Of a stretch of DNA of 51,804 nucleotides, positions 1 to 51,804 are shown one piece after another. The notes below the pieces were generated by a model that saw nothing but the letters and a program-made list of their open reading frames with translations, did not search any database and was not told the origin of the DNA. The DNA is taken from positions 1 through 51,804 of the IMG/VR virus record IMGVR_UViG_3300034110_000722. One strand, written 5' to 3'. The DNA comes from a virus. Within the stretch, counting starts at the first letter, position 1; each line of letters starts with the position of its first letter. The translations under genes were made by a program, and so were the position numbers.

Positions 1-138
1 GCTGTAGCCGCGCATCCCGCTCAGGTCCGCTCAGGTCCGGCTGTAGCCGCGCATCCCGCTCAGGTCCGCTCAGGTCCGGCTGTAGCCGCGCATCCCGCTC
101 AGGTCCGCTCAGGTCCGGCTGTAGCCGCGCATCCCGCT
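1..138. repeat. 39-bp tandem repeat array (left end)
   Basis: Units start at 1, 40, 79 and 118 and are identical; the last is cut after GCATCCCGCT. Each unit begins GCTGTAGCCGCGCATCCCGC and ends with a doubled 10-mer GCTCAGGTCC. No open frame with a start site runs through it. The same unit fills the right end of the window, so the array spans the junction of a circular or terminally redundant genome. Its true copy number cannot be read from a collapsed assembly. Confidence 0.95.
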
Positions 139-270
139 ATTGCGACGCATTCTCAAAAACTGTTGCGCAAACAAGCAATTATGTTGCGTCAATCAGCAAC
201 AATCATGCGCCGTTGTAATAAAATTGCGCGACCGAGCAACAATCGTGCGCCTGACCGCTCGAAAGTTGCG

Positions 271-375
271 TCAGGGGCGGGGCAATCCGGTTCAGGGGCG
301 GGGCAATCCGGTTCAGGGGCGGGGCAACCTCGTTCAGGGGCGGGGCAACCTCGTTCAGGGGCGGGGCAATCCGGT
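271..375. repeat. 21-bp tandem repeat array, 5 copies
   Basis: Five copies of a unit starting TCAGGGGCGGGGCAA lie at 271, 292, 313, 334 and 355; copies differ only in CCGGT versus CTCGT at the end. It lies just before a promoter for the first rightward operon. Because 21 is a multiple of 3 it opens long but meaningless frames on both strands. Possible roles are protein binding or DNA bending; no function can be read directly. Confidence 0.92.
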
Positions 376-388
376 TCAATTGCAGCAA

Positions 389-417
389 TTGACACAATGC
401 GATTGCAGTGGTAAGTA
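389..417 (+). promoter_or_regulatory. Sigma70-like promoter for the first rightward operon
   Basis: A perfect -35 TTGACA (389-394) is followed by a 17-base spacer and a -10 TAAGTA (412-417). Transcription would start about 425, some 20 bases before the first ATG. The same TAAGTA preceded by GG recurs in other phage upstream regions (minus strand at 13744-13749 and 41318-41323), which supports a shared phage promoter style. Confidence 0.7.
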
Positions 418-443
418 TTGCACATATACAAGGGAGTGATTCG

Positions 444-539
444 ATGAAACGATCTGAAGCAATCATGTGGACCACGTGCCTGCTGCTCGGTGCAGTGGTG
501 TGGGCCTTGGCAATCCGAGGTGTCACATGCGTGGTCTGA
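444..539 (+). CDS. Small membrane peptide (31 aa)
   Basis: A 31-residue frame starts at ATG with AGGGAG placed 8 bases upstream. After MKRSEAI it carries one hydrophobic stretch (MWTTCLLLGAVVWALAIRG) long enough to cross a membrane, then ends TCVV. It is the first gene after the promoter and overlaps the next start by 13 bases. I recognise no family. Single-pass micro-proteins in early phage regions often act on host membrane proteins, but nothing here proves that. Confidence 0.55.
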   Translation: MKRSEAIMWTTCLLLGAVVWALAIRGVTCVV

Positions 540-745
540 CCCGTCCCGATGGCTCGCGGGTGCTGCGATATGCACCGGGCGACGGCCATCTGTCCTACAA
601 CGTGGCAGACGAGCGCGGTCGATCGCTGCGCTACGATGTGACACGGCAAGAGGCCGAACAACTCTGCCCTGCTGGGTGGGTCATCTATGGTGATGGACCT
701 TACTGGCGGGCACGTCCCAACACCGACACAACCGGAGCAAACTGA
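527..745 (+). CDS. Hypothetical phage protein (72 aa)
   Basis: The ATG at 527 is preferred because CGAGG lies just upstream and it overlaps the preceding peptide gene; a GTG 60 bases earlier would extend it into that gene. The product is soluble and charged (starts MRGLTRPDGSRVLRYAPGDG), with an Arg/Asp-rich centre and an aromatic tail WVIYGDGPYWRARP. No family recognised. Its stop shares one base with the next ATG (TGATG), so the two are probably co-translated. Confidence 0.6.
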   Translation: MRGLTRPDGSRVLRYAPGDGHLSYNVADERGRSLRYDVTRQEAEQLCPAGWVIYGDGPYWRARPNTDTTGAN

Positions 746-1257
746 TGCAAAAATTCGATGCCGCAATTGTCGTTGACACCCGCCGCGCTGGCGAAACGTG
801 GTGCGTGTATGAGCACCAAGCTGTGATGCGCGAGGGTGAGCCGCCTGAGACTATCATGGTCGGTGCCTGCCGCCTCGTCGATGTCTATCACGTGCGGGAC
901 GGCAAGACGAACAGCGAGTGGTCGCAGATATTCGCAAACGGCGGACATGTCCTCGTGCGGATCGTCGCCACCACGCTCAACCGGCAGGATGCTTTCCGTG
1001 TTGCAGCCGAGATGGTGCGCGACAGCCGCCCGCAACCCCGCTGCAACCTGCTCGGTTACAATGTTCGTGGTGCTCGTCGCCCGGTGATCTGCCTGAACAA
1101 CGGCAAGCGGTATGAGACGCAGTTGCACGCTGCTGCGGAACTCGGCATTCACGCATCGGCTATCTCGCGGCACCTGCGCGGTCATGCTTCACGTGCTCAG
1201 GGGATGCAGTTCGTCTATGCGAGCGATGCACCTGAGCAGGCGCGGGAGGTTGTATAG
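745..1257 (+). CDS. DNA-binding protein with C-terminal NUMOD/IENR1-like motif
   Basis: 170 residues. The C-terminal 60 residues (VICLNNGKRYETQLHAAAEL then GIHASAISRHLRGH...GMQFVYA) match the intron-encoded nuclease repeat (IENR1/NUMOD type): a short beta hairpin, an AAxxLGI helix-turn-helix with SxISRHLRG, and a closing aromatic strand. This module normally gives DNA contacts to homing endonucleases, but no HNH or GIY-YIG catalytic motif is present in the N-terminal half (residues 1-110), so this is a stand-alone DNA-binding protein or a nuclease derivative. Translation is coupled to the gene before it. Confidence 0.7.
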   Translation: MQKFDAAIVVDTRRAGETWCVYEHQAVMREGEPPETIMVGACRLVDVYHVRDGKTNSEWSQIFANGGHVLVRIVATTLNRQDAFRVAAEMVRDSRPQPRCNLLGYNVRGARRPVICLNNGKRYETQLHAAAELGIHASAISRHLRGHASRAQGMQFVYASDAPEQAREVV

Positions 1258-1284
1258 CCGGTGAGCGTGTGATACACCGACGCG

Positions 1285-1521
1285 GTGAGCATCAACCGCA
1301 CCCTGTCCGCAATGCAGCAGTCCGCTCAGGTCGTCCATGTGGTGCCTGAGCGGACTGCTCGTGCATTGGAGCGGCGAGGTCTGGTGCGACGGACTGTAGT
1401 GGTGCCGCAGCCCGCAGAGGGTGTCGCGGTCAATCTGACTGTGCGGGGTAAGTCGTGGCGTGCTGCTGTCAGGTCCGCAGCGCCCGCACCAGTGATCGAG
1501 CCTGAGCAGCCGACAGAGTAA
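1285..1521 (+). CDS. Hypothetical protein (78 aa)
   Basis: Starts at GTG (in-frame stop at 1270-1272 upstream). The sequence is basic in the middle (RTARALERRGLVRRTVVVPQ) and Pro/Ala-rich at the end. No family recognised. It is the last rightward gene of the first operon; its 3' end is overlapped by 53 bases by an antisense small gene, and a GC-rich hairpin follows directly. Confidence 0.5.
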   Translation: MSINRTLSAMQQSAQVVHVVPERTARALERRGLVRRTVVVPQPAEGVAVNLTVRGKSWRAAVRSAAPAPVIEPEQPTE

Positions 1522-1618
1522 CATCCCCCGGCTTGACGCGGGGGTTAGCAGGTGTTGCAGCCGCTTCGAGTTTCTTGGCTGCTGCGGCGCGCTTCTGCTT
1601 GGGTGTCTTAGTCGGCAT
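1469..1618 (-). CDS. Small basic protein (49 aa)
   Basis: The frame runs from ATG at 1618, with ACGAGG about 8 bases upstream, to TGA at 1469-1471. The product starts MPTKTPKQKRAAAAKKLEAA and continues with a Pro/Arg segment and the helix VTLSAAQARSLVRALRT. A Lys/Ala-rich N-terminus suggests nucleic-acid or ribosome contact; function unknown. It follows the upstream gene after a 3-base gap, as expected for the last gene of the leftward operon. Its 3' third is antisense to the rightward gene ending at 1521. Confidence 0.6.
   Translation of the reverse strand: MPTKTPKQKRAAAAKKLEAAATPANPRVKPGDVTLSAAQARSLVRALRT
1525..1544. terminator. GC-rich hairpin between converging operons
   Basis: CCCCCG (1525-1530) pairs with CGGGGG (1539-1544) across an 8-base loop, four bases after the stop of the rightward gene. 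The tail GTTAGC is poor in T, so termination would be weak or need Rho. The hairpin lies inside the small leftward gene. Confidence 0.4.
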
Positions 1619-1621
1619 CAC

Positions 1622-1837
1622 TCATACCTCGTGTTGCGGTGGGGCGGGAATGTTCGGCAAGCGCAACCAGTGAGTGCAAACCGCCCATCTACCCGTCCAA
1701 GGATTCAGAAGCGCGTTCTGTCGCATGTCATACTTCTTACCGATGAAGAACGGTGAATAGCCGTCACCCTGCGGCCTGAGACCTACTAACCACTCATCTC
1801 TCGGCGCACTCTCAATCGGCAACCACTGACTCATCAT
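1622..1837 (-). CDS. DUF551-like small phage protein (71 aa)
   Basis: The opening MSQWLPIESAPRDEWLVG and the late THWLRLPNIP pattern match small phage proteins of the DUF551 type (W-x-P-I-x-x-A-P-x-D followed by THW). Function is unknown in the family. The first ATG overlaps the stop of the primase-helicase gene (ATGA); a second ATG follows at once. It is a late member of the leftward replication operon. Confidence 0.65.
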   Translation of the reverse strand: MMSQWLPIESAPRDEWLVGLRPQGDGYSPFFIGKKYDMRQNALLNPWTGRWAVCTHWLRLPNIPAPPQHEV

Positions 1838-4146
1838 TCATACCCCTGATCAATACCATACCGGGCGACATCCGCCCCACTGTGCAGCGAGTATAGCAGA
1901 CCGCACACCGCTACGTCCTCTTGGAAATACGGACGGATTTGCCGACCCGCTTCACGATAGCCCATCCCTTCAAGCACTGCACGGATCGCGTGGGGCGGCA
2001 GATTGCCGCGCACCACCTGCCGATCGCGCATGTGCTTCAGTGCTGCAATCTCCGACACCCAGCCAGCAGCGAAACCTGGTGCTCTCGTCTCAATCGCTTC
2101 AGCCAGAGCGCGCTCGATGGGTGAGCGGCTGATGCTCACTGCCTCATCCCAGCTGGTGGTGATGGGTGCGCGCATCGGAATGCTGTCGCGGCTGACCGGA
2201 CGGGTGGACAGGTAATGTGCGACATGCTTCTGCCCGTCACCCCTGAGCCACTTGTAGAGCGCCTTGAAATAGTCATCGTCCATGCCGCGCGCCAGCAGAT
2301 CGTCGAAGGTCTGGATCGGACTATAGAAGATCGCATAGCGGCGACCATTGCGCGACACCGGCACAGCGTCTTTCCAATTTGAGAAAAACATCCACTTGGC
2401 GCAGTTGTCTTCCATCTCCTGATCGACACCCTTGCTCTGCACCTCAATCAGTTCTTCGGAGATGAGCGGCTTGAGCACTTCGACGAGGTGCCGCTTTTCG
2501 TCAACCTTGATCTCGTCAGCAAGGATGAATACCTTGCCGCGCATCCACCCGTTGAATTTGCCGCCGCTGTCAGCCAGTTGCTGTGCATCGGGGAAGTGGA
2601 CGTAAGGTGCGCCGACTGCATAGGTCATGGCGATCTTGATCACGTTCTTGCCGATCCCCTCAGCCGACTGAATAACAGGTGCCCACGGGATCTTGAAGCC
2701 GGGGAACTGCACCACGGCAGCCATCCAGTCGAGCAGGATGTTCAGGTCGTTCGGGTCAGGAATGATCGCTTGCAGGTGGCGCAGGAACGGTCCTACGTCA
2801 CCCGGCACCGTGTCGATGGCTGGGCGGACGTAGGTATTCACACCCTTCCGACCGAGCACGTCCACAATGATTTCGGACGGTTCACGGTCTGGCAGGAAGC
2901 GCAGGTGATCCACCTTTGGCACCCGCCACAGTGTCGAGCGTGTTGCAGCCTTCCACGGTTCGTCCGTGGTCTTGCCGTCCTGCGTGATGATGAATTTCTT
3001 GCCGCTGTAGTCGCCGCTGTTGAAGCTGGTCTGCGTGTAGAACCTGCCGTTCGGCAGCATCATCTTGCCCATCGACCCGACGAAGACGCAGCCCTTGAAC
3101 CAGATTTTGCATTCCTCGGATGTCAGGAACTCACCGCTGCAATCCAATGCAGGCGGCTCCTGTGTGGGCATAGGCGGTGCAGATGGTGCGCGTGCTGCGG
3201 GTGCGGGTGTTGCGCCGCTCACTCCGAAAGATGTCATCGCTTTGAGTGAAGGTATGCGTGACACAAGTGACTTCCACCCAAGTTGCGTGCTGTCGATCGA
3301 GCGCCACAATTTTTCGTTCTCGGCAGCGCTATCGTTCGTATAACCAGAACACCAGTTGAGCCACATCGCTTTAAGGTCGTCAGGCTCCATCAGGGTCCAA
3401 CCCGACTGCTTGAATGCAGCGGTGATGCCGAGCCAATCCTCTCTCGACAACTCATTCGGATCAACCAGTTCAAGTGCGCGCTTCAACCATTCGACACTCG
3501 GTGCAGCAAGCGACACGTCACCCAAGTTGTGCCGTTCGCCGCCGCCGTCGATGACCGTGACATGCACAAGTGCTGCTTCGAGTTGATCCACAGTGAGCGG
3601 ATGACCGTAGCCAGGTAGTGCTTCGCAGTGCGCGAGATAGGGATGACTGTATTTATGATTGAGAGTCCCCGGCACCCTGAGCACGCGGGTAGCATCAATA
3701 ACCGCTTTGTCACCGTTGAACAGGGTGCGGAGTTTACGCTGAACCGTTTTGAAGCGATCATTGTCTTGATAGCCGATCACCGGCCAATATGTGTGATACT
3801 TTCCCGGAGATGAGAACACACGAAATCCAGGTGCGGGTAGCCATTGCGCAGCTGCTTCGGACTGCTGTTGAGCGTCGATGCCGTCGTGATCCACCACATG
3901 CGCTCGGATCATCTGGACGTTGTGCATTTCTCGACCGTGCCCGTCCATCTGTGAGACGGTAACGAAGCAACCGTGCTGCGCATTGTTCCACGCGCAAAGC
4001 CACTCCCAAGCCTGCGCAAGAGTGCCACGGAACACCTGACCCGGCGCACCGCGATCCACATCGGACAGGCAGCGCCAGTCCATGACGGATTCACTGCTGC
4101 CGCTCAGCGCCGTAACGTAAGCGCTTGCAAGTTCAAAATTCTGCAT
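1834..4146 (-). CDS. Primase-helicase (RepB-like primase, PriCT-2, SF3-like ATPase)
   Basis: 770 residues. Residues 1-195 look like a RepB-type archaeo-eukaryotic primase: VVDHDG (about 84-89), a KYHTYWPV segment and RVPGTLNHK (157-165). Residues 215-300 fit a PriCT-2 linker domain (WLKRALELVDPNELSREDW). After a Pro-rich stretch (310-335) the C-terminal half carries a D5/DUF5906-like helicase: P-loop QSAEGIGKN (493-501) and Walker B VFILADEI (539-546). The P-loop ends in KN instead of the usual KT or KS. It should prime and unwind phage DNA, working with the family B polymerase. Its start is overlapped by 14 bases by an HNH endonuclease gene. Confidence 0.85.
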   Translation of the reverse strand: MQNFELASAYVTALSGSSESVMDWRCLSDVDRGAPGQVFRGTLAQAWEWLCAWNNAQHGCFVTVSQMDGHGREMHNVQMIRAHVVDHDGIDAQQQSEAAAQWLPAPGFRVFSSPGKYHTYWPVIGYQDNDRFKTVQRKLRTLFNGDKAVIDATRVLRVPGTLNHKYSHPYLAHCEALPGYGHPLTVDQLEAALVHVTVIDGGGERHNLGDVSLAAPSVEWLKRALELVDPNELSREDWLGITAAFKQSGWTLMEPDDLKAMWLNWCSGYTNDSAAENEKLWRSIDSTQLGWKSLVSRIPSLKAMTSFGVSGATPAPAARAPSAPPMPTQEPPALDCSGEFLTSEECKIWFKGCVFVGSMGKMMLPNGRFYTQTSFNSGDYSGKKFIITQDGKTTDEPWKAATRSTLWRVPKVDHLRFLPDREPSEIIVDVLGRKGVNTYVRPAIDTVPGDVGPFLRHLQAIIPDPNDLNILLDWMAAVVQFPGFKIPWAPVIQSAEGIGKNVIKIAMTYAVGAPYVHFPDAQQLADSGGKFNGWMRGKVFILADEIKVDEKRHLVEVLKPLISEELIEVQSKGVDQEMEDNCAKWMFFSNWKDAVPVSRNGRRYAIFYSPIQTFDDLLARGMDDDYFKALYKWLRGDGQKHVAHYLSTRPVSRDSIPMRAPITTSWDEAVSISRSPIERALAEAIETRAPGFAAGWVSEIAALKHMRDRQVVRGNLPPHAIRAVLEGMGYREAGRQIRPYFQEDVAVCGLLYSLHSGADVARYGIDQGYE

Positions 4147-4711
4147 TGCGCAACTCTTTCAAGCGTTGGATCACTTCGGGTCGGTGCGCATGACGTTCGG
4201 CAACAGCGCAACACATCGCGATGAAGTCGATTTCAAGGTGTTGGTTTTTGCCTGTGTTGTACATATTGCATACGACTTGCGCGTTACGGAAGGTGTAACC
4301 TTGTTTCGGATCAATCCTGTCAATCGAAGATGCTGTGCCGACGCGACCACCTGTGCGCGGCGCTGCAAACTTCAAACCTGATTTTTCGCAGACGCCTCGC
4401 CTAAGTCGTTCTAAAACCCAATCGTTGGTGATTTCAAATTCAAGACTGTATTTTTTAGCTCTTGTGCGAGCCGATAAAATCAGAGCCTTTGCGTGACCTT
4501 CAAGTGTTTGTCGATAAGCGAGCATTCGCTTTATGGTTTTTTCCGAGTTCCGCACGTAGTGTTTCTTCGCGTAATCGGAACAACACGAACGACAGTGATC
4601 GGACAAACCGGTGTGCCGCTTACTGTGCTTGTTGTAGTTGTCACGGTGAAGCCACTTGTCACAGCCGGGGCAGTGCTTGTAGTCTCCGACCATTTCTTTT
4701 CTGACGCTCAC
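4133..4711 (-). CDS. Free-standing HNH homing-type endonuclease (copy 1)
   Basis: 192 residues from a GTG whose bases overlap the upstream stop (GTGA), with GGAGGAAGG in front; a longer GTG start at 4726 is less likely. The N-terminus holds a CPGC...CRSC zinc-finger pair; a basic helix follows; the C-terminal HNH core reads SSIDRIDPKQGYTFRNAQVV then CNMYNTGKN. Two sister genes at 11389-11970 and 18843-19385 share zinc finger and core. It overlaps the primase-helicase start by 14 bases. The base composition is clearly richer in A/T than that gene, which fits a mobile endonuclease. Confidence 0.88.
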   Translation of the reverse strand: MSVRKEMVGDYKHCPGCDKWLHRDNYNKHSKRHTGLSDHCRSCCSDYAKKHYVRNSEKTIKRMLAYRQTLEGHAKALILSARTRAKKYSLEFEITNDWVLERLRRGVCEKSGLKFAAPRTGGRVGTASSIDRIDPKQGYTFRNAQVVCNMYNTGKNQHLEIDFIAMCCAVAERHAHRPEVIQRLKELRNAEF

Positions 4712-5112
4712 GCCTTCCTCCCCCACACCGCTTCAACGTCCGCAACCCGCCACCGACGCGGCTGAGTGCCGGGGATCGGCGCGATTGCGAATCGCCCGTC
4801 TTCCAACATGTTGTAGAAGGTTTTTCGGCTGACACCGACCATTTTAGCGACACGACTTGCGTCGCAGGTGCTCGGCTTGCCGTCTCTTTTAACATGTGTC
4901 TTGTTGTAGAGAGGTTTTTCTGATTTTATCGCCAGTCTCTCAGATTCGGCTGCTTGAGACATGGTTTCAAAGTGTTCAATAGTGATTGCTGTAATTCTTC
5001 TGAACCAGTGCGATTCAGATTTGTGCTGCTTCACGCGCGTAAAGGTGCTGGCTGAGATACCAACATAGAGAAGAACACCGTCTCGGTCGTAGTGTCGATA
5101 CAACTCAGCCAT
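4708..5112 (-). CDS. GIY-YIG nuclease fused to a helix-turn-helix domain
   Basis: 134 residues. The N-terminal 75 residues form a GIY-YIG domain: LYRHYDRDG, then LLYVGISAS, an Arg in FTRVKQHK, and the metal-binding Glu in ESERLAIK followed by PLYN. The C-terminal part (DASRVAKMVGVSRKTFYNML and RRWRVADVEAVW) is a MerR/excisionase-like helix-turn-helix. ATG at 5112 is preferred: it overlaps the upstream stop by 8 bases and follows GGGGGGTG. It probably cuts DNA at sites chosen by the HTH, as a mobile endonuclease. A/T-rich central part. Confidence 0.78.
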   Translation of the reverse strand: MAELYRHYDRDGVLLYVGISASTFTRVKQHKSESHWFRRITAITIEHFETMSQAAESERLAIKSEKPLYNKTHVKRDGKPSTCDASRVAKMVGVSRKTFYNMLEDGRFAIAPIPGTQPRRWRVADVEAVWGRKA

Positions 5113-5296
5113 CACTGCACCCCCCAACAAATGCTTCAACCGCAGCACGGTGCCACACAGGCGGCTCGATCCCGGTGAGCGGCTGCACGGGGCACACGCC
5201 GCGCTTGACCCACTTGCGTAGGGTTTTTCGATCTATCCCTAGTGCTGCGGCGGTCTCAGTGCTATTCAGCAGAGCCTTGGGGCTTGTGTCCGTCAT
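5105..5296 (-). CDS. MerR/excisionase-like HTH protein (63 aa)
   Basis: The core reads NSTETAAALGIDRKTLRKWV followed by a wing-like PVWHRAAVEAFV, typical of small MerR-type or phage excisionase HTH proteins. It resembles the C-terminal domain of the GIY-YIG protein encoded next (same RKT turn and closing W..A.VEA), so one may derive from the other. ATG at 5296 is chosen over a GTG at 5359 because the extra N-terminus is not HTH-like. As first gene of the leftward operon it is a candidate autoregulator. Confidence 0.65.
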   Translation of the reverse strand: MTDTSPKALLNSTETAAALGIDRKTLRKWVKRGVCPVQPLTGIEPPVWHRAAVEAFVGGCSDG

Positions 5297-5337
5297 GATT
5301 CGGACACCTAACGCAGTGTTGCGGTGCTGGCAACCCC

Positions 5338-5352
5338 TTTTCACCCCGAAAA
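5338..5352. promoter_or_regulatory. Inverted repeat between divergent operons, possible operator
   Basis: TTTTC ACCCC GAAAA is a 5-base-arm inverted repeat in the 97-base gap between the leftward HTH gene and the rightward operon. A TTGCCA at 5333-5328 on the minus strand and a TTGACG at 5360 on the plus strand are candidate -35 boxes, both with poor -10 partners. A repressor site for the neighbouring HTH protein is plausible but unproven. Confidence 0.3.
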
Positions 5353-5393
5353 TACCCACTTGACGCGAATCACTTCACCTGCCACCAGACGGC

Positions 5394-5579
5394 ATGGTTC
5401 AAGGCATCAAGAAAGACAAGCGTACTGATTCGGCGCTGCATGACATCGTGACCGGCACAGGTAACACACGTGCAGCACAAAATAAGAGATGGTGGGCTGC
5501 TCGACTGATGGGGCCGGATCGGCAGAAGTACAGCAGGATGCTGTTCGGGTTGCCGCCTTTGGATGGAGACAGTGAATGA
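5394..5579 (+). CDS. Small basic hypothetical protein (61 aa)
   Basis: The product is Lys/Arg-rich at the N-terminus (MVQGIKKDKRTDSALHDIVT) with a central NKRWWAARLMG. No family recognised. It opens the second rightward operon and its stop overlaps the next ATG by four bases (ATGA). Confidence 0.55.
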   Translation: MVQGIKKDKRTDSALHDIVTGTGNTRAAQNKRWWAARLMGPDRQKYSRMLFGLPPLDGDSE

Positions 5580-5800
5580 CGCAGCAGAGACCGTTTGAAC
5601 CGGGTGAACATCACCGAATCGTGCTTGAGCACTATGCTGTTACGCTTGAGCGGATCGCGCAGTCAATGCAGGCTCGCGCTCGCCGCGAGGATGTCGAGGT
5701 GCTGTCGGAAGCGCACGGCTTCGACCTTGAAGCGATGGATCAATACGCCGATCAGGTACGCGCTGTGCGCTGTATGATCCAAATGGAGAATCGCAAGTGA
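5576..5800 (+). CDS. Small alpha-helical hypothetical protein (74 aa)
   Basis: Predominantly helical and charged (IVLEHYAVTLERIAQSMQAR, then REDVEVLSEAHGFDLEAMDQ). No signal peptide or membrane segment. No family recognised. It overlaps both neighbours by four bases, so it is translated with the exonuclease that follows. Confidence 0.55.
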   Translation: MTQQRPFEPGEHHRIVLEHYAVTLERIAQSMQARARREDVEVLSEAHGFDLEAMDQYADQVRAVRCMIQMENRK

Positions 5801-6459
5801 TCACCACCCATATCTCTCTCGACCTCGAAACCTGGGGCACCAGTCCCGGCTGCGACATCCGAAGCATTGGTGCGTGCTTGTTCGTCCCGCACACCGGATA
5901 CGTGGCAGACCCAACCGATCTGATCGAGCAGAATTGCAACGTCCCTCACACATTCTACATCGCCACAGACAACCCGCACGGCTATTGGGGCAACGGCAGC
6001 AGCCGCGACAGGTTCTTCGAGACGGGCAACCGTGGCGACCGCCTCAAGTATCCGCTGAAGCGCGATCCGAAGACCGTGCGGTGGTGGAGCAAGCAGTCGG
6101 CTGAAGCACAGGCTGCATTTGAGAAGCCGGTGGACTTGCGCATCGCTCTGAGCCGCTTCAGCGTGTGGCTGGCAGACGTGTCGCCGGATGTGACGCAGGT
6201 GCGGCTGTGGGCGCACGGCAAGCACTTCGACATTCCGATCCTCGCCGCAGCATATGAAGCAGTCGGACTGCCTGTGCCGTGGCATTACCGCGCACCCCGC
6301 GACACCCGCACCGCTTTCGACATGGCTGGCATCGACGATCACAGTGCGTGGCTGAAGCAGCATCCGGGGCCGCTCGGTGTGCCGCATCATGCTTTGGATG
6401 ACGCGATCTGTCAGGCTCGTGCGGTGTGCGGTGCTTATCGGGTGCTGCGAGATGCCTAA
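5797..6459 (+). CDS. DEDDh-type 3'-5' exonuclease
   Basis: 220 residues from a GTG overlapping the preceding stop (GTGA). The three exonuclease motifs are in order: ISLDLETWGTSPG (Exo I, D-x-E, residues 7-19), HGKHFDIPIL (Exo II, about 147-156), and HHALDDAICQA (Exo III with H-x4-D, about 201-211). This is the pattern of the Rv2179c-like phage exonuclease family, which trims RNA or DNA 3' ends. Here it may recycle nucleotides or process phage nucleic acids; the true substrate is not shown by sequence. Confidence 0.82.
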   Translation: MITTHISLDLETWGTSPGCDIRSIGACLFVPHTGYVADPTDLIEQNCNVPHTFYIATDNPHGYWGNGSSRDRFFETGNRGDRLKYPLKRDPKTVRWWSKQSAEAQAAFEKPVDLRIALSRFSVWLADVSPDVTQVRLWAHGKHFDIPILAAAYEAVGLPVPWHYRAPRDTRTAFDMAGIDDHSAWLKQHPGPLGVPHHALDDAICQARAVCGAYRVLRDA

Positions 6460-6682
6460 CCCGTCGAAATTCGTAGCGGGCTGTCCCAAGTGCGGCGGTG
6501 AGACAACCGTGAAGGACATGCGCCCGCTTCAGTCAGGCGATGTGACACGCCGCCGTGAGTGCAACGTGTGCAAGCACCGCTACACCACGCTTGAGATCGT
6601 CTATGACGGTCATGCCCGCAACAAAGAGGTTGCCCGATGGGCAGCGCAACACAACAGAGGAATGATTGACGATGGTGAGTAG
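6452..6682 (+). CDS. NrdR-like zinc-ribbon protein (76 aa)
   Basis: AGCPKCGGETTVKDMRP followed by RRRECNVCKHRYTTLEI reproduces the zinc ribbon of NrdR (two CxxC knuckles, an RRREC turn and a closing YTTLE). The ATP-cone domain of real NrdR is absent. It may bind DNA or regulate nucleotide metabolism genes of the host. It overlaps the exonuclease stop by 8 bases. Confidence 0.7.
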   Translation: MPNPSKFVAGCPKCGGETTVKDMRPLQSGDVTRRRECNVCKHRYTTLEIVYDGHARNKEVARWAAQHNRGMIDDGE

Positions 6683-6899
6683 TATTCAATGCTATCTCGA
6701 CGGTGCAGGTGGTATTCACCGCAGCGCCGCAGACGCACACCGCGCAGACATGCAGCAGTGGCTTCAGGCGACTGGTGCCGTCAATGAAGCAAGTGCTGCG
6801 GCGCTCGCTCGTCTCGTGGTCGATGACCGCGACACGTTGTTTCAACTCGTGTCGATGCTTGAGGCTGTGGCGCGTGATGTGGTGGAGCAGACGGCATGA
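6672..6899 (+). CDS. Hypothetical protein (75 aa)
   Basis: Acidic and helical, starting MVSSIQCYLDGAGGIHRSAA with a C-terminal ARLVVDDRDTLFQLVSMLEA. The ATG overlaps the previous gene and the stop overlaps the methyltransferase ATG, so it belongs to the same translation chain. No family recognised. Confidence 0.55.
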   Translation: MVSSIQCYLDGAGGIHRSAADAHRADMQQWLQATGAVNEASAAALARLVVDDRDTLFQLVSMLEAVARDVVEQTA

Positions 6900-7405
6900 G
6901 TGATTTATTCCATCAGAGTCAGTTGCCGCCTGCGCAAAACAAGTTTCATGTCGGTAATGGGTCGGACGGTAAGCATTACTGGCTGACACCACCGGAACTT
7001 TTCGCGCGGTTGCACGCTGAGTTCAACTTCGACTTCGATCCCTGCCCTTATCCGTTGCCTGAAGGATTTGACGGCCTCACATGCGAGTGGGGTCGCAGCA
7101 ACTATGTCAACCCACCGTTTGGTTCAATCATGCACCAAGGGCCGGGTGAAAAGCGAGCGACCAAGAAGGGTCCGACCGCATGGGTTCGCAAGTCGATTGA
7201 AGAATGGCAGAAGGGTAAGCTGGTCGTGCTGGTTTATCCGGTTGACAAATGGTTGCTCATGCTCACGAAGTCGATCTTCGGTGACGCAGCGGACATTCGC
7301 AATCTGGGTGACGTGAAATGGTGCGCCACCGAAGATGGTTCGGCGGGTAAAGGCACCGGTCGCCACATTGCTTGTTTCATTCTCCGACCGAAAGGACTCG
7401 TGTGA
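6896..7405 (+). CDS. Phage DNA N6-adenine methyltransferase
   Basis: 169 residues. The sequence WLTPPELFARLHAEFNFDFD followed by a Cys/Pro stretch, YVNPPFGS (catalytic NPPF in place of DPPW) and LVYPVDKW fits the phage Dam-type family. NPPF is a known functional variant for adenine N6 methylation. It most likely modifies phage DNA against host restriction. ATGA overlap with the gene before it. Confidence 0.78.
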   Translation: MSDLFHQSQLPPAQNKFHVGNGSDGKHYWLTPPELFARLHAEFNFDFDPCPYPLPEGFDGLTCEWGRSNYVNPPFGSIMHQGPGEKRATKKGPTAWVRKSIEEWQKGKLVVLVYPVDKWLLMLTKSIFGDAADIRNLGDVKWCATEDGSAGKGTGRHIACFILRPKGLV

Positions 7406-7554
7406 TGCACGTTGAATACATCCGCCGCCGCGCTGAAGCACTGCGCACAGCCGCTGCGACCACTATGGACCCGAGTGTGCGCGACGACTACACGTCCGGT
7501 GCGCGCTATCTGGATCTGGTCGCTGATGAACTTGCAGCGGGGTTTCATGAGTGA
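7405..7554 (+). CDS. Small hypothetical protein (49 aa)
   Basis: Starts at the ATG that shares one base with the methyltransferase stop (TGATG). Helical, with MHVEYIRRRAEALRTAAAT and YLDLVADELAAG. No family recognised. The real start is internal to a longer open stretch that would overlap the methyltransferase. Confidence 0.55.
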   Translation: MHVEYIRRRAEALRTAAATTMDPSVRDDYTSGARYLDLVADELAAGFHE

Positions 7555-7798
7555 ATGGCGACACCAGGGCAAGCAGGTGCTTCAGGACGGGCGGCATTTC
7601 GCAGATGCAGTCGGTGAGTTAGAAGCGTTGATGATCGTCAATGCCATGCGGGCGGTGGATGAGCGGGCTGACTGGTCTGCATCACGTGCCGCACTCTGCC
7701 GCCCCCGCCGCGAAGGTGACGAGTATGTGTGCTCAAAGGGGTGCGGCGTCCGATGGGATGTGCGGGAGCCTGCGCCGCGTTGTGGGAGAGCGATATGA
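7547..7798 (+). CDS. Small cysteine-containing protein (83 aa)
   Basis: ATG 7547 overlaps the preceding stop by 8 bases and is preferred to upstream starts. The N-terminal half is helical; the C-terminus has CRPRREGDEYVCSKGCGVRW and a later PRCGRAI, four or five cysteines that could hold a metal. No family recognised. Confidence 0.55.
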   Translation: MSEWRHQGKQVLQDGRHFADAVGELEALMIVNAMRAVDERADWSASRAALCRPRREGDEYVCSKGCGVRWDVREPAPRCGRAI

Positions 7799-8049
7799 CT
7801 GAGCAGGTGAAGCGTTTCGTGCTGTTCGCTGGGTCGGACTATTATCCATCAGGCGGATGGGACGATTTCAGAAGTTCACATGATACAATCGAAGAAGCCA
7901 TCGCAGCCGCAGCGCTTCCGCATCGTTGGGGAACTGACTGGTGGCAGGTTGTGGACATTCAGAACGGCTACAAAGCCGCCGATTCGTGGTATAACCCCAC
8001 CGGGGATCAAGCGGTTGCAGCGGCACGTGCTCGCTACGATGCAATCTGA
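7795..8049 (+). CDS. Conserved phage protein (84 aa)
   Basis: The opening MTEQVKRFVLFAGSDYYPSG then GWDDFRSSHDTIEEAIAAA, ending in WWQVVDIQNG, matches a short family seen in many phages (aromatic strand, YYPxGGWxDF, then an EEA helix). Function unknown. ATGA overlap with its upstream neighbour. Confidence 0.65.
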   Translation: MTEQVKRFVLFAGSDYYPSGGWDDFRSSHDTIEEAIAAAALPHRWGTDWWQVVDIQNGYKAADSWYNPTGDQAVAAARARYDAI

Positions 8050-8224
8050 TCTATTCCACGTCCCGCAGTGGCAAGTGAGCCAGTCGAGCGCTGGTCATAT
8101 GGTGCTGCTGCGGGACGGCTACCCGGTGGCTCAGGGCGCACTCAGCACCCTAAGCATTCATCCAAGCGCGCCGTTGTTCATCCGTGAAATGAGCGACGAT
8201 AGGATCACCAGCGACAAGCAGTGA
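8039..8224 (+). CDS. Small hypothetical protein (61 aa)
   Basis: Starts MQSDLFHVPQWQVSQSSAGH with a beta-rich MVLLRDGYPVAQGALSTL. It overlaps the preceding gene by 11 bases. Its last 75 bases lie antisense to the TetR-like gene, so the two operons converge with no terminator between them. No family recognised. Confidence 0.5.
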   Translation: MQSDLFHVPQWQVSQSSAGHMVLLRDGYPVAQGALSTLSIHPSAPLFIREMSDDRITSDKQ

Positions 8225-8449
8225 CTGGATGATCACCCGATCGCCTGCTGCGATGCCCGCCTGCTTCACTTCCTGCCGTAGCGCGGTGATGCCGCCCTCG
8301 AAGTGGAAAAGCACGCCAGCGTGGGACTTGCCGACGATCTTGCCGATGCCGCGCGCTGTCACAGCTGCCACGCCGCCCTGATGCCAGAGGGTGATACCCG
8401 CCTGGATCATTGCGGCTTTCTGCCGTTCGCCGTGCATATACTTTGCCAT
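8150..8449 (-). CDS. TetR-like HTH protein lacking a ligand domain (99 aa)
   Basis: Residues 8-55 follow the TetR N-terminal pattern: a first helix (RQKAAMIQAGITLWHQGG), then AVTARGIGKIVGKSHAGVLF as recognition unit, then HFEGG and a start of helix 4. The usual C-terminal ligand-binding and dimer domain is reduced to about 40 residues. It is the last gene of the leftward operon and a candidate regulator of phage or host genes. Confidence 0.6.
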   Translation of the reverse strand: MAKYMHGERQKAAMIQAGITLWHQGGVAAVTARGIGKIVGKSHAGVLFHFEGGITALRQEVKQAGIAAGDRVIIQSLLVAGDPIVAHFTDEQRRAWMNA

Positions 8450-8471
8450 ATCTCAGTAATGCCCTGAAACC

Positions 8472-8693
8472 TTACAGGCTGTCAAGCCACAGGTCAGCAG
8501 GTGCCGCCCTGTAAGGCCCGTCAAGCGCAACAGTGGCGCGGTGTGTCAGTGCGTCAGGGACTGCTTCGTATGACCACCCGCGCCGCCCTTTGCAGGCTGC
8601 GACAGCCTGTTCGCGCCGTACAACCGCTCGCTTGACGCACTGCTGCGCATCTCGGATGATGAACACTGTGCCGCGATCGGCTAGAGGGTGCAT
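8472..8693 (-). CDS. Small hypothetical protein (73 aa)
   Basis: Starts at ATG 8693, which overlaps the end of the VRR-NUC gene by 13 bases; longer starts would overlap that gene completely. Basic, with DRGTVFIIRDAQQCVKRAVV and GRRGWSYEAVPDALTH. No family recognised; position suggests a link to the nuclease and helicase upstream. Confidence 0.5.
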   Translation of the reverse strand: MHPLADRGTVFIIRDAQQCVKRAVVRREQAVAACKGRRGWSYEAVPDALTHRATVALDGPYRAAPADLWLDSL

Positions 8694-9067
8694 AGCGACC
8701 GCACCTGCGCCGGATCGGTCACGAAGCCCCCGATGCCCCCGACCGATCGGATCAGGTCGATAAAGCGCGCTTGAGCCGCTGCCCGCTGATCGCCGGGGGT
8801 CATGTGCCAGTCGGAATGCTTGCATTCAATCGCTGTGAAGACACCGAGCGTGCGCCCCACATGATGCGGTTGGATCAGGACGGGCATGACTCCGATAAGG
8901 TCGCTGCTGGCGAGCGCCCGGTTCATTTGCTGAGAGTCGTTGCAGAGACCGTATCGAATGATGCGACCCTGCTTGTCCTCACAGGCTCCCACGTTGTTGC
9001 GATAGGCGAGCGCGCCGAGGCGTGCGAGTTCGAGGCGGACGCGCTGCTGTACGGCTGATTCAAGCAT
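8681..9067 (-). CDS. VRR-NUC domain nuclease
   Basis: 128 residues starting MLESAVQQRVRLELARLGAL. The PD-(D/E)XK elements are visible: Glu in the first helix, SSDLIGVMPV (Asp), FTAIECKHSDW (E-x-K), then a DQRAAAQARFIDLI helix with GGIGGFV. This is the VRR-NUC layout; such phage proteins act as structure-specific nucleases beside SF2 helicases. That fits the helicase encoded upstream in this operon. Start overlaps the methyltransferase stop. Confidence 0.8.
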   Translation of the reverse strand: MLESAVQQRVRLELARLGALAYRNNVGACEDKQGRIIRYGLCNDSQQMNRALASSDLIGVMPVLIQPHHVGRTLGVFTAIECKHSDWHMTPGDQRAAAQARFIDLIRSVGGIGGFVTDPAQVRSLCTL

Positions 9068-9752
9068 TGATTTCGCTCCACACCCGACCGACTGCGGGGT
9101 AATAGTACGCCTGATCACGCTCAATCGACAACCATCTGCGACCTGTGCGCTCTGCTGCAACCGCTGTGGTTCCACTGCCGCCAAACGGGTCGAGTACCAG
9201 ATCACCTACGTCTGTGCTGTTCTCAATATAATGACACATTAATTCGGCTGGTTTTTCTGTCGGATGTCTTTTGTTGCGAGGGTTGTCAAACTTGAAACCT
9301 TGCGATGAAGACATGTCGTTGATGGGCTTTACGGGTCGTTTCGCTGCGAAAATTGTATATTCACAGTCCTTCATATACCATCTGTTTGCAGTCTTATTAT
9401 TCTTATCCCATCGAAGCAGGTTGTGAAAATGAAAACCGTGTTCTTCGACAGCATTCAAAGCGTCACGAAGGTTAAGGTTGTTAGTCATAAGATAAAGATG
9501 CGACGCCGGTTTTAACACTCGATGTAAAACAGGCAAGTAATCGTCAAAATTGATTTCGTTGTGTGTGAAAATTTTACCATCGTTCTTTGAAAGCACTGAG
9601 GTTTTCCAACCTGCTGCAAGTTTAGATGATGTACCACCACTAATCACTTTATATGGTGGATCAGTAACAACGCAATCAACACTGCCATCCGGCACAGCCG
9701 ACAGCAAATCAAGGCAGTCACCCAGCCAGAACTCTCCGTTGCCGATCTTCAT
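9060..9752 (-). CDS. DNA methyltransferase (N4-cytosine or N6-adenine, beta class)
   Basis: 230 residues from an ATG overlapping the helicase stop (ATGA). The catalytic DPPY lies at residues 31-34 (DCVVTDPPYKV), before the AdoMet motif DPFGGSGTTAVAAERTGRRW near the C-terminus, the order of beta-class N4/N6 methyltransferases. RHPTEKPAELM is typical of the family. The central third (about 9200-9670) is much richer in A/T than both ends, which suggests replacement of the target-recognition region by recombination. The target base cannot be decided from sequence. Confidence 0.85.
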   Translation of the reverse strand: MKIGNGEFWLGDCLDLLSAVPDGSVDCVVTDPPYKVISGGTSSKLAAGWKTSVLSKNDGKIFTHNEINFDDYLPVLHRVLKPASHLYLMTNNLNLRDALNAVEEHGFHFHNLLRWDKNNKTANRWYMKDCEYTIFAAKRPVKPINDMSSSQGFKFDNPRNKRHPTEKPAELMCHYIENSTDVGDLVLDPFGGSGTTAVAAERTGRRWLSIERDQAYYYPAVGRVWSEINA

Positions 9753-11392
9753 ACCTGATACCAACCCTCCACCTTAGCAGCCAGCGCATCCATCTCAGCG
9801 CGCTTCCCGGCCATTGCAGTCAACACGTCCACACCGGTCGTCAGGTAAAAGCGCCGCAATATGCTCTGATCACTCTCACCCGCAGCACGTCGCACACCCG
9901 CCCACTGCTCGATGGCCTGCTTCAGACGTTCTTGGCTGGCATGACGCTCCATCTGCCGGTTCACCGCACCCGCAGCAGCCACCGGCCCCGCGACAGCCCC
10001 CACACGTTCCGCAACGTCGCCGGGTGCCTCAAGCTGCATCGCAGCGCGCATTGCGGCAAGTGTGGCGCGGTCGAGCAGCATCAGATCCCCGTCCACCTGC
10101 TCGATGCTGCGTGCGCCGCCCTCTGGCACAGGCGGTGCCTCGCCGCAATACGGACAGGCTGGCAGGCAGCGCTCATACGGGCGGCTGCACGACCGGCAGG
10201 CAGTGAGCGGTATGTCGTCTGGATCAGGCTCGCGCCTGCTGCGTTTGTCGCGGCGGTCGAGCGTCCACAGTCGGGGCCGGTCAGGCAGTCCGTGGCGTTT
10301 CCAATTGCTCACGTGGTCGATCACCCAGCCCGTCGTTTTGCCGGGGAAGACACGCATTGCACGTCCGAACATCTGAAGAAACTTGTTCAGCGATGCAGTT
10401 GGACGGGCCATGATGACCACTTCACACGCGGGCACGTTGAATCCCTCATCGAACAGATCGACGTTTACCAGCACCTGAATGCGACCGTCCTTGAAGCGGC
10501 GGATCATGTCACGCCTGACACCCGTGTCGGTCTTGGCGCTGACCGAAGCAGCTGGAATACCCGCTTCATTGAAGCGACTGGCGATTTCATTGGACGTTTC
10601 AACATCTGTAGCAAAGCAGATGGCGCGCTTGCCGTTCACCCAGCGTTGATACTCTGCAACCACATCCCCGACGATGTGCGACTTCTTGGATGCTTCGCGC
10701 ATCTTTACAGGACTGAAGTCGCCCTTCGCAGTGATCGCATCGTCACCGATTTCATAGTCCGACACCGGCACAATGATTTCATATTCGGACAGCGCACCCA
10801 TGTCGATCAGTTCGCGCATGGTAGGCCCGACACACATTGCATCAAACAGCCCCTCGTGATGACGACCGAGACCGTTACCGTCTGCGCGCGACGGGCAGGC
10901 TGTCACACCGAGACCGAATGCGTTCGGGAACAGTTCGACCGCCTTGCCCCAGGTGTTGCCTTTCAGCAGGTGGTGGGACTCATCGAGTGTCCAGCGGTTT
11001 ACTTGCTGACCCCACGACCGCAGTTCATCAATGCGGCTCATGATCGTTTGGACTGAGCCGACCGCGCAACGTGCGTCAGGGTTGTAAAATGACCGCCCGA
11101 ACTCAGCGCGGTGTTCTGCTACGATGCCAGCGATCGTTGATTTGCTGCCGATGATGCGATGCGGAATGCCGCGCTCTGCAACAGCCAGTGACATTTGCCC
11201 AACGAGTTCATTGCGGTGTGCCATGATACACTCAGTAAGACCCTGATTGTGCCCGTCGAGAATGATGTCCGTAGAAAGCACGGTCTTGCCACTGCCGGTT
11301 GGCGCGATCGCAAGCACGTTGCGAGCGCCGTTCTGCCACGCTTCATAGATGCGCCGCTTCAAGTCTGCTTGGTCTGGGCGGAGTGTGATCAT
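9749..11392 (-). CDS. Superfamily 2 DNA helicase (intact copy)
   Basis: 547 residues. Walker A APTGSGKT at 30-37, motif II LDESHH at 136-141, motif III-like GVTACPSR, and a helicase C domain with FDEGFNVP and QMFGRAMRV. A zinc ribbon (CRSC...CPYC) follows about residue 400, then a helical C-terminus. This DEAD/H-type phage helicase probably remodels forks or recombination intermediates. Its ATG overlaps the HNH stop (ATGA). A second, broken copy of its N-terminus lies on the other side of the HNH gene. Confidence 0.88.
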   Translation of the reverse strand: MITLRPDQADLKRRIYEAWQNGARNVLAIAPTGSGKTVLSTDIILDGHNQGLTECIMAHRNELVGQMSLAVAERGIPHRIIGSKSTIAGIVAEHRAEFGRSFYNPDARCAVGSVQTIMSRIDELRSWGQQVNRWTLDESHHLLKGNTWGKAVELFPNAFGLGVTACPSRADGNGLGRHHEGLFDAMCVGPTMRELIDMGALSEYEIIVPVSDYEIGDDAITAKGDFSPVKMREASKKSHIVGDVVAEYQRWVNGKRAICFATDVETSNEIASRFNEAGIPAASVSAKTDTGVRRDMIRRFKDGRIQVLVNVDLFDEGFNVPACEVVIMARPTASLNKFLQMFGRAMRVFPGKTTGWVIDHVSNWKRHGLPDRPRLWTLDRRDKRSRREPDPDDIPLTACRSCSRPYERCLPACPYCGEAPPVPEGGARSIEQVDGDLMLLDRATLAAMRAAMQLEAPGDVAERVGAVAGPVAAAGAVNRQMERHASQERLKQAIEQWAGVRRAAGESDQSILRRFYLTTGVDVLTAMAGKRAEMDALAAKVEGWYQV

Positions 11393-11970
11393 TTGTTGAA
11401 CTCAACCACACACTTGCAGAACATAATGTACTCTTCGTCCGTCATCTGATTTTTACCAATGTTGTAAGCCACACACACGACCTGAACGTTATCATCGGTG
11501 TAAGGGCCGAAGGGGTCTATTTTATCCAGCGATGGTGCGAAAGGGTTGTTCTGCTTTTCGGGGTGTGGTCTCAAATCGAACGGTATTGCTGTTCGTTCGC
11601 AGAAGCCTCTCGCTACCGCTTTTTCAATTTTTTCATAGGACAGATCGAAAAATATGTTGTTTTTCTTCGCTCTAACCTGAGCGCCTTTCCACATCTGTTT
11701 TGATCTGCCTCTTATCGACGACCGGTATCTGTCAGCGATACGCTTGTAGTCTTCAGCATGTTCAACTCTGTATCTTTTTTGACGCGCTCTTATTTCTTCT
11801 CGGTTCTGTTCATAGCGATTTTTGTGTTTCTCTTTGTTTCGCAGGTAAGAATCGCGGTTGTCTTCTCTACCACAGGGCTTGCATCTTTTTTGCAACCCGT
11901 CTTTAAACGCTTTGTTTTTCGCAAAGTCGCTGAATGGTTTCTCGATTTTACACTTATCACAACGCTTCAT
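11389..11970 (-). CDS. Free-standing HNH homing-type endonuclease (copy 2)
   Basis: 193 residues from ATG 11970. N-terminal zinc finger MKRCDKCKIEKPF...RCKPCGR, long Arg/Glu-rich helix, then the HNH core PSLDKIDPFGPYTDDNVQVV and CVAYNIGKNQM shared with copies 1 and 3. The gene starts at the point where a helicase reading frame breaks off in its P-loop and ends on the ATG of the intact helicase, so it interrupts a helicase locus. A/T-rich relative to neighbours. Confidence 0.88.
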   Translation of the reverse strand: MKRCDKCKIEKPFSDFAKNKAFKDGLQKRCKPCGREDNRDSYLRNKEKHKNRYEQNREEIRARQKRYRVEHAEDYKRIADRYRSSIRGRSKQMWKGAQVRAKKNNIFFDLSYEKIEKAVARGFCERTAIPFDLRPHPEKQNNPFAPSLDKIDPFGPYTDDNVQVVCVAYNIGKNQMTDEEYIMFCKCVVEFNK

Positions 11971-12080
11971 ATCTTGTAACCAGTCGGCATGATGGCGAGC
12001 ACGTTGCGGTTGCCAGCTTGGTACGACTGGTAGATGCGCGCGATGATGTCGGATTGGTAGGGGCGCAGTTGGATTGTCAC
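11967..12080 (-). pseudogene. Truncated N-terminus of an SF2 helicase
   Basis: Translation from GTG 12080 gives 37 residues, VTIQLRPYQSDIIARIYQSY then QAGNRNVLAIMPTG, and stops after YKI. It aligns with residues 1-33 of the intact helicase (MITLRPDQADLKRRIYEAWQ then NGARNVLAIAPTG) and ends in the middle of the Walker A motif. GTG overlaps the stop of the gene upstream (GTGA), so this was the normal helicase start before the HNH gene arrived. The DNA is diverged from the intact copy, so this is not a recent duplication. Confidence 0.8.
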
Positions 12081-12694
12081 AGCGTGGCACCCCATTGTTC
12101 GGCCATCGCAGCGGCAAAACCGGCATAGAAGCGTGATCGCTCGTGCCCACGGTTCGGCCCAGGCGACATGTAGTGGATGCGCTCCCGTTCACGCTTCGGG
12201 AGTGTCATCATGTGTTCGTACACATTGTTCGTCTCCACCAGTCGCGGTAGGTTCCACAGCGCGAAACCTGTTTTCTTCTGCTCCGGGTGCCCGTGCTGCC
12301 ACGGGTGAATGTACTGCACGTCAGCTTGGTATGCACCACGCAGGACGGGGAATATAACTGACGCGGGGTTTTCGACCGCAACACGATCGCTCTGAGCGCG
12401 TGCAAGCCCTACAGTCTCGCACGTCCAGGCGATTGCCGCCAAACGCTTTCCGTAACCCGAGGATGTGGTTCCGTAGTGCATGTTACCGCAGACGGCCATT
12501 GCAGTGCAGTCAGGGTGCAGAACGATCAAGTCCCACCGCCGCAGCATGATAGCCGCCCGCACATCGCATTGCATGTGCCAAGTCGGATCACCTTCGCACG
12601 GCTTCAGGTCGCACGAGAATGCGTCGTGCCCGCAAGCACGGAACGCATCTCGCACTGTGGCGGAATACTCGCAACCAATCAGAACTGCTGTCAC
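12077..12694 (-). CDS. C5-cytosine-methyltransferase-like phage protein
   Basis: 205 residues. The start VTAVLIGCEYSATVRDAFRA is the AdoMet motif I region of phage Dcm-like proteins; CDLKPCEGD follows, then LIVLHPDCTAMAVCGN at the catalytic loop and VENPASVI at the ENV position. The loop normally has a Pro-Cys pair (HPPCT); here Pro is replaced by Asp (HPDCT). No clear target-recognition domain. It may be a cytosine methyltransferase, a base-modification relative or inactive. Confidence 0.65.
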   Translation of the reverse strand: MTAVLIGCEYSATVRDAFRACGHDAFSCDLKPCEGDPTWHMQCDVRAAIMLRRWDLIVLHPDCTAMAVCGNMHYGTTSSGYGKRLAAIAWTCETVGLARAQSDRVAVENPASVIFPVLRGAYQADVQYIHPWQHGHPEQKKTGFALWNLPRLVETNNVYEHMMTLPKRERERIHYMSPGPNRGHERSRFYAGFAAAMAEQWGATL

Positions 12695-13119
12695 TTCCGA
12701 CTCACCACCCAAATTTCCCAATACCCGCACGACCCGACGCGCTTGATGCTGGTCGGCACCCATGCCGGATCGTGAACCACTGCGCCGCCTTGGCAGACGA
12801 CCACGTGATCGCCGCCCGCTCTGGTGTCGCTCGTGGTCGAGCCGAACAGCATCCAAGTGGTGTCAGGGTTGTTCGCGCCCATCCAGTCCAGCACGTCTTG
12901 CAGCGGCTGATCGTCCAGCGCAAACGCTGTGATCGTAAGCCCCCGCAAACCCAGCCAACGCCGCGCACTGGCACGTGCTTCTGTGCCGGTTGCGGCAAGG
13001 TCTGCAAAGTGCGGCACGTGCTCAGGGTCGAGATCCATGATCGACGCGATGCAGGCGCGCAGGCAGTCACCGTAGGACTGTGGGGGATCGTGGCGATTGC
13101 GGCACATTACGGGGGTCAC
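12691..13119 (-). CDS. Papain/C39-like phage protein
   Basis: 142 residues from GTG overlapping the upstream stop. YGDCLRACIASIMDLDPEHV with PHFAD is the signature of a widespread phage family that resembles papain-like peptidases: a Cys in the first helix, then DHVVVCQGGAVVHDP holding the His-Asp pair. Activity is not established for the family. It sits between the clamp-like and methyltransferase genes. Confidence 0.6.
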   Translation of the reverse strand: MTPVMCRNRHDPPQSYGDCLRACIASIMDLDPEHVPHFADLAATGTEARASARRWLGLRGLTITAFALDDQPLQDVLDWMGANNPDTTWMLFGSTTSDTRAGGDHVVVCQGGAVVHDPAWVPTSIKRVGSCGYWEIWVVSRK

Positions 13120-13721
13120 TTACACCACCCCGGCACAGCAGCTGCGACATGCGAGCGACCGTCCGTCACCCACGGTCTGAAAAATGCGACCCAATGTGCA
13201 GCATCCGAATCACGGACGCAGGTGGGTCGATTGCGCGGGTCAAGGTTCTGCTCCAACGTGACAACGCCGCTGGGTGCAGCCTTGAGCAATTGCGTCAGAC
13301 TGAGCAGATCGAGCGTCATGTGGCCCTGAGCAGCAGGCAGCGGTGTGCGGCACGGCTCAACGATTCGCTCATTCCAGGCGTCGAAGTCGGTGCCCGCGTC
13401 GGGCCAGTAGCCGATATTCTCCGAGATGCTGCACCCGAACGTGGTGATCGCGGTGGTGTAGCGCAGCGCCTCGACAGGTGTGAAGTCGATGAAGCCGCTG
13501 AACTGCGCCTCAGTGCGGCATTGCTCGACAAGCGCTGGGGTGGCGCGGATGTAGAAGGTGCCGGTGAACGGCTCGACTTCCTCGATCACGAGGTATGAGC
13601 GGTTTGATGCAAGAATCTTGCCGTTCTCAAGCCTGAAGCACTTGAAGGCTTCGTCGCAGTCCGAATCGGGTGCAGCGACGACATGGGACAGGCGAGCAAT
13701 GGTGTCGCAGGGGATACGCAT
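13116..13721 (-). CDS. Possible divergent sliding-clamp-like protein
   Basis: 201 residues, first gene of the leftward operon. Segments such as FKCFRLENGKILASNRSYLV, IGYWPDAGTDFDAW and NRPTCVRDSDAAHWVAFFRP recall beta-clamp domains (ligand-like strand pairs and a YPD-type segment), but only about one and a half such domains would fit. The link to replication is inferred from neighbours. It could equally be an unrelated phage protein. Confidence 0.35.
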   Translation of the reverse strand: MRIPCDTIARLSHVVAAPDSDCDEAFKCFRLENGKILASNRSYLVIEEVEPFTGTFYIRATPALVEQCRTEAQFSGFIDFTPVEALRYTTAITTFGCSISENIGYWPDAGTDFDAWNERIVEPCRTPLPAAQGHMTLDLLSLTQLLKAAPSGVVTLEQNLDPRNRPTCVRDSDAAHWVAFFRPWVTDGRSHVAAAVPGWCK

Positions 13722-13741
13722 GTGATGGTGGCTCCAGTCGA

Positions 13742-13755
13742 GATACTTACCGCAT
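13742..13755 (-). promoter_or_regulatory. Leftward TAAGTA element
   Basis: On the minus strand the 14-mer ATGCGGTAAGTATC lies 20 bases before the leftward start. The identical 14-mer lies before the scaffold gene (41316-41329), where a TTGCAC box stands 17 bases upstream. Here no good -35 lies at that distance (TTGACT at 13780-13775 is 25 bases away), so activation or a shared operator is possible. Confidence 0.45.
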
Positions 13756-13770
13756 TGAAGGTTTTTTCGC

Positions 13771-13799
13771 TTGCAGTCAACCCGTCACGTATGTATCAC
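13771..13799 (+). promoter_or_regulatory. Rightward promoter of the replication operon
   Basis: TTGCAG (13771-13776), 17-base spacer, TATCAC (13794-13799). The same -10 TATCAC with 17-base spacing occurs before the coat gene. The -35 box lies in TTGCAGTCAA, whose complement gives TTGACT, so rightward and leftward polymerase sites would overlap. Confidence 0.55.
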
Positions 13800-13828
13800 C
13801 GCGACAGAAACAACGGAGAATCACCCTC

Positions 13829-14710
13829 ATGACTGCTTCACTCACTCTTACGGGATCGGTCGCCGCACTGACCGCCGCTCTTGCTGCTTTTGAGCGTGTC
13901 GATGGTGAGCCTGACGCTGGCTCTCGGACTGTCGCGCCGCTAACGCCTGCCAACAGCACGCTGTCGCAGGCGATCAGTTTCGCGGTTGCGGCTGACGCGG
14001 GAAACCCTTCCACCGACACTGGTGCTGGTATTCCGCAACAGATGCCGAGCCTGTCCGTTCCGAGTGGGGCTGCTCCGATCCCGACTGCCCCGATGCCGAG
14101 CATGTCGCCCGTCTCGACTACCATCCCTGCCATCCAGGATGGCGAGGATGATGAGGATGAAGCGGGTGCTGACACGGACGGCACCGGCACGGACGCTGAA
14201 GGTCTGCCGTGGGATGCGCGCATTCACTCGTCAAGCAAGAAAAAGACCGACAAGGGCTTGTGGGCTGCACGTCGCGGCGGGCCGAAGGGCGCGGAACTCG
14301 CGGTAATCAAGGACGAACTGCGCGGTGTGACGCAGGTGCCAATGCCGCTTCCGGTCGCACTCACACCTGTCCCGATGCCGCCGCCCGTGATTGAGCAGCC
14401 GGTCGCTGCACCGCTGCCGATGCCTGCTGTGATGCCGCCGCCCGTCCCGATGCCCGTTGCACCTGAGCCGGTCGCTGCACCGCTGCCTATGCCCACACCT
14501 GAGCCGGTCGCTGCACCCGCAGCAGCCGAAGAATGGGATTTCGCAAAGCTGATGGCACAGATCGGGCCGAAGATGGGCACCGTGATCGACCCGCAGTATC
14601 TGGCCCAGGTGTGCCAGCACTACGGCATTGGTGCGATCACCGACACTGCCACGAAGCCGGAACTGATCGGGCAGATCGTGGCGCAGTTCCAAGCGGATGG
14701 CCGCTGGTAA
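13829..14710 (+). CDS. Phage protein with Pro-rich linker and LPWD motif
   Basis: 293 residues with GGAG 9 bases before ATG. Residues 1-130 are Ala/Ser/Pro-rich with an acidic patch. GLPWDARIHSSSKKKTDKGL then WAARRG (about 130-153) is a short conserved motif found in many phage replication-region proteins. A long Pro/Met/Val repeat (MPxPV, EPVAAP) follows, then a compact helical C-terminus (KLMAQIGPKMG, VCQHYGIGAI). It lies at the head of the ssDNA-binding, nuclease and polymerase operon and may bind DNA or a replication partner. N-terminus MTASLTLTGSVAALTAALAA resembles leaders of other proteins here. Confidence 0.65.
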   Translation: MTASLTLTGSVAALTAALAAFERVDGEPDAGSRTVAPLTPANSTLSQAISFAVAADAGNPSTDTGAGIPQQMPSLSVPSGAAPIPTAPMPSMSPVSTTIPAIQDGEDDEDEAGADTDGTGTDAEGLPWDARIHSSSKKKTDKGLWAARRGGPKGAELAVIKDELRGVTQVPMPLPVALTPVPMPPPVIEQPVAAPLPMPAVMPPPVPMPVAPEPVAAPLPMPTPEPVAAPAAAEEWDFAKLMAQIGPKMGTVIDPQYLAQVCQHYGIGAITDTATKPELIGQIVAQFQADGRW

Positions 14711-14908
14711 ATCATAAGGTGAAACGTCGCGCGCCTGTTGCAACAGGTTCGGTCTGAGTAGCCTGAAGACACACGATAGGGGATCGGGCTGCGCGACACT
14801 GTGGCTTCTAACCCAACAAGAGATGTGGTCCGAGTTTCTTCGTGTGAGGTTGGCAGGGCGCGTGTCGATGACCCCTGCCAACCATCGGATGAGATGGAGT
14901 TTTACGGT
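14711..14908 (+). other. Structured gap inside the replication operon
   Basis: A rare long gap in a tightly packed operon. It holds a perfect 14-base palindrome CCTGTTGCAACAGG (14734-14747), a pairing GTCGCGC (14726-14732) with GCGCGAC (14791-14797) that closes a 72-base region, and a perfect 10-base stem GTTGGCAGGG / CCCTGCCAAC (14849-14858 / 14873-14882). The last hairpin has no T tract. A 29-codon frame from ATG 14823 ends in the next start (ATGA) and could be a leader peptide. Confidence 0.45.
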
Positions 14909-15088
14909 ATGAACATCACGATTGAATACATTGATGACGGGCGTATTCAGGTGGTATTGCATGACGTGCAACGGCAACTGATTTTCACACCCGATGTGTC
15001 GCTGGCAACGATCCGAGAAGCGATCATCGGTGAGTTGCTGCCGAACCTGACAGACGTGATGCTGCGCATCGCAGAGTCGCGCGCATGA
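14909..15088 (+). CDS. Small hypothetical protein (59 aa)
   Basis: Starts MNITIEYIDDGRIQVVLHDV; acidic beta then helical (SLATIREAIIGELLPNLTDV). ATG 14909 follows ATGGAG; an in-frame ATG at 14894 and a GTG at 14801 are alternatives that would translate the hairpin region. No family recognised. Overlaps the next gene by four bases. Confidence 0.5.
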   Translation: MNITIEYIDDGRIQVVLHDVQRQLIFTPDVSLATIREAIIGELLPNLTDVMLRIAESRA

Positions 15089-15297
15089 CAATCTTTCAAC
15101 ATCTGGACGGGGGTTTCTACGTCATCGCGGGGCAATACCCCGTCCAGATGAAGATGGATGATGGGCGGTGGGAACCTGCCGTCTATTACCGCCGCGTCAC
15201 CCGTTCAGTCGATGGGCGCTGGCAGTATGAAGGCAAGAACCACTTCTGCACGACGCAAGCGCGTTGGAATGAGCGGTTTACGAGGATTGAGGTATGA
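15085..15297 (+). CDS. Small hypothetical protein (70 aa)
   Basis: Compact beta-rich protein (MTIFQHLDGGFYVIAGQYPV then DDGRWEPAVYYRRV), loosely like DUF1653 proteins that bind a ligand on a beta barrel. Both ends overlap neighbours by four bases (ATGA). Function unknown. Confidence 0.5.
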   Translation: MTIFQHLDGGFYVIAGQYPVQMKMDDGRWEPAVYYRRVTRSVDGRWQYEGKNHFCTTQARWNERFTRIEV

Positions 15298-15497
15298 GTG
15301 AGAACAAGTCGTCTTCGAGTGGCGGTATCGGATTTTTCAGTCTGCTGACTATCGTGTTCATCACGCTCAAACTGACTGGCTACATCACGTGGTCATGGTG
15401 GTGGGTGCTCGCACCGCTTTGGCTTGTGCCAGTCGTCATCCTGTCCATTACTGCACTGGTGTTTCTGGTTGCGCTGCTGTTCGAGTCTCGCAAGTGA
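15294..15497 (+). CDS. Phage membrane protein, two TM segments (67 aa)
   Basis: After a Ser/Gly N-terminus it has two hydrophobic helices, GIGFFSLLTIVFITLKLTGY and a WSWWWVLAPLW-to-VFLVALLF segment. GIGF..LLT(I/V)VF..LKLTG and WSWWWVLAPLW are the signature of a small membrane protein family common in phages (named after fragile-X-F-associated proteins). Role in the infected cell is unknown. Confidence 0.72.
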   Translation: MSENKSSSSGGIGFFSLLTIVFITLKLTGYITWSWWWVLAPLWLVPVVILSITALVFLVALLFESRK

Positions 15498-16579
15498 TTA
15501 GCGTCACAGCTACAGAACTGCCGCGCGTGATGCATTGCTTCGGCTCGCTGCAAATGCCGCAGGCTGTGCCGGGTGGCGGTGACACCACACAGCGCGACGA
15601 GGGCAATGCTGCACACTGGCTGGCCGAGCAGATGTTCAACGGCGCACCTGCTCACGCCGGTCTGACCGCACCGAACGGCTATGTCGTCACAGACGATATG
15701 GTGGAGCATGTGTCGCAGTATGTCAGCGCGCTCGACTGCGGCGAGATGGAAGCCGACACCAGTTACAGCGGTGCATCGTGGCAGGTGCGCGGTCGGGCTG
15801 ATCATCTGGTGTATCGCACACATGATGTCCTCACTCACTTCTCCACCAGTCTCACCATCGACGACTTCAAGTATGGCTGGCGGCTCGTCTCACCCGTCCG
15901 TAACTGGACGTTGATGAGCCATGCTATCGGTTGGATCATCCGCACACAGCAGCGTCCTGACCGCATCGTGCTGCGCATCCATCAGCCGCGTCCGTATCAT
16001 GCAGATGGGCCGCTGCGCGAGTGGTCATGCTCGTTTGAGGAACTGATGGGCTTCTACGCTCAGATCGACGCTCGCCTGTCCAACCCGACAGACGAACTGG
16101 TGACGAGCATGGAGCACTGCGCCAAGTGTCACGCCCTCGCCACCTGTCCGGCTGCTCGCAGTGCCAGCATGAACGCGCTGGACGTGATGGATCGCGTGTT
16201 CAGTGACGACTTACCGAAGCCGCTGCTGACCCGCGAAATGGAACTGATGCGGCAGGCGGTCAGCATGATCGAGGCGCGTCGGGACGCTATCGAGGAACTG
16301 GTGACGCACCGCATCAAGCAGGGCGAAGTGTTCGACGGTTACATGCTTGAGCGTCGGCACGGCCAGCGGCGGTGGAAGCCAGGATTGACCGGTAAAGTGC
16401 TGTCGATGCTGGCTGCTAAGGATCTGTCGAAGGATGGCGCAGTCACACCAGCTGAAGCAGAGCGGCGCGGTGTGAGCAAGGAAGCAATTGCAGCAATGAC
16501 GGACAGGCCGCTGCTTGATCCGAAGTTGAAGGCAGTGGACGTTGATGCCCGTGGACGGGCTTTGTTTGGAGACCAATGA
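15494..16579 (+). CDS. DUF2800-type PD-(D/E)XK nuclease
   Basis: 361 residues from GTG overlapping the previous stop. WQVRGRADHLV (about 96-106) and LTIDDFKYGWR (about 120-130) give the RecB/Cas4-like D...D-x-K core. Cysteines in HCAKCHALATC (about 215) suggest the iron-sulfur or zinc knuckle common in the family. DUF2800 nucleases occur next to DUF2815 ssDNA-binding proteins, as here, and are thought to act in phage recombination or replication. Confidence 0.82.
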   Translation: MISVTATELPRVMHCFGSLQMPQAVPGGGDTTQRDEGNAAHWLAEQMFNGAPAHAGLTAPNGYVVTDDMVEHVSQYVSALDCGEMEADTSYSGASWQVRGRADHLVYRTHDVLTHFSTSLTIDDFKYGWRLVSPVRNWTLMSHAIGWIIRTQQRPDRIVLRIHQPRPYHADGPLREWSCSFEELMGFYAQIDARLSNPTDELVTSMEHCAKCHALATCPAARSASMNALDVMDRVFSDDLPKPLLTREMELMRQAVSMIEARRDAIEELVTHRIKQGEVFDGYMLERRHGQRRWKPGLTGKVLSMLAAKDLSKDGAVTPAEAERRGVSKEAIAAMTDRPLLDPKLKAVDVDARGRALFGDQ

Positions 16580-16580
16580 C

Positions 16581-17630
16581 ATGCGAATGACTACCCTAAC
16601 CCCTCTCACCGCCGTTGCCTATAACAACGAAGGCAGCGGTCTGCTCACCCCGACCGGACGCATCGTGTGGGGCCACCCGCTTAAGCCGCGTCAGAAGATC
16701 GACAACGAGACGAAGCAGAAGGTGCTCGACCAGCAGGGTCAGCCGGTCATGGAAACGTCCTACGGGCTGGCGATCCCCATCGCTGAGTTCCAGCAGCACG
16801 TGTGGCCGGTGATGCACGCTGAAGCACTGAAGGGTTATCCCAACGGCGCACCGGGCAACTTCTCGTGGAAGATGACGCAGCCGACCGACATCGACAACAA
16901 GGGTCAGCCCTACAGCATCCGCGAAGGCTATGCCGATCATGTCGTGATTGCTGTTTCGACGCTGCTTGAGCCGCCACCTGCTTTCCGGTGGGACGCTGGC
17001 CGCAACCAGTGGGTGCAGATGCAGCCTGACGAGATCAAGTGCGGCGACTACATCCGCGCTGATCTGAATTTCAAGGTGAACGTCTCGACCAGCGCGACCC
17101 GCAAGCCGTCGCTCTATGTCAACCCGCGCGCGGTGCAGTTCGTCGGCTATGGTGCAGCGATCGTCAGCGCTGGGTATAACGTCGATCCGAGCAGCTTGTT
17201 CGGCGCTGGCCCTGCACCGCTGCCGCCCGGTGCAAGCGCTGTGCCGATCGGCGGTGCGCCTGATGTGGGGATGCCCGGTGCTGCTGCTATGCCCGGTGCT
17301 GCTGCTATGCCCGGTGCTGCTGCTATGCCCGGTGCTGCTGCTATGCCGGGTGCTCCGGTGGCTGCGATGCCGGGTGCTGCTGCGATGCCGAACCCTGCCC
17401 CTGCGGTGTCACCACCTCCCGCGCCTGTGACGGCACCGCCTGCGGCTACTCGACCCACTGACCCGTCGCACATCCACAACAACGGCAACGGCACCGAGCA
17501 GTGGTTCGTGAACGGTGCTTGGGACGGTGGTGCTCACCCTGTCCCGACTGCCGGTGCTGCTCTGCCGCCGCCTGCGACCGGATTTGTCGCACAAGCGGCG
17601 GGTATGCCGGGTGCGATGCCCCCGCGATAA
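16581..17630 (+). CDS. DUF2815-like ssDNA-binding protein with repeat tail
   Basis: 349 residues. Residues 20-205 follow the DUF2815 OB-fold pattern (GRIVWGHPLKPR, SWKMTQPTDIDNKGQPYSIR, IKCGDYIRADLNFKV, PRAVQFVGYG). After about residue 210 comes a Gly/Ala/Pro tail with four perfect MPGAAA repeats, then THIHNN-like and aromatic segments (QWFVNGAWDGG). The long flexible tail may recruit partner proteins, as acidic tails do in other SSBs, but it is not acidic. Leader MRMTTLTPLTAVAYNN resembles those of several virion proteins. Confidence 0.75.
   Translation: MRMTTLTPLTAVAYNNEGSGLLTPTGRIVWGHPLKPRQKIDNETKQKVLDQQGQPVMETSYGLAIPIAEFQQHVWPVMHAEALKGYPNGAPGNFSWKMTQPTDIDNKGQPYSIREGYADHVVIAVSTLLEPPPAFRWDAGRNQWVQMQPDEIKCGDYIRADLNFKVNVSTSATRKPSLYVNPRAVQFVGYGAAIVSAGYNVDPSSLFGAGPAPLPPGASAVPIGGAPDVGMPGAAAMPGAAAMPGAAAMPGAAAMPGAPVAAMPGAAAMPNPAPAVSPPPAPVTAPPAATRPTDPSHIHNNGNGTEQWFVNGAWDGGAHPVPTAGAALPPPATGFVAQAAGMPGAMPPR
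17271..17342 (+). repeat. 18-bp tandem repeat in ssDNA-binding protein gene
   Basis: Four identical in-frame units ATGCCCGGTGCTGCTGCT encode MPGAAA. Decayed copies continue to about 17393. Identity at wobble positions points to recent slippage expansion; copy number may vary between isolates. Confidence 0.9.
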
Positions 17631-17727
17631 CAGGGGAGTGTGTGGGCGCTGCGGTGCGGATTTGCTGAGAGGTGATCCGTGCCGCGCGCCTAGCCCGCTC
17701 CCGTTCGACGACTGCATTCCCTTTTGA
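17611..17727 (+). CDS. Putative zinc-knuckle peptide (38 aa)
   Basis: A frame from GTG 17611, overlapping the end of the SSB gene, encodes VRCPRDNRGVCGRCGADLLR and ends DDCIPF. Cys at 3, 11 and 14 and two later Cys could bind zinc. It fills the gap to the next gene. The start has only a weak ribosome site, so this is uncertain. Confidence 0.4.
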   Translation: MRCPRDNRGVCGRCGADLLRGDPCRAPSPLPFDDCIPF

Positions 17728-17736
17728 GGTGGTGAG

Positions 17737-18087
17737 ATGAAAGAGCATAGTGAAATGGTGACGGCGCTGGTCAAGTCTGGCTCGCTGATCGTCCAGCAGA
17801 TGACACCTGAGAAAGCGGACGCATGGCACGCTGCCACAGGTGTCGCAGGTGAAGCGGGCGAATTGCTTGATGCGGTGAAGAAACACGCGATCTACAACAA
17901 GCCGCTCGACCGCGAAAACGTGATCGAAGAACTCGGTGATCTTGAGTTCTACATGGAGCAGTTGCGCCAGAATATCGGTGTGACCCGCGAAGAAACGCTG
18001 GTTCACAACATGGGCAAGCTGGCAGTCCGCTACAACGAGCTTCGTTACTCCGATCAGGCTGCACAGGCTCGCGCCGATAAGCAGTGA
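17737..18087 (+). CDS. MazG-like NTP pyrophosphohydrolase
   Basis: 116 residues, ATG after GAGGTGGTGAG. GVAGEAGELLDAVKKHAIY and NVIEELGDLEFYMEQLRQN give the ExxE...ExxD metal-binding helices of all-alpha NTP pyrophosphatases. Phage MazG proteins hydrolyse dNTPs or ppGpp-like alarmones to steer host metabolism; the substrate here is unknown. Confidence 0.82.
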   Translation: MKEHSEMVTALVKSGSLIVQQMTPEKADAWHAATGVAGEAGELLDAVKKHAIYNKPLDRENVIEELGDLEFYMEQLRQNIGVTREETLVHNMGKLAVRYNELRYSDQAAQARADKQ

Positions 18088-18248
18088 CCCACAAGACCCA
18101 ATGCCACAACCTAGCAGTGTGTCTCGACTGCGGCGCTCGATGCAATGCGACAAACGCCCGTCCGTGGGCGCATCATCACGCGCGGCATCACAGACACACT
18201 GTTGAACTGCAACTCGGATGGGAGATACGACCGTGCAATCCCGCATAG
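18084..18248 (+). CDS. His/Cys-rich small protein (54 aa)
   Basis: From GTG overlapping the MazG stop (GTGA). Contains CHNLAVCLDCGARC and the basic His cluster ARPWAHHHARHHRHTVELQL. Four closely spaced Cys and seven His suggest metal binding. No family recognised. It overlaps the next gene by 16 bases. Confidence 0.55.
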   Translation: MTHKTQCHNLAVCLDCGARCNATNARPWAHHHARHHRHTVELQLGWEIRPCNPA

Positions 18249-18619
18249 ACAGCTTCATGGAAGCGTTGGTGAATGTCGCCATCGGCTTCGGGATCAACTT
18301 CCTCGCCAACTGGCTCATACTGCCGTGGTATTTCGGGATTGAGCCTGATCTCGGCAGTTTCGCGCTGCTCGGTGTGATCTACACCTTCATCAGCATTGCG
18401 CGGTCTTATGTGATTCGCCGCGCTTTCAACGGACAGACGGTGTGGGAAGCGTTGAGCGGGCGGGTGCGCCCCAGACGGGATGCAGCACATGAAGCGGCGT
18501 ATCAGCGTGGCCTGCTGGACGGGCGAGAATATGTCGCACCTGAAGTCAGGGCACCATATGATCCGGTGTCGCAGAAAACCCTGTTTGAAGCGTGGATGGA
18601 CGGGGTGGACGACGCATGA
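18233..18619 (+). CDS. DUF7220-like membrane protein
   Basis: 128 residues from GTG 18233, which has GGGAG well spaced upstream; ATG 18218 is an alternative. The opening QSRIDSFMEALVNVAIGFGI then NFLANWLILPWYFG is the pattern of a small phage family with two membrane segments (QSR..S..E...N...G). The C-terminal 60 residues are soluble (QRGLLDGREYVAPEV). Function unknown. Confidence 0.65.
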   Translation: MQSRIDSFMEALVNVAIGFGINFLANWLILPWYFGIEPDLGSFALLGVIYTFISIARSYVIRRAFNGQTVWEALSGRVRPRRDAAHEAAYQRGLLDGREYVAPEVRAPYDPVSQKTLFEAWMDGVDDA

Positions 18620-18846
18620 CTGACGCACCCCCTCGCGCGCTGGACTGCGATGCCTATGTGCGGCTTGCTTGCCGTCCGATCATCGTCACGCTGAACGGTA
18701 TGCAGCAGCGATATGTTGCAGCCTATAACGTCGATGAAGGCTGGATCGAGCGTTACATCACGGACGAGCGCGGCAACCTGTCGATTTATGAAGACGAGTA
18801 TCGGAGTGAGATTGTTCGCGGTATTGTGATGGTGTTTTGGGGATGA
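18616..18846 (+). CDS. Hypothetical phage protein (76 aa)
   Basis: Starts MTDAPPRALDCDAYVRLACR; the core VTLNGMQQRYVAAYNVDEGW resembles a beta-rich small phage family (ligand-like NGxxxxxVxxxD..G). It overlaps both neighbours by four bases. The HNH endonuclease follows directly. Confidence 0.5.
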   Translation: MTDAPPRALDCDAYVRLACRPIIVTLNGMQQRYVAAYNVDEGWIERYITDERGNLSIYEDEYRSEIVRGIVMVFWG

Positions 18847-19385
18847 GTGTTACCACCGATCATATACTGGATGACATGATGGGTTGCGCTCGATGTGATC
18901 GAATGCTTCCGTCCGCTTGGTTTCAGGCGCGCTCCGATACAGGTCGCAAGCGAACTGTTTGCCACGAGTGCCGAATAAATCAGATCAGTCAATGGCAGAC
19001 TGTAAACCGCGAACAAACACGAACGAATCAGCGTCGTTATAATCGCACGTTTCGCGGGCGAGCCATAATTCTCTTCAACGCCGCAAAAGCGAGAGCAAAA
19101 CAACGCAGTGAAGATTTCAGACTAGAATTACATCATGTGATTGAAATGCTTTCTGTCGGAGTATGTCAACGAACTGGTGTAGAGTTTGAATACGAAAACA
19201 CCGTAGGAGGCACGCAATCGCCTTACGCTCCGTCGCTTGATAGAATTGACAGAAACGGCATATATGAACCGGGTAACGTGCAGATAGTGTGCTTTTGGTA
19301 TAATGCTGCGAAACAACAGTGGCCTGAACACATCACCATTGAACTGTGCAAAAGCGTAGCGAGGAAACACAGTGATAGCGATTGA
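18843..19385 (+). CDS. Free-standing HNH homing-type endonuclease (copy 3)
   Basis: 180 residues from ATG overlapping the stop before it. Zinc finger GCARCDRM...CHECR, basic helix, then HNH core PSLDRIDRNGIYEPGNVQIV and CFWYNAAKQQ. Same architecture as copies at 4133 and 11389, but on the opposite strand. Its end overlaps the DNA polymerase start by 14 bases, exactly as copy 1 overlaps the primase. The gene and the first 350 bases of the polymerase are A/T-rich. Confidence 0.88.
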   Translation: MSVTTDHILDDMMGCARCDRMLPSAWFQARSDTGRKRTVCHECRINQISQWQTVNREQTRTNQRRYNRTFRGRAIILFNAAKARAKQRSEDFRLELHHVIEMLSVGVCQRTGVEFEYENTVGGTQSPYAPSLDRIDRNGIYEPGNVQIVCFWYNAAKQQWPEHITIELCKSVARKHSDSD

Positions 19386-21399
19386 CAACGCTCAAGTTTG
19401 GGACTGCGAGTGTCTCCCTAACGTGTTTACGTTGTGCGCCACACCGTTGAACGGTGAGAGTTATAGTGTATGGGAGATCAGCGAGTTCCGCGACGATCGC
19501 GCTCAACTCATGCAATGGTTTAACTGGTTGAATCAAAATCAGATACCCATGATTGGATTTAATTCAATCAGCTATGATTATACACTAGCACACCTGCTGT
19601 TCACGCAGCCGAATGCGACATACCAGCAGTTGCACGCCAAGTCGCAGCAGATCATTCAGAATGGTTATGGCGACAACCGATGGGCACACATGATATGGGC
19701 TAGGGATCGTTTCGCTCCGCAAATTGATCTCATGTTGCTGCATCACTTCGATAACCGCGCCAAGACGACCAGCCTGAAGGCGTTGCAATTCGCCATGCGC
19801 TCGCAGTCCATCGTTGAGTCGGCCCTGCCGTTTGATCGGGCTGTCACCGCCGATGAGATTGAACAAGACCTGATCCCCTACAACAAGCATGACGTGCAGG
19901 AGACGAAGCAGTTCGCGCTGCACTCGCTTGACGCGATCCAGTTCCGCATCGGGCTGATCGACCAGTTCGGAATCGACTGCCTCTCGTGGAATGACACCAA
20001 GATTGGTGAAAAGATGCTGGAACAGCGTCTCGGTGACGATGTGTGCTACGACTGGTCGAGTGGCCGCAAGCAGCGCCGTCAGACCGTCCGCACGTCCGTC
20101 GCTCTGCGGGACATCATCTTCCCCTACGTCCGCTTCGAGCACCCTGAGTTTCAGCGGGTGCATCGCTTCATGCTTGACCAGGTGCTCACCCCTGACGAAC
20201 TGGACGGGCCTGAGAGCACGGCTATCCGCACCAAGGGTGTGTTCACCGACCTGAGCGCCGATGTGGGCGGGCTGACGTTCCACTTCGGCACGGGCGGCGT
20301 TCACGCCAGCGTTGAAGCACAGCGGTTCCATGCGACCGATGAATGGCTCATCAGGGACATCGACGTTGCGTCCTTGTATCCCTCGCTGGCGATCGTCAAC
20401 CGGCTCGCCCCGGCGCATCTCGGACAGGCGTTCGTTGCCGAGTATGCGAAGATCCCGGCAGAGCGCAAAGAGCACGCCAAGGGGACCTATATGAACGCGG
20501 CGCTGAAGCTGGCTGCGAATGGCGCATGGGGTAAGTCCAACAGCGCCTACAGCTGCTTCTATGACCCGGCCTACGCCATGACGATCCCGGTGAACGGACA
20601 GCTTCTGATCTGCATGTTGGTTGAGTGGCTATTGGCTGTGCCGACGCTTTCGCTCATCCAAGCGAACACGGACGGTGTGACGTATCGCATTCACCGCGAT
20701 CACTTGGAACAAGCGAAACAGATTGAGCAAGCATGGCAGGATTACACGTTGCTAGTGCTTGAAGATGCCGCATACTCAGATATGTGGATACGCGACGTGA
20801 ATAACTATGTCGCACGCGATACAGCGGGCAAACTGAAGCAGAAGGGAGCCTACTGGCACCCCGATCCGCTGGACTACGCAGGTAGCATCAGCACTGCATC
20901 ACCGCCCTCGTGGCACAAAGACCACAGCAATATCGTTAGCGTGCGAGCAGCAGTCCTAGCGATGGTGCATGGTGTCGATCCGGCAGACATTATCCGCGCT
21001 CATACCGATCCCTTCGATTTCATGCTCAGGTGTAAAGTGGGCCGCAGTGACCAGTTGATGCACGGTGATGCACAGGTGCAGCGGGTGTTTCGCTACTACG
21101 TCGCTCGCAACGGTGCGCCGCTCGTCAAGGTGTCGCCACCTGTATCGGGTGGTGTGGTCGGGCAATGGAAGCGGGCGAACGGTGTGACCAAAGCCGAGTA
21201 TGAGCGCGTGATGCGCGAGACTGGTGGCGAGTGGGACGGTCGGGTTTGCACGCAGAACCGGAGCAAATATGAGCAGCGCCGCACAACCGTCGAGAGTGGC
21301 TGGCTTGTCGCAGACTGCTGCGATGCTTCACAGTTCGATTGGAGCAACGTGAATTATGATTACTACATCGCTGAAGCTAGGAAGTTGGTGATACAGTAG
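19372..21399 (+). CDS. Family B DNA polymerase with 3'-5' exonuclease
   Basis: 675 residues from GTG. Exonuclease: WDCEC (D11, E13), GFNSISYDY (N64...D69), PYNKHDV (Y170, D174). Polymerase: motif A DVASLYPS (about 331-338), motif B KLAANGAWG (about 379-387, consensus Kx3NxxYG), motif C QANTDGV (about 431-437), where the usual D-T-D is N-T-D but the second, essential Asp is kept. No terminal-protein insertions are obvious. This is the replicative polymerase. Its 3' end overlaps the convergent kinase gene by 23 bases. Confidence 0.88.
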   Translation: MIAIDNAQVWDCECLPNVFTLCATPLNGESYSVWEISEFRDDRAQLMQWFNWLNQNQIPMIGFNSISYDYTLAHLLFTQPNATYQQLHAKSQQIIQNGYGDNRWAHMIWARDRFAPQIDLMLLHHFDNRAKTTSLKALQFAMRSQSIVESALPFDRAVTADEIEQDLIPYNKHDVQETKQFALHSLDAIQFRIGLIDQFGIDCLSWNDTKIGEKMLEQRLGDDVCYDWSSGRKQRRQTVRTSVALRDIIFPYVRFEHPEFQRVHRFMLDQVLTPDELDGPESTAIRTKGVFTDLSADVGGLTFHFGTGGVHASVEAQRFHATDEWLIRDIDVASLYPSLAIVNRLAPAHLGQAFVAEYAKIPAERKEHAKGTYMNAALKLAANGAWGKSNSAYSCFYDPAYAMTIPVNGQLLICMLVEWLLAVPTLSLIQANTDGVTYRIHRDHLEQAKQIEQAWQDYTLLVLEDAAYSDMWIRDVNNYVARDTAGKLKQKGAYWHPDPLDYAGSISTASPPSWHKDHSNIVSVRAAVLAMVHGVDPADIIRAHTDPFDFMLRCKVGRSDQLMHGDAQVQRVFRYYVARNGAPLVKVSPPVSGGVVGQWKRANGVTKAEYERVMRETGGEWDGRVCTQNRSKYEQRRTTVESGWLVADCCDASQFDWSNVNYDYYIAEARKLVIQ

Positions 21400-21898
21400 C
21401 GGCAGGCCGCGCCCAACTGAGCACGCGCATCCAGTCGTCCAACTGCTCATACGTCTCAGCGAGCGAACCGTTGTTGTCAATCAGGATCATGTCAGGCTCA
21501 AACCCGATCGTCAGGCTCGGATCGGGCGGTAGGCCGCGCGCTTCAGCATCGACCCACACGACCACATCGAACAGCCGCCGCGATGCGCGGTATTCTTCGA
21601 TCGAGCGCATCCCCACGTAGCAATCCGACACCCCCAAGACAGCCCGTGCGAGCCTGCTCAGGTCGTCAGCATTGTAGGACAGTATGATGTCGCGCCACAA
21701 GCAGCGGTGGTTCACCCGATCCTCGTAGCAAGCGTCCAGCGTGTCATAGACCAGCCCATGCTCAACCAGCGCCGGTCGCACCACTGTCTCAGCCAGAAAC
21801 AGGCTGCTCGACCTGAAGGACAGCCCGTGCCGCTCAGACAGATACTCCGCGACAGTATCCTTGCCGTGCCGCCCATGACCGAGAATGAGCAGCTTCAT
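21377..21898 (-). CDS. Deoxynucleoside monophosphate kinase-like P-loop protein
   Basis: 173 residues. LLILGHGRHGKDTVAEYLSE is a Walker A of the phage dNMP kinase type (GxGxxGKDT). A C-terminal DMILIDNNGSLAETYEQLDD segment fits the nucleotide-binding end of that family. It likely supplies dNDPs for replication. Last gene of the late leftward operon; start overlaps the metallophosphatase stop. Confidence 0.75.
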   Translation of the reverse strand: MKLLILGHGRHGKDTVAEYLSERHGLSFRSSSLFLAETVVRPALVEHGLVYDTLDACYEDRVNHRCLWRDIILSYNADDLSRLARAVLGVSDCYVGMRSIEEYRASRRLFDVVVWVDAEARGLPPDPSLTIGFEPDMILIDNNGSLAETYEQLDDWMRVLSWARPAATVSPTS

Positions 21899-23184
21899 TC
21901 GCTGCTACCCCAAGCAGGCACCCTGATGCGGGGCTTGATCGGCTGAATCGGGTCTTCAAGTTGAATCGGCATCCGCTCGCGCAGACCCCATCGGCTGTGC
22001 AGCAGGAACAGGTTTTGCTGCGGTGGTTCAAGCACCACACGCAGATCATCCCCGTATTCGCTGTATCCTGGCACCGAACCATTGGACAGCACGTTGCCGG
22101 GGTTGCCGCTGGTGTGATAGTGGCCGTGCAGGATCAGATCCAGCTTCAGCCCCATGCTGGCATACTGTGCTTGGATTTTCTTGGTGCCGCGCACGATCGG
22201 CAGGAACGGGCCAGCAAACCCCTGACCACCACCCGTCCCCATCTTGTCACCGTGGGTGTTGAGGACGTTGCGACCGAAGATCGGTGTCACCTGATCCTTT
22301 GCCGCACTCATCTGGAACGTGACACGCGGATCATCTGCGAACTCGCGCTGCACCATCGCGCCGATCATCATGTCATAACTGAGACGGCTGTAGAGTTTGG
22401 CTGTGCTCTTGGGTGTGTTTCGACCGTGGTTCCCCGGCACACATGAGACATGGACGCGACCGAACGCTTCGAGCAGGTGCTTCACCCCTGCGGTCACTTC
22501 CTCGACCATCGCCTGCACCTGCTCGTGGGCTGTCAGGTCATTGGTGATGCGCAGTTCTTCATGGATGTCACCGCTGATGAGGTCGCCACCGAGCGCCAGA
22601 TAGGCACCTGTGCAGTCTGTATCGCTCGCCCAACGTGAGCCGATGTTGCAGGCGGCTGAGATGTAGCGGCGCATCCGCTGACGGCAGATTTCGCTGTTGA
22701 ACGCATTGATGCCGTGGATTTCGTCGGGTGCGATCACCTCACCCATGTGCACGTCCGAGAAGTGACAGCCGACGACCGATCGCGCCTTACCTACAGACGG
22801 CACAAGCGCATAGGACGGCACCTGATAAGGCACGTCCCGCACGCCTGACAACTGCTCGACAAGGTGCTCCATTTCACCGACCGCGCGCTCTGACGCAGCG
22901 GCTTTCTTGCGCCAGAATGCCGCATCGTGAACCTCACGAGCGGGCGGCGGGGGTGGCGGGGCTGGCTGAGGTGCAGCAGGTGTTGCATCCGGCACGTAGC
23001 CGCGAGCGGCAGCGCGCAGCTTGACCGCTTTGAGCGTCTTGGACGGCATGGACTTGTGGAAGCCCAACTGGCGGCAGACTTCAGCGCCGTTGCCTTGCGC
23101 CGCGATCACCGCTTCGAGCACTGCACGCTGTCGCGGCGTGCAGTAGTCCAGCAGCGCCGGATCAACCTTCAGAATACCACCCAT
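21895..23184 (-). CDS. Metallophosphatase with N-terminal HTH
   Basis: 429 residues. Residues 14-62 form a helix-turn-helix-like segment (TPRQRAVLEAVIAAQGNGAE). After a Pro linker the metal-binding motifs appear in order: HFSDVHMG (D144, H146), GGDLISGD (about 197), VPGNHGR (about 256), LHGHYH (about 353). It is a calcineurin-like phosphoesterase of the phage SbcD/Mre11-related type, probably a DNase or phosphatase. The HTH could target it to DNA. Confidence 0.8.
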   Translation of the reverse strand: MGGILKVDPALLDYCTPRQRAVLEAVIAAQGNGAEVCRQLGFHKSMPSKTLKAVKLRAAARGYVPDATPAAPQPAPPPPPPAREVHDAAFWRKKAAASERAVGEMEHLVEQLSGVRDVPYQVPSYALVPSVGKARSVVGCHFSDVHMGEVIAPDEIHGINAFNSEICRQRMRRYISAACNIGSRWASDTDCTGAYLALGGDLISGDIHEELRITNDLTAHEQVQAMVEEVTAGVKHLLEAFGRVHVSCVPGNHGRNTPKSTAKLYSRLSYDMMIGAMVQREFADDPRVTFQMSAAKDQVTPIFGRNVLNTHGDKMGTGGGQGFAGPFLPIVRGTKKIQAQYASMGLKLDLILHGHYHTSGNPGNVLSNGSVPGYSEYGDDLRVVLEPPQQNLFLLHSRWGLRERMPIQLEDPIQPIKPRIRVPAWGSSE

Positions 23185-23492
23185 CAGAAAACTCCGAGAA
23201 ACTTGCGACGACTCTTGCGGACTGCATCGCGGTCGCGTTGCTCACACCGCTCAACTATGCCGATTGCAGCACGTGTGCGCTCGTTGGCTTTGTCGAGTTG
23301 CCCGGTCTGAGCGTCTGCGAATACGATCCAGTCGCCAACGGTGGAACCTTGCGGCAAGTCCGCGCCCTGCACCCCCTCGCGCCATTCAATCGGCAGCAGG
23401 GTCGAGCAAGCAGTCGGCGTGCTCAAGATAGGCGGTGCGCTTACACAACCGCTCACGAGCGATACGGTCAAGGTCAGGATCGACAGGCGCAT
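23184..23492 (-). CDS. Outer-membrane spanin lipoprotein (Rz1-like)
   Basis: 102 residues from ATG 23492. Signal peptide MRLSILTLTVSLVSGC ends in a lipobox (LVSG/C). The mature chain is Pro-rich at first (SAPPILSTPTACSTLLPIEW) and helical later. Its first 107 bases overlap the end of the inner spanin gene in another frame, the classic Rz/Rz1 layout. It would join the inner spanin to fuse the membranes at lysis. Confidence 0.75.
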   Translation of the reverse strand: MRLSILTLTVSLVSGCVSAPPILSTPTACSTLLPIEWREGVQGADLPQGSTVGDWIVFADAQTGQLDKANERTRAAIGIVERCEQRDRDAVRKSRRKFLGVF

Positions 23493-23769
23493 CAGCGCCT
23501 TGGGTGGAACGGATGACACGTTCTGTCTCCCTTGTGATGATGTCGGTGTGTCGCTCGTGCTCGATCGTGCGGCTGACGGTTTGGACTGCATCGGTGCCGC
23601 TGGCAAGGGCTGCTTCAGTCTGGTTCGTGCTGAGACGGGCTTGAGTCTTGGCGATCTGCCCGCTGGTGAGGCTGCTGACCAACCACCAGACGGCCAGGAT
23701 GCTCAGGGTGAGCGCGGCGGCAATCCAGATCCAGCGCGCCACACCGAGCAGGGGTTTCAGGTGCCACAT
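23386..23769 (-). CDS. Inner-membrane spanin (Rz-like)
   Basis: 127 residues. One N-terminal membrane helix (WIWIAAALTLSILAVWWLVS) is followed by a long charged coiled coil (residues 35-95, e.g. RETERVIRSTQ) and a C-terminal RLCKRTAYLEHADCLLD. ATG shares one base with the holin stop. Lies directly before and overlapping the outer spanin gene. Confidence 0.7.
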   Translation of the reverse strand: MWHLKPLLGVARWIWIAAALTLSILAVWWLVSSLTSGQIAKTQARLSTNQTEAALASGTDAVQTVSRTIEHERHTDIITRETERVIRSTQGADAPVDPDLDRIARERLCKRTAYLEHADCLLDPAAD

Positions 23770-23999
23770 TACTCGACTTCCTCTGGCACGCGCCACTTTG
23801 CACGAATTGCGTTGATGACACTGTTGATCTGCGAACCGATGAGCGCGACGATGACACCTAGCAACTCACCAGCACCATCAGGAACACCGCGCAGGACAAC
23901 AGCAATGAAACCGAAGCACAGCGTCAGCATCCCCAGCCCTGCAATCGTGAACATCCAGAACACGCTACCCTGCGAAAGCTTGGTAAGAAGATGCACCAT
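23769..23999 (-). CDS. Putative holin, two TM segments (76 aa)
   Basis: Two hydrophobic helices: VFWMFTIAGLGMLTLCFGFI and ELLGVIVALIGSQINSVINA, with a charged tail AKWRVPEEVE. Size, topology and position between endolysin and spanins fit a class II-type holin that times lysis. The preceding endolysin stop and this ATG overlap by one base. Confidence 0.65.
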   Translation of the reverse strand: MVHLLTKLSQGSVFWMFTIAGLGMLTLCFGFIAVVLRGVPDGAGELLGVIVALIGSQINSVINAIRAKWRVPEEVE

Positions 24000-24688
24000 C
24001 AGGCCTCATTCGTGGAAACCACGCCCCCCGCCATTTGCGGCAAGCCCTGCGCCGGTCGCCCCTTCTGCGCGGGCCAACGGATCGCCACCTTGCGCGACTT
24101 GGCAATCGGCATGATGTTGACCGCGTTGGACTGGTTGCCGCCCAGCACGTAGTAATTGGCATGGCTTTCGCCGACGAGGAAGCCGACATGCCCGCCGCCC
24201 TGCCGTCCGAACACCACCACCGCGCCAACCGTGGGCGGGCATGGCACACCCCAATCCGCCCAGGCCTTCGCGCGCGGGAACAGCTTGGGGAACGGCAAGC
24301 CCGCCGCCTCGATGCAATGGGCTACAAACAGCCCGCACCAGGGCGTTTCATCATCGGTGAACCACCCCGCGCCAAGCCGCTTCCACCCGTCCGCGATCCA
24401 GCGATTGTGCTGCGGTCCGGGGATTTCGCGCTGCCCGATCAGCTCGCGCGCCTCGATCAGCCAGAGCGGTTCGCGGGCCGTGGGCGAAGGTGGCACAGCA
24501 GGCGATTTTGCTGGCCCTACCGCTGCGCTGCTTGAGGGCTTGGCCACCTGCCCCGCGCGCGGCACGCCGAACGCATCCAGCAAGCTATCCAGCGCCCCGA
24601 TACGCCGCGCGCCATCGGTCGGATCATTGAACACATCAGGCTTCACCTGCCGCACCGCCGCAAAGATCGGCGCTCTCGGATCAGTCAT
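23999..24688 (-). CDS. Endolysin, CHAP-like (TIGR02594 family)
   Basis: 229 residues. After a Pro-rich N-terminal third, ARELIGQREIPGPQHNRWIA and DETPWCGLFVAHCIEAAG carry the catalytic Cys (C118) and GGGHVGFLVGE the catalytic His (H167), then YYVLGGNQSNAVNI. This is the TIGR02594 peptidase pattern of phage and prophage lysins. No signal peptide, so release depends on the holin. Codon use here is more GC-rich than in the head genes, so the lysis module may have a separate origin. Confidence 0.8.
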   Translation of the reverse strand: MTDPRAPIFAAVRQVKPDVFNDPTDGARRIGALDSLLDAFGVPRAGQVAKPSSSAAVGPAKSPAVPPSPTAREPLWLIEARELIGQREIPGPQHNRWIADGWKRLGAGWFTDDETPWCGLFVAHCIEAAGLPFPKLFPRAKAWADWGVPCPPTVGAVVVFGRQGGGHVGFLVGESHANYYVLGGNQSNAVNIMPIAKSRKVAIRWPAQKGRPAQGLPQMAGGVVSTNEA

Positions 24689-25007
24689 CGTCCGTTTCCT
24701 TTTTCAGATCATCCAGCAGCTTGCGGGCGCGGCCCAGCACGGCATTTGGCGCACCGCGCGACCGGCGCTCGACCTCCTGCCAAAGCAGCTCAATCACGGT
24801 GAGGTGCTTCGCCGATGTTTCGCGAAGTTGCACGCGAAGGTCCGCCTCGCGCTTTGAGCTTTCGCTCTCGCGTTCCTGGCAGGCCCGCAGCTCGGCCTTG
24901 ACCTCGCCAAAGCCCTTCTCGACGCGCGCCCACAGCCATGCGATGCCTCCGCCCAGCAGGCCGATCGCGCCGGTCCCGGCGGTGATGATGGCAGCAAGCT
25001 CGCTCAT
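24681..25007 (-). CDS. Membrane-anchored coiled-coil lysis-module protein
   Basis: 108 residues. N-terminal membrane segment (AAIITAGTGAIGLLGGGIAW then LWARV) followed by a long charged helix with heptads (KAELRACQERESESSKREAD). It overlaps the endolysin start by 8 bases. It could be a second holin, an antiholin or a spanin-like factor; the sequence does not decide. Confidence 0.6.
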   Translation of the reverse strand: MSELAAIITAGTGAIGLLGGGIAWLWARVEKGFGEVKAELRACQERESESSKREADLRVQLRETSAKHLTVIELLWQEVERRSRGAPNAVLGRARKLLDDLKKETDDD

Positions 25008-25011
25008 GACG

Positions 25012-25098
25012 TCACCTCGCCAAACGTCTCACCCGCAGGCAAGGCGAATGCGCGATGGCGTCGGCCCATGAGCCGGGGGCGCTTCCGGTGTCGATCAC
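25012..25098 (-). CDS. Possible micro-protein (28 aa)
   Basis: A frame from GTG 25098 overlaps the stop of the preceding micro-gene (GTGA) and encodes IDTGSAPGSWADAIAHSPCL ending RRLAR. It fills the gap up to the next gene. Only the coupled start supports it; a competing frame from ATG 25071 also exists. Confidence 0.3.
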   Translation of the reverse strand: MIDTGSAPGSWADAIAHSPCLRVRRLAR

Positions 25099-25205
25099 GC
25101 CAGCAATTCCGCAAGGCCAGGGTGTTCACCGCACAACGAAGGCACGTCCTCGGCAGGAACCTGACCAGACAAAATGCACGCGGCGAGAAGCTCAAGATTG
25201 CTCAT
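25095..25205 (-). CDS. Micro-protein (36 aa)
   Basis: Starts MSNLELLAACILSGQVPAED with TTGGAGGAAAAAA just before ATG, the best ribosome site in the region. Short amphipathic helix, two Cys. No family recognised. Overlaps the preceding coiled-coil gene by 14 bases. Confidence 0.6.
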   Translation of the reverse strand: MSNLELLAACILSGQVPAEDVPSLCGEHPGLAELLA

Positions 25206-25320
25206 TTTTTTCCTCCAATTCGGCAATACGCTTTGCCGCCATTTCGAGTTGTTCGGCTTTAACTTCCTGCTCGATCACAAGCCGACCAAGAACGAGCGCA
25301 ATTCTGTCTTGAGTGTTCAT
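25192..25320 (-). CDS. Coiled-coil micro-protein (42 aa)
   Basis: MNTQDRIALVLGRLVIEQEV then a heptad-rich helix EQLEMAAKRIAELEEKNE. ATG overlaps the fibre gene stop (ATGA). Small coiled-coil proteins after fibre genes can act as fibre assembly chaperones, but this is inference from position only. Confidence 0.6.
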   Translation of the reverse strand: MNTQDRIALVLGRLVIEQEVKAEQLEMAAKRIAELEEKNEQS

Positions 25321-26864
25321 ATCGTCTTCACCAGTGTGTTATCTACGTAAATCTCAACATTAGTTCCCGTCCAGCGGAACGAGAAAGCATTAGCCCCGCC
25401 CGAGCCGCGCCCTTGGATCATCGCGCCCGTGGTTCCATCAGCAGAGCCCGCCCAAATACCGTTCGTGTAAACGGAGTAGGGTCTGAAGATGAGCTGAGTT
25501 GCGGGCGTTCCATCAGGCATTTCGTCTGCAAAAATAACTGCGGCTTCTTCAATCGCGCCGCCTGCGGTCTTGCGCTGCCAGTTGATTACATGGCGTTCCG
25601 GCATTTCGATTGCGGAAAAGATGTTGGCACCGGGGTTTCGCTCGGCCAATGCCCCCACGCCGAACACAATGCCCGACAGCGCGCCGGGGTTTTGTTTCCA
25701 GCGGTTCGGGTTGGCTGTCCGATCAGCGGCAAAAGTGCCTGACGCGGGTGATGTATGCGCGACCAAGCAGCGGAAGATGGTGTTGGACGCGGTATCCTCA
25801 CGAATGTCGCCAACAGCATAAGCCGTGCTGTTCGCCCAATTCGGATAGTCAAGTTGAAGCTGTTGAAGGCCTGTAAATCCGGCGATAGCACTGAGGTGGT
25901 TTACGTCAGAAACCTCAAAACCCTCCTGCGCAATGTCAGACGGAATAAGGCTCATTCCAGCGCCGCTTTGTACCCACAGACCAACCCCACCCTTGACACT
26001 CCCGTTAGTCAGGGTGTACGGGGTGGTGGTGCTGTTGTCCCCGAAGTTTGCAACAGCAAGTTCGAGACCTGCGGTGAAGCCGTCGCAGTTGGGCATTCGA
26101 GCGGCGTCCCCGTAGAGACCCCACGCTTGTCCCACCGGCATGTCATTAATCGCAAAGCCCGAAACGCCAATCGTGGCGGGCTGAAACGAGGTAGCAGCGG
26201 CAGGCCAGTTGGCGCGCTTAGATGCCAGAGAGTGTCCGACAATAGCCATACTCCCCCAATGACTATCGACACCAAGGGTCGCTTCGCGCGGTGCCCAATT
26301 GTGCAGAGCGCGAGTGAGAGGGGACAGGCCGGTGTAATCGAAATACCCACCGAACGCGCCGTTGAATACCGACCAATCTCCTAGGTAGGTGCGCCCACCA
26401 TTGCGGAAAAACTCGCCGGAATACCCGACAGTCGGCGCAGCGGACGCGAAGAAGTTCGCAATGCGGGTCGCATCCGCGCCAGAGCCGTCATAGGTTACAC
26501 TGTGATCTGACGGGGTGCGAAGTTCATCCAGCTTCGCCTGCACCGTGCGCGAGGATGCACCCGTGCCGGATTGAATGAAGCCGATCTTGTCCGCATCAAT
26601 CCACGGTCCCGGATATTCGAGGTCTATGCCCTCATTGGCGATTGCAGCGGCAGCTACGGCAATGTCGCGGGCGGCTTCCGCATCATCCGCAAAGCCCTCG
26701 GCATCCTGCGCATGTTCCTTCGCGCTCTTGGTGCCAGCCCCGCCCGGTAGCGTGCCCTCAGCCCATGCTTGGGCGAGCGTGGCGGATGCGGCGGCGGCAG
26801 TGGTGTTCTCGCCCACCTGCACCGCGAAGGTCGTATCAACGGGGGTAACAGCAAAATTCGCCAT
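25317..26864 (-). CDS. Tail fibre / receptor-binding protein
   Basis: 515 residues. Residues 20-85 form an Ala/Glu-rich helical stalk (AAAASATLAQAWAEGT, AQDAEGFADDAEAARD). A beta-rich centre follows. About 350-395 reads WANSTAYAVGDIREDTASNT with FRCLVAHTS and NRWKQ, a carbohydrate-binding fold of the CBM5/12 type common in fibres. The C-terminus (GNA-like GGANAFSFRWTGTNVEIYVD) is a short beta domain. It probably sets host range. No enzyme motif seen. Confidence 0.72.
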   Translation of the reverse strand: MANFAVTPVDTTFAVQVGENTTAAAASATLAQAWAEGTLPGGAGTKSAKEHAQDAEGFADDAEAARDIAVAAAAIANEGIDLEYPGPWIDADKIGFIQSGTGASSRTVQAKLDELRTPSDHSVTYDGSGADATRIANFFASAAPTVGYSGEFFRNGGRTYLGDWSVFNGAFGGYFDYTGLSPLTRALHNWAPREATLGVDSHWGSMAIVGHSLASKRANWPAAATSFQPATIGVSGFAINDMPVGQAWGLYGDAARMPNCDGFTAGLELAVANFGDNSTTTPYTLTNGSVKGGVGLWVQSGAGMSLIPSDIAQEGFEVSDVNHLSAIAGFTGLQQLQLDYPNWANSTAYAVGDIREDTASNTIFRCLVAHTSPASGTFAADRTANPNRWKQNPGALSGIVFGVGALAERNPGANIFSAIEMPERHVINWQRKTAGGAIEEAAVIFADEMPDGTPATQLIFRPYSVYTNGIWAGSADGTTGAMIQGRGSGGANAFSFRWTGTNVEIYVDNTLVKTI

Positions 26865-27253
26865 TATGCAGGCTCCGTCACAAAACCAGAGACAGGGAAA
26901 AGCCCGCCGAAAATGCGTTCGGGCGCGCCGCCGCTAAGGGTCAGCAGGAAGTCGAAAATCAGATCGGTGCGCCCGTCACCGTCACTGTCAGCAGGCAGTG
27001 CGCCGGTCTGCGTCCCTGTCAGGCTGATCGGCCAAGACGTCACGCCGTCCGCAAACACGGCGGTTCCGACCGTGAACGTAGCAAGCTCAGATGTCGCATC
27101 AGGTGAGGCTTTAACCGAACCTGCAAGCGTGGCACCGGTCACGTTGCCGGGATAGGTCACGGTATGGCTGACCGGCAGGCCGCGAACCGTCATCGGCATG
27201 TCTGCCCTCAGACCGCCTAGTGTCGCCAGCCAAGTATCGTATTGTGTAGCCAT
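26864..27253 (-). CDS. Tail tip/baseplate beta-sandwich protein
   Basis: 129 residues. An Ig-like beta pattern with SLTGTQTGALPADSDGDGRT then DLIFDFLLTLSGGAPERIFG and a closing FPVSGFVTEPA resembles BppU-type upper baseplate domains that link fibres to the tail tip. ATG 27253 has AAGGAAAC upstream. Placed between tip protein and fibre. Confidence 0.5.
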   Translation of the reverse strand: MATQYDTWLATLGGLRADMPMTVRGLPVSHTVTYPGNVTGATLAGSVKASPDATSELATFTVGTAVFADGVTSWPISLTGTQTGALPADSDGDGRTDLIFDFLLTLSGGAPERIFGGLFPVSGFVTEPA

Positions 27254-27294
27254 GCCTGTTTCCTTAACCTGAAAATAGCCGACCCGCAATAAAA

Positions 27295-27495
27295 TTAGGG
27301 GCTGGGTGGGGTGTCAGTGAACGGGTTGATCTCACGGCTTTCAAACAAACGATAAGCCGCAAGTTGAGCGGCCTGCCGCGCGTTCTTCACGAATTTGTAA
27401 CGGATGCTTTTCGACTGCCCGCGCCCGTCTTCAGATGCACGGAGGGGAGGCGCGAAACGCGCTATTGAAGCGGGACACCAAGGATCAGTTGGCAA
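27295..27495 (-). pseudogene. Remnant of a second tail-tip protein gene
   Basis: The frame contains YKFVKNARQAAQLAAYRLFE and SREINP, nearly identical to NFVKNARQAAQLAAYRLFD and SREISP inside the intact tip protein. The DNA match (about 27327-27400 with 28167-28240) is close but not perfect, then both sides diverge and the frame ends in TDTPPSP. The only starts lack a ribosome site. Most likely the scar of a recombination that swapped tip or fibre modules. Confidence 0.7.
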
Positions 27496-29380
27496 TGATG
27501 GTGAGATCGAGCCTCGTGCTGCTGGTCAAAATGCGCGCATCACCGCTGGTGCGGCGAAGCTGCAATTCAAACGTTACCGTGGTGTTTGGCGTGTCGAATG
27601 TGCCTTCGAACAAGGGCGCGAAATCAGCCGCCACCAGAACGCCGCCGCTAATCACGGGCTGCGAGGGTAGCACCGCCGCTTCCACCCCGTTCAACATCAG
27701 ACGTGCCTCAAAGTCTGCATTCGATCCGGTGAACGTGACCGCCTCAAAGAACGAGCCGCCGAAGCTGACGAAGTTTGCCGTGCCAGCGGGCGCATTAACT
27801 ATCGTTACGCTGTCAATCGCCTGCCACAGCCCGTTGTCAGCCGTGCCGTTGTTGCTGACCACGAACTCGTTACGGATTGCAGAAACCGGCACGGGGTCGA
27901 GACTGACGCTACCGCTGGTTTCGTCGCGCTCCTGAGCAGTCTGACCAATTGCGGGTGTCGGCGGCGGTGAAGCGGTGCGACCCAAACAGAAGTCATGCTT
28001 TTCGTCTGTTTCAGTCATCAGTTCCAGCGTGACCTTCATTGTCACGGGGTCGATGTTCCTGCTGAGAATGATGCACTCGCTGTCGATGCCGAGTTCCGGC
28101 ACATCAACATACAGGCATTCACCCGGTCGGTAGTGACGCAGACGCGGTTTGCAGACCAGCGTGATCGGACTGATCTCACGGCTGTCAAACAAACGATATG
28201 CCGCAAGTTGAGCAGCCTGCCTCGCGTTCTTCACGAAGTTGAACGGCCACACATCACGCTTTTCTTCACCGTCTTCAGTCAGGAATGTAGTGTTGACCAC
28301 AGCACCTGCGTCCACCATCTCCCAATTGTTTTCAGGGCTGATGTAGCGCGGAACAACCGTGTTCAAGCGATCCCGATAGGACTGCATGGTGACAACTGAC
28401 ATTTCATCGTCTGTTACAACGTCGGTGGTAGTGACTGTATCGAGCGCCACCTTCGGTGCTGAATACTTGAAGGTCAGCACACCACCGGGGATCGGTTCAG
28501 CCCCACCAGCGTAGCAAATATCCTTCAGGTTCGCCCAGCGATCACCAGGCTCACCGATCACACCGAAGATTGTCCACTCGTTCGCATCGCACACGTTCGC
28601 CCACGCTGCGACTACGTTCCAGTCGATGCCATCGGCAGGCATTCCGATACCGAACACCCGCTTGCCGTTCTGATAGCGCCCGTAAGCATAGGTAGCGGCA
28701 TGAAGCGCAGGGTTTTCAGACCACTCATAGGTGCTCTCATCACCGAGCCGATGCGAACCAGATCCACCGGGGAACGTGCTGTCTTTGCGCGGGTCATACA
28801 CCAGCACCCACTGACCGTATGCTGCAAGTGGGTCAATGCCGCTGGCGAACCGCTTGCCGTCCTTGTCGAACAGGAACGACCACCCGATTGCCGCAAGACC
28901 CGACAGTTTGTGCGCGCTGGTCCATCCGGGCGTGCCGCTCCACTGCGGCGAGAGAGCGGTTGCTTCAGGTGTCGCGCCCAGCTGCGTGTCGGTGAACAGA
29001 AAGCCGTTATACCAACTCGGCACAGTCTCGAAGTTGATGCGAGGGCTGATGCTCTGGACGGGGCCGAGCGAATACACCACCGCCATGAAGCGATACGGGT
29101 TGGGCACTTTCTTCAGTGTCGGCCCATATGCGGTGTCGTGTCGCAGCACACCACCCACCAACCCCTCACCCATCGCGTATGGTGTTGGTCCGTTCGGGTC
29201 GATCAGCATCCTTGATACCGACCCTCGCGCCGGGGGCGGCTTGGTGAGCAACTGCGCGCCAATGCTAGCAGTGACTGCGACTGCTGCGAATATCACCGCA
29301 AGGATGGGATTACCTGTGAAAGTGGCAACCGTGGCGATGACACCAGCGACCTTACCGACAACTCGAAGTGCCTTAGCCAT
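27485..29380 (-). CDS. Tail tip (J-like) protein
   Basis: 631 residues from ATG 29380 (shares one base with the stop before it). Residues 1-50 are hydrophobic (VAGVIATVATFTGNPILAVI), as in many siphovirus tip proteins. A long beta-rich body contains NARQAAQLAAYRLFDSREIS, the hallmark of the central J-like domain, then RPGECLYVDVPELGI. The C-terminal 130 residues form a beta domain. It closes the tail tube and contacts the fibre. Confidence 0.78.
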   Translation of the reverse strand: MAKALRVVGKVAGVIATVATFTGNPILAVIFAAVAVTASIGAQLLTKPPPARGSVSRMLIDPNGPTPYAMGEGLVGGVLRHDTAYGPTLKKVPNPYRFMAVVYSLGPVQSISPRINFETVPSWYNGFLFTDTQLGATPEATALSPQWSGTPGWTSAHKLSGLAAIGWSFLFDKDGKRFASGIDPLAAYGQWVLVYDPRKDSTFPGGSGSHRLGDESTYEWSENPALHAATYAYGRYQNGKRVFGIGMPADGIDWNVVAAWANVCDANEWTIFGVIGEPGDRWANLKDICYAGGAEPIPGGVLTFKYSAPKVALDTVTTTDVVTDDEMSVVTMQSYRDRLNTVVPRYISPENNWEMVDAGAVVNTTFLTEDGEEKRDVWPFNFVKNARQAAQLAAYRLFDSREISPITLVCKPRLRHYRPGECLYVDVPELGIDSECIILSRNIDPVTMKVTLELMTETDEKHDFCLGRTASPPPTPAIGQTAQERDETSGSVSLDPVPVSAIRNEFVVSNNGTADNGLWQAIDSVTIVNAPAGTANFVSFGGSFFEAVTFTGSNADFEARLMLNGVEAAVLPSQPVISGGVLVAADFAPLFEGTFDTPNTTVTFELQLRRTSGDARILTSSTRLDLTIIAN

Positions 29381-29802
29381 CAGACCCGCCAAGCCCCCTC
29401 AAGTTCGCCAAGTGAAACATCCAGCAGCACCATGTCTGGCACATCGTCGCGCCACCCGAACACCTTGAGCGGGCCAGCACAGATGAAAATAGCGTCGAGA
29501 CCGCCCGCGCCCTTGATCAGCGCCAGATCACCGAGCAGCATGGAGGCGGGTGCAATCCGCGACAGGTGAGCATCCAGCATGTCTGCCACATCATTCCAAC
29601 CGTTCGCCTGAAGCGCACGAGCAGCGCCTAGCGCGCTGTCAAACACGGGGATGTCCGGTAGATCGTAGCCCATTTCGGACAAGTGCGAGTGAGCCAGATG
29701 AACGCACGTTACACCTGACCAATCGAAGTCAACACCGCGATAGCGATCAAGGGTGCGCTGTGTCGCCTGCTTGCGCCTGATGAGGGGTGATACGGTTGTC
29801 AT
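29380..29802 (-). CDS. DUF6950-like tail assembly protein
   Basis: 140 residues. The pattern FDWSGVTCVHLAHSHLSEMG, a GWNDVADMLDAHLSRIAP helix and MLLGDLALIKG matches the DUF6950 family, which takes the place of the NlpC-like tail protein in many alphaproteobacterial phages. Single conserved Cys in DWS..TC could be catalytic, unproven. Confidence 0.65.
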   Translation of the reverse strand: MTTVSPLIRRKQATQRTLDRYRGVDFDWSGVTCVHLAHSHLSEMGYDLPDIPVFDSALGAARALQANGWNDVADMLDAHLSRIAPASMLLGDLALIKGAGGLDAIFICAGPLKVFGWRDDVPDMVLLDVSLGELEGAWRV

Positions 29803-30410
29803 CTGTTTCGCACCGCTTCAAATACGTTGTTGAGCACGCTGGACCCAAAGCCTGTCGCCCTGCCCTGACCACCACCCGGCGCAGCCTCAACACCCCAAGC
29901 AATCGAGCCTGTCAAGCCTGTCGCGTTATCCTGTCCGAGTTCACCCGGCCAGACCGACTTGTGCCACGAAGGATTCATGGTGTTGCCGATGTTACGCTCG
30001 AAAAGCCGTTCAGCCAGACTGACGACTGAAACAGACAGGACGTATTCGCTCGCTGAACGCTTCAGTATCGTCTGGTCGAGTTGCCCATAGAACTCTACCG
30101 AGCCTGTGCTGATAACACCCGTGTCTGCATCGTATTCAGCGATGATGAATTGCACGGGTGATGTCTGATTGCCGGGTTGTGACAATTCTTCAGGTGCGCT
30201 GCTGTTCGGCGGTAGAATTGTCAGCACAACGGCGGGCACGATGTCCCCCACGCTCTCCGCCATTGTCTGCAATGCGCCGATTGTGCCGAAGACCGGATCA
30301 TCGCTACGGTATGTCTCACCTTCATACACGAAAAAACCACCGTCGCAGAACCGAAGCGTGCGATCGGGCAATTCAATCTTGACAAGTCCGGTGAGAGCAA
30401 TCCGGCTCAT
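29799..30410 (-). CDS. Tail tip component
   Basis: 203 residues. Beta-rich with ALTGLVKIELPDRTLRFCDG, FYGQLDQTILKRSASEYVLS and a VSLAERLFERN segment, the plan of the tail protein encoded between distal tail and hub in siphoviruses. No catalytic motif. Overlaps neighbours by four bases. Confidence 0.55.
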   Translation of the reverse strand: MSRIALTGLVKIELPDRTLRFCDGGFFVYEGETYRSDDPVFGTIGALQTMAESVGDIVPAVVLTILPPNSSAPEELSQPGNQTSPVQFIIAEYDADTGVISTGSVEFYGQLDQTILKRSASEYVLSVSVVSLAERLFERNIGNTMNPSWHKSVWPGELGQDNATGLTGSIAWGVEAAPGGGQGRATGFGSSVLNNVFEAVRNR

Positions 30411-30994
30411 TTGCGTTCTTCAATCACTATCGAAAGCGGAACCTGTCGCAGATCCTCGTATGAGTAACTGAACGATTCGCCCACCAGATCACCTTGGACG
30501 AACGGTCGAGAGAGTTCAACACGTGCGCCGTCAGGAAAGGGTGCTCGCAACGGTGGCTCGATCTGAATCGTCGCTGTCCCCGTGTTGCTGGCCCGAACAG
30601 TCTCGAATACACTGTGCAGATATGCGGTGCCGTCGGCTTCAACCAACGTCAGCCAGTAGTCCTGCTTGGCGGTGTAGCCGGGTGTGAGATTGCGGACTGC
30701 GATGCTTGTGCCGCTCTGTCCTGCGCCGTCTACAACAGGCAATCCTGGCGACCCCTGCTCTTGCGGTAGCAGCACGTCGATCTGCACACCCTGCCGCTTG
30801 CCGCGCTTGAGACGACTGAGGAAGCGAGCAGCCGTTTCAGGGCGCATCACCTCTCGCGGCCACGTGAACGCCATCCTGTGCCGACTACCGGGGCGCTCCA
30901 CACGCAGCGATGCAGCGCCGCGCTGGATCAAGCCGAAGTCCAGCATTTCAACAGTAGGGCGGTTCGGGCGCGGAAAGCGTGGTAGGACGATCAT
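30407..30994 (-). CDS. Distal-tail-like protein
   Basis: 195 residues. Begins MIVLPRFPRPNRPTVEMLDF, followed by beta strands with RHRMAFTWPREVMRPETAAR. It follows the tape measure gene, where the distal tail protein normally lies. Family not recognised with certainty. Confidence 0.5.
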   Translation of the reverse strand: MIVLPRFPRPNRPTVEMLDFGLIQRGAASLRVERPGSRHRMAFTWPREVMRPETAARFLSRLKRGKRQGVQIDVLLPQEQGSPGLPVVDGAGQSGTSIAVRNLTPGYTAKQDYWLTLVEADGTAYLHSVFETVRASNTGTATIQIEPPLRAPFPDGARVELSRPFVQGDLVGESFSYSYEDLRQVPLSIVIEERK

Positions 30995-33666
30995 GCCAGT
31001 CGCCTCGTGTTCTTGAACGCGGTTTCATTCTGGCTGATGCGAGCGCCCGCCTGAGCGACCGTCGGCGCACTCTGACCGATGCGATCATCCACGTAGGCGT
31101 TGAAGCGCGGATCATCGGTTGTGACCCGCACCATGACAGTCTGCGGCTCTGCTGCTGTCACACGCACACCAAGCGAGCCGTCAGAGCCGCGCTTCAGCGG
31201 CATGACTGCTTCGGGGCCAGCCTCACCCATCACTCCGAAACTGCCGCCCTTGGCGAACTTGAACACTGTGGGATCGCTGTAGATGCCGTTGGTGAATGCG
31301 CCGCCCTTGGCGAACTCTTTCACGCTGCCACCACTCTTGCTGTTGTCGCCGCTCTTGCTCGCGCTGTTGGAGCCACCACCGCCACCAGAACTGCCGCTAG
31401 ATCCAAAGTTGGCCGCGAGATTCAACAGCGAGTTGAACGCTTGATCGACAGCTAAATCCAACAAGCGGTTGATTATCCGGTTCACCACATTCATCACAGC
31501 GTTCCCGAATGTCTCCCACACGCTCTGACCCTGCTGCAAACCGGACACCATGTCACCAAAGAAACCACGGAGGCTCTCACGTGCATCATCGAAACGCTGC
31601 TGCTGAAGTCGCACTTGCTCGGTCAATTCGCCGAAACGTGCCGCCTGCTGCCGAACGCTCTCAACGTATTCGGGGGTCAACTCGATGTTCTCACGTGCTG
31701 CGCGATTGAGCAAGTCGCTCTCGATGCGATACGCTGTGAGTGCTGCACCCGTTAGGCCGATCTCACCGCGCGACCGCTCCATTGCAGCAGTCTGCAACTC
31801 AAGGTTGCGAGTGAAGTCAGCAGTGAACTCGGCTGTGCGGTTTGCCTCACTCTGTGCCGCAATGTTGCCAGCGCGCTCACGCAGCAGCAGAATGTGCTTG
31901 CGCATTTCTTCGTTCATGTTTTTCAGGTCGATCTTGCCGACACTTACGGCATCGTTCAGCAACTGCTGGAATGCAGCGGTCTCTACGAGTTGACGGCCAG
32001 TCAGCCCGATCAATTCGGACTGCTGCTCAAGCTCCCTGATCTGCTCCTGATACGCACGGGTCTGCTCTGCTACAGCTTTATCGACCTGCGCGCTCGCCAT
32101 CGCCTCACCGAGACGCATCAGTTCTTCGCGGCGCTTCACGTCAAGCGTGATGCCCTGACTGGCTGCGTTGCGCAGCAACTCCTGCTGTGCGAGGAATCGC
32201 GCACCTGCCGCTTCAGTCATGCCGAGCGCCATCGTCTCGTCGGTGAGTGAGTTAATACGCTCTTGAGCGCGCTTGGTTAGTTCCTCGTAAGCCTTAGCTT
32301 GCCGCTCTGCTTCGGACTGCTGCGGTGATGCGCCGCCGCTAGCCCCTGCACCTTTCGGTGTGGCTGCTTTAGGCATGAGACCCCGCAGCATATCAGCGCC
32401 GGAACCGATGGTATCACTGACGAAGTTACCGATATCACCCACAACGTCGCGGTTTGCACTTGTGTCGAACTTAAAGCCGCTCAAGTCAATCTGGCCGACA
32501 GTCACGTCGAAGCCTAGCATTCTAGCGATGCCAGAGAACGCGCTGGTCAAGCCGTTGACAACTGTTTCGGCTGCGGTGACGATCGAGTTAAACGCGGTCA
32601 TGAAGAATCTCAAGATCGCGTTGGCTACAGCCCTGACAGTCTTCAGTATGCTTGTGAACACACCGCCGAACTTATCGTTCAGCAAGGACATGGCGGTAAT
32701 CACCAAGCCGATTGCAATGACGATGGCACCGAACGGATTGGCGGACGCGAACACGATCATCGCAACTGTGGCGCGACCGATCATCCCGTAGAGTGTCGCG
32801 CCGATGGTCGTCGCCAGCGAAAGCACGGCTGCAAGAATGCGCGGCCCGAAAGCTACAGCAGCGACCAATCCGAAATAGACAATTGCCTCAGATGCGCTCT
32901 CTGCCGCTGTAGCGAGCGTGTCCATGCCGTCAGCGACAACAGTAATCAGCGTCTTGGCTACCGACATCCAGTCCACCATTTGCAACCCTGCCGCGACAAG
33001 TGCGACAAGACCGATGGTTAGCACGGTGGTCATGTTGAACAACTGACGCAAACCAGCAAGCAGATTGCCCACACCGCCCTGCATAGCCGACGAAAGCTGC
33101 GTGCCCTGCTGCAATGCGATCAGCAGCGGCGACATGCCGCCCGCAGCAGTCACACCAATGTCTTGGAACTGAGCGGCGATGTTGCCTGGTGTGGACTGAA
33201 GCCGGTTAATGTTATCGTTCGCAGCTGCACCGAGACGATTGAGGCTGCTGGCTGCGCTGTTCGCCGCCGCTGGGACGGATGCTAGGCTGGCTCGATACGC
33301 TTTGATGTGAGCGTCTGCCGCACCTGTAGCGGTAGTGACGCGAGTGAGACCACCAACAAGGTTGTTGATCGGAGCCGACGCTCCTGCCGCCGCCATCTGC
33401 ACGGTCTTGATCGCAGTCCCGGCACCGAGCGCAGCCTTGCCGAACCGATCAGTCGGCGCAACCGCAGCAGCCGCAGCAGCGCGCACCTTATCAACGCCGC
33501 TTGCTGCGCCGCCCGTGACGGTCGTGAGACCGTGAGCAGCAGCGTTGAAGCGCTCAATGCCCTTCTCAGCCTTCTGTGCGGACGGCACCAGTGCATCGAG
33601 CGCCGCCTTACCATCCTTCAGCGGGCCGGTGGGCATCTCGATGCCGAGACGGGCGATCTCATTCAT
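30991..33666 (-). CDS. Tape measure protein
   Basis: 891 residues, the longest gene. N-terminal coiled region (KAALDALVPSAQKAEKGIER), Ala-rich stretches, a central hydrophobic block (MTTVLTIGLVALVAAGLQMV; VAFGPRILAAVLSLATTIGA), then long charged helices (ERINSLTDETMALGMTEAAG) and a Gly/Ser linker near the end (GSSGSSGGGGGSNSA). This is the usual layout of a lambda gpH-like tape measure. At about 1.5 Angstrom per residue it predicts a tail near 130 nm. Confidence 0.88.
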   Translation of the reverse strand: MNEIARLGIEMPTGPLKDGKAALDALVPSAQKAEKGIERFNAAAHGLTTVTGGAASGVDKVRAAAAAAVAPTDRFGKAALGAGTAIKTVQMAAAGASAPINNLVGGLTRVTTATGAADAHIKAYRASLASVPAAANSAASSLNRLGAAANDNINRLQSTPGNIAAQFQDIGVTAAGGMSPLLIALQQGTQLSSAMQGGVGNLLAGLRQLFNMTTVLTIGLVALVAAGLQMVDWMSVAKTLITVVADGMDTLATAAESASEAIVYFGLVAAVAFGPRILAAVLSLATTIGATLYGMIGRATVAMIVFASANPFGAIVIAIGLVITAMSLLNDKFGGVFTSILKTVRAVANAILRFFMTAFNSIVTAAETVVNGLTSAFSGIARMLGFDVTVGQIDLSGFKFDTSANRDVVGDIGNFVSDTIGSGADMLRGLMPKAATPKGAGASGGASPQQSEAERQAKAYEELTKRAQERINSLTDETMALGMTEAAGARFLAQQELLRNAASQGITLDVKRREELMRLGEAMASAQVDKAVAEQTRAYQEQIRELEQQSELIGLTGRQLVETAAFQQLLNDAVSVGKIDLKNMNEEMRKHILLLRERAGNIAAQSEANRTAEFTADFTRNLELQTAAMERSRGEIGLTGAALTAYRIESDLLNRAARENIELTPEYVESVRQQAARFGELTEQVRLQQQRFDDARESLRGFFGDMVSGLQQGQSVWETFGNAVMNVVNRIINRLLDLAVDQAFNSLLNLAANFGSSGSSGGGGGSNSASKSGDNSKSGGSVKEFAKGGAFTNGIYSDPTVFKFAKGGSFGVMGEAGPEAVMPLKRGSDGSLGVRVTAAEPQTVMVRVTTDDPRFNAYVDDRIGQSAPTVAQAGARISQNETAFKNTRRLA

Positions 33667-33977
33667 TTCTTGCCCTTCCCCTTATCGGTGATGTCGGCGC
33701 GCTTCGCCTCCAATTCTTTATTCATTTCGCTGCAAAATGCAACGTCCATCGCAAACAGAGCCTCTTGCTCCCACGGATGGACGATCTCACCCGTGAGAGT
33801 GCGCCATGCCAGCCATTCGGACGGGGGAATGGGGTCGCACACACCGTCGTGCCCGCGACCGACTGTAGCGCTCACCTGCATGAACCATTCCCACACGTGC
33901 TCACACCCGTCAGGGATGTCGAGCGGTGGCGCTTCTTGGTCGAAGCGAGCATAGCCGTCGCGCCGCGAAAGCATCAC
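33663..33977 (-). CDS. Tail chaperone T segment (reached by -1 frameshift)
   Basis: 104 residues from GTG if read alone, but the frame is open without stop back to the slippery heptamer at 34055-34061. After a -1 shift the fusion continues RSLQDGLIDAITTYARYDTP and WKKFDG into this frame. WEWFMQVSATVGRGHDGVCD then PIPPSEWLAWRTLTG is typical of the T domain. Product would be a G-T fusion that helps tube protein assemble on the tape measure. Confidence 0.72.
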   Translation of the reverse strand: MMLSRRDGYARFDQEAPPLDIPDGCEHVWEWFMQVSATVGRGHDGVCDPIPPSEWLAWRTLTGEIVHPWEQEALFAMDVAFCSEMNKELEAKRADITDKGKGKK

Positions 33978-34033
33978 CCCGTCGAATTTCTTCCAAGGGG
34001 TGTCATACCGTGCGTAAGTGGTGATTGCGTCGA

Positions 34034-34447
34034 TCAGTCCGTCTTGGAGAGATCGAAAAAACTCTTGGTTTCACCAATCGCCTCTTGAATCTGCTCGCCG
34101 ATCCACGTGAGTTCAGTGACAAGCGCGATGAAGTTTTTCTGGTTGTATTCCGGCTGCTCACCGTGGAACGCAGGCATGTCCGCTTCCTCACCGGTCGGGT
34201 TGTACCACTCCCAATCGAGCGTGCCGCCGAACATAAGCATGTTGGCGTTGCGTTCCAGTTCGTCAGCCTTGAACGCTTTGTTCTTGGCTTGCAGCTTCAG
34301 GCTCTCGTCGGTGATCTGGCGCTTGATGCGCTTCAACCGGTCGTCTTCGATCGACATGACACGGACGCGCAGGCCGATGGGCTGACCGCTAACCGGGCTT
34401 ACGATTTCAATGGTGCGGTCGGTCGGCTTGAGGTTCGTCAGTTCCAT
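34034..34447 (-). CDS. Tail assembly chaperone G
   Basis: 137 residues, starting MELTNLKPTDRTIEIVSPVS; a basic DDRLKRIKRQ helix and a C-terminal FIALVTELTWIGEQIQEAIG helix match siphovirus gpG-like chaperones. Lies between tail tube and tape measure genes. The frame ends seven codons after the slippery T-TTT-TTC. Confidence 0.75.
   Translation of the reverse strand: MELTNLKPTDRTIEIVSPVSGQPIGLRVRVMSIEDDRLKRIKRQITDESLKLQAKNKAFKADELERNANMLMFGGTLDWEWYNPTGEEADMPAFHGEQPEYNQKNFIALVTELTWIGEQIQEAIGETKSFFDLSKTD
34055..34061 (-). other. Programmed -1 frameshift site T TTT TTC
   Basis: In phase with the chaperone frame the codons read AGT TTT TTC, a canonical X-XXY-YYZ heptamer. The -1 frame is open for 131 codons to the end of the T segment, with the zero-frame stop 22 bases after the heptamer. 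This is the conserved device of siphovirus tail chaperones. Confidence 0.78.
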
Positions 34448-34459
34448 GTGTTGCTCCTG

Positions 34460-34696
34460 TTAGGCTGCGCGGCGCATAATGTTGTCAGGGTGAGCGGATG
34501 CCATAGCGTTAGCGAACCAACCGACCATCCACCCGTCAATGTCTTCGCCGGGTGCATTTGATGCGTTAGCGTCGATACCGTTGCGGTCACGAGTTAGTCG
34601 CCATGCGACCGCCCACTTCATAGCATCGGTTTCGCCAAGTGGGTAATTGGGGTCAGCCGCCATTGCTTCGCTGACCTCTTGTTCAATGTCCGTCAT
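34460..34696 (-). CDS. Small tail-region protein (78 aa)
   Basis: ATG 34696 follows TTGGAGCAACC. Acidic N-terminus MTDIEQEVSEAMAADPNYPL and a helical tail DGWMVGWFANAMASAHPDNI. Sits between tail tube and chaperone G. No family recognised. Confidence 0.5.
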   Translation of the reverse strand: MTDIEQEVSEAMAADPNYPLGETDAMKWAVAWRLTRDRNGIDANASNAPGEDIDGWMVGWFANAMASAHPDNIMRRAA

Positions 34697-34712
34697 GCGG
34701 TTGCTCCAAAGC

Positions 34713-34743
34713 AAAAGGGTGCCGACACACTGCGCCGACACCC
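34713..34743 (-). terminator. Terminator after tail tube gene
   Basis: On the minus strand GGGTGTCGG pairs with TCGGCACCC (two wobble pairs, 9-base loop), then TTTTG. A second hairpin GTGGT/ACCAC lies just upstream. They would lower transcription past the abundant tail tube gene. Confidence 0.6.
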
Positions 34744-34795
34744 TCAAACTGTCAAGGTGGTAAGTGGTCAGAGACCACCACCCGTGCCTGAGCGA

Positions 34796-35326
34796 TCAGA
34801 GACCGCTGACCGGATCGACCTTGATCTGCTTCTGAACCAGACCCAGCGTGAAGATTTCGAGGTCGAAGTCCTCGTTGCGACCGTTCGGCTCGCGCGGGCC
34901 TGCCACCAGACCGCGATTGTAGCGGATGGTCGGCTTGCTGTCGGGGTCGGCGTCAGGCTTGTCCGTGCCCTCGATCTTGAAAGCGTAGTAGAAGTTCGTT
35001 TGAGCAGCAGCGCGCAGAATGTCTTGACCTGCATCGGACGGATCGCGGGCGACTTCGATTTCCGGCGAGCCAGCGTCGGTCAGACCCTTCGCCTTCTGAA
35101 TGACCGCATCATCCCACGTGTCATAGTTCAGAATGTTGGTGTTATCGCCGGTCTCACCGACATTACCGACACCACCGACGAGCACCCAAGTCAGGGCTGC
35201 ATAAGCAGATGCGTTCAGATCAGTTGGTTGCGGGGTGGCGCAGACATACAGTTTGCTGCCAGCGTTGGTGTTGAAATAAGCTGCGGCGACCAGTGCGGTC
35301 GTCTTGGCGAGGACGGTGTTCTTCAT
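34796..35326 (-). CDS. Major tail (tube) protein
   Basis: 176 residues. Position before the chaperone pair, size, a beta-rich body (DPSDAGQDILRAAAQTNFYY, PNGRNEDFDLEIFTLG) and the following terminator fit a tail tube protein. Opens with MKNTVLAKTTALVAAAYFNT, a leader type shared with coat, scaffold, portal and SSB. Confidence 0.68.
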   Translation of the reverse strand: MKNTVLAKTTALVAAAYFNTNAGSKLYVCATPQPTDLNASAYAALTWVLVGGVGNVGETGDNTNILNYDTWDDAVIQKAKGLTDAGSPEIEVARDPSDAGQDILRAAAQTNFYYAFKIEGTDKPDADPDSKPTIRYNRGLVAGPREPNGRNEDFDLEIFTLGLVQKQIKVDPVSGL

Positions 35327-35760
35327 GGCTCAAGCCCTTTGCGATACGACTGGTACAAAATCGAAACGGGAAGCAGAACCTCACTGCCCTGCTCGATAAT
35401 ACCCGCTGGATCGGCTGTAGCATACACCTGAACGCCCGACAATAGGCGACCCTTGGTGAAGTAGCGTGTGATCGACTGAAGCAGCAGCGTCGGTGCGTAG
35501 ATACCACCACCATCGTTCGGCCAGTGCAGCACCAGTCTTAGGATACCGCGATGGTTCTTCTCGTCACCGAGGAAGTCACCTGTGCGGTTGTTCGGGAGCC
35601 ACACGATCTCAAGCCACTTCTGGTCGGCAGGTGGCGCAAACGCAGGCCCGCCCGACGTGCCAACCATCAGATACTTGACAGGCAGCGTCGGGCTGTCGCT
35701 CGCCGCAACTGCTGCGGTCACGGCAGTTTGCAGGGCTTCAATGATCGCTGGTTCGCTCAT
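35323..35760 (-). CDS. DUF4128-like tail terminator
   Basis: 145 residues from ATG 35760. The pattern of an N-terminal helix (IIEALQTAVTAAVAASDSPT), WLEIVWLPNN, HRGILRLVLHWPNDGG and LPVSILYQSYRK matches DUF4128, the tail terminator that caps the tube and joins the head. Overlaps the gp10-like gene by four bases. Confidence 0.68.
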   Translation of the reverse strand: MSEPAIIEALQTAVTAAVAASDSPTLPVKYLMVGTSGGPAFAPPADQKWLEIVWLPNNRTGDFLGDEKNHRGILRLVLHWPNDGGGIYAPTLLLQSITRYFTKGRLLSGVQVYATADPAGIIEQGSEVLLPVSILYQSYRKGLEP

Positions 35761-36197
35761 CCTACGTCGTCGCTCACTTTCTTGCTCGCCAGATCGACAT
35801 ACTTTTGCCAGTTTTGCACGGGTATGTCCACGAAACCATCGTAGGTGTTTCGAGCCGCCGCATACGCAGCAGTCCAACCGAAGAAAAACGTGTCACCGAG
35901 TTTCAGGTCCATGATGACAGCAGCGAGTGGATAACCGTCGAAGTCATCGTAGATGCCTGTGTATTGCCCGACTGGCGCATCTGTTGGGCGCTGACTTTCA
36001 CCGGACGGCATTGATCCGATTGCGCCGCGACCTGAAGCCCTGAGAAAGCCTGTATCGACGCGCATCCGCCCACCCTTTGCTGTCGGGGTTTGCATGTCGT
36101 TCACCATGTCGAGAGCGGCAGTCTGGACAACTGCGAGCATTCGCTGCTCGGTCTCTTTGACCCAAGCGTTCATCGTGGCGCTGAAACTCTGGGTCAT
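35757..36197 (-). CDS. HK97 gp10-like head-tail joining protein
   Basis: 146 residues with MNAWVKETEQRMLAVVQTAA helix, RMRVDTGFLRASG (the conserved DTGxLRxS turn of gp10-like proteins), and TAAYAAARNTYDGFV. It probably forms part of the neck. ATGA overlap with both neighbours. Confidence 0.7.
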   Translation of the reverse strand: MTQSFSATMNAWVKETEQRMLAVVQTAALDMVNDMQTPTAKGGRMRVDTGFLRASGRGAIGSMPSGESQRPTDAPVGQYTGIYDDFDGYPLAAVIMDLKLGDTFFFGWTAAYAAARNTYDGFVDIPVQNWQKYVDLASKKVSDDVG

Positions 36198-37216
36198 GTC
36201 ACACCCACCCCAAACCGAATCTCATAACGAATCCTGCACCTGCAACCGATGATTTCGCGCGCAGGTGCATCAAGCGACACGTCATGCGGGTGCATCAGCC
36301 GCGCACCCGTTACAGGTGACACGAACGGCTCATCCATTCCGACCGACACCCCGTCCAGAGCGCGATGACTGTCGCGCACCCTGCCATCCCCGGCGCTGTC
36401 CCACACCTTGCGGATGGCGCTCAGTGGCCGACCATTGCGCAGAGCCGCCTGCTTCACTGCTTCATATTCGCCACGGTTCAGTGCGGACAGTGCTTCGGTG
36501 CGTCCGATCTGCTCACCGCGATGCTTCAGCGCGTTGTCCTTGTAGAGACCGATCAGTTTGTCCACTGTGTCCCCGGACAGCGGACGGCCTGTGCGGATTG
36601 CCTCTTTCACCACATCGTCAAACCGGCTCGCTCGCAGCCCCATGTCGAAATACGATTCATCAAGCGTCAGCAGTTTCTGCCGTGCGCTCTCGACCCAGTT
36701 CAACTGCTGTGCGGTCAGCCCGATGCTGCCACCCTCGCGCCGTCCTGTTTGCCGGTTCACCCGCCCCACGAGATCCAATGCGACATTGCGTGGATTGCGA
36801 CCCTCACGCATCCCACGTTGCAATGCGTCACGGACGGACTGGCGAACGTCTTCCTCGATCTCGGTAATGAGACCGCTGGAACGCTGACCCAGCCATTGCT
36901 CTGCCGCACGGTCGCGGATGTCGAAACGAATCACTGTCTTTACTCCGTCGGCACCCGTAACATACTTTGGCAAACCTGCGATTAACGCAAGCCCGCCAGC
37001 CTCAAATGTCTGAGCGAGTGCGAAGTAGAAACCGTTGAACAGGGCGGGATTGAGACCGAGCGCACGTAGCACACCTGCTTCGTCACCGAGTTCAATCATG
37101 CGGATCACTTCGACAAGCAACGCCTCATCGCGCAACCGGCGAATACCGTCGAGTATCGCATCGCGCAACGCAGGCTCAAAACGAGCGAGTAGTTCGGTGA
37201 GTTGCTTCTCGGTCAT
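36194..37216 (-). CDS. Phage head morphogenesis protein (SPP1 gp7 / Mu F-like)
   Basis: 340 residues. The C-terminal domain reads LSALNRGEYEAVKQA, VWDSAGDGRVRDSHRALDGV and REIIGCRCRIRY, the diagnostic elements of the SPP1 gp7 minor head family. Such proteins sit in the procapsid with the portal and affect DNA ejection. ATG shares one base with the stop before it. Confidence 0.78.
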   Translation of the reverse strand: MTEKQLTELLARFEPALRDAILDGIRRLRDEALLVEVIRMIELGDEAGVLRALGLNPALFNGFYFALAQTFEAGGLALIAGLPKYVTGADGVKTVIRFDIRDRAAEQWLGQRSSGLITEIEEDVRQSVRDALQRGMREGRNPRNVALDLVGRVNRQTGRREGGSIGLTAQQLNWVESARQKLLTLDESYFDMGLRASRFDDVVKEAIRTGRPLSGDTVDKLIGLYKDNALKHRGEQIGRTEALSALNRGEYEAVKQAALRNGRPLSAIRKVWDSAGDGRVRDSHRALDGVSVGMDEPFVSPVTGARLMHPHDVSLDAPAREIIGCRCRIRYEIRFGVGVT

Positions 37217-37581
37217 CAGCGCCGCACAATCACAGTCCAAGACACCGAATCACCCGCAGCAGGGCGCGGCATCACCACGTTGATCTTGTGATCCACACCG
37301 TCGATGCGAATGAAGTGACCTAACACCGGAGTGGGTGATACACCGTCGTTCGGAATGCTCAACTGCTTGTCCGTGCGAACGACACTGGTGCCATCGACAT
37401 ATTTCGTGCTGACGGGACGTGCCGTCGAATTGATCGTGACAGGCGTGCCTTTGACGGGTGCAGCAGGTGCATCAGGGCGTGAACCAGCGGGTACAGTGAG
37501 CGGCACGTAGCGCACGTCACCTTGCTTGAACTCAGCGTGCAGTTCGGACGACACCTGACGAAGATCATCGTAAATCGACAT
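37216..37581 (-). CDS. Head-completion/neck protein
   Basis: 121 residues, MSIYDDLRQVSSELHAEFKQ then a beta-rich body (VLGHFIRIDGVDHKINVVMP). Size and place after the connector suggest a stopper or neck protein. Family not certain. Confidence 0.5.
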   Translation of the reverse strand: MSIYDDLRQVSSELHAEFKQGDVRYVPLTVPAGSRPDAPAAPVKGTPVTINSTARPVSTKYVDGTSVVRTDKQLSIPNDGVSPTPVLGHFIRIDGVDHKINVVMPRPAAGDSVSWTVIVRR

Positions 37582-37641
37582 TTAAACTTGACCACCCTGT
37601 AAGTTATGCTAACAACGCTGCGTCAACACAGGAGACACACA

Positions 37642-38019
37642 GTGACCACAACCAAGAAAGCCGCTGCACCCGCAGCGACCACCGCCAAGGTTGAACCGAT
37701 CGTTGCAACGGGCGATCTCGACATCACCCTGCCGCCCAAGCCGACGCGCGCTGGCAACGGCAAGGGCAAGTATCCCTTCGACACCCTCGAAGTCGGCAAG
37801 TTCTTCAGCGTGAAGAACAAGACGCGCCGTGACCTCTACACCGCAGTCAACAACGCGAACAAGCGCTACCGCAAGGAACTTCCGGCAACCCCCGGCAATC
37901 CGCCGCAGGTGATTGTTGAGCGCGAGTTCTACGCGGTCGATGTGGATGCTGCAACGGCTGAAGCGCTCAAGGGATCGGCGCATGAAGGCGCGACCGTCCT
38001 GATCATTCGCAGCAAGTAG
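37642..38019 (+). CDS. DUF7303-like protein, antisense insert in late operon
   Basis: 125 residues from GTG with ACAGGAGAC before it. Lys/Ala/Pro-rich start (TTTKKAAAPAATTAKVEP), then YPFDTLEVGKFFSVKNKTRR and DLYTAVNNANKRYRKE. The P-F-x-x-L-x-V-G-x-x-F-x-V pattern is a small phage family linked to DNA binding. It is the only rightward gene inside the leftward structural operon and has its own strong terminator, like a moron. Confidence 0.65.
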   Translation: MTTTKKAAAPAATTAKVEPIVATGDLDITLPPKPTRAGNGKGKYPFDTLEVGKFFSVKNKTRRDLYTAVNNANKRYRKELPATPGNPPQVIVEREFYAVDVDAATAEALKGSAHEGATVLIIRSK

Positions 38020-38047
38020 CCCCCCTCCCACTGCTTGCTGTGGATAG

Positions 38048-38085
38048 CCCCCGCGCTCGCTTCGGCTGATGCGCGGGGGTTTTTT
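38048..38085 (+). terminator. Strong rho-independent terminator
   Basis: CCCCCGCGC pairs perfectly with GCGCGGGGG across a 14-base loop, followed by six T. It ends the antisense gene just before the stop of the convergent connector gene. Confidence 0.9.
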
Positions 38086-38582
38086 CATGCGCGCACCACA
38101 CCGCTGCTGATTGAGGACACACCGCCGTTGCCTTCAAGCAGTGGTGCGAGGATCTGACCGATGACCGGAAACTGCACCTGCACCTGCTCGGCACTCAGAG
38201 ACAGGTATTCGGCGCTCACCGACCCTTCGATGCTGACGCGCTTGTAGCGGTTGGGGGTGTAATCGGACTGAAGCACTGTCTCGTCCTGCAAGTGTCGCAG
38301 GGCTGCTTCGTATGTGGCGTTCTCGATCTCGGTCGGGACGGTGGTTGCATCGACCGGATAACCTTCACGATCCTGCACCCAGCTGCGCGGCCAGTCGCGG
38401 GTCTGCTGCTGCCGGTTCCCGACCTTGTAGCCAGGCCAGCGATAACCGAACGCACCGTCGAGCCATTCGGACGCGACGAGCAGCGCCACAGTCACGTCAT
38501 CGGTGTGATGCTGCGTCGTGTGGCGACCACGAGCAAGGTGATACGCTTGGAAGCCTGCTGCGGTGCCGTAGAAGTCGCTCAT
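38085..38582 (-). CDS. DnaT-like head-tail connector
   Basis: 165 residues. MSDFYGTAAGFQAYHLARGR, ALLVASEWLDGAFGYRWPGY, then WPRSWVQDREGYPVD and VPTEIENATYEAALRHL match the gp6-like adaptor family annotated as DnaT-like. It binds beneath the portal. Its terminal residues overlap the T tract of the antisense terminator. Confidence 0.7.
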   Translation of the reverse strand: MSDFYGTAAGFQAYHLARGRHTTQHHTDDVTVALLVASEWLDGAFGYRWPGYKVGNRQQQTRDWPRSWVQDREGYPVDATTVPTEIENATYEAALRHLQDETVLQSDYTPNRYKRVSIEGSVSAEYLSLSAEQVQVQFPVIGQILAPLLEGNGGVSSISSGVVRA

Positions 38583-38599
38583 GTCACTCTCACGCTGAA

Positions 38600-38621
38600 G
38601 GGCGGCAGTTGCCCACCGCCC
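38600..38621 (-). other. Hairpin between connector and small head gene
   Basis: GGGCGG (38600-38605) pairs with CCGCCC (38616-38621) across a 10-base loop in the 51-base gap. No T tract on either side. May stabilise or process late mRNA. Confidence 0.35.
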
Positions 38622-38633
38622 TCATATCATGCG

Positions 38634-38990
38634 TCAGCCCTGCGGCGCAATGGCAGCGAGAGCAGCGGTCGCTTCGGCTTCGGTGCCGTAGCCAGTGTCA
38701 GCGATGCCGAGTGCCGCAGCCGCTTCACCTTCGACCTTCTGACCCATCAGGTCAGCGATGAAGAACTTGCGGCCCTGCTTCATCACGATCAGTTGCGCGG
38801 GCTGCTGCGGTTCGGTGGTGACAGTGGGTTCGAGCACAGTTTCATCGGTGCTCGGCTCGTCAGCCAGTTCCATCGTTTCAGGGTCGAAATCCGACTCGTT
38901 GATGCGGACATGCGTGCCGTCACGGACGATGGTGACGGTTGGCAGAATGCCGTGCGAATATGCGACAGCGATCAAGGGAATGAGTTTCAT
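38634..38990 (-). CDS. Small head-associated protein (118 aa)
   Basis: Starts MKLIPLIAVAYSHGILPTVT, acidic centre, and a C-terminal QGRKFFIADLMGQKVEGEAA with Ala-rich helix. Encoded right after the coat gene and its terminator, where decoration or head-fibre proteins often lie. Leader resembles those of portal and coat. Function unknown. Confidence 0.5.
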   Translation of the reverse strand: MKLIPLIAVAYSHGILPTVTIVRDGTHVRINESDFDPETMELADEPSTDETVLEPTVTTEPQQPAQLIVMKQGRKFFIADLMGQKVEGEAAAALGIADTGYGTEAEATAALAAIAPQG

Positions 38991-39030
38991 GTCAGGTTCC
39001 TCGTTGAATGAGATGTAAACCTTACCACAA

Positions 39031-39067
39031 TGAAAACGGCCCCGCCACCCGTAAGTAGCGAGGCCGT
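39031..39067 (-). terminator. Terminator after coat gene
   Basis: Minus strand ACGGCCTCGC pairs with GCGGGGCCGT (one wobble) around a 12-base loop and is followed by TTTTC. It would end most of the abundant coat transcript. Confidence 0.75.
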
Positions 39068-39086
39068 CTCTCGGTGCAACCCGGAT

Positions 39087-40328
39087 TTAGCCGAGCAGGA
39101 GCGAAATATGCTCCGTTTTCGATGCGTGAGTCCCCCACGCCAGACCGATCTCACCGTACATCATACGATAGCCGGGATACACAGCGAACTCGAAGGTGAG
39201 GCCGCTGCGCGGATCAGTCACGGTCGTCACGTCGATCGCCAGATCACCCTGAACCGGGCGAGCAGGCGGGCGGGCGGCGAGGTGCAGCGCATCCATCGAG
39301 AAGCCGACACCAGCGACATTGTAGCTGGCCGTGCGGGTGATCGCAGTCGTCGAAGCGGGGATCGCCTGACGAAGACCCGGAGCAGCGAGGACGATGGTGC
39401 CTCCACCCGACACGTCCGCGTCACCCGACACGAGCAGGTAACGATTGGCATCACCAGCGAACGACACCACGTCACCAGCGACGAACGTGCCGGTGCCTGC
39501 CGAAGCGAGCGTGATGGTGGTCGCGCCGACAGCGTAGCCGGCGTTGTTCGTGGTTGCGCTGGTTGCGGTGCCTGCGGTGTGCGAGCGAGCCTGACCGGTT
39601 TCCTTGACCGAGAAGCCGAAGATGTCGAGCAGTTCGCCCTGACGCAGCGTCATCTGATCGCCAGCTTCGTTCACGCGGGTCAGGTTCTTCACCGAACGCA
39701 GGTTCGCACCGGCGCTGGTGTTGAGGACCATCGAACGACCGGTCATCGGCGCACCGTTGTCGTCAAGGATCTTGCGAACCTGAGCGACATCGTTGAGGTG
39801 ATCGACACTGGTGCCAAACGGGGTGGTGCCAGCGGTGCCCCATGCACGCGATGCAGCGATGCGAGCAGTGGTCGCCAGATCACCTTCGACCTCGTTGGTG
39901 AGGGTGCGAAGCGCCTGAGCGATGATCATCGCCTGAGCCGACTGGTAGTTCGGGCCAGAACCAGCATTCAGAGCGCGCTGTTCTTCACCGACGAAGTTGA
40001 ACTTCGCAGCACGTGCCTTGGTGATGGTCATGGTGCCGGTGTCGAACACGTTGTCGTTGTTCGAGGGCGGGGTCATCGCGGGAACGATGTCGCTCGCGGT
40101 CTGCGGCGGTGCGATCGGATAGGTGACGGTCTGGCCGACAGCAGCAGCTTCGACACCAGGCGCACGCATCACGGACGGAATATAACCGACGAGTTCGCGC
40201 GACACCACGTCCATTGCGGTGTAGATGTCACCGAGGATTTCGGTCAGTGTGTTGGCGTATGCGTAGGCGGACAGGTTGCCGATCATCGGCGCAGTGCGCG
40301 CACGCAGAATGTTCTTCATGTTGGACAT
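39087..40328 (-). CDS. Major capsid (coat) protein, P22 coat-like
   Basis: 413 residues; ATG 40328 follows GAGGCTCGTC. ANTLTEILGDIYTAMDVVSR with VGYIPSVMR, EEQRALNAGSGPNYQ, NEVEGDLATTARIAASRAWG and QVRKILDDNGAP fit P22 coat-like HK97-fold subunits. A beta insertion (about 255-330) is rich in Thr/Gly. It has its own promoter, structured leader and terminator. N-terminal KNILRARTAPMIGNLSAYAY resembles other phage leaders. Confidence 0.82.
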   Translation of the reverse strand: MSNMKNILRARTAPMIGNLSAYAYANTLTEILGDIYTAMDVVSRELVGYIPSVMRAPGVEAAAVGQTVTYPIAPPQTASDIVPAMTPPSNNDNVFDTGTMTITKARAAKFNFVGEEQRALNAGSGPNYQSAQAMIIAQALRTLTNEVEGDLATTARIAASRAWGTAGTTPFGTSVDHLNDVAQVRKILDDNGAPMTGRSMVLNTSAGANLRSVKNLTRVNEAGDQMTLRQGELLDIFGFSVKETGQARSHTAGTATSATTNNAGYAVGATTITLASAGTGTFVAGDVVSFAGDANRYLLVSGDADVSGGGTIVLAAPGLRQAIPASTTAITRTASYNVAGVGFSMDALHLAARPPARPVQGDLAIDVTTVTDPRSGLTFEFAVYPGYRMMYGEIGLAWGTHASKTEHISLLLG

Positions 40329-40362
40329 GACGAGCCTCATGGTTGGAGATTTGGGGTTTTCG

Positions 40363-40418
40363 GCCCGTTCATCTCGAACTGCGGCTCAGTGCCCGATCAT
40401 CACGATCTGCGGCTGAGT
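40363..40418 (-). other. Tandem 28-nt hairpin repeat in coat mRNA leader
   Basis: Two adjacent 28-base units (40363-40390 and 40391-40418) differ at four sites. In the small hairpin the changes are compensatory: GTTC...GAAC in one unit, GATC...GATC in the other, each with a 5-base loop. The region is the 5' leader of the coat mRNA. It could act in stability or translation control. Confidence 0.6.
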
Positions 40419-40422
40419 GTGA

Positions 40423-40451
40423 GTGATATGCTATGTTGCGGCGGGTGTCAA
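40423..40451 (-). promoter_or_regulatory. Coat gene promoter
   Basis: Perfect TTGACA (40451-40446), 17-base spacer, TATCAC (40428-40423). Start point about 40416, giving an 88-base leader. Same -10 and spacing as the promoter at 13771. Confidence 0.78.
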
Positions 40452-40469
40452 ACCGGTAACACCCGCCGC
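40438..40469. other. 11-bp perfect hairpin overlapping the coat promoter
   Basis: GCGGCGGGTGT and ACACCCGCCGC form a perfect 11-base stem with a 10-base loop, eight bases after the scaffold stop. No T tract follows. The coat -35 box lies in the hairpin, so transcription and promoter use may interfere. Confidence 0.6.
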
Positions 40470-40476
40470 ACGCAAA

Positions 40477-41289
40477 TTAGTCAACGACCTTCAGTTCACC
40501 CTTGGCGACCTTCTGACCGATGCTCGCCTTTTCCATCGGCCCCAGCTTGTCATAGTCGGCGCGCTTCATCACGTTGCCGCCGCCACGATTGCCACCTGCG
40601 CCGCCCGAACCGCTGCCGCTTGCGGTGGGTGCGCGCAGCAGTTGATCCTTGTCCTGGCGCTCGCTGATGAACATCTCAAATGCTTCATCGACCGAAGCGA
40701 TCTCGCCGCGCGAGTTGTAGATCACATCACCGTTCGGACGCACCGGCACAAGCTGACCGTCTTCGATCTTGAAGCGATCGCTGTATGCAGCAGTGACGAA
40801 ATCCTGCGGCACAGCCAGTCGCTCACTGAGGAACTTGCTGCTGGTGAACGCATTCTTGCGTAGCAGGTTGTCGCGGTCGCGCTCGATCTGCGTCAGCTTC
40901 TCGTCGCGTTCCTTCAGTTGCGTTTCATACTGCGAGGTGATCGACTGCTTGATCTTGTCGATTTCACCCTTCTCGACCATCTTACTCAGGTCGAGATCCT
41001 TGGTCTTCTCGATTGCATCACGCGCTGCATCAGGGTCGAGATCACCGAACTTGGCGAGTTTGTCCTGTGCTTCCTTGGCAGCGCGCCGATGTGCGGCACT
41101 CTCGCTGTTGATGCGCTGGATGTAACCACCCGCGATTGCGGTTTCCTTGCCGCTGTCGTCGAGCATGATCGGGTTACCGGATGCGTCAGTGACGAGGTTG
41201 CCGCTGTCGTCGGTCTTCCAGCCTGCCTTGTTGTCGTAGGCGAGCGCGGTGAGTGCCGTGGTGAGGCTCAGGACGGTGAGACGCTTCAT
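40477..41289 (-). CDS. Scaffolding protein (DUF6651-like)
   Basis: 270 residues. Helical, strongly charged (AKFGDLDPDAARDAIEKTKD, KERDEKLTQIERDRDNLLRK), then KFLSERLAVPQDFVTAAYSD, a Gly-rich linker and basic tail. Place before the coat gene and composition fit a scaffold. Start MKRLTVLSLTTALTALAYDN; GAGGAAACACC precedes ATG. Confidence 0.75.
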   Translation of the reverse strand: MKRLTVLSLTTALTALAYDNKAGWKTDDSGNLVTDASGNPIMLDDSGKETAIAGGYIQRINSESAAHRRAAKEAQDKLAKFGDLDPDAARDAIEKTKDLDLSKMVEKGEIDKIKQSITSQYETQLKERDEKLTQIERDRDNLLRKNAFTSSKFLSERLAVPQDFVTAAYSDRFKIEDGQLVPVRPNGDVIYNSRGEIASVDEAFEMFISERQDKDQLLRAPTASGSGSGGAGGNRGGGNVMKRADYDKLGPMEKASIGQKVAKGELKVVD

Positions 41290-41317
41290 GGTGTTTCCTC
41301 TGGTTGGTTCTGAGCGA

Positions 41318-41346
41318 TACTTACCGCATGGATAGCATGGGTGCAA
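41318..41346 (-). promoter_or_regulatory. Scaffold gene promoter
   Basis: TTGCAC (41346-41341), 17-base spacer, TAAGTA (41323-41318). The 14-mer ATGCGGTAAGTATC around the -10 is identical to one before the operon at 13721. Start point about 28 bases before ATG. Confidence 0.6.
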
Positions 41347-41357
41347 GCCCTGTCGGA

Positions 41358-42875
41358 CTATGCCAACGGCTCCACGTCCTCACCCGTCCCCGGCGTATCA
41401 GCCAGCAGCCGGATGCGCTCACGCTCCATCGTGAAGTTGCTGGACAGGATGCCGCGCCGCTTCAGTTCCTCGCAATACGTCTCGTGGCTGATGTCGCCGC
41501 GAGTGCGGGCACTGTCCAGTGCGCCGAGGTCTTCGCCTTCCATCCAGTCGTCGAACTCTGCAAAGACGTGAACGGTCGGGTCATAGTCGATACCCATCCA
41601 CTTTGAGGTCAGCAGCAGCGCGTTCTCAAGCGCGTTGGACAGCATCAGCGCCCACGCCTTCACCGCGCTCTTGGCCTTCCCAGCTGCGACTGCTGCTGTG
41701 ATGACCGTGATGTTGCTGCTTGACGCGGTGAGCGGCTGACGGCCCAACTCGCGCAACCGGCGCTCGGTTGCTTCAATGCGCGCTTCGAGGAACTTGAGCG
41801 ACTCCGAACCAGGCTCGACATATGCCCAATTCCCCGCAGGTCCACCATCGTCGCGCGGCGGCGACCACAGCACGCGGTTCGGGCCGACAGCGATCTTGGT
41901 CTGCGGCTTCCCGTCGCGTCCGTTCGGCGGCTTGATCCCGTTCGCAGCGAGCATCGGGTATGCAGTCAACTGGCTCGCGTGCTCAAGCCCTGTCTCCTGC
42001 CGGAACATTTGGATCTGCAACTCGACGGCAGCACGCATGGGCGGCACGAAGCGCCACTGACGGCCCTCGCGCCGCCCCGTGACGAACGGAACAAGCGGAA
42101 TCTCACCGATGCTGATCTCACCACTGTCGAGCAGGAAGTATTCCTTCTGCTTCGTGGTGTCGTTGACAGCTTTCTGCCAGAGTTGCCATGTGACACCGAG
42201 ATCAGTCCGCTCAAAGATGCGGACATGATCGGGATCACCCGGCTCGAAAATCTTGATGTAGGTCAGCACTTCGTCGCTGCCGATCATTTTGCTGCGCACG
42301 TCAAGGACGTTGCGAGCCAGAATGTGCGTCCAGTACGGGCGCAGACCCTGAGCGCGTGCTTCAGCGATGGTCAGTGGTCGATCCGCTTCGACCTTGCTGT
42401 AATCGACCATGATCCAGTCGATTGCGTGATTGATCCCGTTGAAGAACACCTGCGATGCGAAGACGGTCAGGTTGCTACCCGACCCATCCACATTGTAGCA
42501 GAAATCCTCAATCTCGTCGGGGATACCGTCATCTTCGGTGTCTTCGGTTGCGTCGGTCTGATCGCTGACGAGTTGAACAGGCTGCTCGAACGGCTTGCCT
42601 GCAAGCGATTCCGCAATGTCCGAATACACGTTCGTCATCACCGCACAGGACGAGCGAAATTTGTAGTCTTCTGCTTCCTCGTCACGGAACTTCGGCAGGA
42701 ACTCGTCGAAGTGCATTTTCATGCCTTCGATGCCGTCGAGCACCGCATCCACCTTTTCGTGGTATCGGAACATGAACGCGCTGTCGGTCGAGCGCTTCTC
42801 CATCACATCGACAGCAACGCCGCCGCTGGGTGGTGCGGACGCATAGGCTGCGGCGGTGAGCGGACGGAGTTTCAT
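41358..42875 (-). CDS. Portal protein (DUF4055-like)
   Basis: 505 residues from ATG 42875. The chain DEFLPKFRDEEAEDYKFRSS, SLAGKPFEQPVQLVSD, ISIGEIPLVPFVTGRREGRQ, ELQIQMFRQETGLEHASQLT and FLEARIEATERRLRELGRQP follows DUF4055-type portals. It forms the DNA-entry ring. Start MKLRPLTAAAYASAPPS is one of the shared leaders. 35-base gap to the terminase. Confidence 0.78.
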   Translation of the reverse strand: MKLRPLTAAAYASAPPSGGVAVDVMEKRSTDSAFMFRYHEKVDAVLDGIEGMKMHFDEFLPKFRDEEAEDYKFRSSCAVMTNVYSDIAESLAGKPFEQPVQLVSDQTDATEDTEDDGIPDEIEDFCYNVDGSGSNLTVFASQVFFNGINHAIDWIMVDYSKVEADRPLTIAEARAQGLRPYWTHILARNVLDVRSKMIGSDEVLTYIKIFEPGDPDHVRIFERTDLGVTWQLWQKAVNDTTKQKEYFLLDSGEISIGEIPLVPFVTGRREGRQWRFVPPMRAAVELQIQMFRQETGLEHASQLTAYPMLAANGIKPPNGRDGKPQTKIAVGPNRVLWSPPRDDGGPAGNWAYVEPGSESLKFLEARIEATERRLRELGRQPLTASSSNITVITAAVAAGKAKSAVKAWALMLSNALENALLLTSKWMGIDYDPTVHVFAEFDDWMEGEDLGALDSARTRGDISHETYCEELKRRGILSSNFTMERERIRLLADTPGTGEDVEPLA

Positions 42876-42910
42876 GGTGGTTGGATAGCGTATCAGAGGC
42901 TGCGATGCAA

Positions 42911-44623
42911 TCACCCTGAATACCCCCCGATCTGAAGCGCACCCGCGCCGCTGTTCGGTGCAGGTGCGAAACACATCACCGTTGCGTCGGCCAAGTTGGG
43001 GCTTCGCGTACCCGCAGGACTCTTATCGACGAGCAGGCGCAAGCTACTCGTGCTGCGCTTACTCTGCACCTGAGCCAATTCTTTCATCAACTGCGGCAGC
43101 ACAGTAATGTCGGAACTCAGCGAAATCAACTCACCGCCATCATACAGGTCGCCGTGCGTGCGCGCTCGCCACGTCTTGTAGAACCGAGCGCGCACCGACC
43201 ACCACGCCTGAGCCTTGAAGTTGTGGTAGAAGTCGCGGTTCAGCGGGCTGTTGTCGTCCCCCTCAATGACACGCTCGAACGGGCGCAACACCGCGCCGCC
43301 CGCGTTCCAAGGTGTCAGGACGAACTCATCCGCATCGACTGCGCCGCTCTCGACCAGCCGGTTGAACTCGCTCTTGACCCCCGACCCGATGCCAATCGCG
43401 TCATATTGAATCTCAATGCCGCGCAAGCGTCGGTCGCGCAGATCGGCCAGCATGTTGCGGGTCGTGACACCAGGATCACGCTCGCCCCAATCGCGCGCAT
43501 GACGCAGGACGTAACCCTGTCGCAGTGCGATCGCGTTCTTGTCCGCACCCTCGTCAGCCACGTCGAGACCGGCCATCCAATGCTCGGACTGAGCGATTGC
43601 AGCGAGTGCCGGGATGTGCAGGTGTGCATCAACCGCTGCGGTGATCCACTCGTAGGAGATGATCGTGTTCTCGACCGCTGCCGAGTAGTTGCGATCCACT
43701 TCCTGCGCGAAGACGTGCTGCATCCCCTCGCGCTCGGCTTTGGCCTTGCGCTGGTCATACCATTCCTGCGTTTTCTCAGGGTGATCGCGCCAGTCCATGA
43801 TGAACACTCGCGGCGTGCCCTTGGGTATCTGCGCTCCGGGATACCATATCTCGCCCGACTCGCGGCGACGATGAAACACGTTGCCGAGACCGTTCACGCT
43901 GCTGATGTCGATCTGGACATCGGTGTTGTCACCGAGCGCCGCTTCAATCAGTTCCGGTCGTTCGTAATGGGCCGCTTCATCCTTGAAATACCGTGACTTA
44001 CGACCACCACGACCGATATTGTCGCCGCTCTCGCCTGAGATAATCGAGCCGTTTTCCTCGTTGATGATCTTCATCAGCGCTGTGGACCAACGGGGTCGAA
44101 ACTCAGGCGGAAGGCGGCGGATAATCAACCGCATCTTCTCGAAAATGCTATCAGCATCACCCAGCTTGTCCACCAGATCCTGCTTGCGTGACCCCCAGCC
44201 GGTTGCGTCGTTCGGGATGTATTTGAGACACCAGACGCAGTATGCGCAGGCGAGCCATGTTGCACCCATGTCGCGCGCTTTTTCGATCAGACCGCTCTCA
44301 CCGTCGCGTCGTAGCGCCTCGAAAAACTCGATCAGTTCAGCCTGTTTCGCAAAGAATACGAAGGGCATCCACTTGTTTTGTTTTTTCCGAGGATTGAACG
44401 TGTCGCACCAGTGCTGAATCCACTCAGCGGGACGTGTGCTGTAATATGCGTCGGCTGCTGCGAGTGCTTGTCGATCCTGTCGTAGCACTGTCAGCGTTTG
44501 AATGCGCCAAGCGTAAACACCCGTGTAATCAGGGGGCCATTCCTCGTGTTGCAACGTACGAGGCTTCCACGGTGTTACAAGTCGCTCGGTGTGCTCAGGT
44601 GGTGCGAACAGATCGGGTGTCAC
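42911..44623 (-). CDS. Terminase large subunit
   Basis: 570 residues from GTG overlapping the upstream stop. ATPase: IEKARDMGATW (113-123) as non-canonical Walker A, SRYFKDEAAH (210-219) with Walker B DE. Nuclease: MAGLDVADEGADKNAIAL (D354), EIQYDAIGIGSG (D408), SPNLADATVM (D546). It translocates and cuts phage DNA. The class cannot settle whether ends are cohesive or headful. Confidence 0.88.
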   Translation of the reverse strand: MTPDLFAPPEHTERLVTPWKPRTLQHEEWPPDYTGVYAWRIQTLTVLRQDRQALAAADAYYSTRPAEWIQHWCDTFNPRKKQNKWMPFVFFAKQAELIEFFEALRRDGESGLIEKARDMGATWLACAYCVWCLKYIPNDATGWGSRKQDLVDKLGDADSIFEKMRLIIRRLPPEFRPRWSTALMKIINEENGSIISGESGDNIGRGGRKSRYFKDEAAHYERPELIEAALGDNTDVQIDISSVNGLGNVFHRRRESGEIWYPGAQIPKGTPRVFIMDWRDHPEKTQEWYDQRKAKAEREGMQHVFAQEVDRNYSAAVENTIISYEWITAAVDAHLHIPALAAIAQSEHWMAGLDVADEGADKNAIALRQGYVLRHARDWGERDPGVTTRNMLADLRDRRLRGIEIQYDAIGIGSGVKSEFNRLVESGAVDADEFVLTPWNAGGAVLRPFERVIEGDDNSPLNRDFYHNFKAQAWWSVRARFYKTWRARTHGDLYDGGELISLSSDITVLPQLMKELAQVQSKRSTSSLRLLVDKSPAGTRSPNLADATVMCFAPAPNSGAGALQIGGYSG

Positions 44624-44874
44624 TCGTCATCACCGTCGATGCACTCGATCAATTGTCGCTTGACGCATTCCAGCGCACCTATCGTTGAGTAGCCACCCGG
44701 TTTGCCAGCGACCCAATAACCGCACCGAGCGGTGTGCAGGACGTAAACGGCTGTCAGACCAATAATCTCGCCGCGCTCGGCTTGTTGCAGCATGTCGCGC
44801 AGTGCATCGACCGTCGATTGCACAACTTCCGGTTCATAGGTGATAGCCCCCGGCAGTGCTGTAACATTGCTCAC
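44620..44874 (-). CDS. Small hypothetical protein (84 aa)
   Basis: From GTG overlapping the small terminase stop. Helical start VVQSTVDALRDMLQQAERGE, then IIGLTAVYVLHTARCGYWVA and IGALECVKRQLIECI. Resembles small phage proteins of unknown role seen near early genes. Lies between the two terminase genes. Confidence 0.5.
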   Translation of the reverse strand: MSNVTALPGAITYEPEVVQSTVDALRDMLQQAERGEIIGLTAVYVLHTARCGYWVAGKPGGYSTIGALECVKRQLIECIDGDDE

Positions 44875-45503
44875 CCGTCATCTCCGATCAGTCGCGCGTA
44901 TGCTTCACCTGCTTCGGTGGCGCTGACACCTTCAGTCAGAGCAGGTGCTTCCTGTGCTGCACGGTCGGCGCGACGGGACGGATTGTCGCCATCGTCCAGA
45001 CCGAGATATGCCGCCCACATCTTGAGAGCGGCCATTTTGTCGTGTGCCTGAATTTTGACCTTGGTGCGGCTGTTGTTCAGATTGTCAGTCTGCTCGACCT
45101 CGATCTGCTTGATTGCACCGGACTGCTCGGCCTGGCGCAGACGTGCCATGTCGAACTGCGGATGACCAAGCGCATCGACGGTGAAAAACTCCGTCAGGTC
45201 GAACTGAGCAATCGTGACCACCTCACGAATCCAGTGTTCTTCGGTGATCTCATTCGCATCAGCGCGCTGCAACACCTGCTCGGTGATAGCCGCCTGCACG
45301 AGTGGTCGATCCAGCCAGCCGTGATGATCCCGCTGCCGCAGCGCGTCGGGCACAGGGTGTCGCAGGGCAAGCCGGATCGACCGGTTTGCCACCCGCGCCG
45401 CTTCAGCCAGTGCATCAACCAGCTGATCGACGAACCGCCGCTCTGCTGCTGAGATCTGACCGTATGCGGACTGAAACATGCCTTGTGGTGCCAATGCGTT
45501 CAT
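44871..45503 (-). CDS. Terminase small subunit
   Basis: 210 residues. ISAAERRFVDQLVDALAEAA, a helical N-terminal DNA-binding part, VQAAITEQVLQRADANEITE and a C-terminal KMAALKMWAAYLGLDD match small terminases of the Terminase_2 type. It selects phage DNA for packaging. Encoded just before TerL. Confidence 0.75.
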   Translation of the reverse strand: MNALAPQGMFQSAYGQISAAERRFVDQLVDALAEAARVANRSIRLALRHPVPDALRQRDHHGWLDRPLVQAAITEQVLQRADANEITEEHWIREVVTIAQFDLTEFFTVDALGHPQFDMARLRQAEQSGAIKQIEVEQTDNLNNSRTKVKIQAHDKMAALKMWAAYLGLDDGDNPSRRADRAAQEAPALTEGVSATEAGEAYARLIGDDG

Positions 45504-45536
45504 TGTCGCACTGATACGGGCGATACACCCGTGGGG

Positions 45537-45731
45537 TCAAGATTTTAAGTGTTGTCTCAACTCAAGCACAAGCGCTTCTAACGCTTCCACCTGATCGCGC
45601 AAGTGCATCTCAGAACGAATTGTGCCGCTCGGATCGCAGTCTGTTTCCAGCATCATGATGTACCTGCGCACGTTTTCCGGCAGGGCTTTGAAATCGTCAC
45701 TTGTGAGCCGTGGTCGGTCCTCAGCCATCAT
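45537..45731 (-). CDS. Small helical protein (64 aa)
   Basis: MMAEDRPRLTSDDFKALPEN then VRRYIMMLETDCDPSGTIRS and a leucine-rich coiled end (VEALEALVLELRQHL). A common small phage family without known role. ATGA overlap with the gene before it. Confidence 0.6.
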   Translation of the reverse strand: MMAEDRPRLTSDDFKALPENVRRYIMMLETDCDPSGTIRSEMHLRDQVEALEALVLELRQHLKS

Positions 45732-46027
45732 TCCACCTCATCAAACCGCTGACCAATACGACCGCTCGCTCCATAGCGACCCATGCCGCGCCGTCGCACC
45801 TGCTTGCGGTAATTCTCACTCGGCATCACTGTCACGACTGTCCAGCCTTGCAGCACGATGCGCTGACCACCATGCAGACGGACGAACCGAGCGCCGATCT
45901 CAGCAGCGCACCGGACGGCAGGGCTGTCGAGGGCTGTTGCAGCCTGCTCAGGTGTTACAGGTGCGACACGCTCGATGTAGCGCTCGATTGCGTGGATTGT
46001 TACATGCACGTGCTGCTCGTCGGTCAT
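45728..46027 (-). CDS. Small hypothetical protein (99 aa)
   Basis: VHVTIHAIERYIERVAPVTP is a pattern found in phage and plasmid proteins (HAIxRYxERV, distantly like BrnT/DUF4258-type RNases), followed by a beta RIVLQGWTVVTVMPSENYRK. RNase function would be speculation. Start overlaps the micro-gene stop. Confidence 0.5.
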   Translation of the reverse strand: MTDEQHVHVTIHAIERYIERVAPVTPEQAATALDSPAVRCAAEIGARFVRLHGGQRIVLQGWTVVTVMPSENYRKQVRRRGMGRYGASGRIGQRFDEVE

Positions 46028-46185
46028 GGGCTGTATCGCAATGCGTTACCGAGCGCACCCTGAGCAGTGTCGCCGCATTGTATTACCGTGACGCGACCTG
46101 CTGCGTCGTAGCCAGTGCATTTCCATGCGTTCAGAGTCCTGCTGGTTGCTTCAGGGTGATGCAGCAGTTCGTATCTAACGGTCAT
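46024..46185 (-). CDS. Small hypothetical protein (53 aa)
   Basis: From the second of two ATGs (MTVRYELLHHPEATSRTLNA), with GAGGGAG 3-6 bases before; stop overlaps the next start (ATGA). Beta-rich, WKCTGYDAAGRVTVIQCGDT. No family recognised. Fills a gap that would otherwise be unusually long. Confidence 0.58.
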   Translation of the reverse strand: MTVRYELLHHPEATSRTLNAWKCTGYDAAGRVTVIQCGDTAQGALGNALRYSP

Positions 46186-46390
46186 CATACTCCCTCTCGC
46201 CTGTGCAGATGCGTGCTGCTACCGTCTCAACGATCTCAGCAATACCCCTGCGGTCGCGGCCATGCAACAGTCCGAGACCGATGCAAAGACTCTCAATGAT
46301 GACCCACTGCGCCGCTTCATCCTGCGTGTGACGCGCGAGCAGCGGCATGACCTCTCGGACGGTGGTGTTGTGTGCTTGGCTGGGGGTCAC
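46175..46390 (-). CDS. Small hypothetical protein (71 aa)
   Basis: From GTG overlapping the stop of the Ala-rich gene (GTGA). Helical: TVREVMPLLARHTQDEAAQW and IESLCIGLGLLHGRDRRGIA. No family recognised. Confidence 0.5.
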   Translation of the reverse strand: MTPSQAHNTTVREVMPLLARHTQDEAAQWVIIESLCIGLGLLHGRDRRGIAEIVETVAARICTGEREYDDR

Positions 46391-47103
46391 AGTGTCACCA
46401 CAGGTGCTTCAGCGATTAGACGAAGCAGTGTGTCGCGCTGTCTCAGTCGAGCATGAGCAGCAGCAGCATAAGCAGCACGAGCAGCAGTGTCAGCAGCACG
46501 AGCAGCATAAGCAGCAGCGCGAGCAGCAGCATCAGCAGCGCGAGCAGCAACATAAGCAGCAGCGCGAGCAGCAACATAAGCAGCAGCGCGAGCAGCAGCA
46601 TGAGCAGCAGCGCGAGCATCAGCATCAGCAGCGCGAGCAGCAGCATCAGCAGCGCGAGCAGCAGCGCGAGCAGCAGCGCGAGCAGCAGCAGCAGCGCGCG
46701 ACCATTCACCGCCTGCTGCGAGTTTGTCCATGCCAGCGATCACAGCGTCGATCTCGGGCATCTGCACGGGCAAGGCGCGCAACTCGCTCGCCAGAAAAGC
46801 CCAGTGTACCCGCGACAGATCCTTGCCGTCACAGCCGATCGCAGCAGGCAAACCAGCAAAGAAATGCTTGGCTTCAGCGGGCGGAAGTGCCTCAAAAATC
46901 CCTTCAGCGATCCGAAGCAAGGGTAGTGTCAGACCGAACTGCTCGATTGCCACCGTGGGGTCGCTGCTGTGGGACAGGCAACCGATGAAGCACCCGCGCC
47001 CGTTGTCCCAGTAGGTGCCCTGCACAACCTGATCGGCTGCAACGTGTGCTGCGACCTGAGCGGTGAGGACGTCGAAATTCTTGGTGAGTATGCTGGTGGT
47101 CAT
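46387..47103 (-). CDS. Phage protein with Ala/Arg repeat tail
   Basis: 238 residues; ATG 47103 follows AACAGGAGAC. Residues 1-130 match a known phage family: a GTYWDNGRGCFIGCLSHSSD motif, helical core, and VHWAFLASELRA. Residues 140-220 are almost only Ala with regularly spaced Arg/Asp (ARAAARAADAAARAADADAR), expected to form a long helix. The DNA there is a degenerate GCAGCN repeat. Tail length probably varies between relatives. Function unknown. Confidence 0.68.
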   Translation of the reverse strand: MTTSILTKNFDVLTAQVAAHVAADQVVQGTYWDNGRGCFIGCLSHSSDPTVAIEQFGLTLPLLRIAEGIFEALPPAEAKHFFAGLPAAIGCDGKDLSRVHWAFLASELRALPVQMPEIDAVIAGMDKLAAGGEWSRAAAAARAAARAAARAADAAARAADADARAAAHAAARAAAYVAARAAAYVAARAADAAARAAAYAARAADTAARAAYAAAAHARLRQRDTLLRLIAEAPVVTL

Positions 47104-47116
47104 AGTGTGTCTCCTG

Positions 47117-47464
47117 TTAGTTGGTTGCGAGCCATTGGGCGATATGAGCGGGTGCTGTGAATGAACCATTCCGGGTCTGGACGGTAGCCCTTCCGCCGAT
47201 CGGGGCCAGCAGCACACCAGTGATCCCCAGCATCTGAGCAACCGAGCCGAGTGGGGCACCTGTTGCGGTTGTGCAGGTCTGAGCCTGCATCGTCAGAGCG
47301 CGCTCACCTATCTCAAGCACCGTTCGGGCTGCGTCGATGTGAGCCTTTCGGACGTTGACCATATCAGGGTGGTCGAAATCATAGCCCTTCCACGATCCGG
47401 CGCGCTGCCGATGTTCAAATGTTGCGCGTGCAGCGCGTTCGACAAGTGCTTCACTTATCAGCAT
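47117..47464 (-). CDS. Hypothetical protein, first gene of the late operon (115 aa)
   Basis: Starts MLISEALVERAARATFEHRQ after ACAGGAGACAGAC. A helical N-terminus with VERAARATFEHR...W..YDFDHPDMVNVRKAH and a beta C-terminus. The helix is common in small phage proteins. Function unknown. Confidence 0.55.
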   Translation of the reverse strand: MLISEALVERAARATFEHRQRAGSWKGYDFDHPDMVNVRKAHIDAARTVLEIGERALTMQAQTCTTATGAPLGSVAQMLGITGVLLAPIGGRATVQTRNGSFTAPAHIAQWLATN

Positions 47465-47488
47465 GTCTGTCTCCTGTGAGTCGCAACA

Positions 47489-47516
47489 CTCTTACACGAT
47501 GGTAAGTTTTAATCAA
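47489..47516 (-). promoter_or_regulatory. Candidate promoter of the leftward late operon
   Basis: TTGATT (47516-47511), 16-base spacer, TAAGAG (47494-47489). The spacer holds CTTACCATCGTGTAAG (47506-47491), an inverted repeat with 5-base arms, so a regulator may bind between the boxes. Confidence 0.45.
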
Positions 47517-47640
47517 CCGAAAAATATGTAGCGCTGCGGCGGGCGGATCGACCCCCGGTATGGGGGTGGGGTGTCGCTTGTTACAGGTTGGTAGGTTTTT
47601 AGCGGTTGTTGCGGGTGAAAAATTTGTGTGGCGGTAAGTA

Positions 47641-47685
47641 GCAACATTATTGCGGGGCGGGGGGGTCATACGCAACATTATTGCG
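47641..47685. repeat. Direct repeat GCAACATTATTGCG, 2 copies
   Basis: Identical 14-mers at 47641-47654 and 47672-47685, 17 bases apart, flanking a run of G. Each contains the GCAA...TTGC word that is common in this arm. Iteron-like. Confidence 0.7.
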
Positions 47686-47743
47686 CAATCGCCGCAAGTC
47701 ATTGAATTTGTTGAGTTTTACCCATGTGGCCGCCTGGCTGGCA

Positions 47744-47962
47744 GCTGCTCGATCTGCTCAGGCTGCTCGATCTGCTCAGGCTGCTCGATCTGCTCAGGCT
47801 GCTCGATCTGCTCAGGCTGCTCGATCTGCTCGATCTGCTCAGGCTGCTCGATCTGCTCAGGCTGCTCGATCTGCTCAGGCTGCTCGATCTGCTCAGGCTG
47901 CTCGATCTGCTCAGGCTGCTCGATCTGCTCAGGCTGCTCGATCTGCTCAGGCTGCTCGATCT
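47744..47962. repeat. 18-bp tandem repeat array, 11 units plus a partial
   Basis: Units GCTGCTCGATCTGCTCAG repeat from 47744; the unit at 47816 has an extra internal 9 bases (TCGATCTGC doubled), and the array ends with a 12-base partial. All copies are otherwise identical. Each unit holds CGATC. It opens frames on both strands only because 18 is divisible by 3. Located in the longest non-coding region. Confidence 0.95.
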
Positions 47963-48059
47963 AGCAGATGCAATCCCCTGCTATTGCAGCAATTGACGCA
48001 ATCAGGGCAAATTGCGCAATCCGCTGCAAGAATTAAGGTTGACTGCAATTGCGTTGCGG

Positions 48060-48351
48060 ATTGCTGCAAAATGCGGGATGCGGGAAGGTTGCGGCGATTG
48101 CTTTGCAAATCGCGTTGTCACAATTCACCTGACCCCAACTTTGTATGAGTTTAGGACGTATTCTGATAGTATACATTATTATATATTATTCATAAAGTGG
48201 GGAGTCAGGTATATTGAAAAGGTGTTAGATTCGCAATAACAGCGCTGCAATATGGTTCGATTGCAGTAAACCATAAACCTTGCGACGATTGCGACATACT
48301 TTTGTTCTATCAATCGCCGCAACCTTCCCGCATCCCGCATTTTGCAGCAAT
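48060..48351. repeat. Perfect 41-bp inverted repeat around an AT-rich core
   Basis: Arms 48060-48100 and 48311-48351 are exact reverse complements (ATTGCTGCAAAATGCGGGAT... in the left arm). The 210-base centre contains a second, imperfect inverted repeat (CCTGACCCCAACTTTG with the complement of CAAAGTGGGGAGTCAGG-like sequence, about 48129-48149 and 48187-48208) around an A/T core with TATATATTATT. No gene fits inside. Candidate replication origin or partition or recombination site. Confidence 0.9.
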
Positions 48352-48563
48352 ACCCTATAATCCCGCAACCTATAACCGCCACACTATGCAACGATTGCAG
48401 CAATCACATACAATTCACAAACTGCAATGAAAGGTTAAGAACAAGATTGCAGCAATCGCCAAAGATAGCGCTTGACGCATTGCGCCTATCGCGTCACTGT
48501 CTGGCAGTATGGTGCACCGCGCCGCAAGCACTAAGGCGCGCCGTGTGGAACGGAGTATCTGAG

Positions 48564-48953
48564 ATGCATGGACTCGTATATCAACGCATTGCAAACGCAT
48601 TGCAGGCAAGCGCTACGTGTGAAGCGCGCGGCAACATTGAATGGCGCGACATTTGGCAGAATAGGCTTGACGCTATAGAGCGCGACATCCTGCCGAGCGG
48701 TAGCGGATTCGATTCAGGCTCTCAAATTGACCGTGATAGCACAAACAAGCGAATCGTGATTGAAACCGCTTTTCACCACATGAATGAAAACGGCTACTAT
48801 GACGGATGGACTCACCATAAGGTAATCATCACGCCTTGCTTGTCCCATGGGTTTGAATTGCGCATCACGGGCAGGGACAGAAACGCAATCAAAGACCACA
48901 TCGCGGATTGTTTCTCTCACGCGTTGCGCTTGGACTACCCATGGCCGCAATGA
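48564..48953 (+). CDS. Conserved phage protein (129 aa)
   Basis: ATG 48564 follows CGGAG. The chain MHGLVYQRIANALQASATCE, LDAIERDILPSGSGFDSGSQ, TAFHHMNENGYYDGWTHHKV and GRDRNAIKDHIADCFSHAL matches a family present in many phages of enteric hosts. Function unknown. First gene of the accessory right arm. Confidence 0.75.
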   Translation: MHGLVYQRIANALQASATCEARGNIEWRDIWQNRLDAIERDILPSGSGFDSGSQIDRDSTNKRIVIETAFHHMNENGYYDGWTHHKVIITPCLSHGFELRITGRDRNAIKDHIADCFSHALRLDYPWPQ

Positions 48954-49069
48954 CTAACGCCCTAGCATGGCTTGTCCTGACAGTAGCAGGAATCGCCGCA
49001 ATTGTATCACTTGCCGACTCGCTTGTGCGGGCTTGGCATGCATGGGTTGACCTAACAGACGGAGAGTAA
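48950..49069 (+). CDS. Small membrane protein (39 aa)
   Basis: ATG 48950 overlaps the preceding stop (ATGA); ATG 48941 is an alternative. One membrane helix: ALAWLVLTVAGIAAIVSLAD, then a short tail LVRAWHAWVDLTDGE. No family recognised. Confidence 0.55.
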   Translation: MTNALAWLVLTVAGIAAIVSLADSLVRAWHAWVDLTDGE

Positions 49070-49072
49070 CCT

Positions 49073-49636
49073 ATGGTACGGGTAATTGAGACTACACTCT
49101 ATGCATTCGACGAATTGAGCGATGAGGCAAAAGAGCAAGCACGCGATTGGTATCGCAACGCCGGTGACTGTTGGGGATGGGCAAGCGATTGGATTGCCAG
49201 CGCACAAGCCTTTGAGCGTATCGCGCCGATTAAGATTCGCGGATGGGACATTGAGCGCGGTAACGTGAATGTTGAGTGGTCCGGCCCCGATTACGCGTGC
49301 CGCTATGATCACTCCGACGCAATTGGCGAATTGTCAGGCTTGCGCGCTTGGAAGTGGCTGCAAAATAATGATTGGTTCAAGTGGGCGCACGATAACAAGC
49401 AAGGCGCGTGTAATATGACCGGCTATTGCGGCGATTGCCCGTTCGGAGATGCGATTGCAGCATATGCCGATAAGCCTTTGAGCGTGCCGGATCTTGAGCA
49501 GGTCTTCTATGAAGCTTGTCAGGCATGGGTGTATGCCGCGCGCGACGACTTGGAACACAGTTACAGCGACGAGTCAGTTGATGAGCATATCCGCATTAAC
49601 GAATATGAATTTACGGCTGAGGGAGATGCGGCATGA
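49073..49636 (+). CDS. Conserved phage protein (187 aa)
   Basis: The opening ETTLYAFDELSDEAKEQARD and a later FYEACQAWVYAARDDLEHSY are typical of a phage family with an FDELSDxAKExAxxxYR signature. Cys residues in TGYCGDCPFG. Function unknown; occurs in accessory early regions. GGAGAG precedes ATG. Confidence 0.72.
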   Translation: MVRVIETTLYAFDELSDEAKEQARDWYRNAGDCWGWASDWIASAQAFERIAPIKIRGWDIERGNVNVEWSGPDYACRYDHSDAIGELSGLRAWKWLQNNDWFKWAHDNKQGACNMTGYCGDCPFGDAIAAYADKPLSVPDLEQVFYEACQAWVYAARDDLEHSYSDESVDEHIRINEYEFTAEGDAA

Positions 49637-49971
49637 ACGGCAAGCGCAACAGGTGGTCCGTAACGTATGAAATTGTCACGCCTGAATCAGCTGAGCAAGG
49701 CGACGCGGAAGAGCGCGGCTATATCTCGCAAGGCGTGACATTGCGGGAAGCTATCACGGATTTATTCAGCACGCGAACAAGTCAATGCGAGGGCGTGACT
49801 GCAATTGAGGCAAACGACTCAGACGCAGCGCGCGCGCGATGGATTACGGTCTATAACGGCGATGAGTATCTTACAGGCGCGCGTGAGAATCGCAGTTTGC
49901 ATATGCCAGACAATTTGACATCTGCTAGCCGCGCGCGGCTTGTGCGATTGTTGGAGCGCGGGCAATGGTGA
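49633..49971 (+). CDS. Conserved phage protein (112 aa)
   Basis: RWSVTYEIVTPESAEQGDAE, YISQGVTLREAITDLFSTRT and RWITVYNGDEYLTGARENRS resemble a small phage family found beside the previous gene. ATGA overlap. Function unknown. Confidence 0.6.
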   Translation: MNGKRNRWSVTYEIVTPESAEQGDAEERGYISQGVTLREAITDLFSTRTSQCEGVTAIEANDSDAARARWITVYNGDEYLTGARENRSLHMPDNLTSASRARLVRLLERGQW

Positions 49972-50150
49972 CAAACGCACAATGGGCCGTAGTGCCTGAC
50001 TTGCGCCCCTGGCGCGGTGACACAAGGCGTAATGCCGCGCCATACGTCCTGACTGACTCGCAGTTTTGGGACGGATACAACCTAGCGTGCTACGCAAAGC
50101 GCGAATTGAACAATCGCGGCATTGCCTGCTACGTGGAGCTACTGCAATGA
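49965..50150 (+). CDS. Small hypothetical protein (61 aa)
   Basis: VPDLRPWRGDTRRNAAPYVL then DSQFWDGYNLACYAKRELNN. Overlaps both neighbours. No family recognised. Confidence 0.55.
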   Translation: MVTNAQWAVVPDLRPWRGDTRRNAAPYVLTDSQFWDGYNLACYAKRELNNRGIACYVELLQ

Positions 50151-50362
50151 CCCTACTAACCGCAACACTCAGTCACCACTACACCCGCGCATCGATCGAA
50201 ACAATCAAGCGGCACGCATCATCTCAGCGCGGCTTGTGCCAGACTAGCGCGTTGCGCCTGCTACGCCGCAATGTTAGAGACGCGGCACCTGGCACGAATC
50301 GCGCGCTGCAATGGAGCACGGCGCGGCAAGTGTTGGAATTGATTCAGAGAGGTGAGGTATAG
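50147..50362 (+). CDS. Small basic hypothetical protein (71 aa)
   Basis: ATG 50147 overlaps the previous stop by four bases. Arg/His-rich (SIETIKRHASSQRGLCQTSA, LRLLRRNVRDAAPG). No family recognised. Confidence 0.52.
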   Translation: MTLLTATLSHHYTRASIETIKRHASSQRGLCQTSALRLLRRNVRDAAPGTNRALQWSTARQVLELIQRGEV

Positions 50363-50364
50363 AC

Positions 50365-50757
50365 ATGACTCAGAAAGCGAACATCACGGCAATGCGTGAG
50401 ACATCGCGCAACATGTATCGAAAGGATGCGCTATCGCGTGAAATAGCCGTGCTAGATCCGTCCAATGGATACGCAATCGTCACCGCGCGGCTCTATTATC
50501 CGGGTAACACGGCCTATGCGTGCATCTGGATTAGCAGCACGTCCAAAACGCCTTACGCGCGCGGCACCGGCAAAGCTGGCGGATACGGCTATCATAAGGA
50601 AAGCGCTGCACTGTCTGAGGCTATCGCCGATGCGGGAATCAAACTGTCCGAATGCATCTCAGGACGAGGTGAACGCGCAATGCGCGATGCGTGTGAAGCA
50701 ATCGCCCGCGCTGTAACCGGCAAGCGGCGATTCATCGTGCATGAGGCGCACGCCTAG
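50365..50757 (+). CDS. Conserved phage protein (130 aa)
   Basis: YIVTARLYYPGNTAYACIWI-type strand (here YAIVTARLYYPGNTAYACIW), GTGKAGGYGYHKESAALSEA and AIADAGIKLSECISGRGERA match a family widespread in phages and often found with the other proteins of this arm. Function unknown. Starts after GAGAGGTGAGG. Confidence 0.68.
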   Translation: MTQKANITAMRETSRNMYRKDALSREIAVLDPSNGYAIVTARLYYPGNTAYACIWISSTSKTPYARGTGKAGGYGYHKESAALSEAIADAGIKLSECISGRGERAMRDACEAIARAVTGKRRFIVHEAHA

Positions 50758-50824
50758 CAGTGTCCTTCGCGTTGCGGCATGTGCGAGCGTGCTGCAATCG
50801 AATAGCATTGGAAAGGGTAACACT

Positions 50825-51544
50825 ATGACTCAGAAATACTATGACACGCACACGCCAGACGGTAAGTTTAGCTATCTGATTCCTGCTGATAGCAGTTTCC
50901 AAGCGCGGCAACGCGCAAGCGCTCGCACGCGCGGCAATGTCCCGTATATCGAATTTATGGCGATTGCGCGGGATGAGGTTAGGGTTGCACCTGTCCCCTT
51001 TGCGGGATTCTATAACAGCACGCACGATGATAACTTGCAGCAAGCGCTTGAGTCCCTTGCACAAGATGAGGGCGGCGAAACGATTGCCAGCGAATTGGAA
51101 CGCTTAGAGCGCAACATTCAATGGCGCGCTGCAATGCTCGCCTATGCGCAGCTGTATTGCGAGCGCTTGGCAGATGAAACAAGCGCGCAATGGGAATTTG
51201 CGAAGTTGGATTCACCGCGCGAATATAATTTTCGCACTGATGAAATTGACGTGACTGTCAGTCTGGCAGAATTGCAGCGAATGCTTGACGCGGTGGATCT
51301 TGCAGCGCTGCAAGCGCTTGCTACTGATAGGCTGTCACCGCACTCTGGATTCATTCCCTTCTATTCGTCCCAGGTTGACGATTGGGGCGCGCTAGAAGAT
51401 TGGGATTCTCCCCTGCTAGGCTTGCTCATCGAATGCTACTGCGATTCAATGGATCAGGACAGGGAAGCGCGCGATTGCTGGCTTGTTGACGATTGCAACA
51501 GCGATGTCACGGCATGCATAGAAGCGGGATTGCCAGCTGAGTAG
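50825..51544 (+). CDS. Conserved acidic phage protein (239 aa)
   Basis: ATG 50825 follows AAAGGG. Parts: TPDGKFSYLIPADSSFQARQ at the start; LAYAQLYCERLADETSAQWE, KLDSPREYNFRTDEIDVTVS and SPHSGFIPFYSSQVDDW; acidic end. The middle matches a phage family of unknown function. Acidity and place in an accessory arm would allow an anti-restriction role, not shown. Confidence 0.65.
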   Translation: MTQKYYDTHTPDGKFSYLIPADSSFQARQRASARTRGNVPYIEFMAIARDEVRVAPVPFAGFYNSTHDDNLQQALESLAQDEGGETIASELERLERNIQWRAAMLAYAQLYCERLADETSAQWEFAKLDSPREYNFRTDEIDVTVSLAELQRMLDAVDLAALQALATDRLSPHSGFIPFYSSQVDDWGALEDWDSPLLGLLIECYCDSMDQDREARDCWLVDDCNSDVTACIEAGLPAE

Positions 51545-51574
51545 CGAATCCCGTTAAATCCCGCGCCCTGTAAT

Positions 51575-51610
51575 AAGCGCCGCGTCCCTAGTGGATTGCG
51601 GCGCTTTTTT
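51575..51610 (+). terminator. Rho-independent terminator of the right-arm operon
   Basis: AAGCGCCGC (51575-51583) pairs with GCGGCGCTT (51598-51606) over a 14-base loop and runs into six T. It separates the right-arm operon from the terminal repeats. Confidence 0.9.
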
Positions 51611-51660
51611 CATTGCGTGCCAAGCCTGGGAGATGAGTAACATGACAGACGGTTGACGCG

Positions 51661-51804
51661 CCAGGTCCGCTCAGGTCCGGCTGTAGCCGCGCATCCCGCT
51701 CAGGGCCGCTCAGGTCCGGCTGTAGCCGCGCATCCCGCTCAGGTCCGCTCAGGTCCGGCTGTAGCCGCGCATCCCGCTCAGGTCCGCTCAGGTCCGGCTG
51801 TAGC
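51661..51804. repeat. 39-bp tandem repeat array (right end)
   Basis: Units start at 51680, 51719, 51758 and 51797 after a partial unit. The unit at 51680 carries one change (CAGGGCC for CAGGTCC). The last 86 bases equal the first 86 bases of the window exactly, so the two ends are the same array. Confidence 0.95.

What the first reader, a model, noticed from the sequence alone, without database searches (positions are those of the whole stretch)
11389..12080. Scar of an HNH homing event in the helicase P-loop
Seen: GTG 12080 starts a normal helicase N-terminus (LRPYQSDIIARIYQSY...NVLAIMPTG) that breaks off inside Walker A; the HNH gene begins on that break and ends on the ATG of a complete helicase with the same N-terminal plan. 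The stub and the intact copy are diverged in DNA, so this is not a simple duplication. Inference: the endonuclease invaded a helicase P-loop, a conserved target, and an intact helicase was kept or regained from another phage.
Basis: partly seen in the sequence, partly recalled or inferred. Interest (0 to 1): 0.78.

Follow-up and report, generated by a model that had tools for sequence, protein, structure and literature searches.

The report
Homing nuclease scar in helicase gene
A phage helicase gene was broken inside its ATP-binding (P-loop) codons by the arrival of a selfish DNA-cutting gene, which left the broken old start behind and sits next to a replacement helicase start from another phage; this kind of replacement is known from fungal mitochondria, but I found no described phage case.

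Summary
On the minus strand: a 37-codon helicase stub (12080-11967), a 193-aa PacI-like HNH nuclease (11970-11389) and a full SF2 helicase (11392-9749), joined by ATGA overlaps. The stub is a real helicase 5' end: 28/32 residues (84% nt) match related phage L002, but only 20/32 (65% nt) match the intact copy beside it. Relatives L039, L002 and L016 lack the HNH; L039 is an empty site, with the same upstream gene directly overlapping an intact stub-type helicase. The window's intact helicase is a chimera: codons 1-~356 group with another lineage (L019, support 100/98), codons ~357-547 with the stub-type lineage (max-chi-square p<=2e-4). HNH GC is 43.5% against 57-66% around it. Inteins of the same helicase family sit in the same P-loop, about 3 codons away. 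Of 40 loci where this HNH family abuts a larger gene, one other (Rhizobium phage RHph_X2_24, terminase) has a stub above the null. Best reading: intronless homing from a donor whose HNH sat at a helicase start, joined in the P-loop on one side and by homologous crossover on the other. Cleavage was not shown and no donor was found. New variant of a known kind.

The parts
12077..12691 (-). Upstream gene (PHROG 757, DNA methyltransferase-like; true start uncertain); its stop overlaps the stub's GTG
   Evidence: same gene 85% aa in L039, where it directly precedes an intact helicase
11967..12080 (-). Helicase 5' stub, 37 codons plus stop; helicase similarity covers codons 1-34 and ends at the GGT codon (11979)
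11970..11979 (-). Left junction inside Walker A: last shared codon GGT at 11981-11979, then TACAAGAT, then HNH ATG at 11970
11389..11970 (-). PacI-like HNH (beta-beta-alpha-metal) endonuclease, 193 aa, 43.5% GC; stop overlaps the helicase ATG
9749..11392 (-). Complete SF2 helicase, 547 aa; codons 1-~356 L019-like, ~357-547 of the stub-type lineage
10314..10328 (-). Best estimate of the right crossover (codons 356-359; plausible range codons 350-390)
   Evidence: (max-chi-square, four parent pairs)

Best explanation
A scar of intronless homing by a free-standing PacI-like HNH endonuclease. In the donor phage the HNH gene lay directly upstream of, and overlapped by ATGA, an L019-type helicase. 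On co-infection the recipient's stub-type helicase gene was broken inside its P-loop codons. Repair from the donor joined HNH to the broken 5' end with little or no homology on the left, leaving the 34-codon stub. On the right it copied HNH plus about 356 foreign helicase codons and crossed back into the recipient's own helicase around codon 356-390, so the helicase was restored as a chimera. SHOWN: the stub belongs to the recipient lineage; a related phage has the empty site; the helicase is chimeric; the HNH is foreign in composition and of nuclease fold. INFERRED: that the HNH made the cut, that it cuts in the P-loop, that one event did both sides, and the donor's layout.
For: Empty site in L039 with DNA similarity running to exactly the GGT codon. 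Stub 78-84% nt to HNH-less stub-type helicases but 54-65% to L019, L003 and the intact copy. Chimera by diagnostic sites, max-chi-square and discordant trees. HNH GC 43.5% against 56.8-65.6% in its neighbours. Nuclease fold closest to PacI. Sister HNHs abut starts of primase, polymerase and terminase genes, so HNH-at-helicase-start is the expected donor layout. P-loop inteins in the same helicase family mark the site as a homing target. A second stub above null at an HNH-terminase locus.
Against: No donor with HNH before an L019-type helicase was found. No cleavage data. Related helicases are mosaic anyway (L002 against L039 fall to 70% nt in codons 151-250), so chimera and insertion could be separate events. 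No clear homology or microhomology explains the left junction. 38 of 40 comparable loci show no stub.
Confidence: 0.6

Rival explanations
1. Two steps: the HNH first split the stub-type helicase at the P-loop, as other HNHs split the DNA polymerase in relatives, and a later exchange with an L019-type phage supplied an intact N-terminus between HNH and the helicase body.
For: HNHs do split polymerase at about residue 482 in G003 and G009, with the C-part restarting as its own ORF. Helicases in this group recombine often.
Against: A split P-loop should kill the helicase, unlike a split between polymerase domains. The later exchange would have to join exactly at the HNH stop/helicase start, where the ATGA overlap is the usual start-site arrangement of this HNH family.
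Confidence: 0.2
2. Ordinary illegitimate phage recombination: a foreign block carrying HNH and helicase 5' end replaced the recipient's, and the junction fell in the P-loop by chance; the nuclease took no part.
For: Phage genomes are mosaic; L002 and L039 show exchange without any HNH at the helicase. The left junction shows no homology. No cleavage data.
Against: The junction lies within about three codons of the intein insertion point in three related helicases, and a second HNH locus carries a 5' stub of its own downstream gene.
Confidence: 0.15
3. The stub is a functional leader peptide or small gene that couples translation of HNH and helicase.
For: Overlapping start and stop codons at all three joins; low dN/dS of the stub against relatives (about 0.1).
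Against: No relative has it as a separate gene; conservation over 32 codons is equally expected if the break is recent. A coupling role would be secondary, not its origin.
Confidence: 0.05

Closest known systems
Mobile endonuclease ORFs that replace gene ends in fungal mtDNA (Allomyces macrogynus atp6; Glomus sp. atp6/atp9/cox2/nad3; PMC3630166)
   Same: A native gene end retained next to an endonuclease gene and a diverged foreign replacement of that end, giving a hybrid gene; native piece matches close relatives, foreign piece does not
   Different: There the 3' (C-terminal) end is replaced, by LAGLIDADG or GIY-YIG ORFs in mitochondria; here the 5' end, by a PacI-like HNH in a phage, and most of the helicase is converted
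Intronless homing of free-standing phage endonucleases with co-conversion (T4 SegF, SegG, MobE; PMC2988022)
   Same: Free-standing nuclease gene beside an essential gene, presumed to copy itself by break repair with co-conversion of the neighbour
   Different: Known cases leave clean allele replacement; I found none described with a 5' stub of the recipient gene left upstream of the nuclease. Cleavage not tested here
Phage genes split by free-standing endonucleases (Aeh1 nrdA/mobE, T4 gene 60/mobA; PMC2988022)
   Same: Nuclease gene inserted within an essential gene's coding sequence
   Different: There both halves remain in use; here the 5' half is a stub and a full gene follows
PacI restriction endonuclease (PDB 3ldy/3m7k)
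   Same: Zn-finger plus beta-beta-alpha-metal fold with the DR..GY..N....N motif
   Different: 193 aa against 142; the window protein has K in the DR position; target unknown

Membership tests
HNH (beta-beta-alpha-metal) nuclease, PacI-like | Sequence and fold similarity to a solved member | tested here: met
   Profile hit to PacI E=1.9e-7; Foldseek rank 1 PacI, prob 0.99 but E=0.033 and TM 0.39/0.50, so a distant relative
HNH (beta-beta-alpha-metal) nuclease, PacI-like | Conserved active-site motif S-x-D-R/K ... Y ... N ... N | tested here: met
   S147, D149, Y157, N161, N170 invariant in 37 sequences
HNH (beta-beta-alpha-metal) nuclease, PacI-like | DNA cleavage activity | not testable with these tools
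   Needs purified protein
Intronless homing system | Free-standing nuclease gene, present or absent among relatives at an occupied or empty site | tested here: met
   Present in window, absent in L039, L002, L016
Intronless homing system | Co-conversion of flanking sequence | tested here: met
   Chimeric helicase, although timing relative to the insertion is not shown
Intronless homing system | Nuclease cuts the empty allele and spares its own | not testable with these tools
   The two P-loop DNA sequences differ, but cleavage was not assayed
Group I intron or intein carrying a nuclease | Self-splicing RNA structure, or in-frame splicing domains | tested here: not met
   No Rfam hit at gathering threshold in the window and only a chance-level hit locally; stub, HNH and helicase are separate ORFs with stops
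F-CphI / DHHRN (Endo VII motif) homing endonucleases | Conserved DHDH...R...N motif (PMC6083498) | tested here: not met
   PHROG labels the group 'endonuclease VII', but the alignments show S-x-D-R/K without the histidines
Endonuclease-borne gene-end replacement (Allomyces/Glomus type) | Retained native end groups with close relatives while the replacement end groups elsewhere | tested here: met
   Stub with L002/L039/L016; intact N-terminus with L019

The most novel reading that the evidence does not exclude
PacI-like HNH genes that abut the start codons of phage replication and packaging genes are mobile units that carry an allelic 5' part of the essential gene as cargo: they break the recipient gene within its early conserved codons and hand it a new, cut-resistant start, so an essential gene can be invaded without being lost. 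The helicase stub here and the terminase stub in RHph_X2_24 would be two independent fossils of it.
Probability: 0.3. Interest if true: 0.65.

Novelty: new variant of a known kind. Interest (0 to 1): 0.5.

Why it matters
Recipient remnant, nuclease, foreign segment and crossover all lie within 2.3 kb, with an empty-site relative for comparison. It points to a testable target for an HNH of unknown specificity, offers a route by which phages swap helicase alleles, and is a 5'-end phage counterpart of the gene-end replacement known from fungal mitochondria.

Tried and rejected
Simple tandem duplication: rejected, stub and intact copy are 65% nt. Conserved small gene: rejected, absent in relatives. 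Intron or intein: no Rfam hit and separate ORFs. A donor with HNH at an L019-type helicase start: not found in IMG/VR, phage records or GTDB contigs. Stubs at other HNH-abutting loci: 38 of 40 at null level; a first version of that scan used a region that missed the known window stub, so it was replaced by the prefix test. Relatives of the X2_24 terminase did not tell which allele its stub belongs to. Microhomology at the left junction: none convincing by eye.

Full report
OBSERVATION. On the minus strand the order is upstream gene (PHROG 757), GTGA, stub, ATGA, HNH, ATGA, helicase. The stub reads VTIQLRPYQSDIIARIYQSYQAGNRNVLAIMPTG|YKI*. Helicase similarity ends at the GGT codon (11979), inside Walker A, 8 nt before the HNH ATG (11970). 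The stub hits ResIII (E=2e-4) and PHROG 16 helicase (E=2e-4). BLASTP gives 28/32 to L002, 20/32 to the window's intact copy and 14/32 to L003.

EMPTY SITE. A search with the upstream gene found L039 (same contig as L015, IMG/VR 3300016664_000174). It carries the same gene (85% aa) whose stop overlaps the GTG of an intact helicase VIQLRPYQSDLIARTYQSYQAGNRNVLAVLPTGGGKSV, with no HNH. The DNA alignment runs through the stub and stops exactly at the GGT codon. L002 and L016 have the same helicase type without HNH. Stub identity in DNA is 84% (L002), 81% (L039) and 78% (L016), against 54% (L019, L003) and 65% (window's own intact copy). Stub dN/dS against these is about 0.1, so most divergence predates the break, or constraint persists.

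CHIMERIC HELICASE. L019 has an HNH-less helicase with N-terminus LRPDQAKLKAGVYDAWQNGARNVLAIAPTGSGKTVLSTDIILDGH, close to the window's intact copy. At sites that separate the two types, codons 1-50 are 14 L019-like to 2 stub-type-like, and codons 401-450 are 0 to 13. Max-chi-square puts one break at codon 356-359 with all four parent pairs (p<=2e-4). Trees disagree accordingly: residues 1-350 place the window with L019 (100/98); residues 360-547 place it with L016 (96/93), next to L002 and L015 (82/80). Codons 391-450 are 87-91% nt to the stub-type helicases and 69-70% to L019 and L003. Caveat: L002 and L039 are mosaic to each other as well.

THE NUCLEASE. GC is 43.5%, against 56.8-65.6% in the flanking gene, stub and helicase parts (profile). 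It belongs to PHROG 1035/3322. An AlphaFold2 model (pLDDT 97) and a 37-member alignment point to PacI as nearest solved structure: profile E=1.9e-7 with Zn finger and DR..GY..N....N aligned, Foldseek rank 1, prob 0.99, though E=0.033. The PHROG label 'endonuclease VII' is not borne out by the DHHRN motif described for F-CphI (PMC6083498).

WIDER PATTERN. The window has two more HNHs of the family, at the starts of the primase (4711-4133) and DNA polymerase (18843-19385). In other phages relatives lie at the starts of a primase (SppYZU01), DNA polymerase (IME346), 'DNA maturase B' (BB8) and terminase (RHph_X2_24). Ten downstream genes scanned are four polymerases, three terminases, two primase/helicases and one primase. 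Relatives carry HNHs at primase and polymerase starts and inside the polymerase at about residue 482, where the C-part restarts as its own ORF. A prefix-stub test over 40 such loci gave two above null: the window helicase (96; null maximum 20) and RHph_X2_24 terminase (37; null maximum 16), where MTSSDLFNWQQ lies upstream of the HNH and MNSDLFDWQKK starts the terminase after it. The highest null score at any locus was 27; the second case rests on about nine residues and is moderate evidence. Related helicases carry inteins exactly in the P-loop (L026, L057, L079, between K and S/T), about three codons from the stub's break.

MECHANISM. The most economical account is one homing event: a break in the recipient's P-loop, a join to HNH on the left without clear homology, copying of HNH and foreign helicase 5' codons, and a homologous crossover back into the recipient helicase. 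The recipient-type P-loop (L039: CCG ACC GGT GGG GGT AAG TCG) and the present one (CCA ACC GGC AGT GGC AAG ACC) differ, as expected if the donor allele resists its own nuclease. The cut itself, its position and the donor layout are inferred. Rivals are a two-step history, chance mosaic recombination, and a leader-peptide role for the stub.

COMPARISON. It works like intronless homing with co-conversion (PMC2988022) and like the endonuclease-borne gene-end replacements of Allomyces and Glomus mitochondria (PMC3630166), but with the 5' instead of the 3' end replaced. Targeted searches of the open literature and passages read in related papers showed no phage case with a retained 5' stub; subscription literature was not searched.

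Noticed in passing
window 4708-5296 (-); L272 (reverse strand) about 650-1245: Helix-turn-helix gene in two allelic forms around a GIY-YIG nuclease domain: the window has HTH1 then GIY-YIG fused to HTH2; relative G003 has HTH2 then GIY-YIG fused to HTH1, the reverse order. It looks like another native copy + nuclease + foreign homologue arrangement.
   Followed up: partly
window 4133-4711 (-) and 18843-19385 (+): Two further PacI-like HNH genes whose 3' ends overlap the starts of the primase and the DNA polymerase, both low in GC (48.9% and 47.3%, window 58.4%) and without a stub above null.
   Followed up: yes
L271, L273, L275 (relatives G003, G009, G005): DNA polymerase split at the same place (about residue 482) in three relatives, by HNH genes in two and by a different short insert in G005; the window's polymerase is unbroken there.
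   Followed up: partly
L026, L057, L079; L027, L071, L078: Inteins in the same helicase family at two sites: in the P-loop (first three) and after a conserved DE, probably motif II (last three, with an overlapping ORF in another frame).
   Followed up: partly
window 9060-9764 (-): A low-GC (45.7%) DNA methyltransferase gene lies between helicase and the next gene, which directly follows the helicase in L002 and L019.
   Followed up: no
window 46387-47259 (-): A long ORF with an Ala/Arg/Asp-rich repetitive stretch (AARAADAAARAA...), seen in the ORF list.
   Followed up: no

Follow-up and report, generated by a model that had tools for sequence, protein, structure and literature searches.

N-terminal leaders shared by virion proteins and a single-stranded DNA-binding protein in a group of tailed phages, and a candidate leader peptidase

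The capsid targeting sequence of phage T4 is cut by the gp21 protease, and the cleavage motif of T4-type prohead proteases is of the L-x-E type. Coat proteins of tailed phages may also carry propeptides, T4 gp23 being an example. The internal proteins of T-even phages are described as having nothing but a conserved tag in common (PMC3012670). C39 peptidases such as LahT150 are described as acting on leaders that combine hydrophobic side chains with a small residue close to the cleavage point, and as tolerating different cargo beyond it (PMC6363468).

The DNA analysed here (the window) is the whole 51,804 nt stretch of virus IMGVR_UViG_3300034110_000722. Six of its proteins carry an N-terminal leader, and all six peptides were located in open frames (Table 1). 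The leader consists of Lys or Arg, followed by a Leu/Ala/Thr stretch nearly devoid of acidic residues and then by [A/G]-[Y/F/H]-x-[N/S]. A first-pass annotation had listed seven proteins with alike starts, the seventh as a weak case; the portal, scaffold, coat, 118-residue protein, tail tube and SSB are retained from that list, but the protein starting at 13829 was dropped, because its relatives show an ordinary family start (MKFSLTITGS, MKFTLTITEA, MKAVLTLEGS) that lacks the A-x-A-Y end. A strict version of the motif (early K/R, no D/E, then small-x-[A/G]-Y) was found in 6 of the 86 called genes in the window; 2000 shuffles gave 0.65 on average and never more than 4. The tail tube leader is disordered in the structure model, with pLDDT below 50 for residues 1-19. 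A megablast search with 20 kb of the window gave no match among cultured phages.

Table 1. Positions in the window of the leaders, the candidate peptidase and two proteins without a leader.
Feature	Position	Strand	Gene and family
Portal, leader MKLRPLTAAAY	42843..42875	(-)	gene 41358-42875; phrog_145
Scaffold, leader MKRLTVLSLTTALTALAY	41236..41289	(-)	gene 40477-41289; phrog_206 head scaffolding, phrog_784
P22-like coat, leader MKNILRARTAPMIGNLSAYAY	40257..40319	(-)	gene 39087-40319; phrog_283 major head protein, P22_CoatProtein
118-aa head-region protein, leader MKLIPLIAVAY	38958..38990	(-)	gene 38634-38990
Tail tube, leader MKNTVLAKTTALVAAAY	35276..35326	(-)	gene 34796-35326; phrog_158 major tail protein
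gp2.5-like ssDNA-binding protein (SSB), leader MRMTTLTPLTAVAY	16581..16622	(+)	gene 16581-17630; phrog_7011
Stand-alone C39/papain-like cysteine peptidase homologue, 138 aa, candidate leader peptidase	12691..13107	(-)	phrog_5845, unknown function
13829 protein, judged without leader	13829..14710	(+)	phrog_11133
DUF7303 protein, leaderless in the window	37606..38019	(+)	

Like the T4 capsid targeting sequence, the leader is one short N-terminal tag on otherwise different phage proteins, and like the gp23-type propeptide it is an N-terminal extension on a coat protein. Unlike the T4 tags, which are borne by head-packed proteins, the leaders are also found outside the head, their carriers being coat, portal, scaffold, tail tube, SSB and DUF7303 proteins, and unlike the gp23-type propeptides they represent one type of extension common to six or seven unrelated proteins, tail tube and SSB included. 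The leaders also differ from the T4 system in having no acid-based cleavage motif (D or E is present in just 7 of 117 leaders), and the enzyme put forward here is of the papain-like cysteine type.

These 117 leaders were curated by hand from 30 phages, and their ends were set by hand, the end being defined as the last aromatic residue or His before the mature start. This anchor residue is F in 65, Y in 46 and H in 6 leaders. It is preceded by A or G in 106/117, and N or S stands two residues beyond it in 92/117, while K or R occurs within positions 2-5 in 109/117. The residue following the aromatic is frequently D, E, F, M or N. In the IMG/VR relatives leaders are likewise present on portal, scaffold, coat, 118-aa protein and tube, and five are found in each of two phages in culture, the Rhizobium phages P106B, whose host is R. 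gallicum, and X2_24. The SSB leader recurs in two further genomes (G001 and G021) and is absent from P106B, X2_24 and G002. The leadered phages are siphophages, and their hosts, where known, are alphaproteobacteria. According to the first-pass annotation, absence of the motif from close relatives with the same genes would count against it; leaders were found in such relatives on the same genes. The accompanying claim that homologues start differently holds for leaderless relatives only, since the close relatives share the leader. In alignments of coat and tube, the aromatic residue of the leader falls at the start Met of the leaderless homologues, which begin with MANTLT... (coat) and MANTNAASK... 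(tube).

A looser motif was found in 80 of 1312 called genes from 25 genomes, against a mean of 12.6 and a maximum of 22 in 100 shuffles, and control counts in internal stretches were 9/804, 6/606 and 5/468. Short N-terminal motifs are easily over-read, and the likeness could in principle reflect chance or misplaced starts; against this stand the shuffle counts, the presence of leaders on the same range of gene families even in distant relatives, the ribosome-site-like (Shine-Dalgarno-like) sequences upstream of many leader starts and the leaderless homologues that begin at the junction, and we regard this explanation as barely credible. Judged by sequence, the leaders are a single degenerate module of N-terminal extensions on otherwise ordinary virion proteins and SSB.

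Leaders on unrelated genes of the same phage are much more alike than leaders from different phages. Over the last 8 residues, similarity within phages exceeded that between phages by 9.57 BLOSUM units, versus 0.22 ± 0.58 upon permutation, in a test comprising 119 pairs and 5 families, with coat outside the main test. When close relatives were thinned the values were 10.3 and 0.17 ± 0.66, respectively. GC content was ruled out as the source of this likeness, as a GC-binned permutation gave 2.5 ± 0.7 compared with the observed 9.57; interior stretches gave -0.1 ± 0.5. The similarity table excludes the tube leaders of G007, G014, G019 and G020, for which the test included no second carrier, and the leadered coats of G012, G013, G015, G022, G025, G027, G030, G033, G041, P106B and X2_24.

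At the codon level, identical leader residues within a phage used the same codon at a frequency of 0.388, as compared with 0.336 expected from usage. Copying at the DNA level in the recent past, or transfer as a mobile cassette, would give a value of about 1 and was thus rejected. Leaders in 14 pairs of close relatives differ by 77 nonsynonymous and 35 synonymous codon changes with the pattern kept. The earlier proposal that selection acts on the peptide is borne out by these figures, the peptides being shared while codon identity barely exceeds expectation. As the leaders are alike within a phage and their codons are hardly shared beyond usage, the peptide is probably recognised in trans by one phage-wide factor.

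A start-site expression module had also been proposed; on this reading the start region would boost the translation of proteins needed in quantity, the peptide itself being incidental. Most of the carriers (coat, scaffold, tube, SSB) are likely to be made in large amounts, and Shine-Dalgarno-like sequences often lie upstream of them. However, the portal is leadered too, close relatives keep the pattern despite many amino-acid changes, the codon comparison above shows the peptide and hardly the codons to be shared, and conservation is concentrated where the leader ends (small-x-[A/G]-aromatic-x-N), as far as about 30 residues, or codons, downstream of the start. Because this end lies far from the start and it is the peptides that vary in concert inside a phage, the expression module lacks support, and we consider it highly improbable. 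The sorting or processing tag suggested alongside it is the class of reading that we favour.

Within this class, the leader might be a tag that is not removed and that gathers nascent proteins in one place, for example the inner membrane (Sec/SRP-like) or wherever the phage assembles, or hands them to a chaperone. In composition (basic start, hydrophobic middle, few acidic residues) the leaders are reminiscent of a targeting sequence such as a Sec signal peptide; relative to the aromatic, A or G stands at -1 in 106/117, and at -3 small residues are found alongside P (22/117). The tube leaders of G014, G026 and G028 resemble textbook signal peptides. A mean hydropathy of 2.0 over 8 residues, which eight E. 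coli signal peptides all reach, is attained by 65 of the 117 leaders, but by only 1/6 in the window, 2/16 portal, 8/19 coat and 0/3 SSB leaders, so that the leaders as a set lack the hydrophobic core of Sec signal peptides. Unlike the latter, many leaders are too short or polar, and they have a conserved aromatic residue followed by N, and cargo that is presumably cytoplasmic. Set against the general site preferences of signal peptidase I, P at -3 (22/117) and the D, E, F, M or N found after the aromatic mean that neither reading fits this enzyme. Moreover, it would make little sense for a DNA phage to export its coat and SSB, and an unremoved tag predicts neither the replacement of Met at the junction nor the correlation with a peptidase described below. 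We therefore hold such a tag, the chief rival, to be unlikely, and prefer a leader that is removed.

The leadered phages were compared with leaderless ones by screening 38 gene families, 23 of which were present in 15/15 leadered genomes. Among these 23, only the C39-like peptidase family was missing from G004 as well as from G039, the two close relatives without leaders, and at its conserved gene position neither has this peptidase. A record found via the peptidase (G044) turned out to be leadered. Six leadered fragments (20-38 kb) gave no peptidase match, which carries no information on the link but does not support it either. A TetR-like protein (8150-8449) appeared from clustering to be an equal associate, and was rejected when profile searching showed that G004 and G039 have it too. 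One genome, G041, was first classed as leaderless (from its tube) and then as leadered from the starts of DUF7303, coat and scaffold; counted as leaderless, it is one exception to the association. G004 and G039 are sisters in the terS tree (93/88) and, weakly, in the exo tree (77/93), and lie apart in the coat tree. Their leadered neighbours belong to the G009/G031/G033 branch. They may represent one loss event, and the link between peptidase and leaders may therefore rest on a single change. Since leaders are alike within a phage, and leaderless close relatives also lack the peptidase-like gene, the comparison suggests an undescribed leader-and-protease assembly step.

The leaders could instead be recognised by another factor, for example DUF7303 or something supplied by the host, in which case the correlation with the peptidase would be accidental. 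DUF7303 is present in 14/15 leadered genomes and is likewise missing from G004 and G039, and the peptidase family also occurs in leaderless phages, namely in seven unrelated phage genomes without the leader set; the loose motif averaged 2.3 per genome in these seven, and the corresponding means were 5.6 for leadered genomes (n = 16) and 1.2 for leaderless relatives (n = 11). On the other hand, DUF7303 was not found in the leadered G002, no enzyme family matched it in Pfam and PHROG comparisons, and it behaves as a carrier, being itself leadered in P106B, X2_24, G021, G022, G023, G025, G027, G030, G034 and G041. We judge recognition by such another factor to be distinctly improbable, and the peptidase remains our preferred candidate.

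In P106B the peptidase is encoded by gene P106B_57. The catalytic-type Cys and His are conserved in 22/22 homologues each, and D or N occupies the third catalytic-type position in 22/22. The structure model (pLDDT 81.5) aligned in VIA-align with PeiR (Z 8.6), the leader-peptidase domain of ComA (Z 8.4) and PCAT1 (Z 8.3), while Foldseek alone gave no match for the model at E <= 0.001. Pfam gave no match for seven homologues, C39 (PF03412) included, NCBIfam gave none for four, and a peptidase profile searched against sequences of solved structures found nothing credible. The C39 enzymes ComA, PCAT1 and LahT150 share with the candidate the Cys-His-Asp(/Asn) residues, and the model of the candidate points to a small papain-like fold that may be of their kind. 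Their leaders can be likened to the phage leaders in combining hydrophobic side chains with a small residue close to the cut, which in the phage is a predicted one, and in both cases the cargo beyond it varies. Unlike these enzymes, the phage homologues are short stand-alone frames with no ABC transporter domain, the cargo consists of virion proteins, and the double-Gly motif of C39 substrates is absent from the leaders, which have A or G at -1 and leave -2 open. The hydrophobic register of the LahT type (Val-4, Leu-7, Leu-12) was tried on the leaders and gave no clean match, the peaks being at -5 and -12.

We see an even chance that the leaders are removable extensions on abundant, mostly self-assembling proteins and are cleaved by the phage's own leader-peptidase-like enzyme. 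The recognising factor would then be the C39/papain-like cysteine peptidase itself, with a predicted cut at the aromatic of [A/G]-[Y/F]-x-[N/S] or immediately next to it, and removal would leave an N-terminus resembling that of the leaderless homologues. The leader might hold coat, scaffold, portal and tail tube inactive until it is removed, or might mark new copies for assembly. More tentatively, and at somewhat under even chances, we propose that in this lytic tailed phage group a common, phage-specific leader on the main self-assembling proteins (coat, scaffold, portal, tail tube) and some nucleic-acid proteins is released by a dedicated stand-alone C39-like cysteine peptidase, as one proteolytic switch for head and tail assembly in which leader and enzyme co-evolve according to the logic of bacteriocin leaders.

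If this holds, the assembly of both head and tail would be gated by one protease reading one leader code, and phrog_5845, presently of unknown function, would gain a function. We found no description of such a protease/leader control point for tailed phages in the literature searched. The within-phage co-variation would supply natural matched pairs of leader and enzyme, so that specificity could be mapped directly, and two cultured phages with leaders make the idea testable at once. The annotated starts and products of portal, coat, scaffold and tube would also be corrected in a large, mostly uncultured group. In the window, two starts are uncertain: the coat has a possible start at 40328, 9 bases upstream (MSNMKN..., kept in relatives), and the portal a possible GTG at 42914 that overlaps the terminase stop. 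Whichever start is used, the leader stays within the protein in both cases.

The six leader peptides of the window are located where the first-pass annotation had placed them. Five carriers have the profile names portal, head scaffold, P22-like major head protein (coat), tail tube and gp2.5-like SSB; profiles assigned no function to the sixth, a 118-residue protein. The 13829 gene, proposed earlier as a weak seventh case, has the ordinary N-terminus of its family. The virus record comprises 51,804 bases, and for 20 kb of it there was no close DNA match among cultured phages. The leader motif (a basic residue, a Leu/Ala/Thr stretch, then [A/G]-[Y/F/H]-x-[N/S]) is commoner than chance expects. 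Of the 86 genes called in the window, 6 match its strict form, where 2000 shuffles averaged 0.65 and never exceeded 4; a looser form was found in 80 of 1312 genes called across 25 genomes, where 100 shuffles averaged 12.6 (maximum 22). Gene calling used a simple script of our own that missed true ones, e.g. the peptidase genes of relatives G001 and G030. The window SSB also contains a repeated PGAAAM stretch.

The portal, coat, tube and SSB proteins served as queries to gather relatives from IMG/VR. The search for the motif in related phages, suggested in the first-pass annotation, found that the corresponding genes retain a leader of this type, with varying sequence and length. Two cultured Rhizobium phages, P106B and X2_24, each have leaders on five proteins (portal, scaffold, coat, tube and DUF7303) and none on SSB or the homologue of the 118-residue protein; a leadered SSB was seen only in the window, G001 and G021. 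No leaders of this kind are described in the freely accessible literature searched, including the available text of PMC5463345.

We curated 117 leaders from 30 phages, with lengths of 8-32 residues. The anchor, the aromatic residue or His at the leader end, is F in 65, Y in 46 and H in 6; it is preceded by A (87), G (19), V (7), P (3) or S (1), and N (74) or S (18) occupies position +2. Only 7 of the 117 contain D or E; among 2900 called genes, 501 lack both in their first 17 residues. When coat or tube proteins are aligned, the anchor lines up with the initiator Met of leaderless homologues (coat MANTLT..., tube MANTNAASK...). Leaderless scaffolds start MKTWKTD or MSWKLD, so in scaffold the N after the anchor is part of the added piece. 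In the tube model pLDDT is below 50 at residues 1-19. From the junction alone we infer that the leader may be cleaved off. A membrane-linked role is also possible, since by hydropathy many tube and scaffold leaders would qualify as Sec signal peptides, but most leaders of portal, coat and SSB, like most of those in the window itself, would not.

Leaders on unrelated genes of one phage have a common flavour. G precedes the aromatic residue on tube, scaffold, portal, coat, DUF7303 and the 118-residue homologue of G021, but not on its SSB, and on tube, scaffold, portal and coat of G002; PVAF recurs on portal, scaffold and DUF7303 of G023, ALHALAH (portal) is paired with ALHAVAF (scaffold) in G024, and the tube and scaffold leaders of G033 both show His. 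In a permutation test (5 families, 119 within-phage pairs) the within-phage excess in leader similarity was 9.57 vs 0.22 +/- 0.58, and 10.3 vs 0.17 +/- 0.66 after thinning of close relatives; interior stretches of the same proteins, used as control, gave -0.1 +/- 0.5, and a GC-binned permutation 2.5 +/- 0.7. The residue before the anchor was identical in 0.84 of within-phage pairs vs 0.52 between phages. At identical leader residues within a phage, codons were shared at 0.388 vs 0.336 expected (n=742, not independent); the leaders are thus alike as peptides much more than as DNA, in line with the earlier claim that codons differ and selection is on the peptide. One common recogniser, different in each phage, would yield such likeness.

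Candidate recognisers were screened in 15 leadered genomes (14 of at least 47 kb, plus G041, transferred to this set after inspection of its DUF7303, coat and scaffold starts) vs leaderless relatives. The screen covered 38 families, each found in seven or more leadered genomes; by six-frame profile search, 23 occurred in all 15. Two relatives, G004 and G039, are leaderless, yet have the replication and packaging genes of the group, with 22 and 21 of the 23 families, respectively; the C39-like protein is the sole one missing from both, and DUF7303 (14/15) the only other family at 14 or more that both lack. Run against 13 leaderless genomes, the C39-like profile matched just one, the distant phage Me-ZS1. 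The order 201-residue gene, C39-like, helicase, VRR-NUC, HTH is conserved in leadered genomes with some insertions; the helicase adjoins the 201-residue gene in G039, and just one 70-residue frame lies between them in G004. The terS tree places both within the leadered group, alongside leadered G031, G015, G009 and G033, as does the portal tree for G004; the poorly resolved coat tree separates the two. One or two losses are possible, a direction that we infer. Two genomes recovered via the peptidase carry leaders, G044 on coat, scaffold and tube, and G045 on coat and scaffold, with a leaderless tube.

The C39-like protein (138 residues) has Cys and His, and D or N before Pro, conserved in 22/22 homologues, those of leaderless phages included. 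It matched nothing in Pfam or NCBIfam and is therefore not filed as a C39 member. With its model (mean pLDDT 81.5), Foldseek alone gave no match at E <= 0.001, staphopain ranking first; a second structure comparison scored PeiR at Z 8.6, ComA at 8.4, PCAT1 at 8.3 and a leader-bound double-Gly protease at 7.5. The candidate peptidase resembles a C39 member and may work as one. According to the available text of PMC6363468 and PMC10318531, C39 domains hold a leader by a helix in a hydrophobic groove as they excise it, and they accept a range of cargo.

The peptidase is not sufficient for leaders, since some phages that lack the leader set also encode homologues (17 phage records matched in all, counting leadered P106B and X2_24). 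Loose motif matches per genome were 2.3 in 7 unrelated peptidase-bearing genomes, 5.6 in 16 leadered genomes and 1.2 in 11 leaderless relatives. Six leadered fragments gave no peptidase match, and the in-group link may rest on a single loss.

Features of the window and of one relative
Feature	Position	Strand	Observation
HNH- and GIY-YIG-like frames	4133-5112		Adjoin primase; possible homing endonucleases, from sequence reading
TetR-like HTH protein	8150-8449		Ends helicase/VRR-NUC block; in 15/15 leadered genomes, G004 and G039
C39-like protein	12691-13107	-	Candidate leader peptidase
Tail tube	34796-35326		176 residues; ~263 in P106B, X2_24 and several relatives (extra C-terminal part)
DUF7303	37606-38019	+	Opposite strand to head genes; many relatives leadered, window group leaderless
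Repeat frame	47681-48148		Built of AARSAQ-type tandem repeats
Leadered contig of relative	L189:9046-9525		Binned as Glaciecola

Related prophages of alphaproteobacteria, among them Phyllobacterium, Kaistia, Chelativorans, Mesorhizobium and Aminobacter, encode tubes without a leader. As the known hosts of relatives are alphaproteobacteria, such hosts are indicated for the group, the Glaciecola-binned contig standing apart. The leaderless prophage relatives (L192-L200) lie mostly within Hyphomicrobiales genomes, and leaders therefore seem to be a trait of the group's lytic members. The Glaciecola-binned relative has a peptidase match in the same genome (contig C70).
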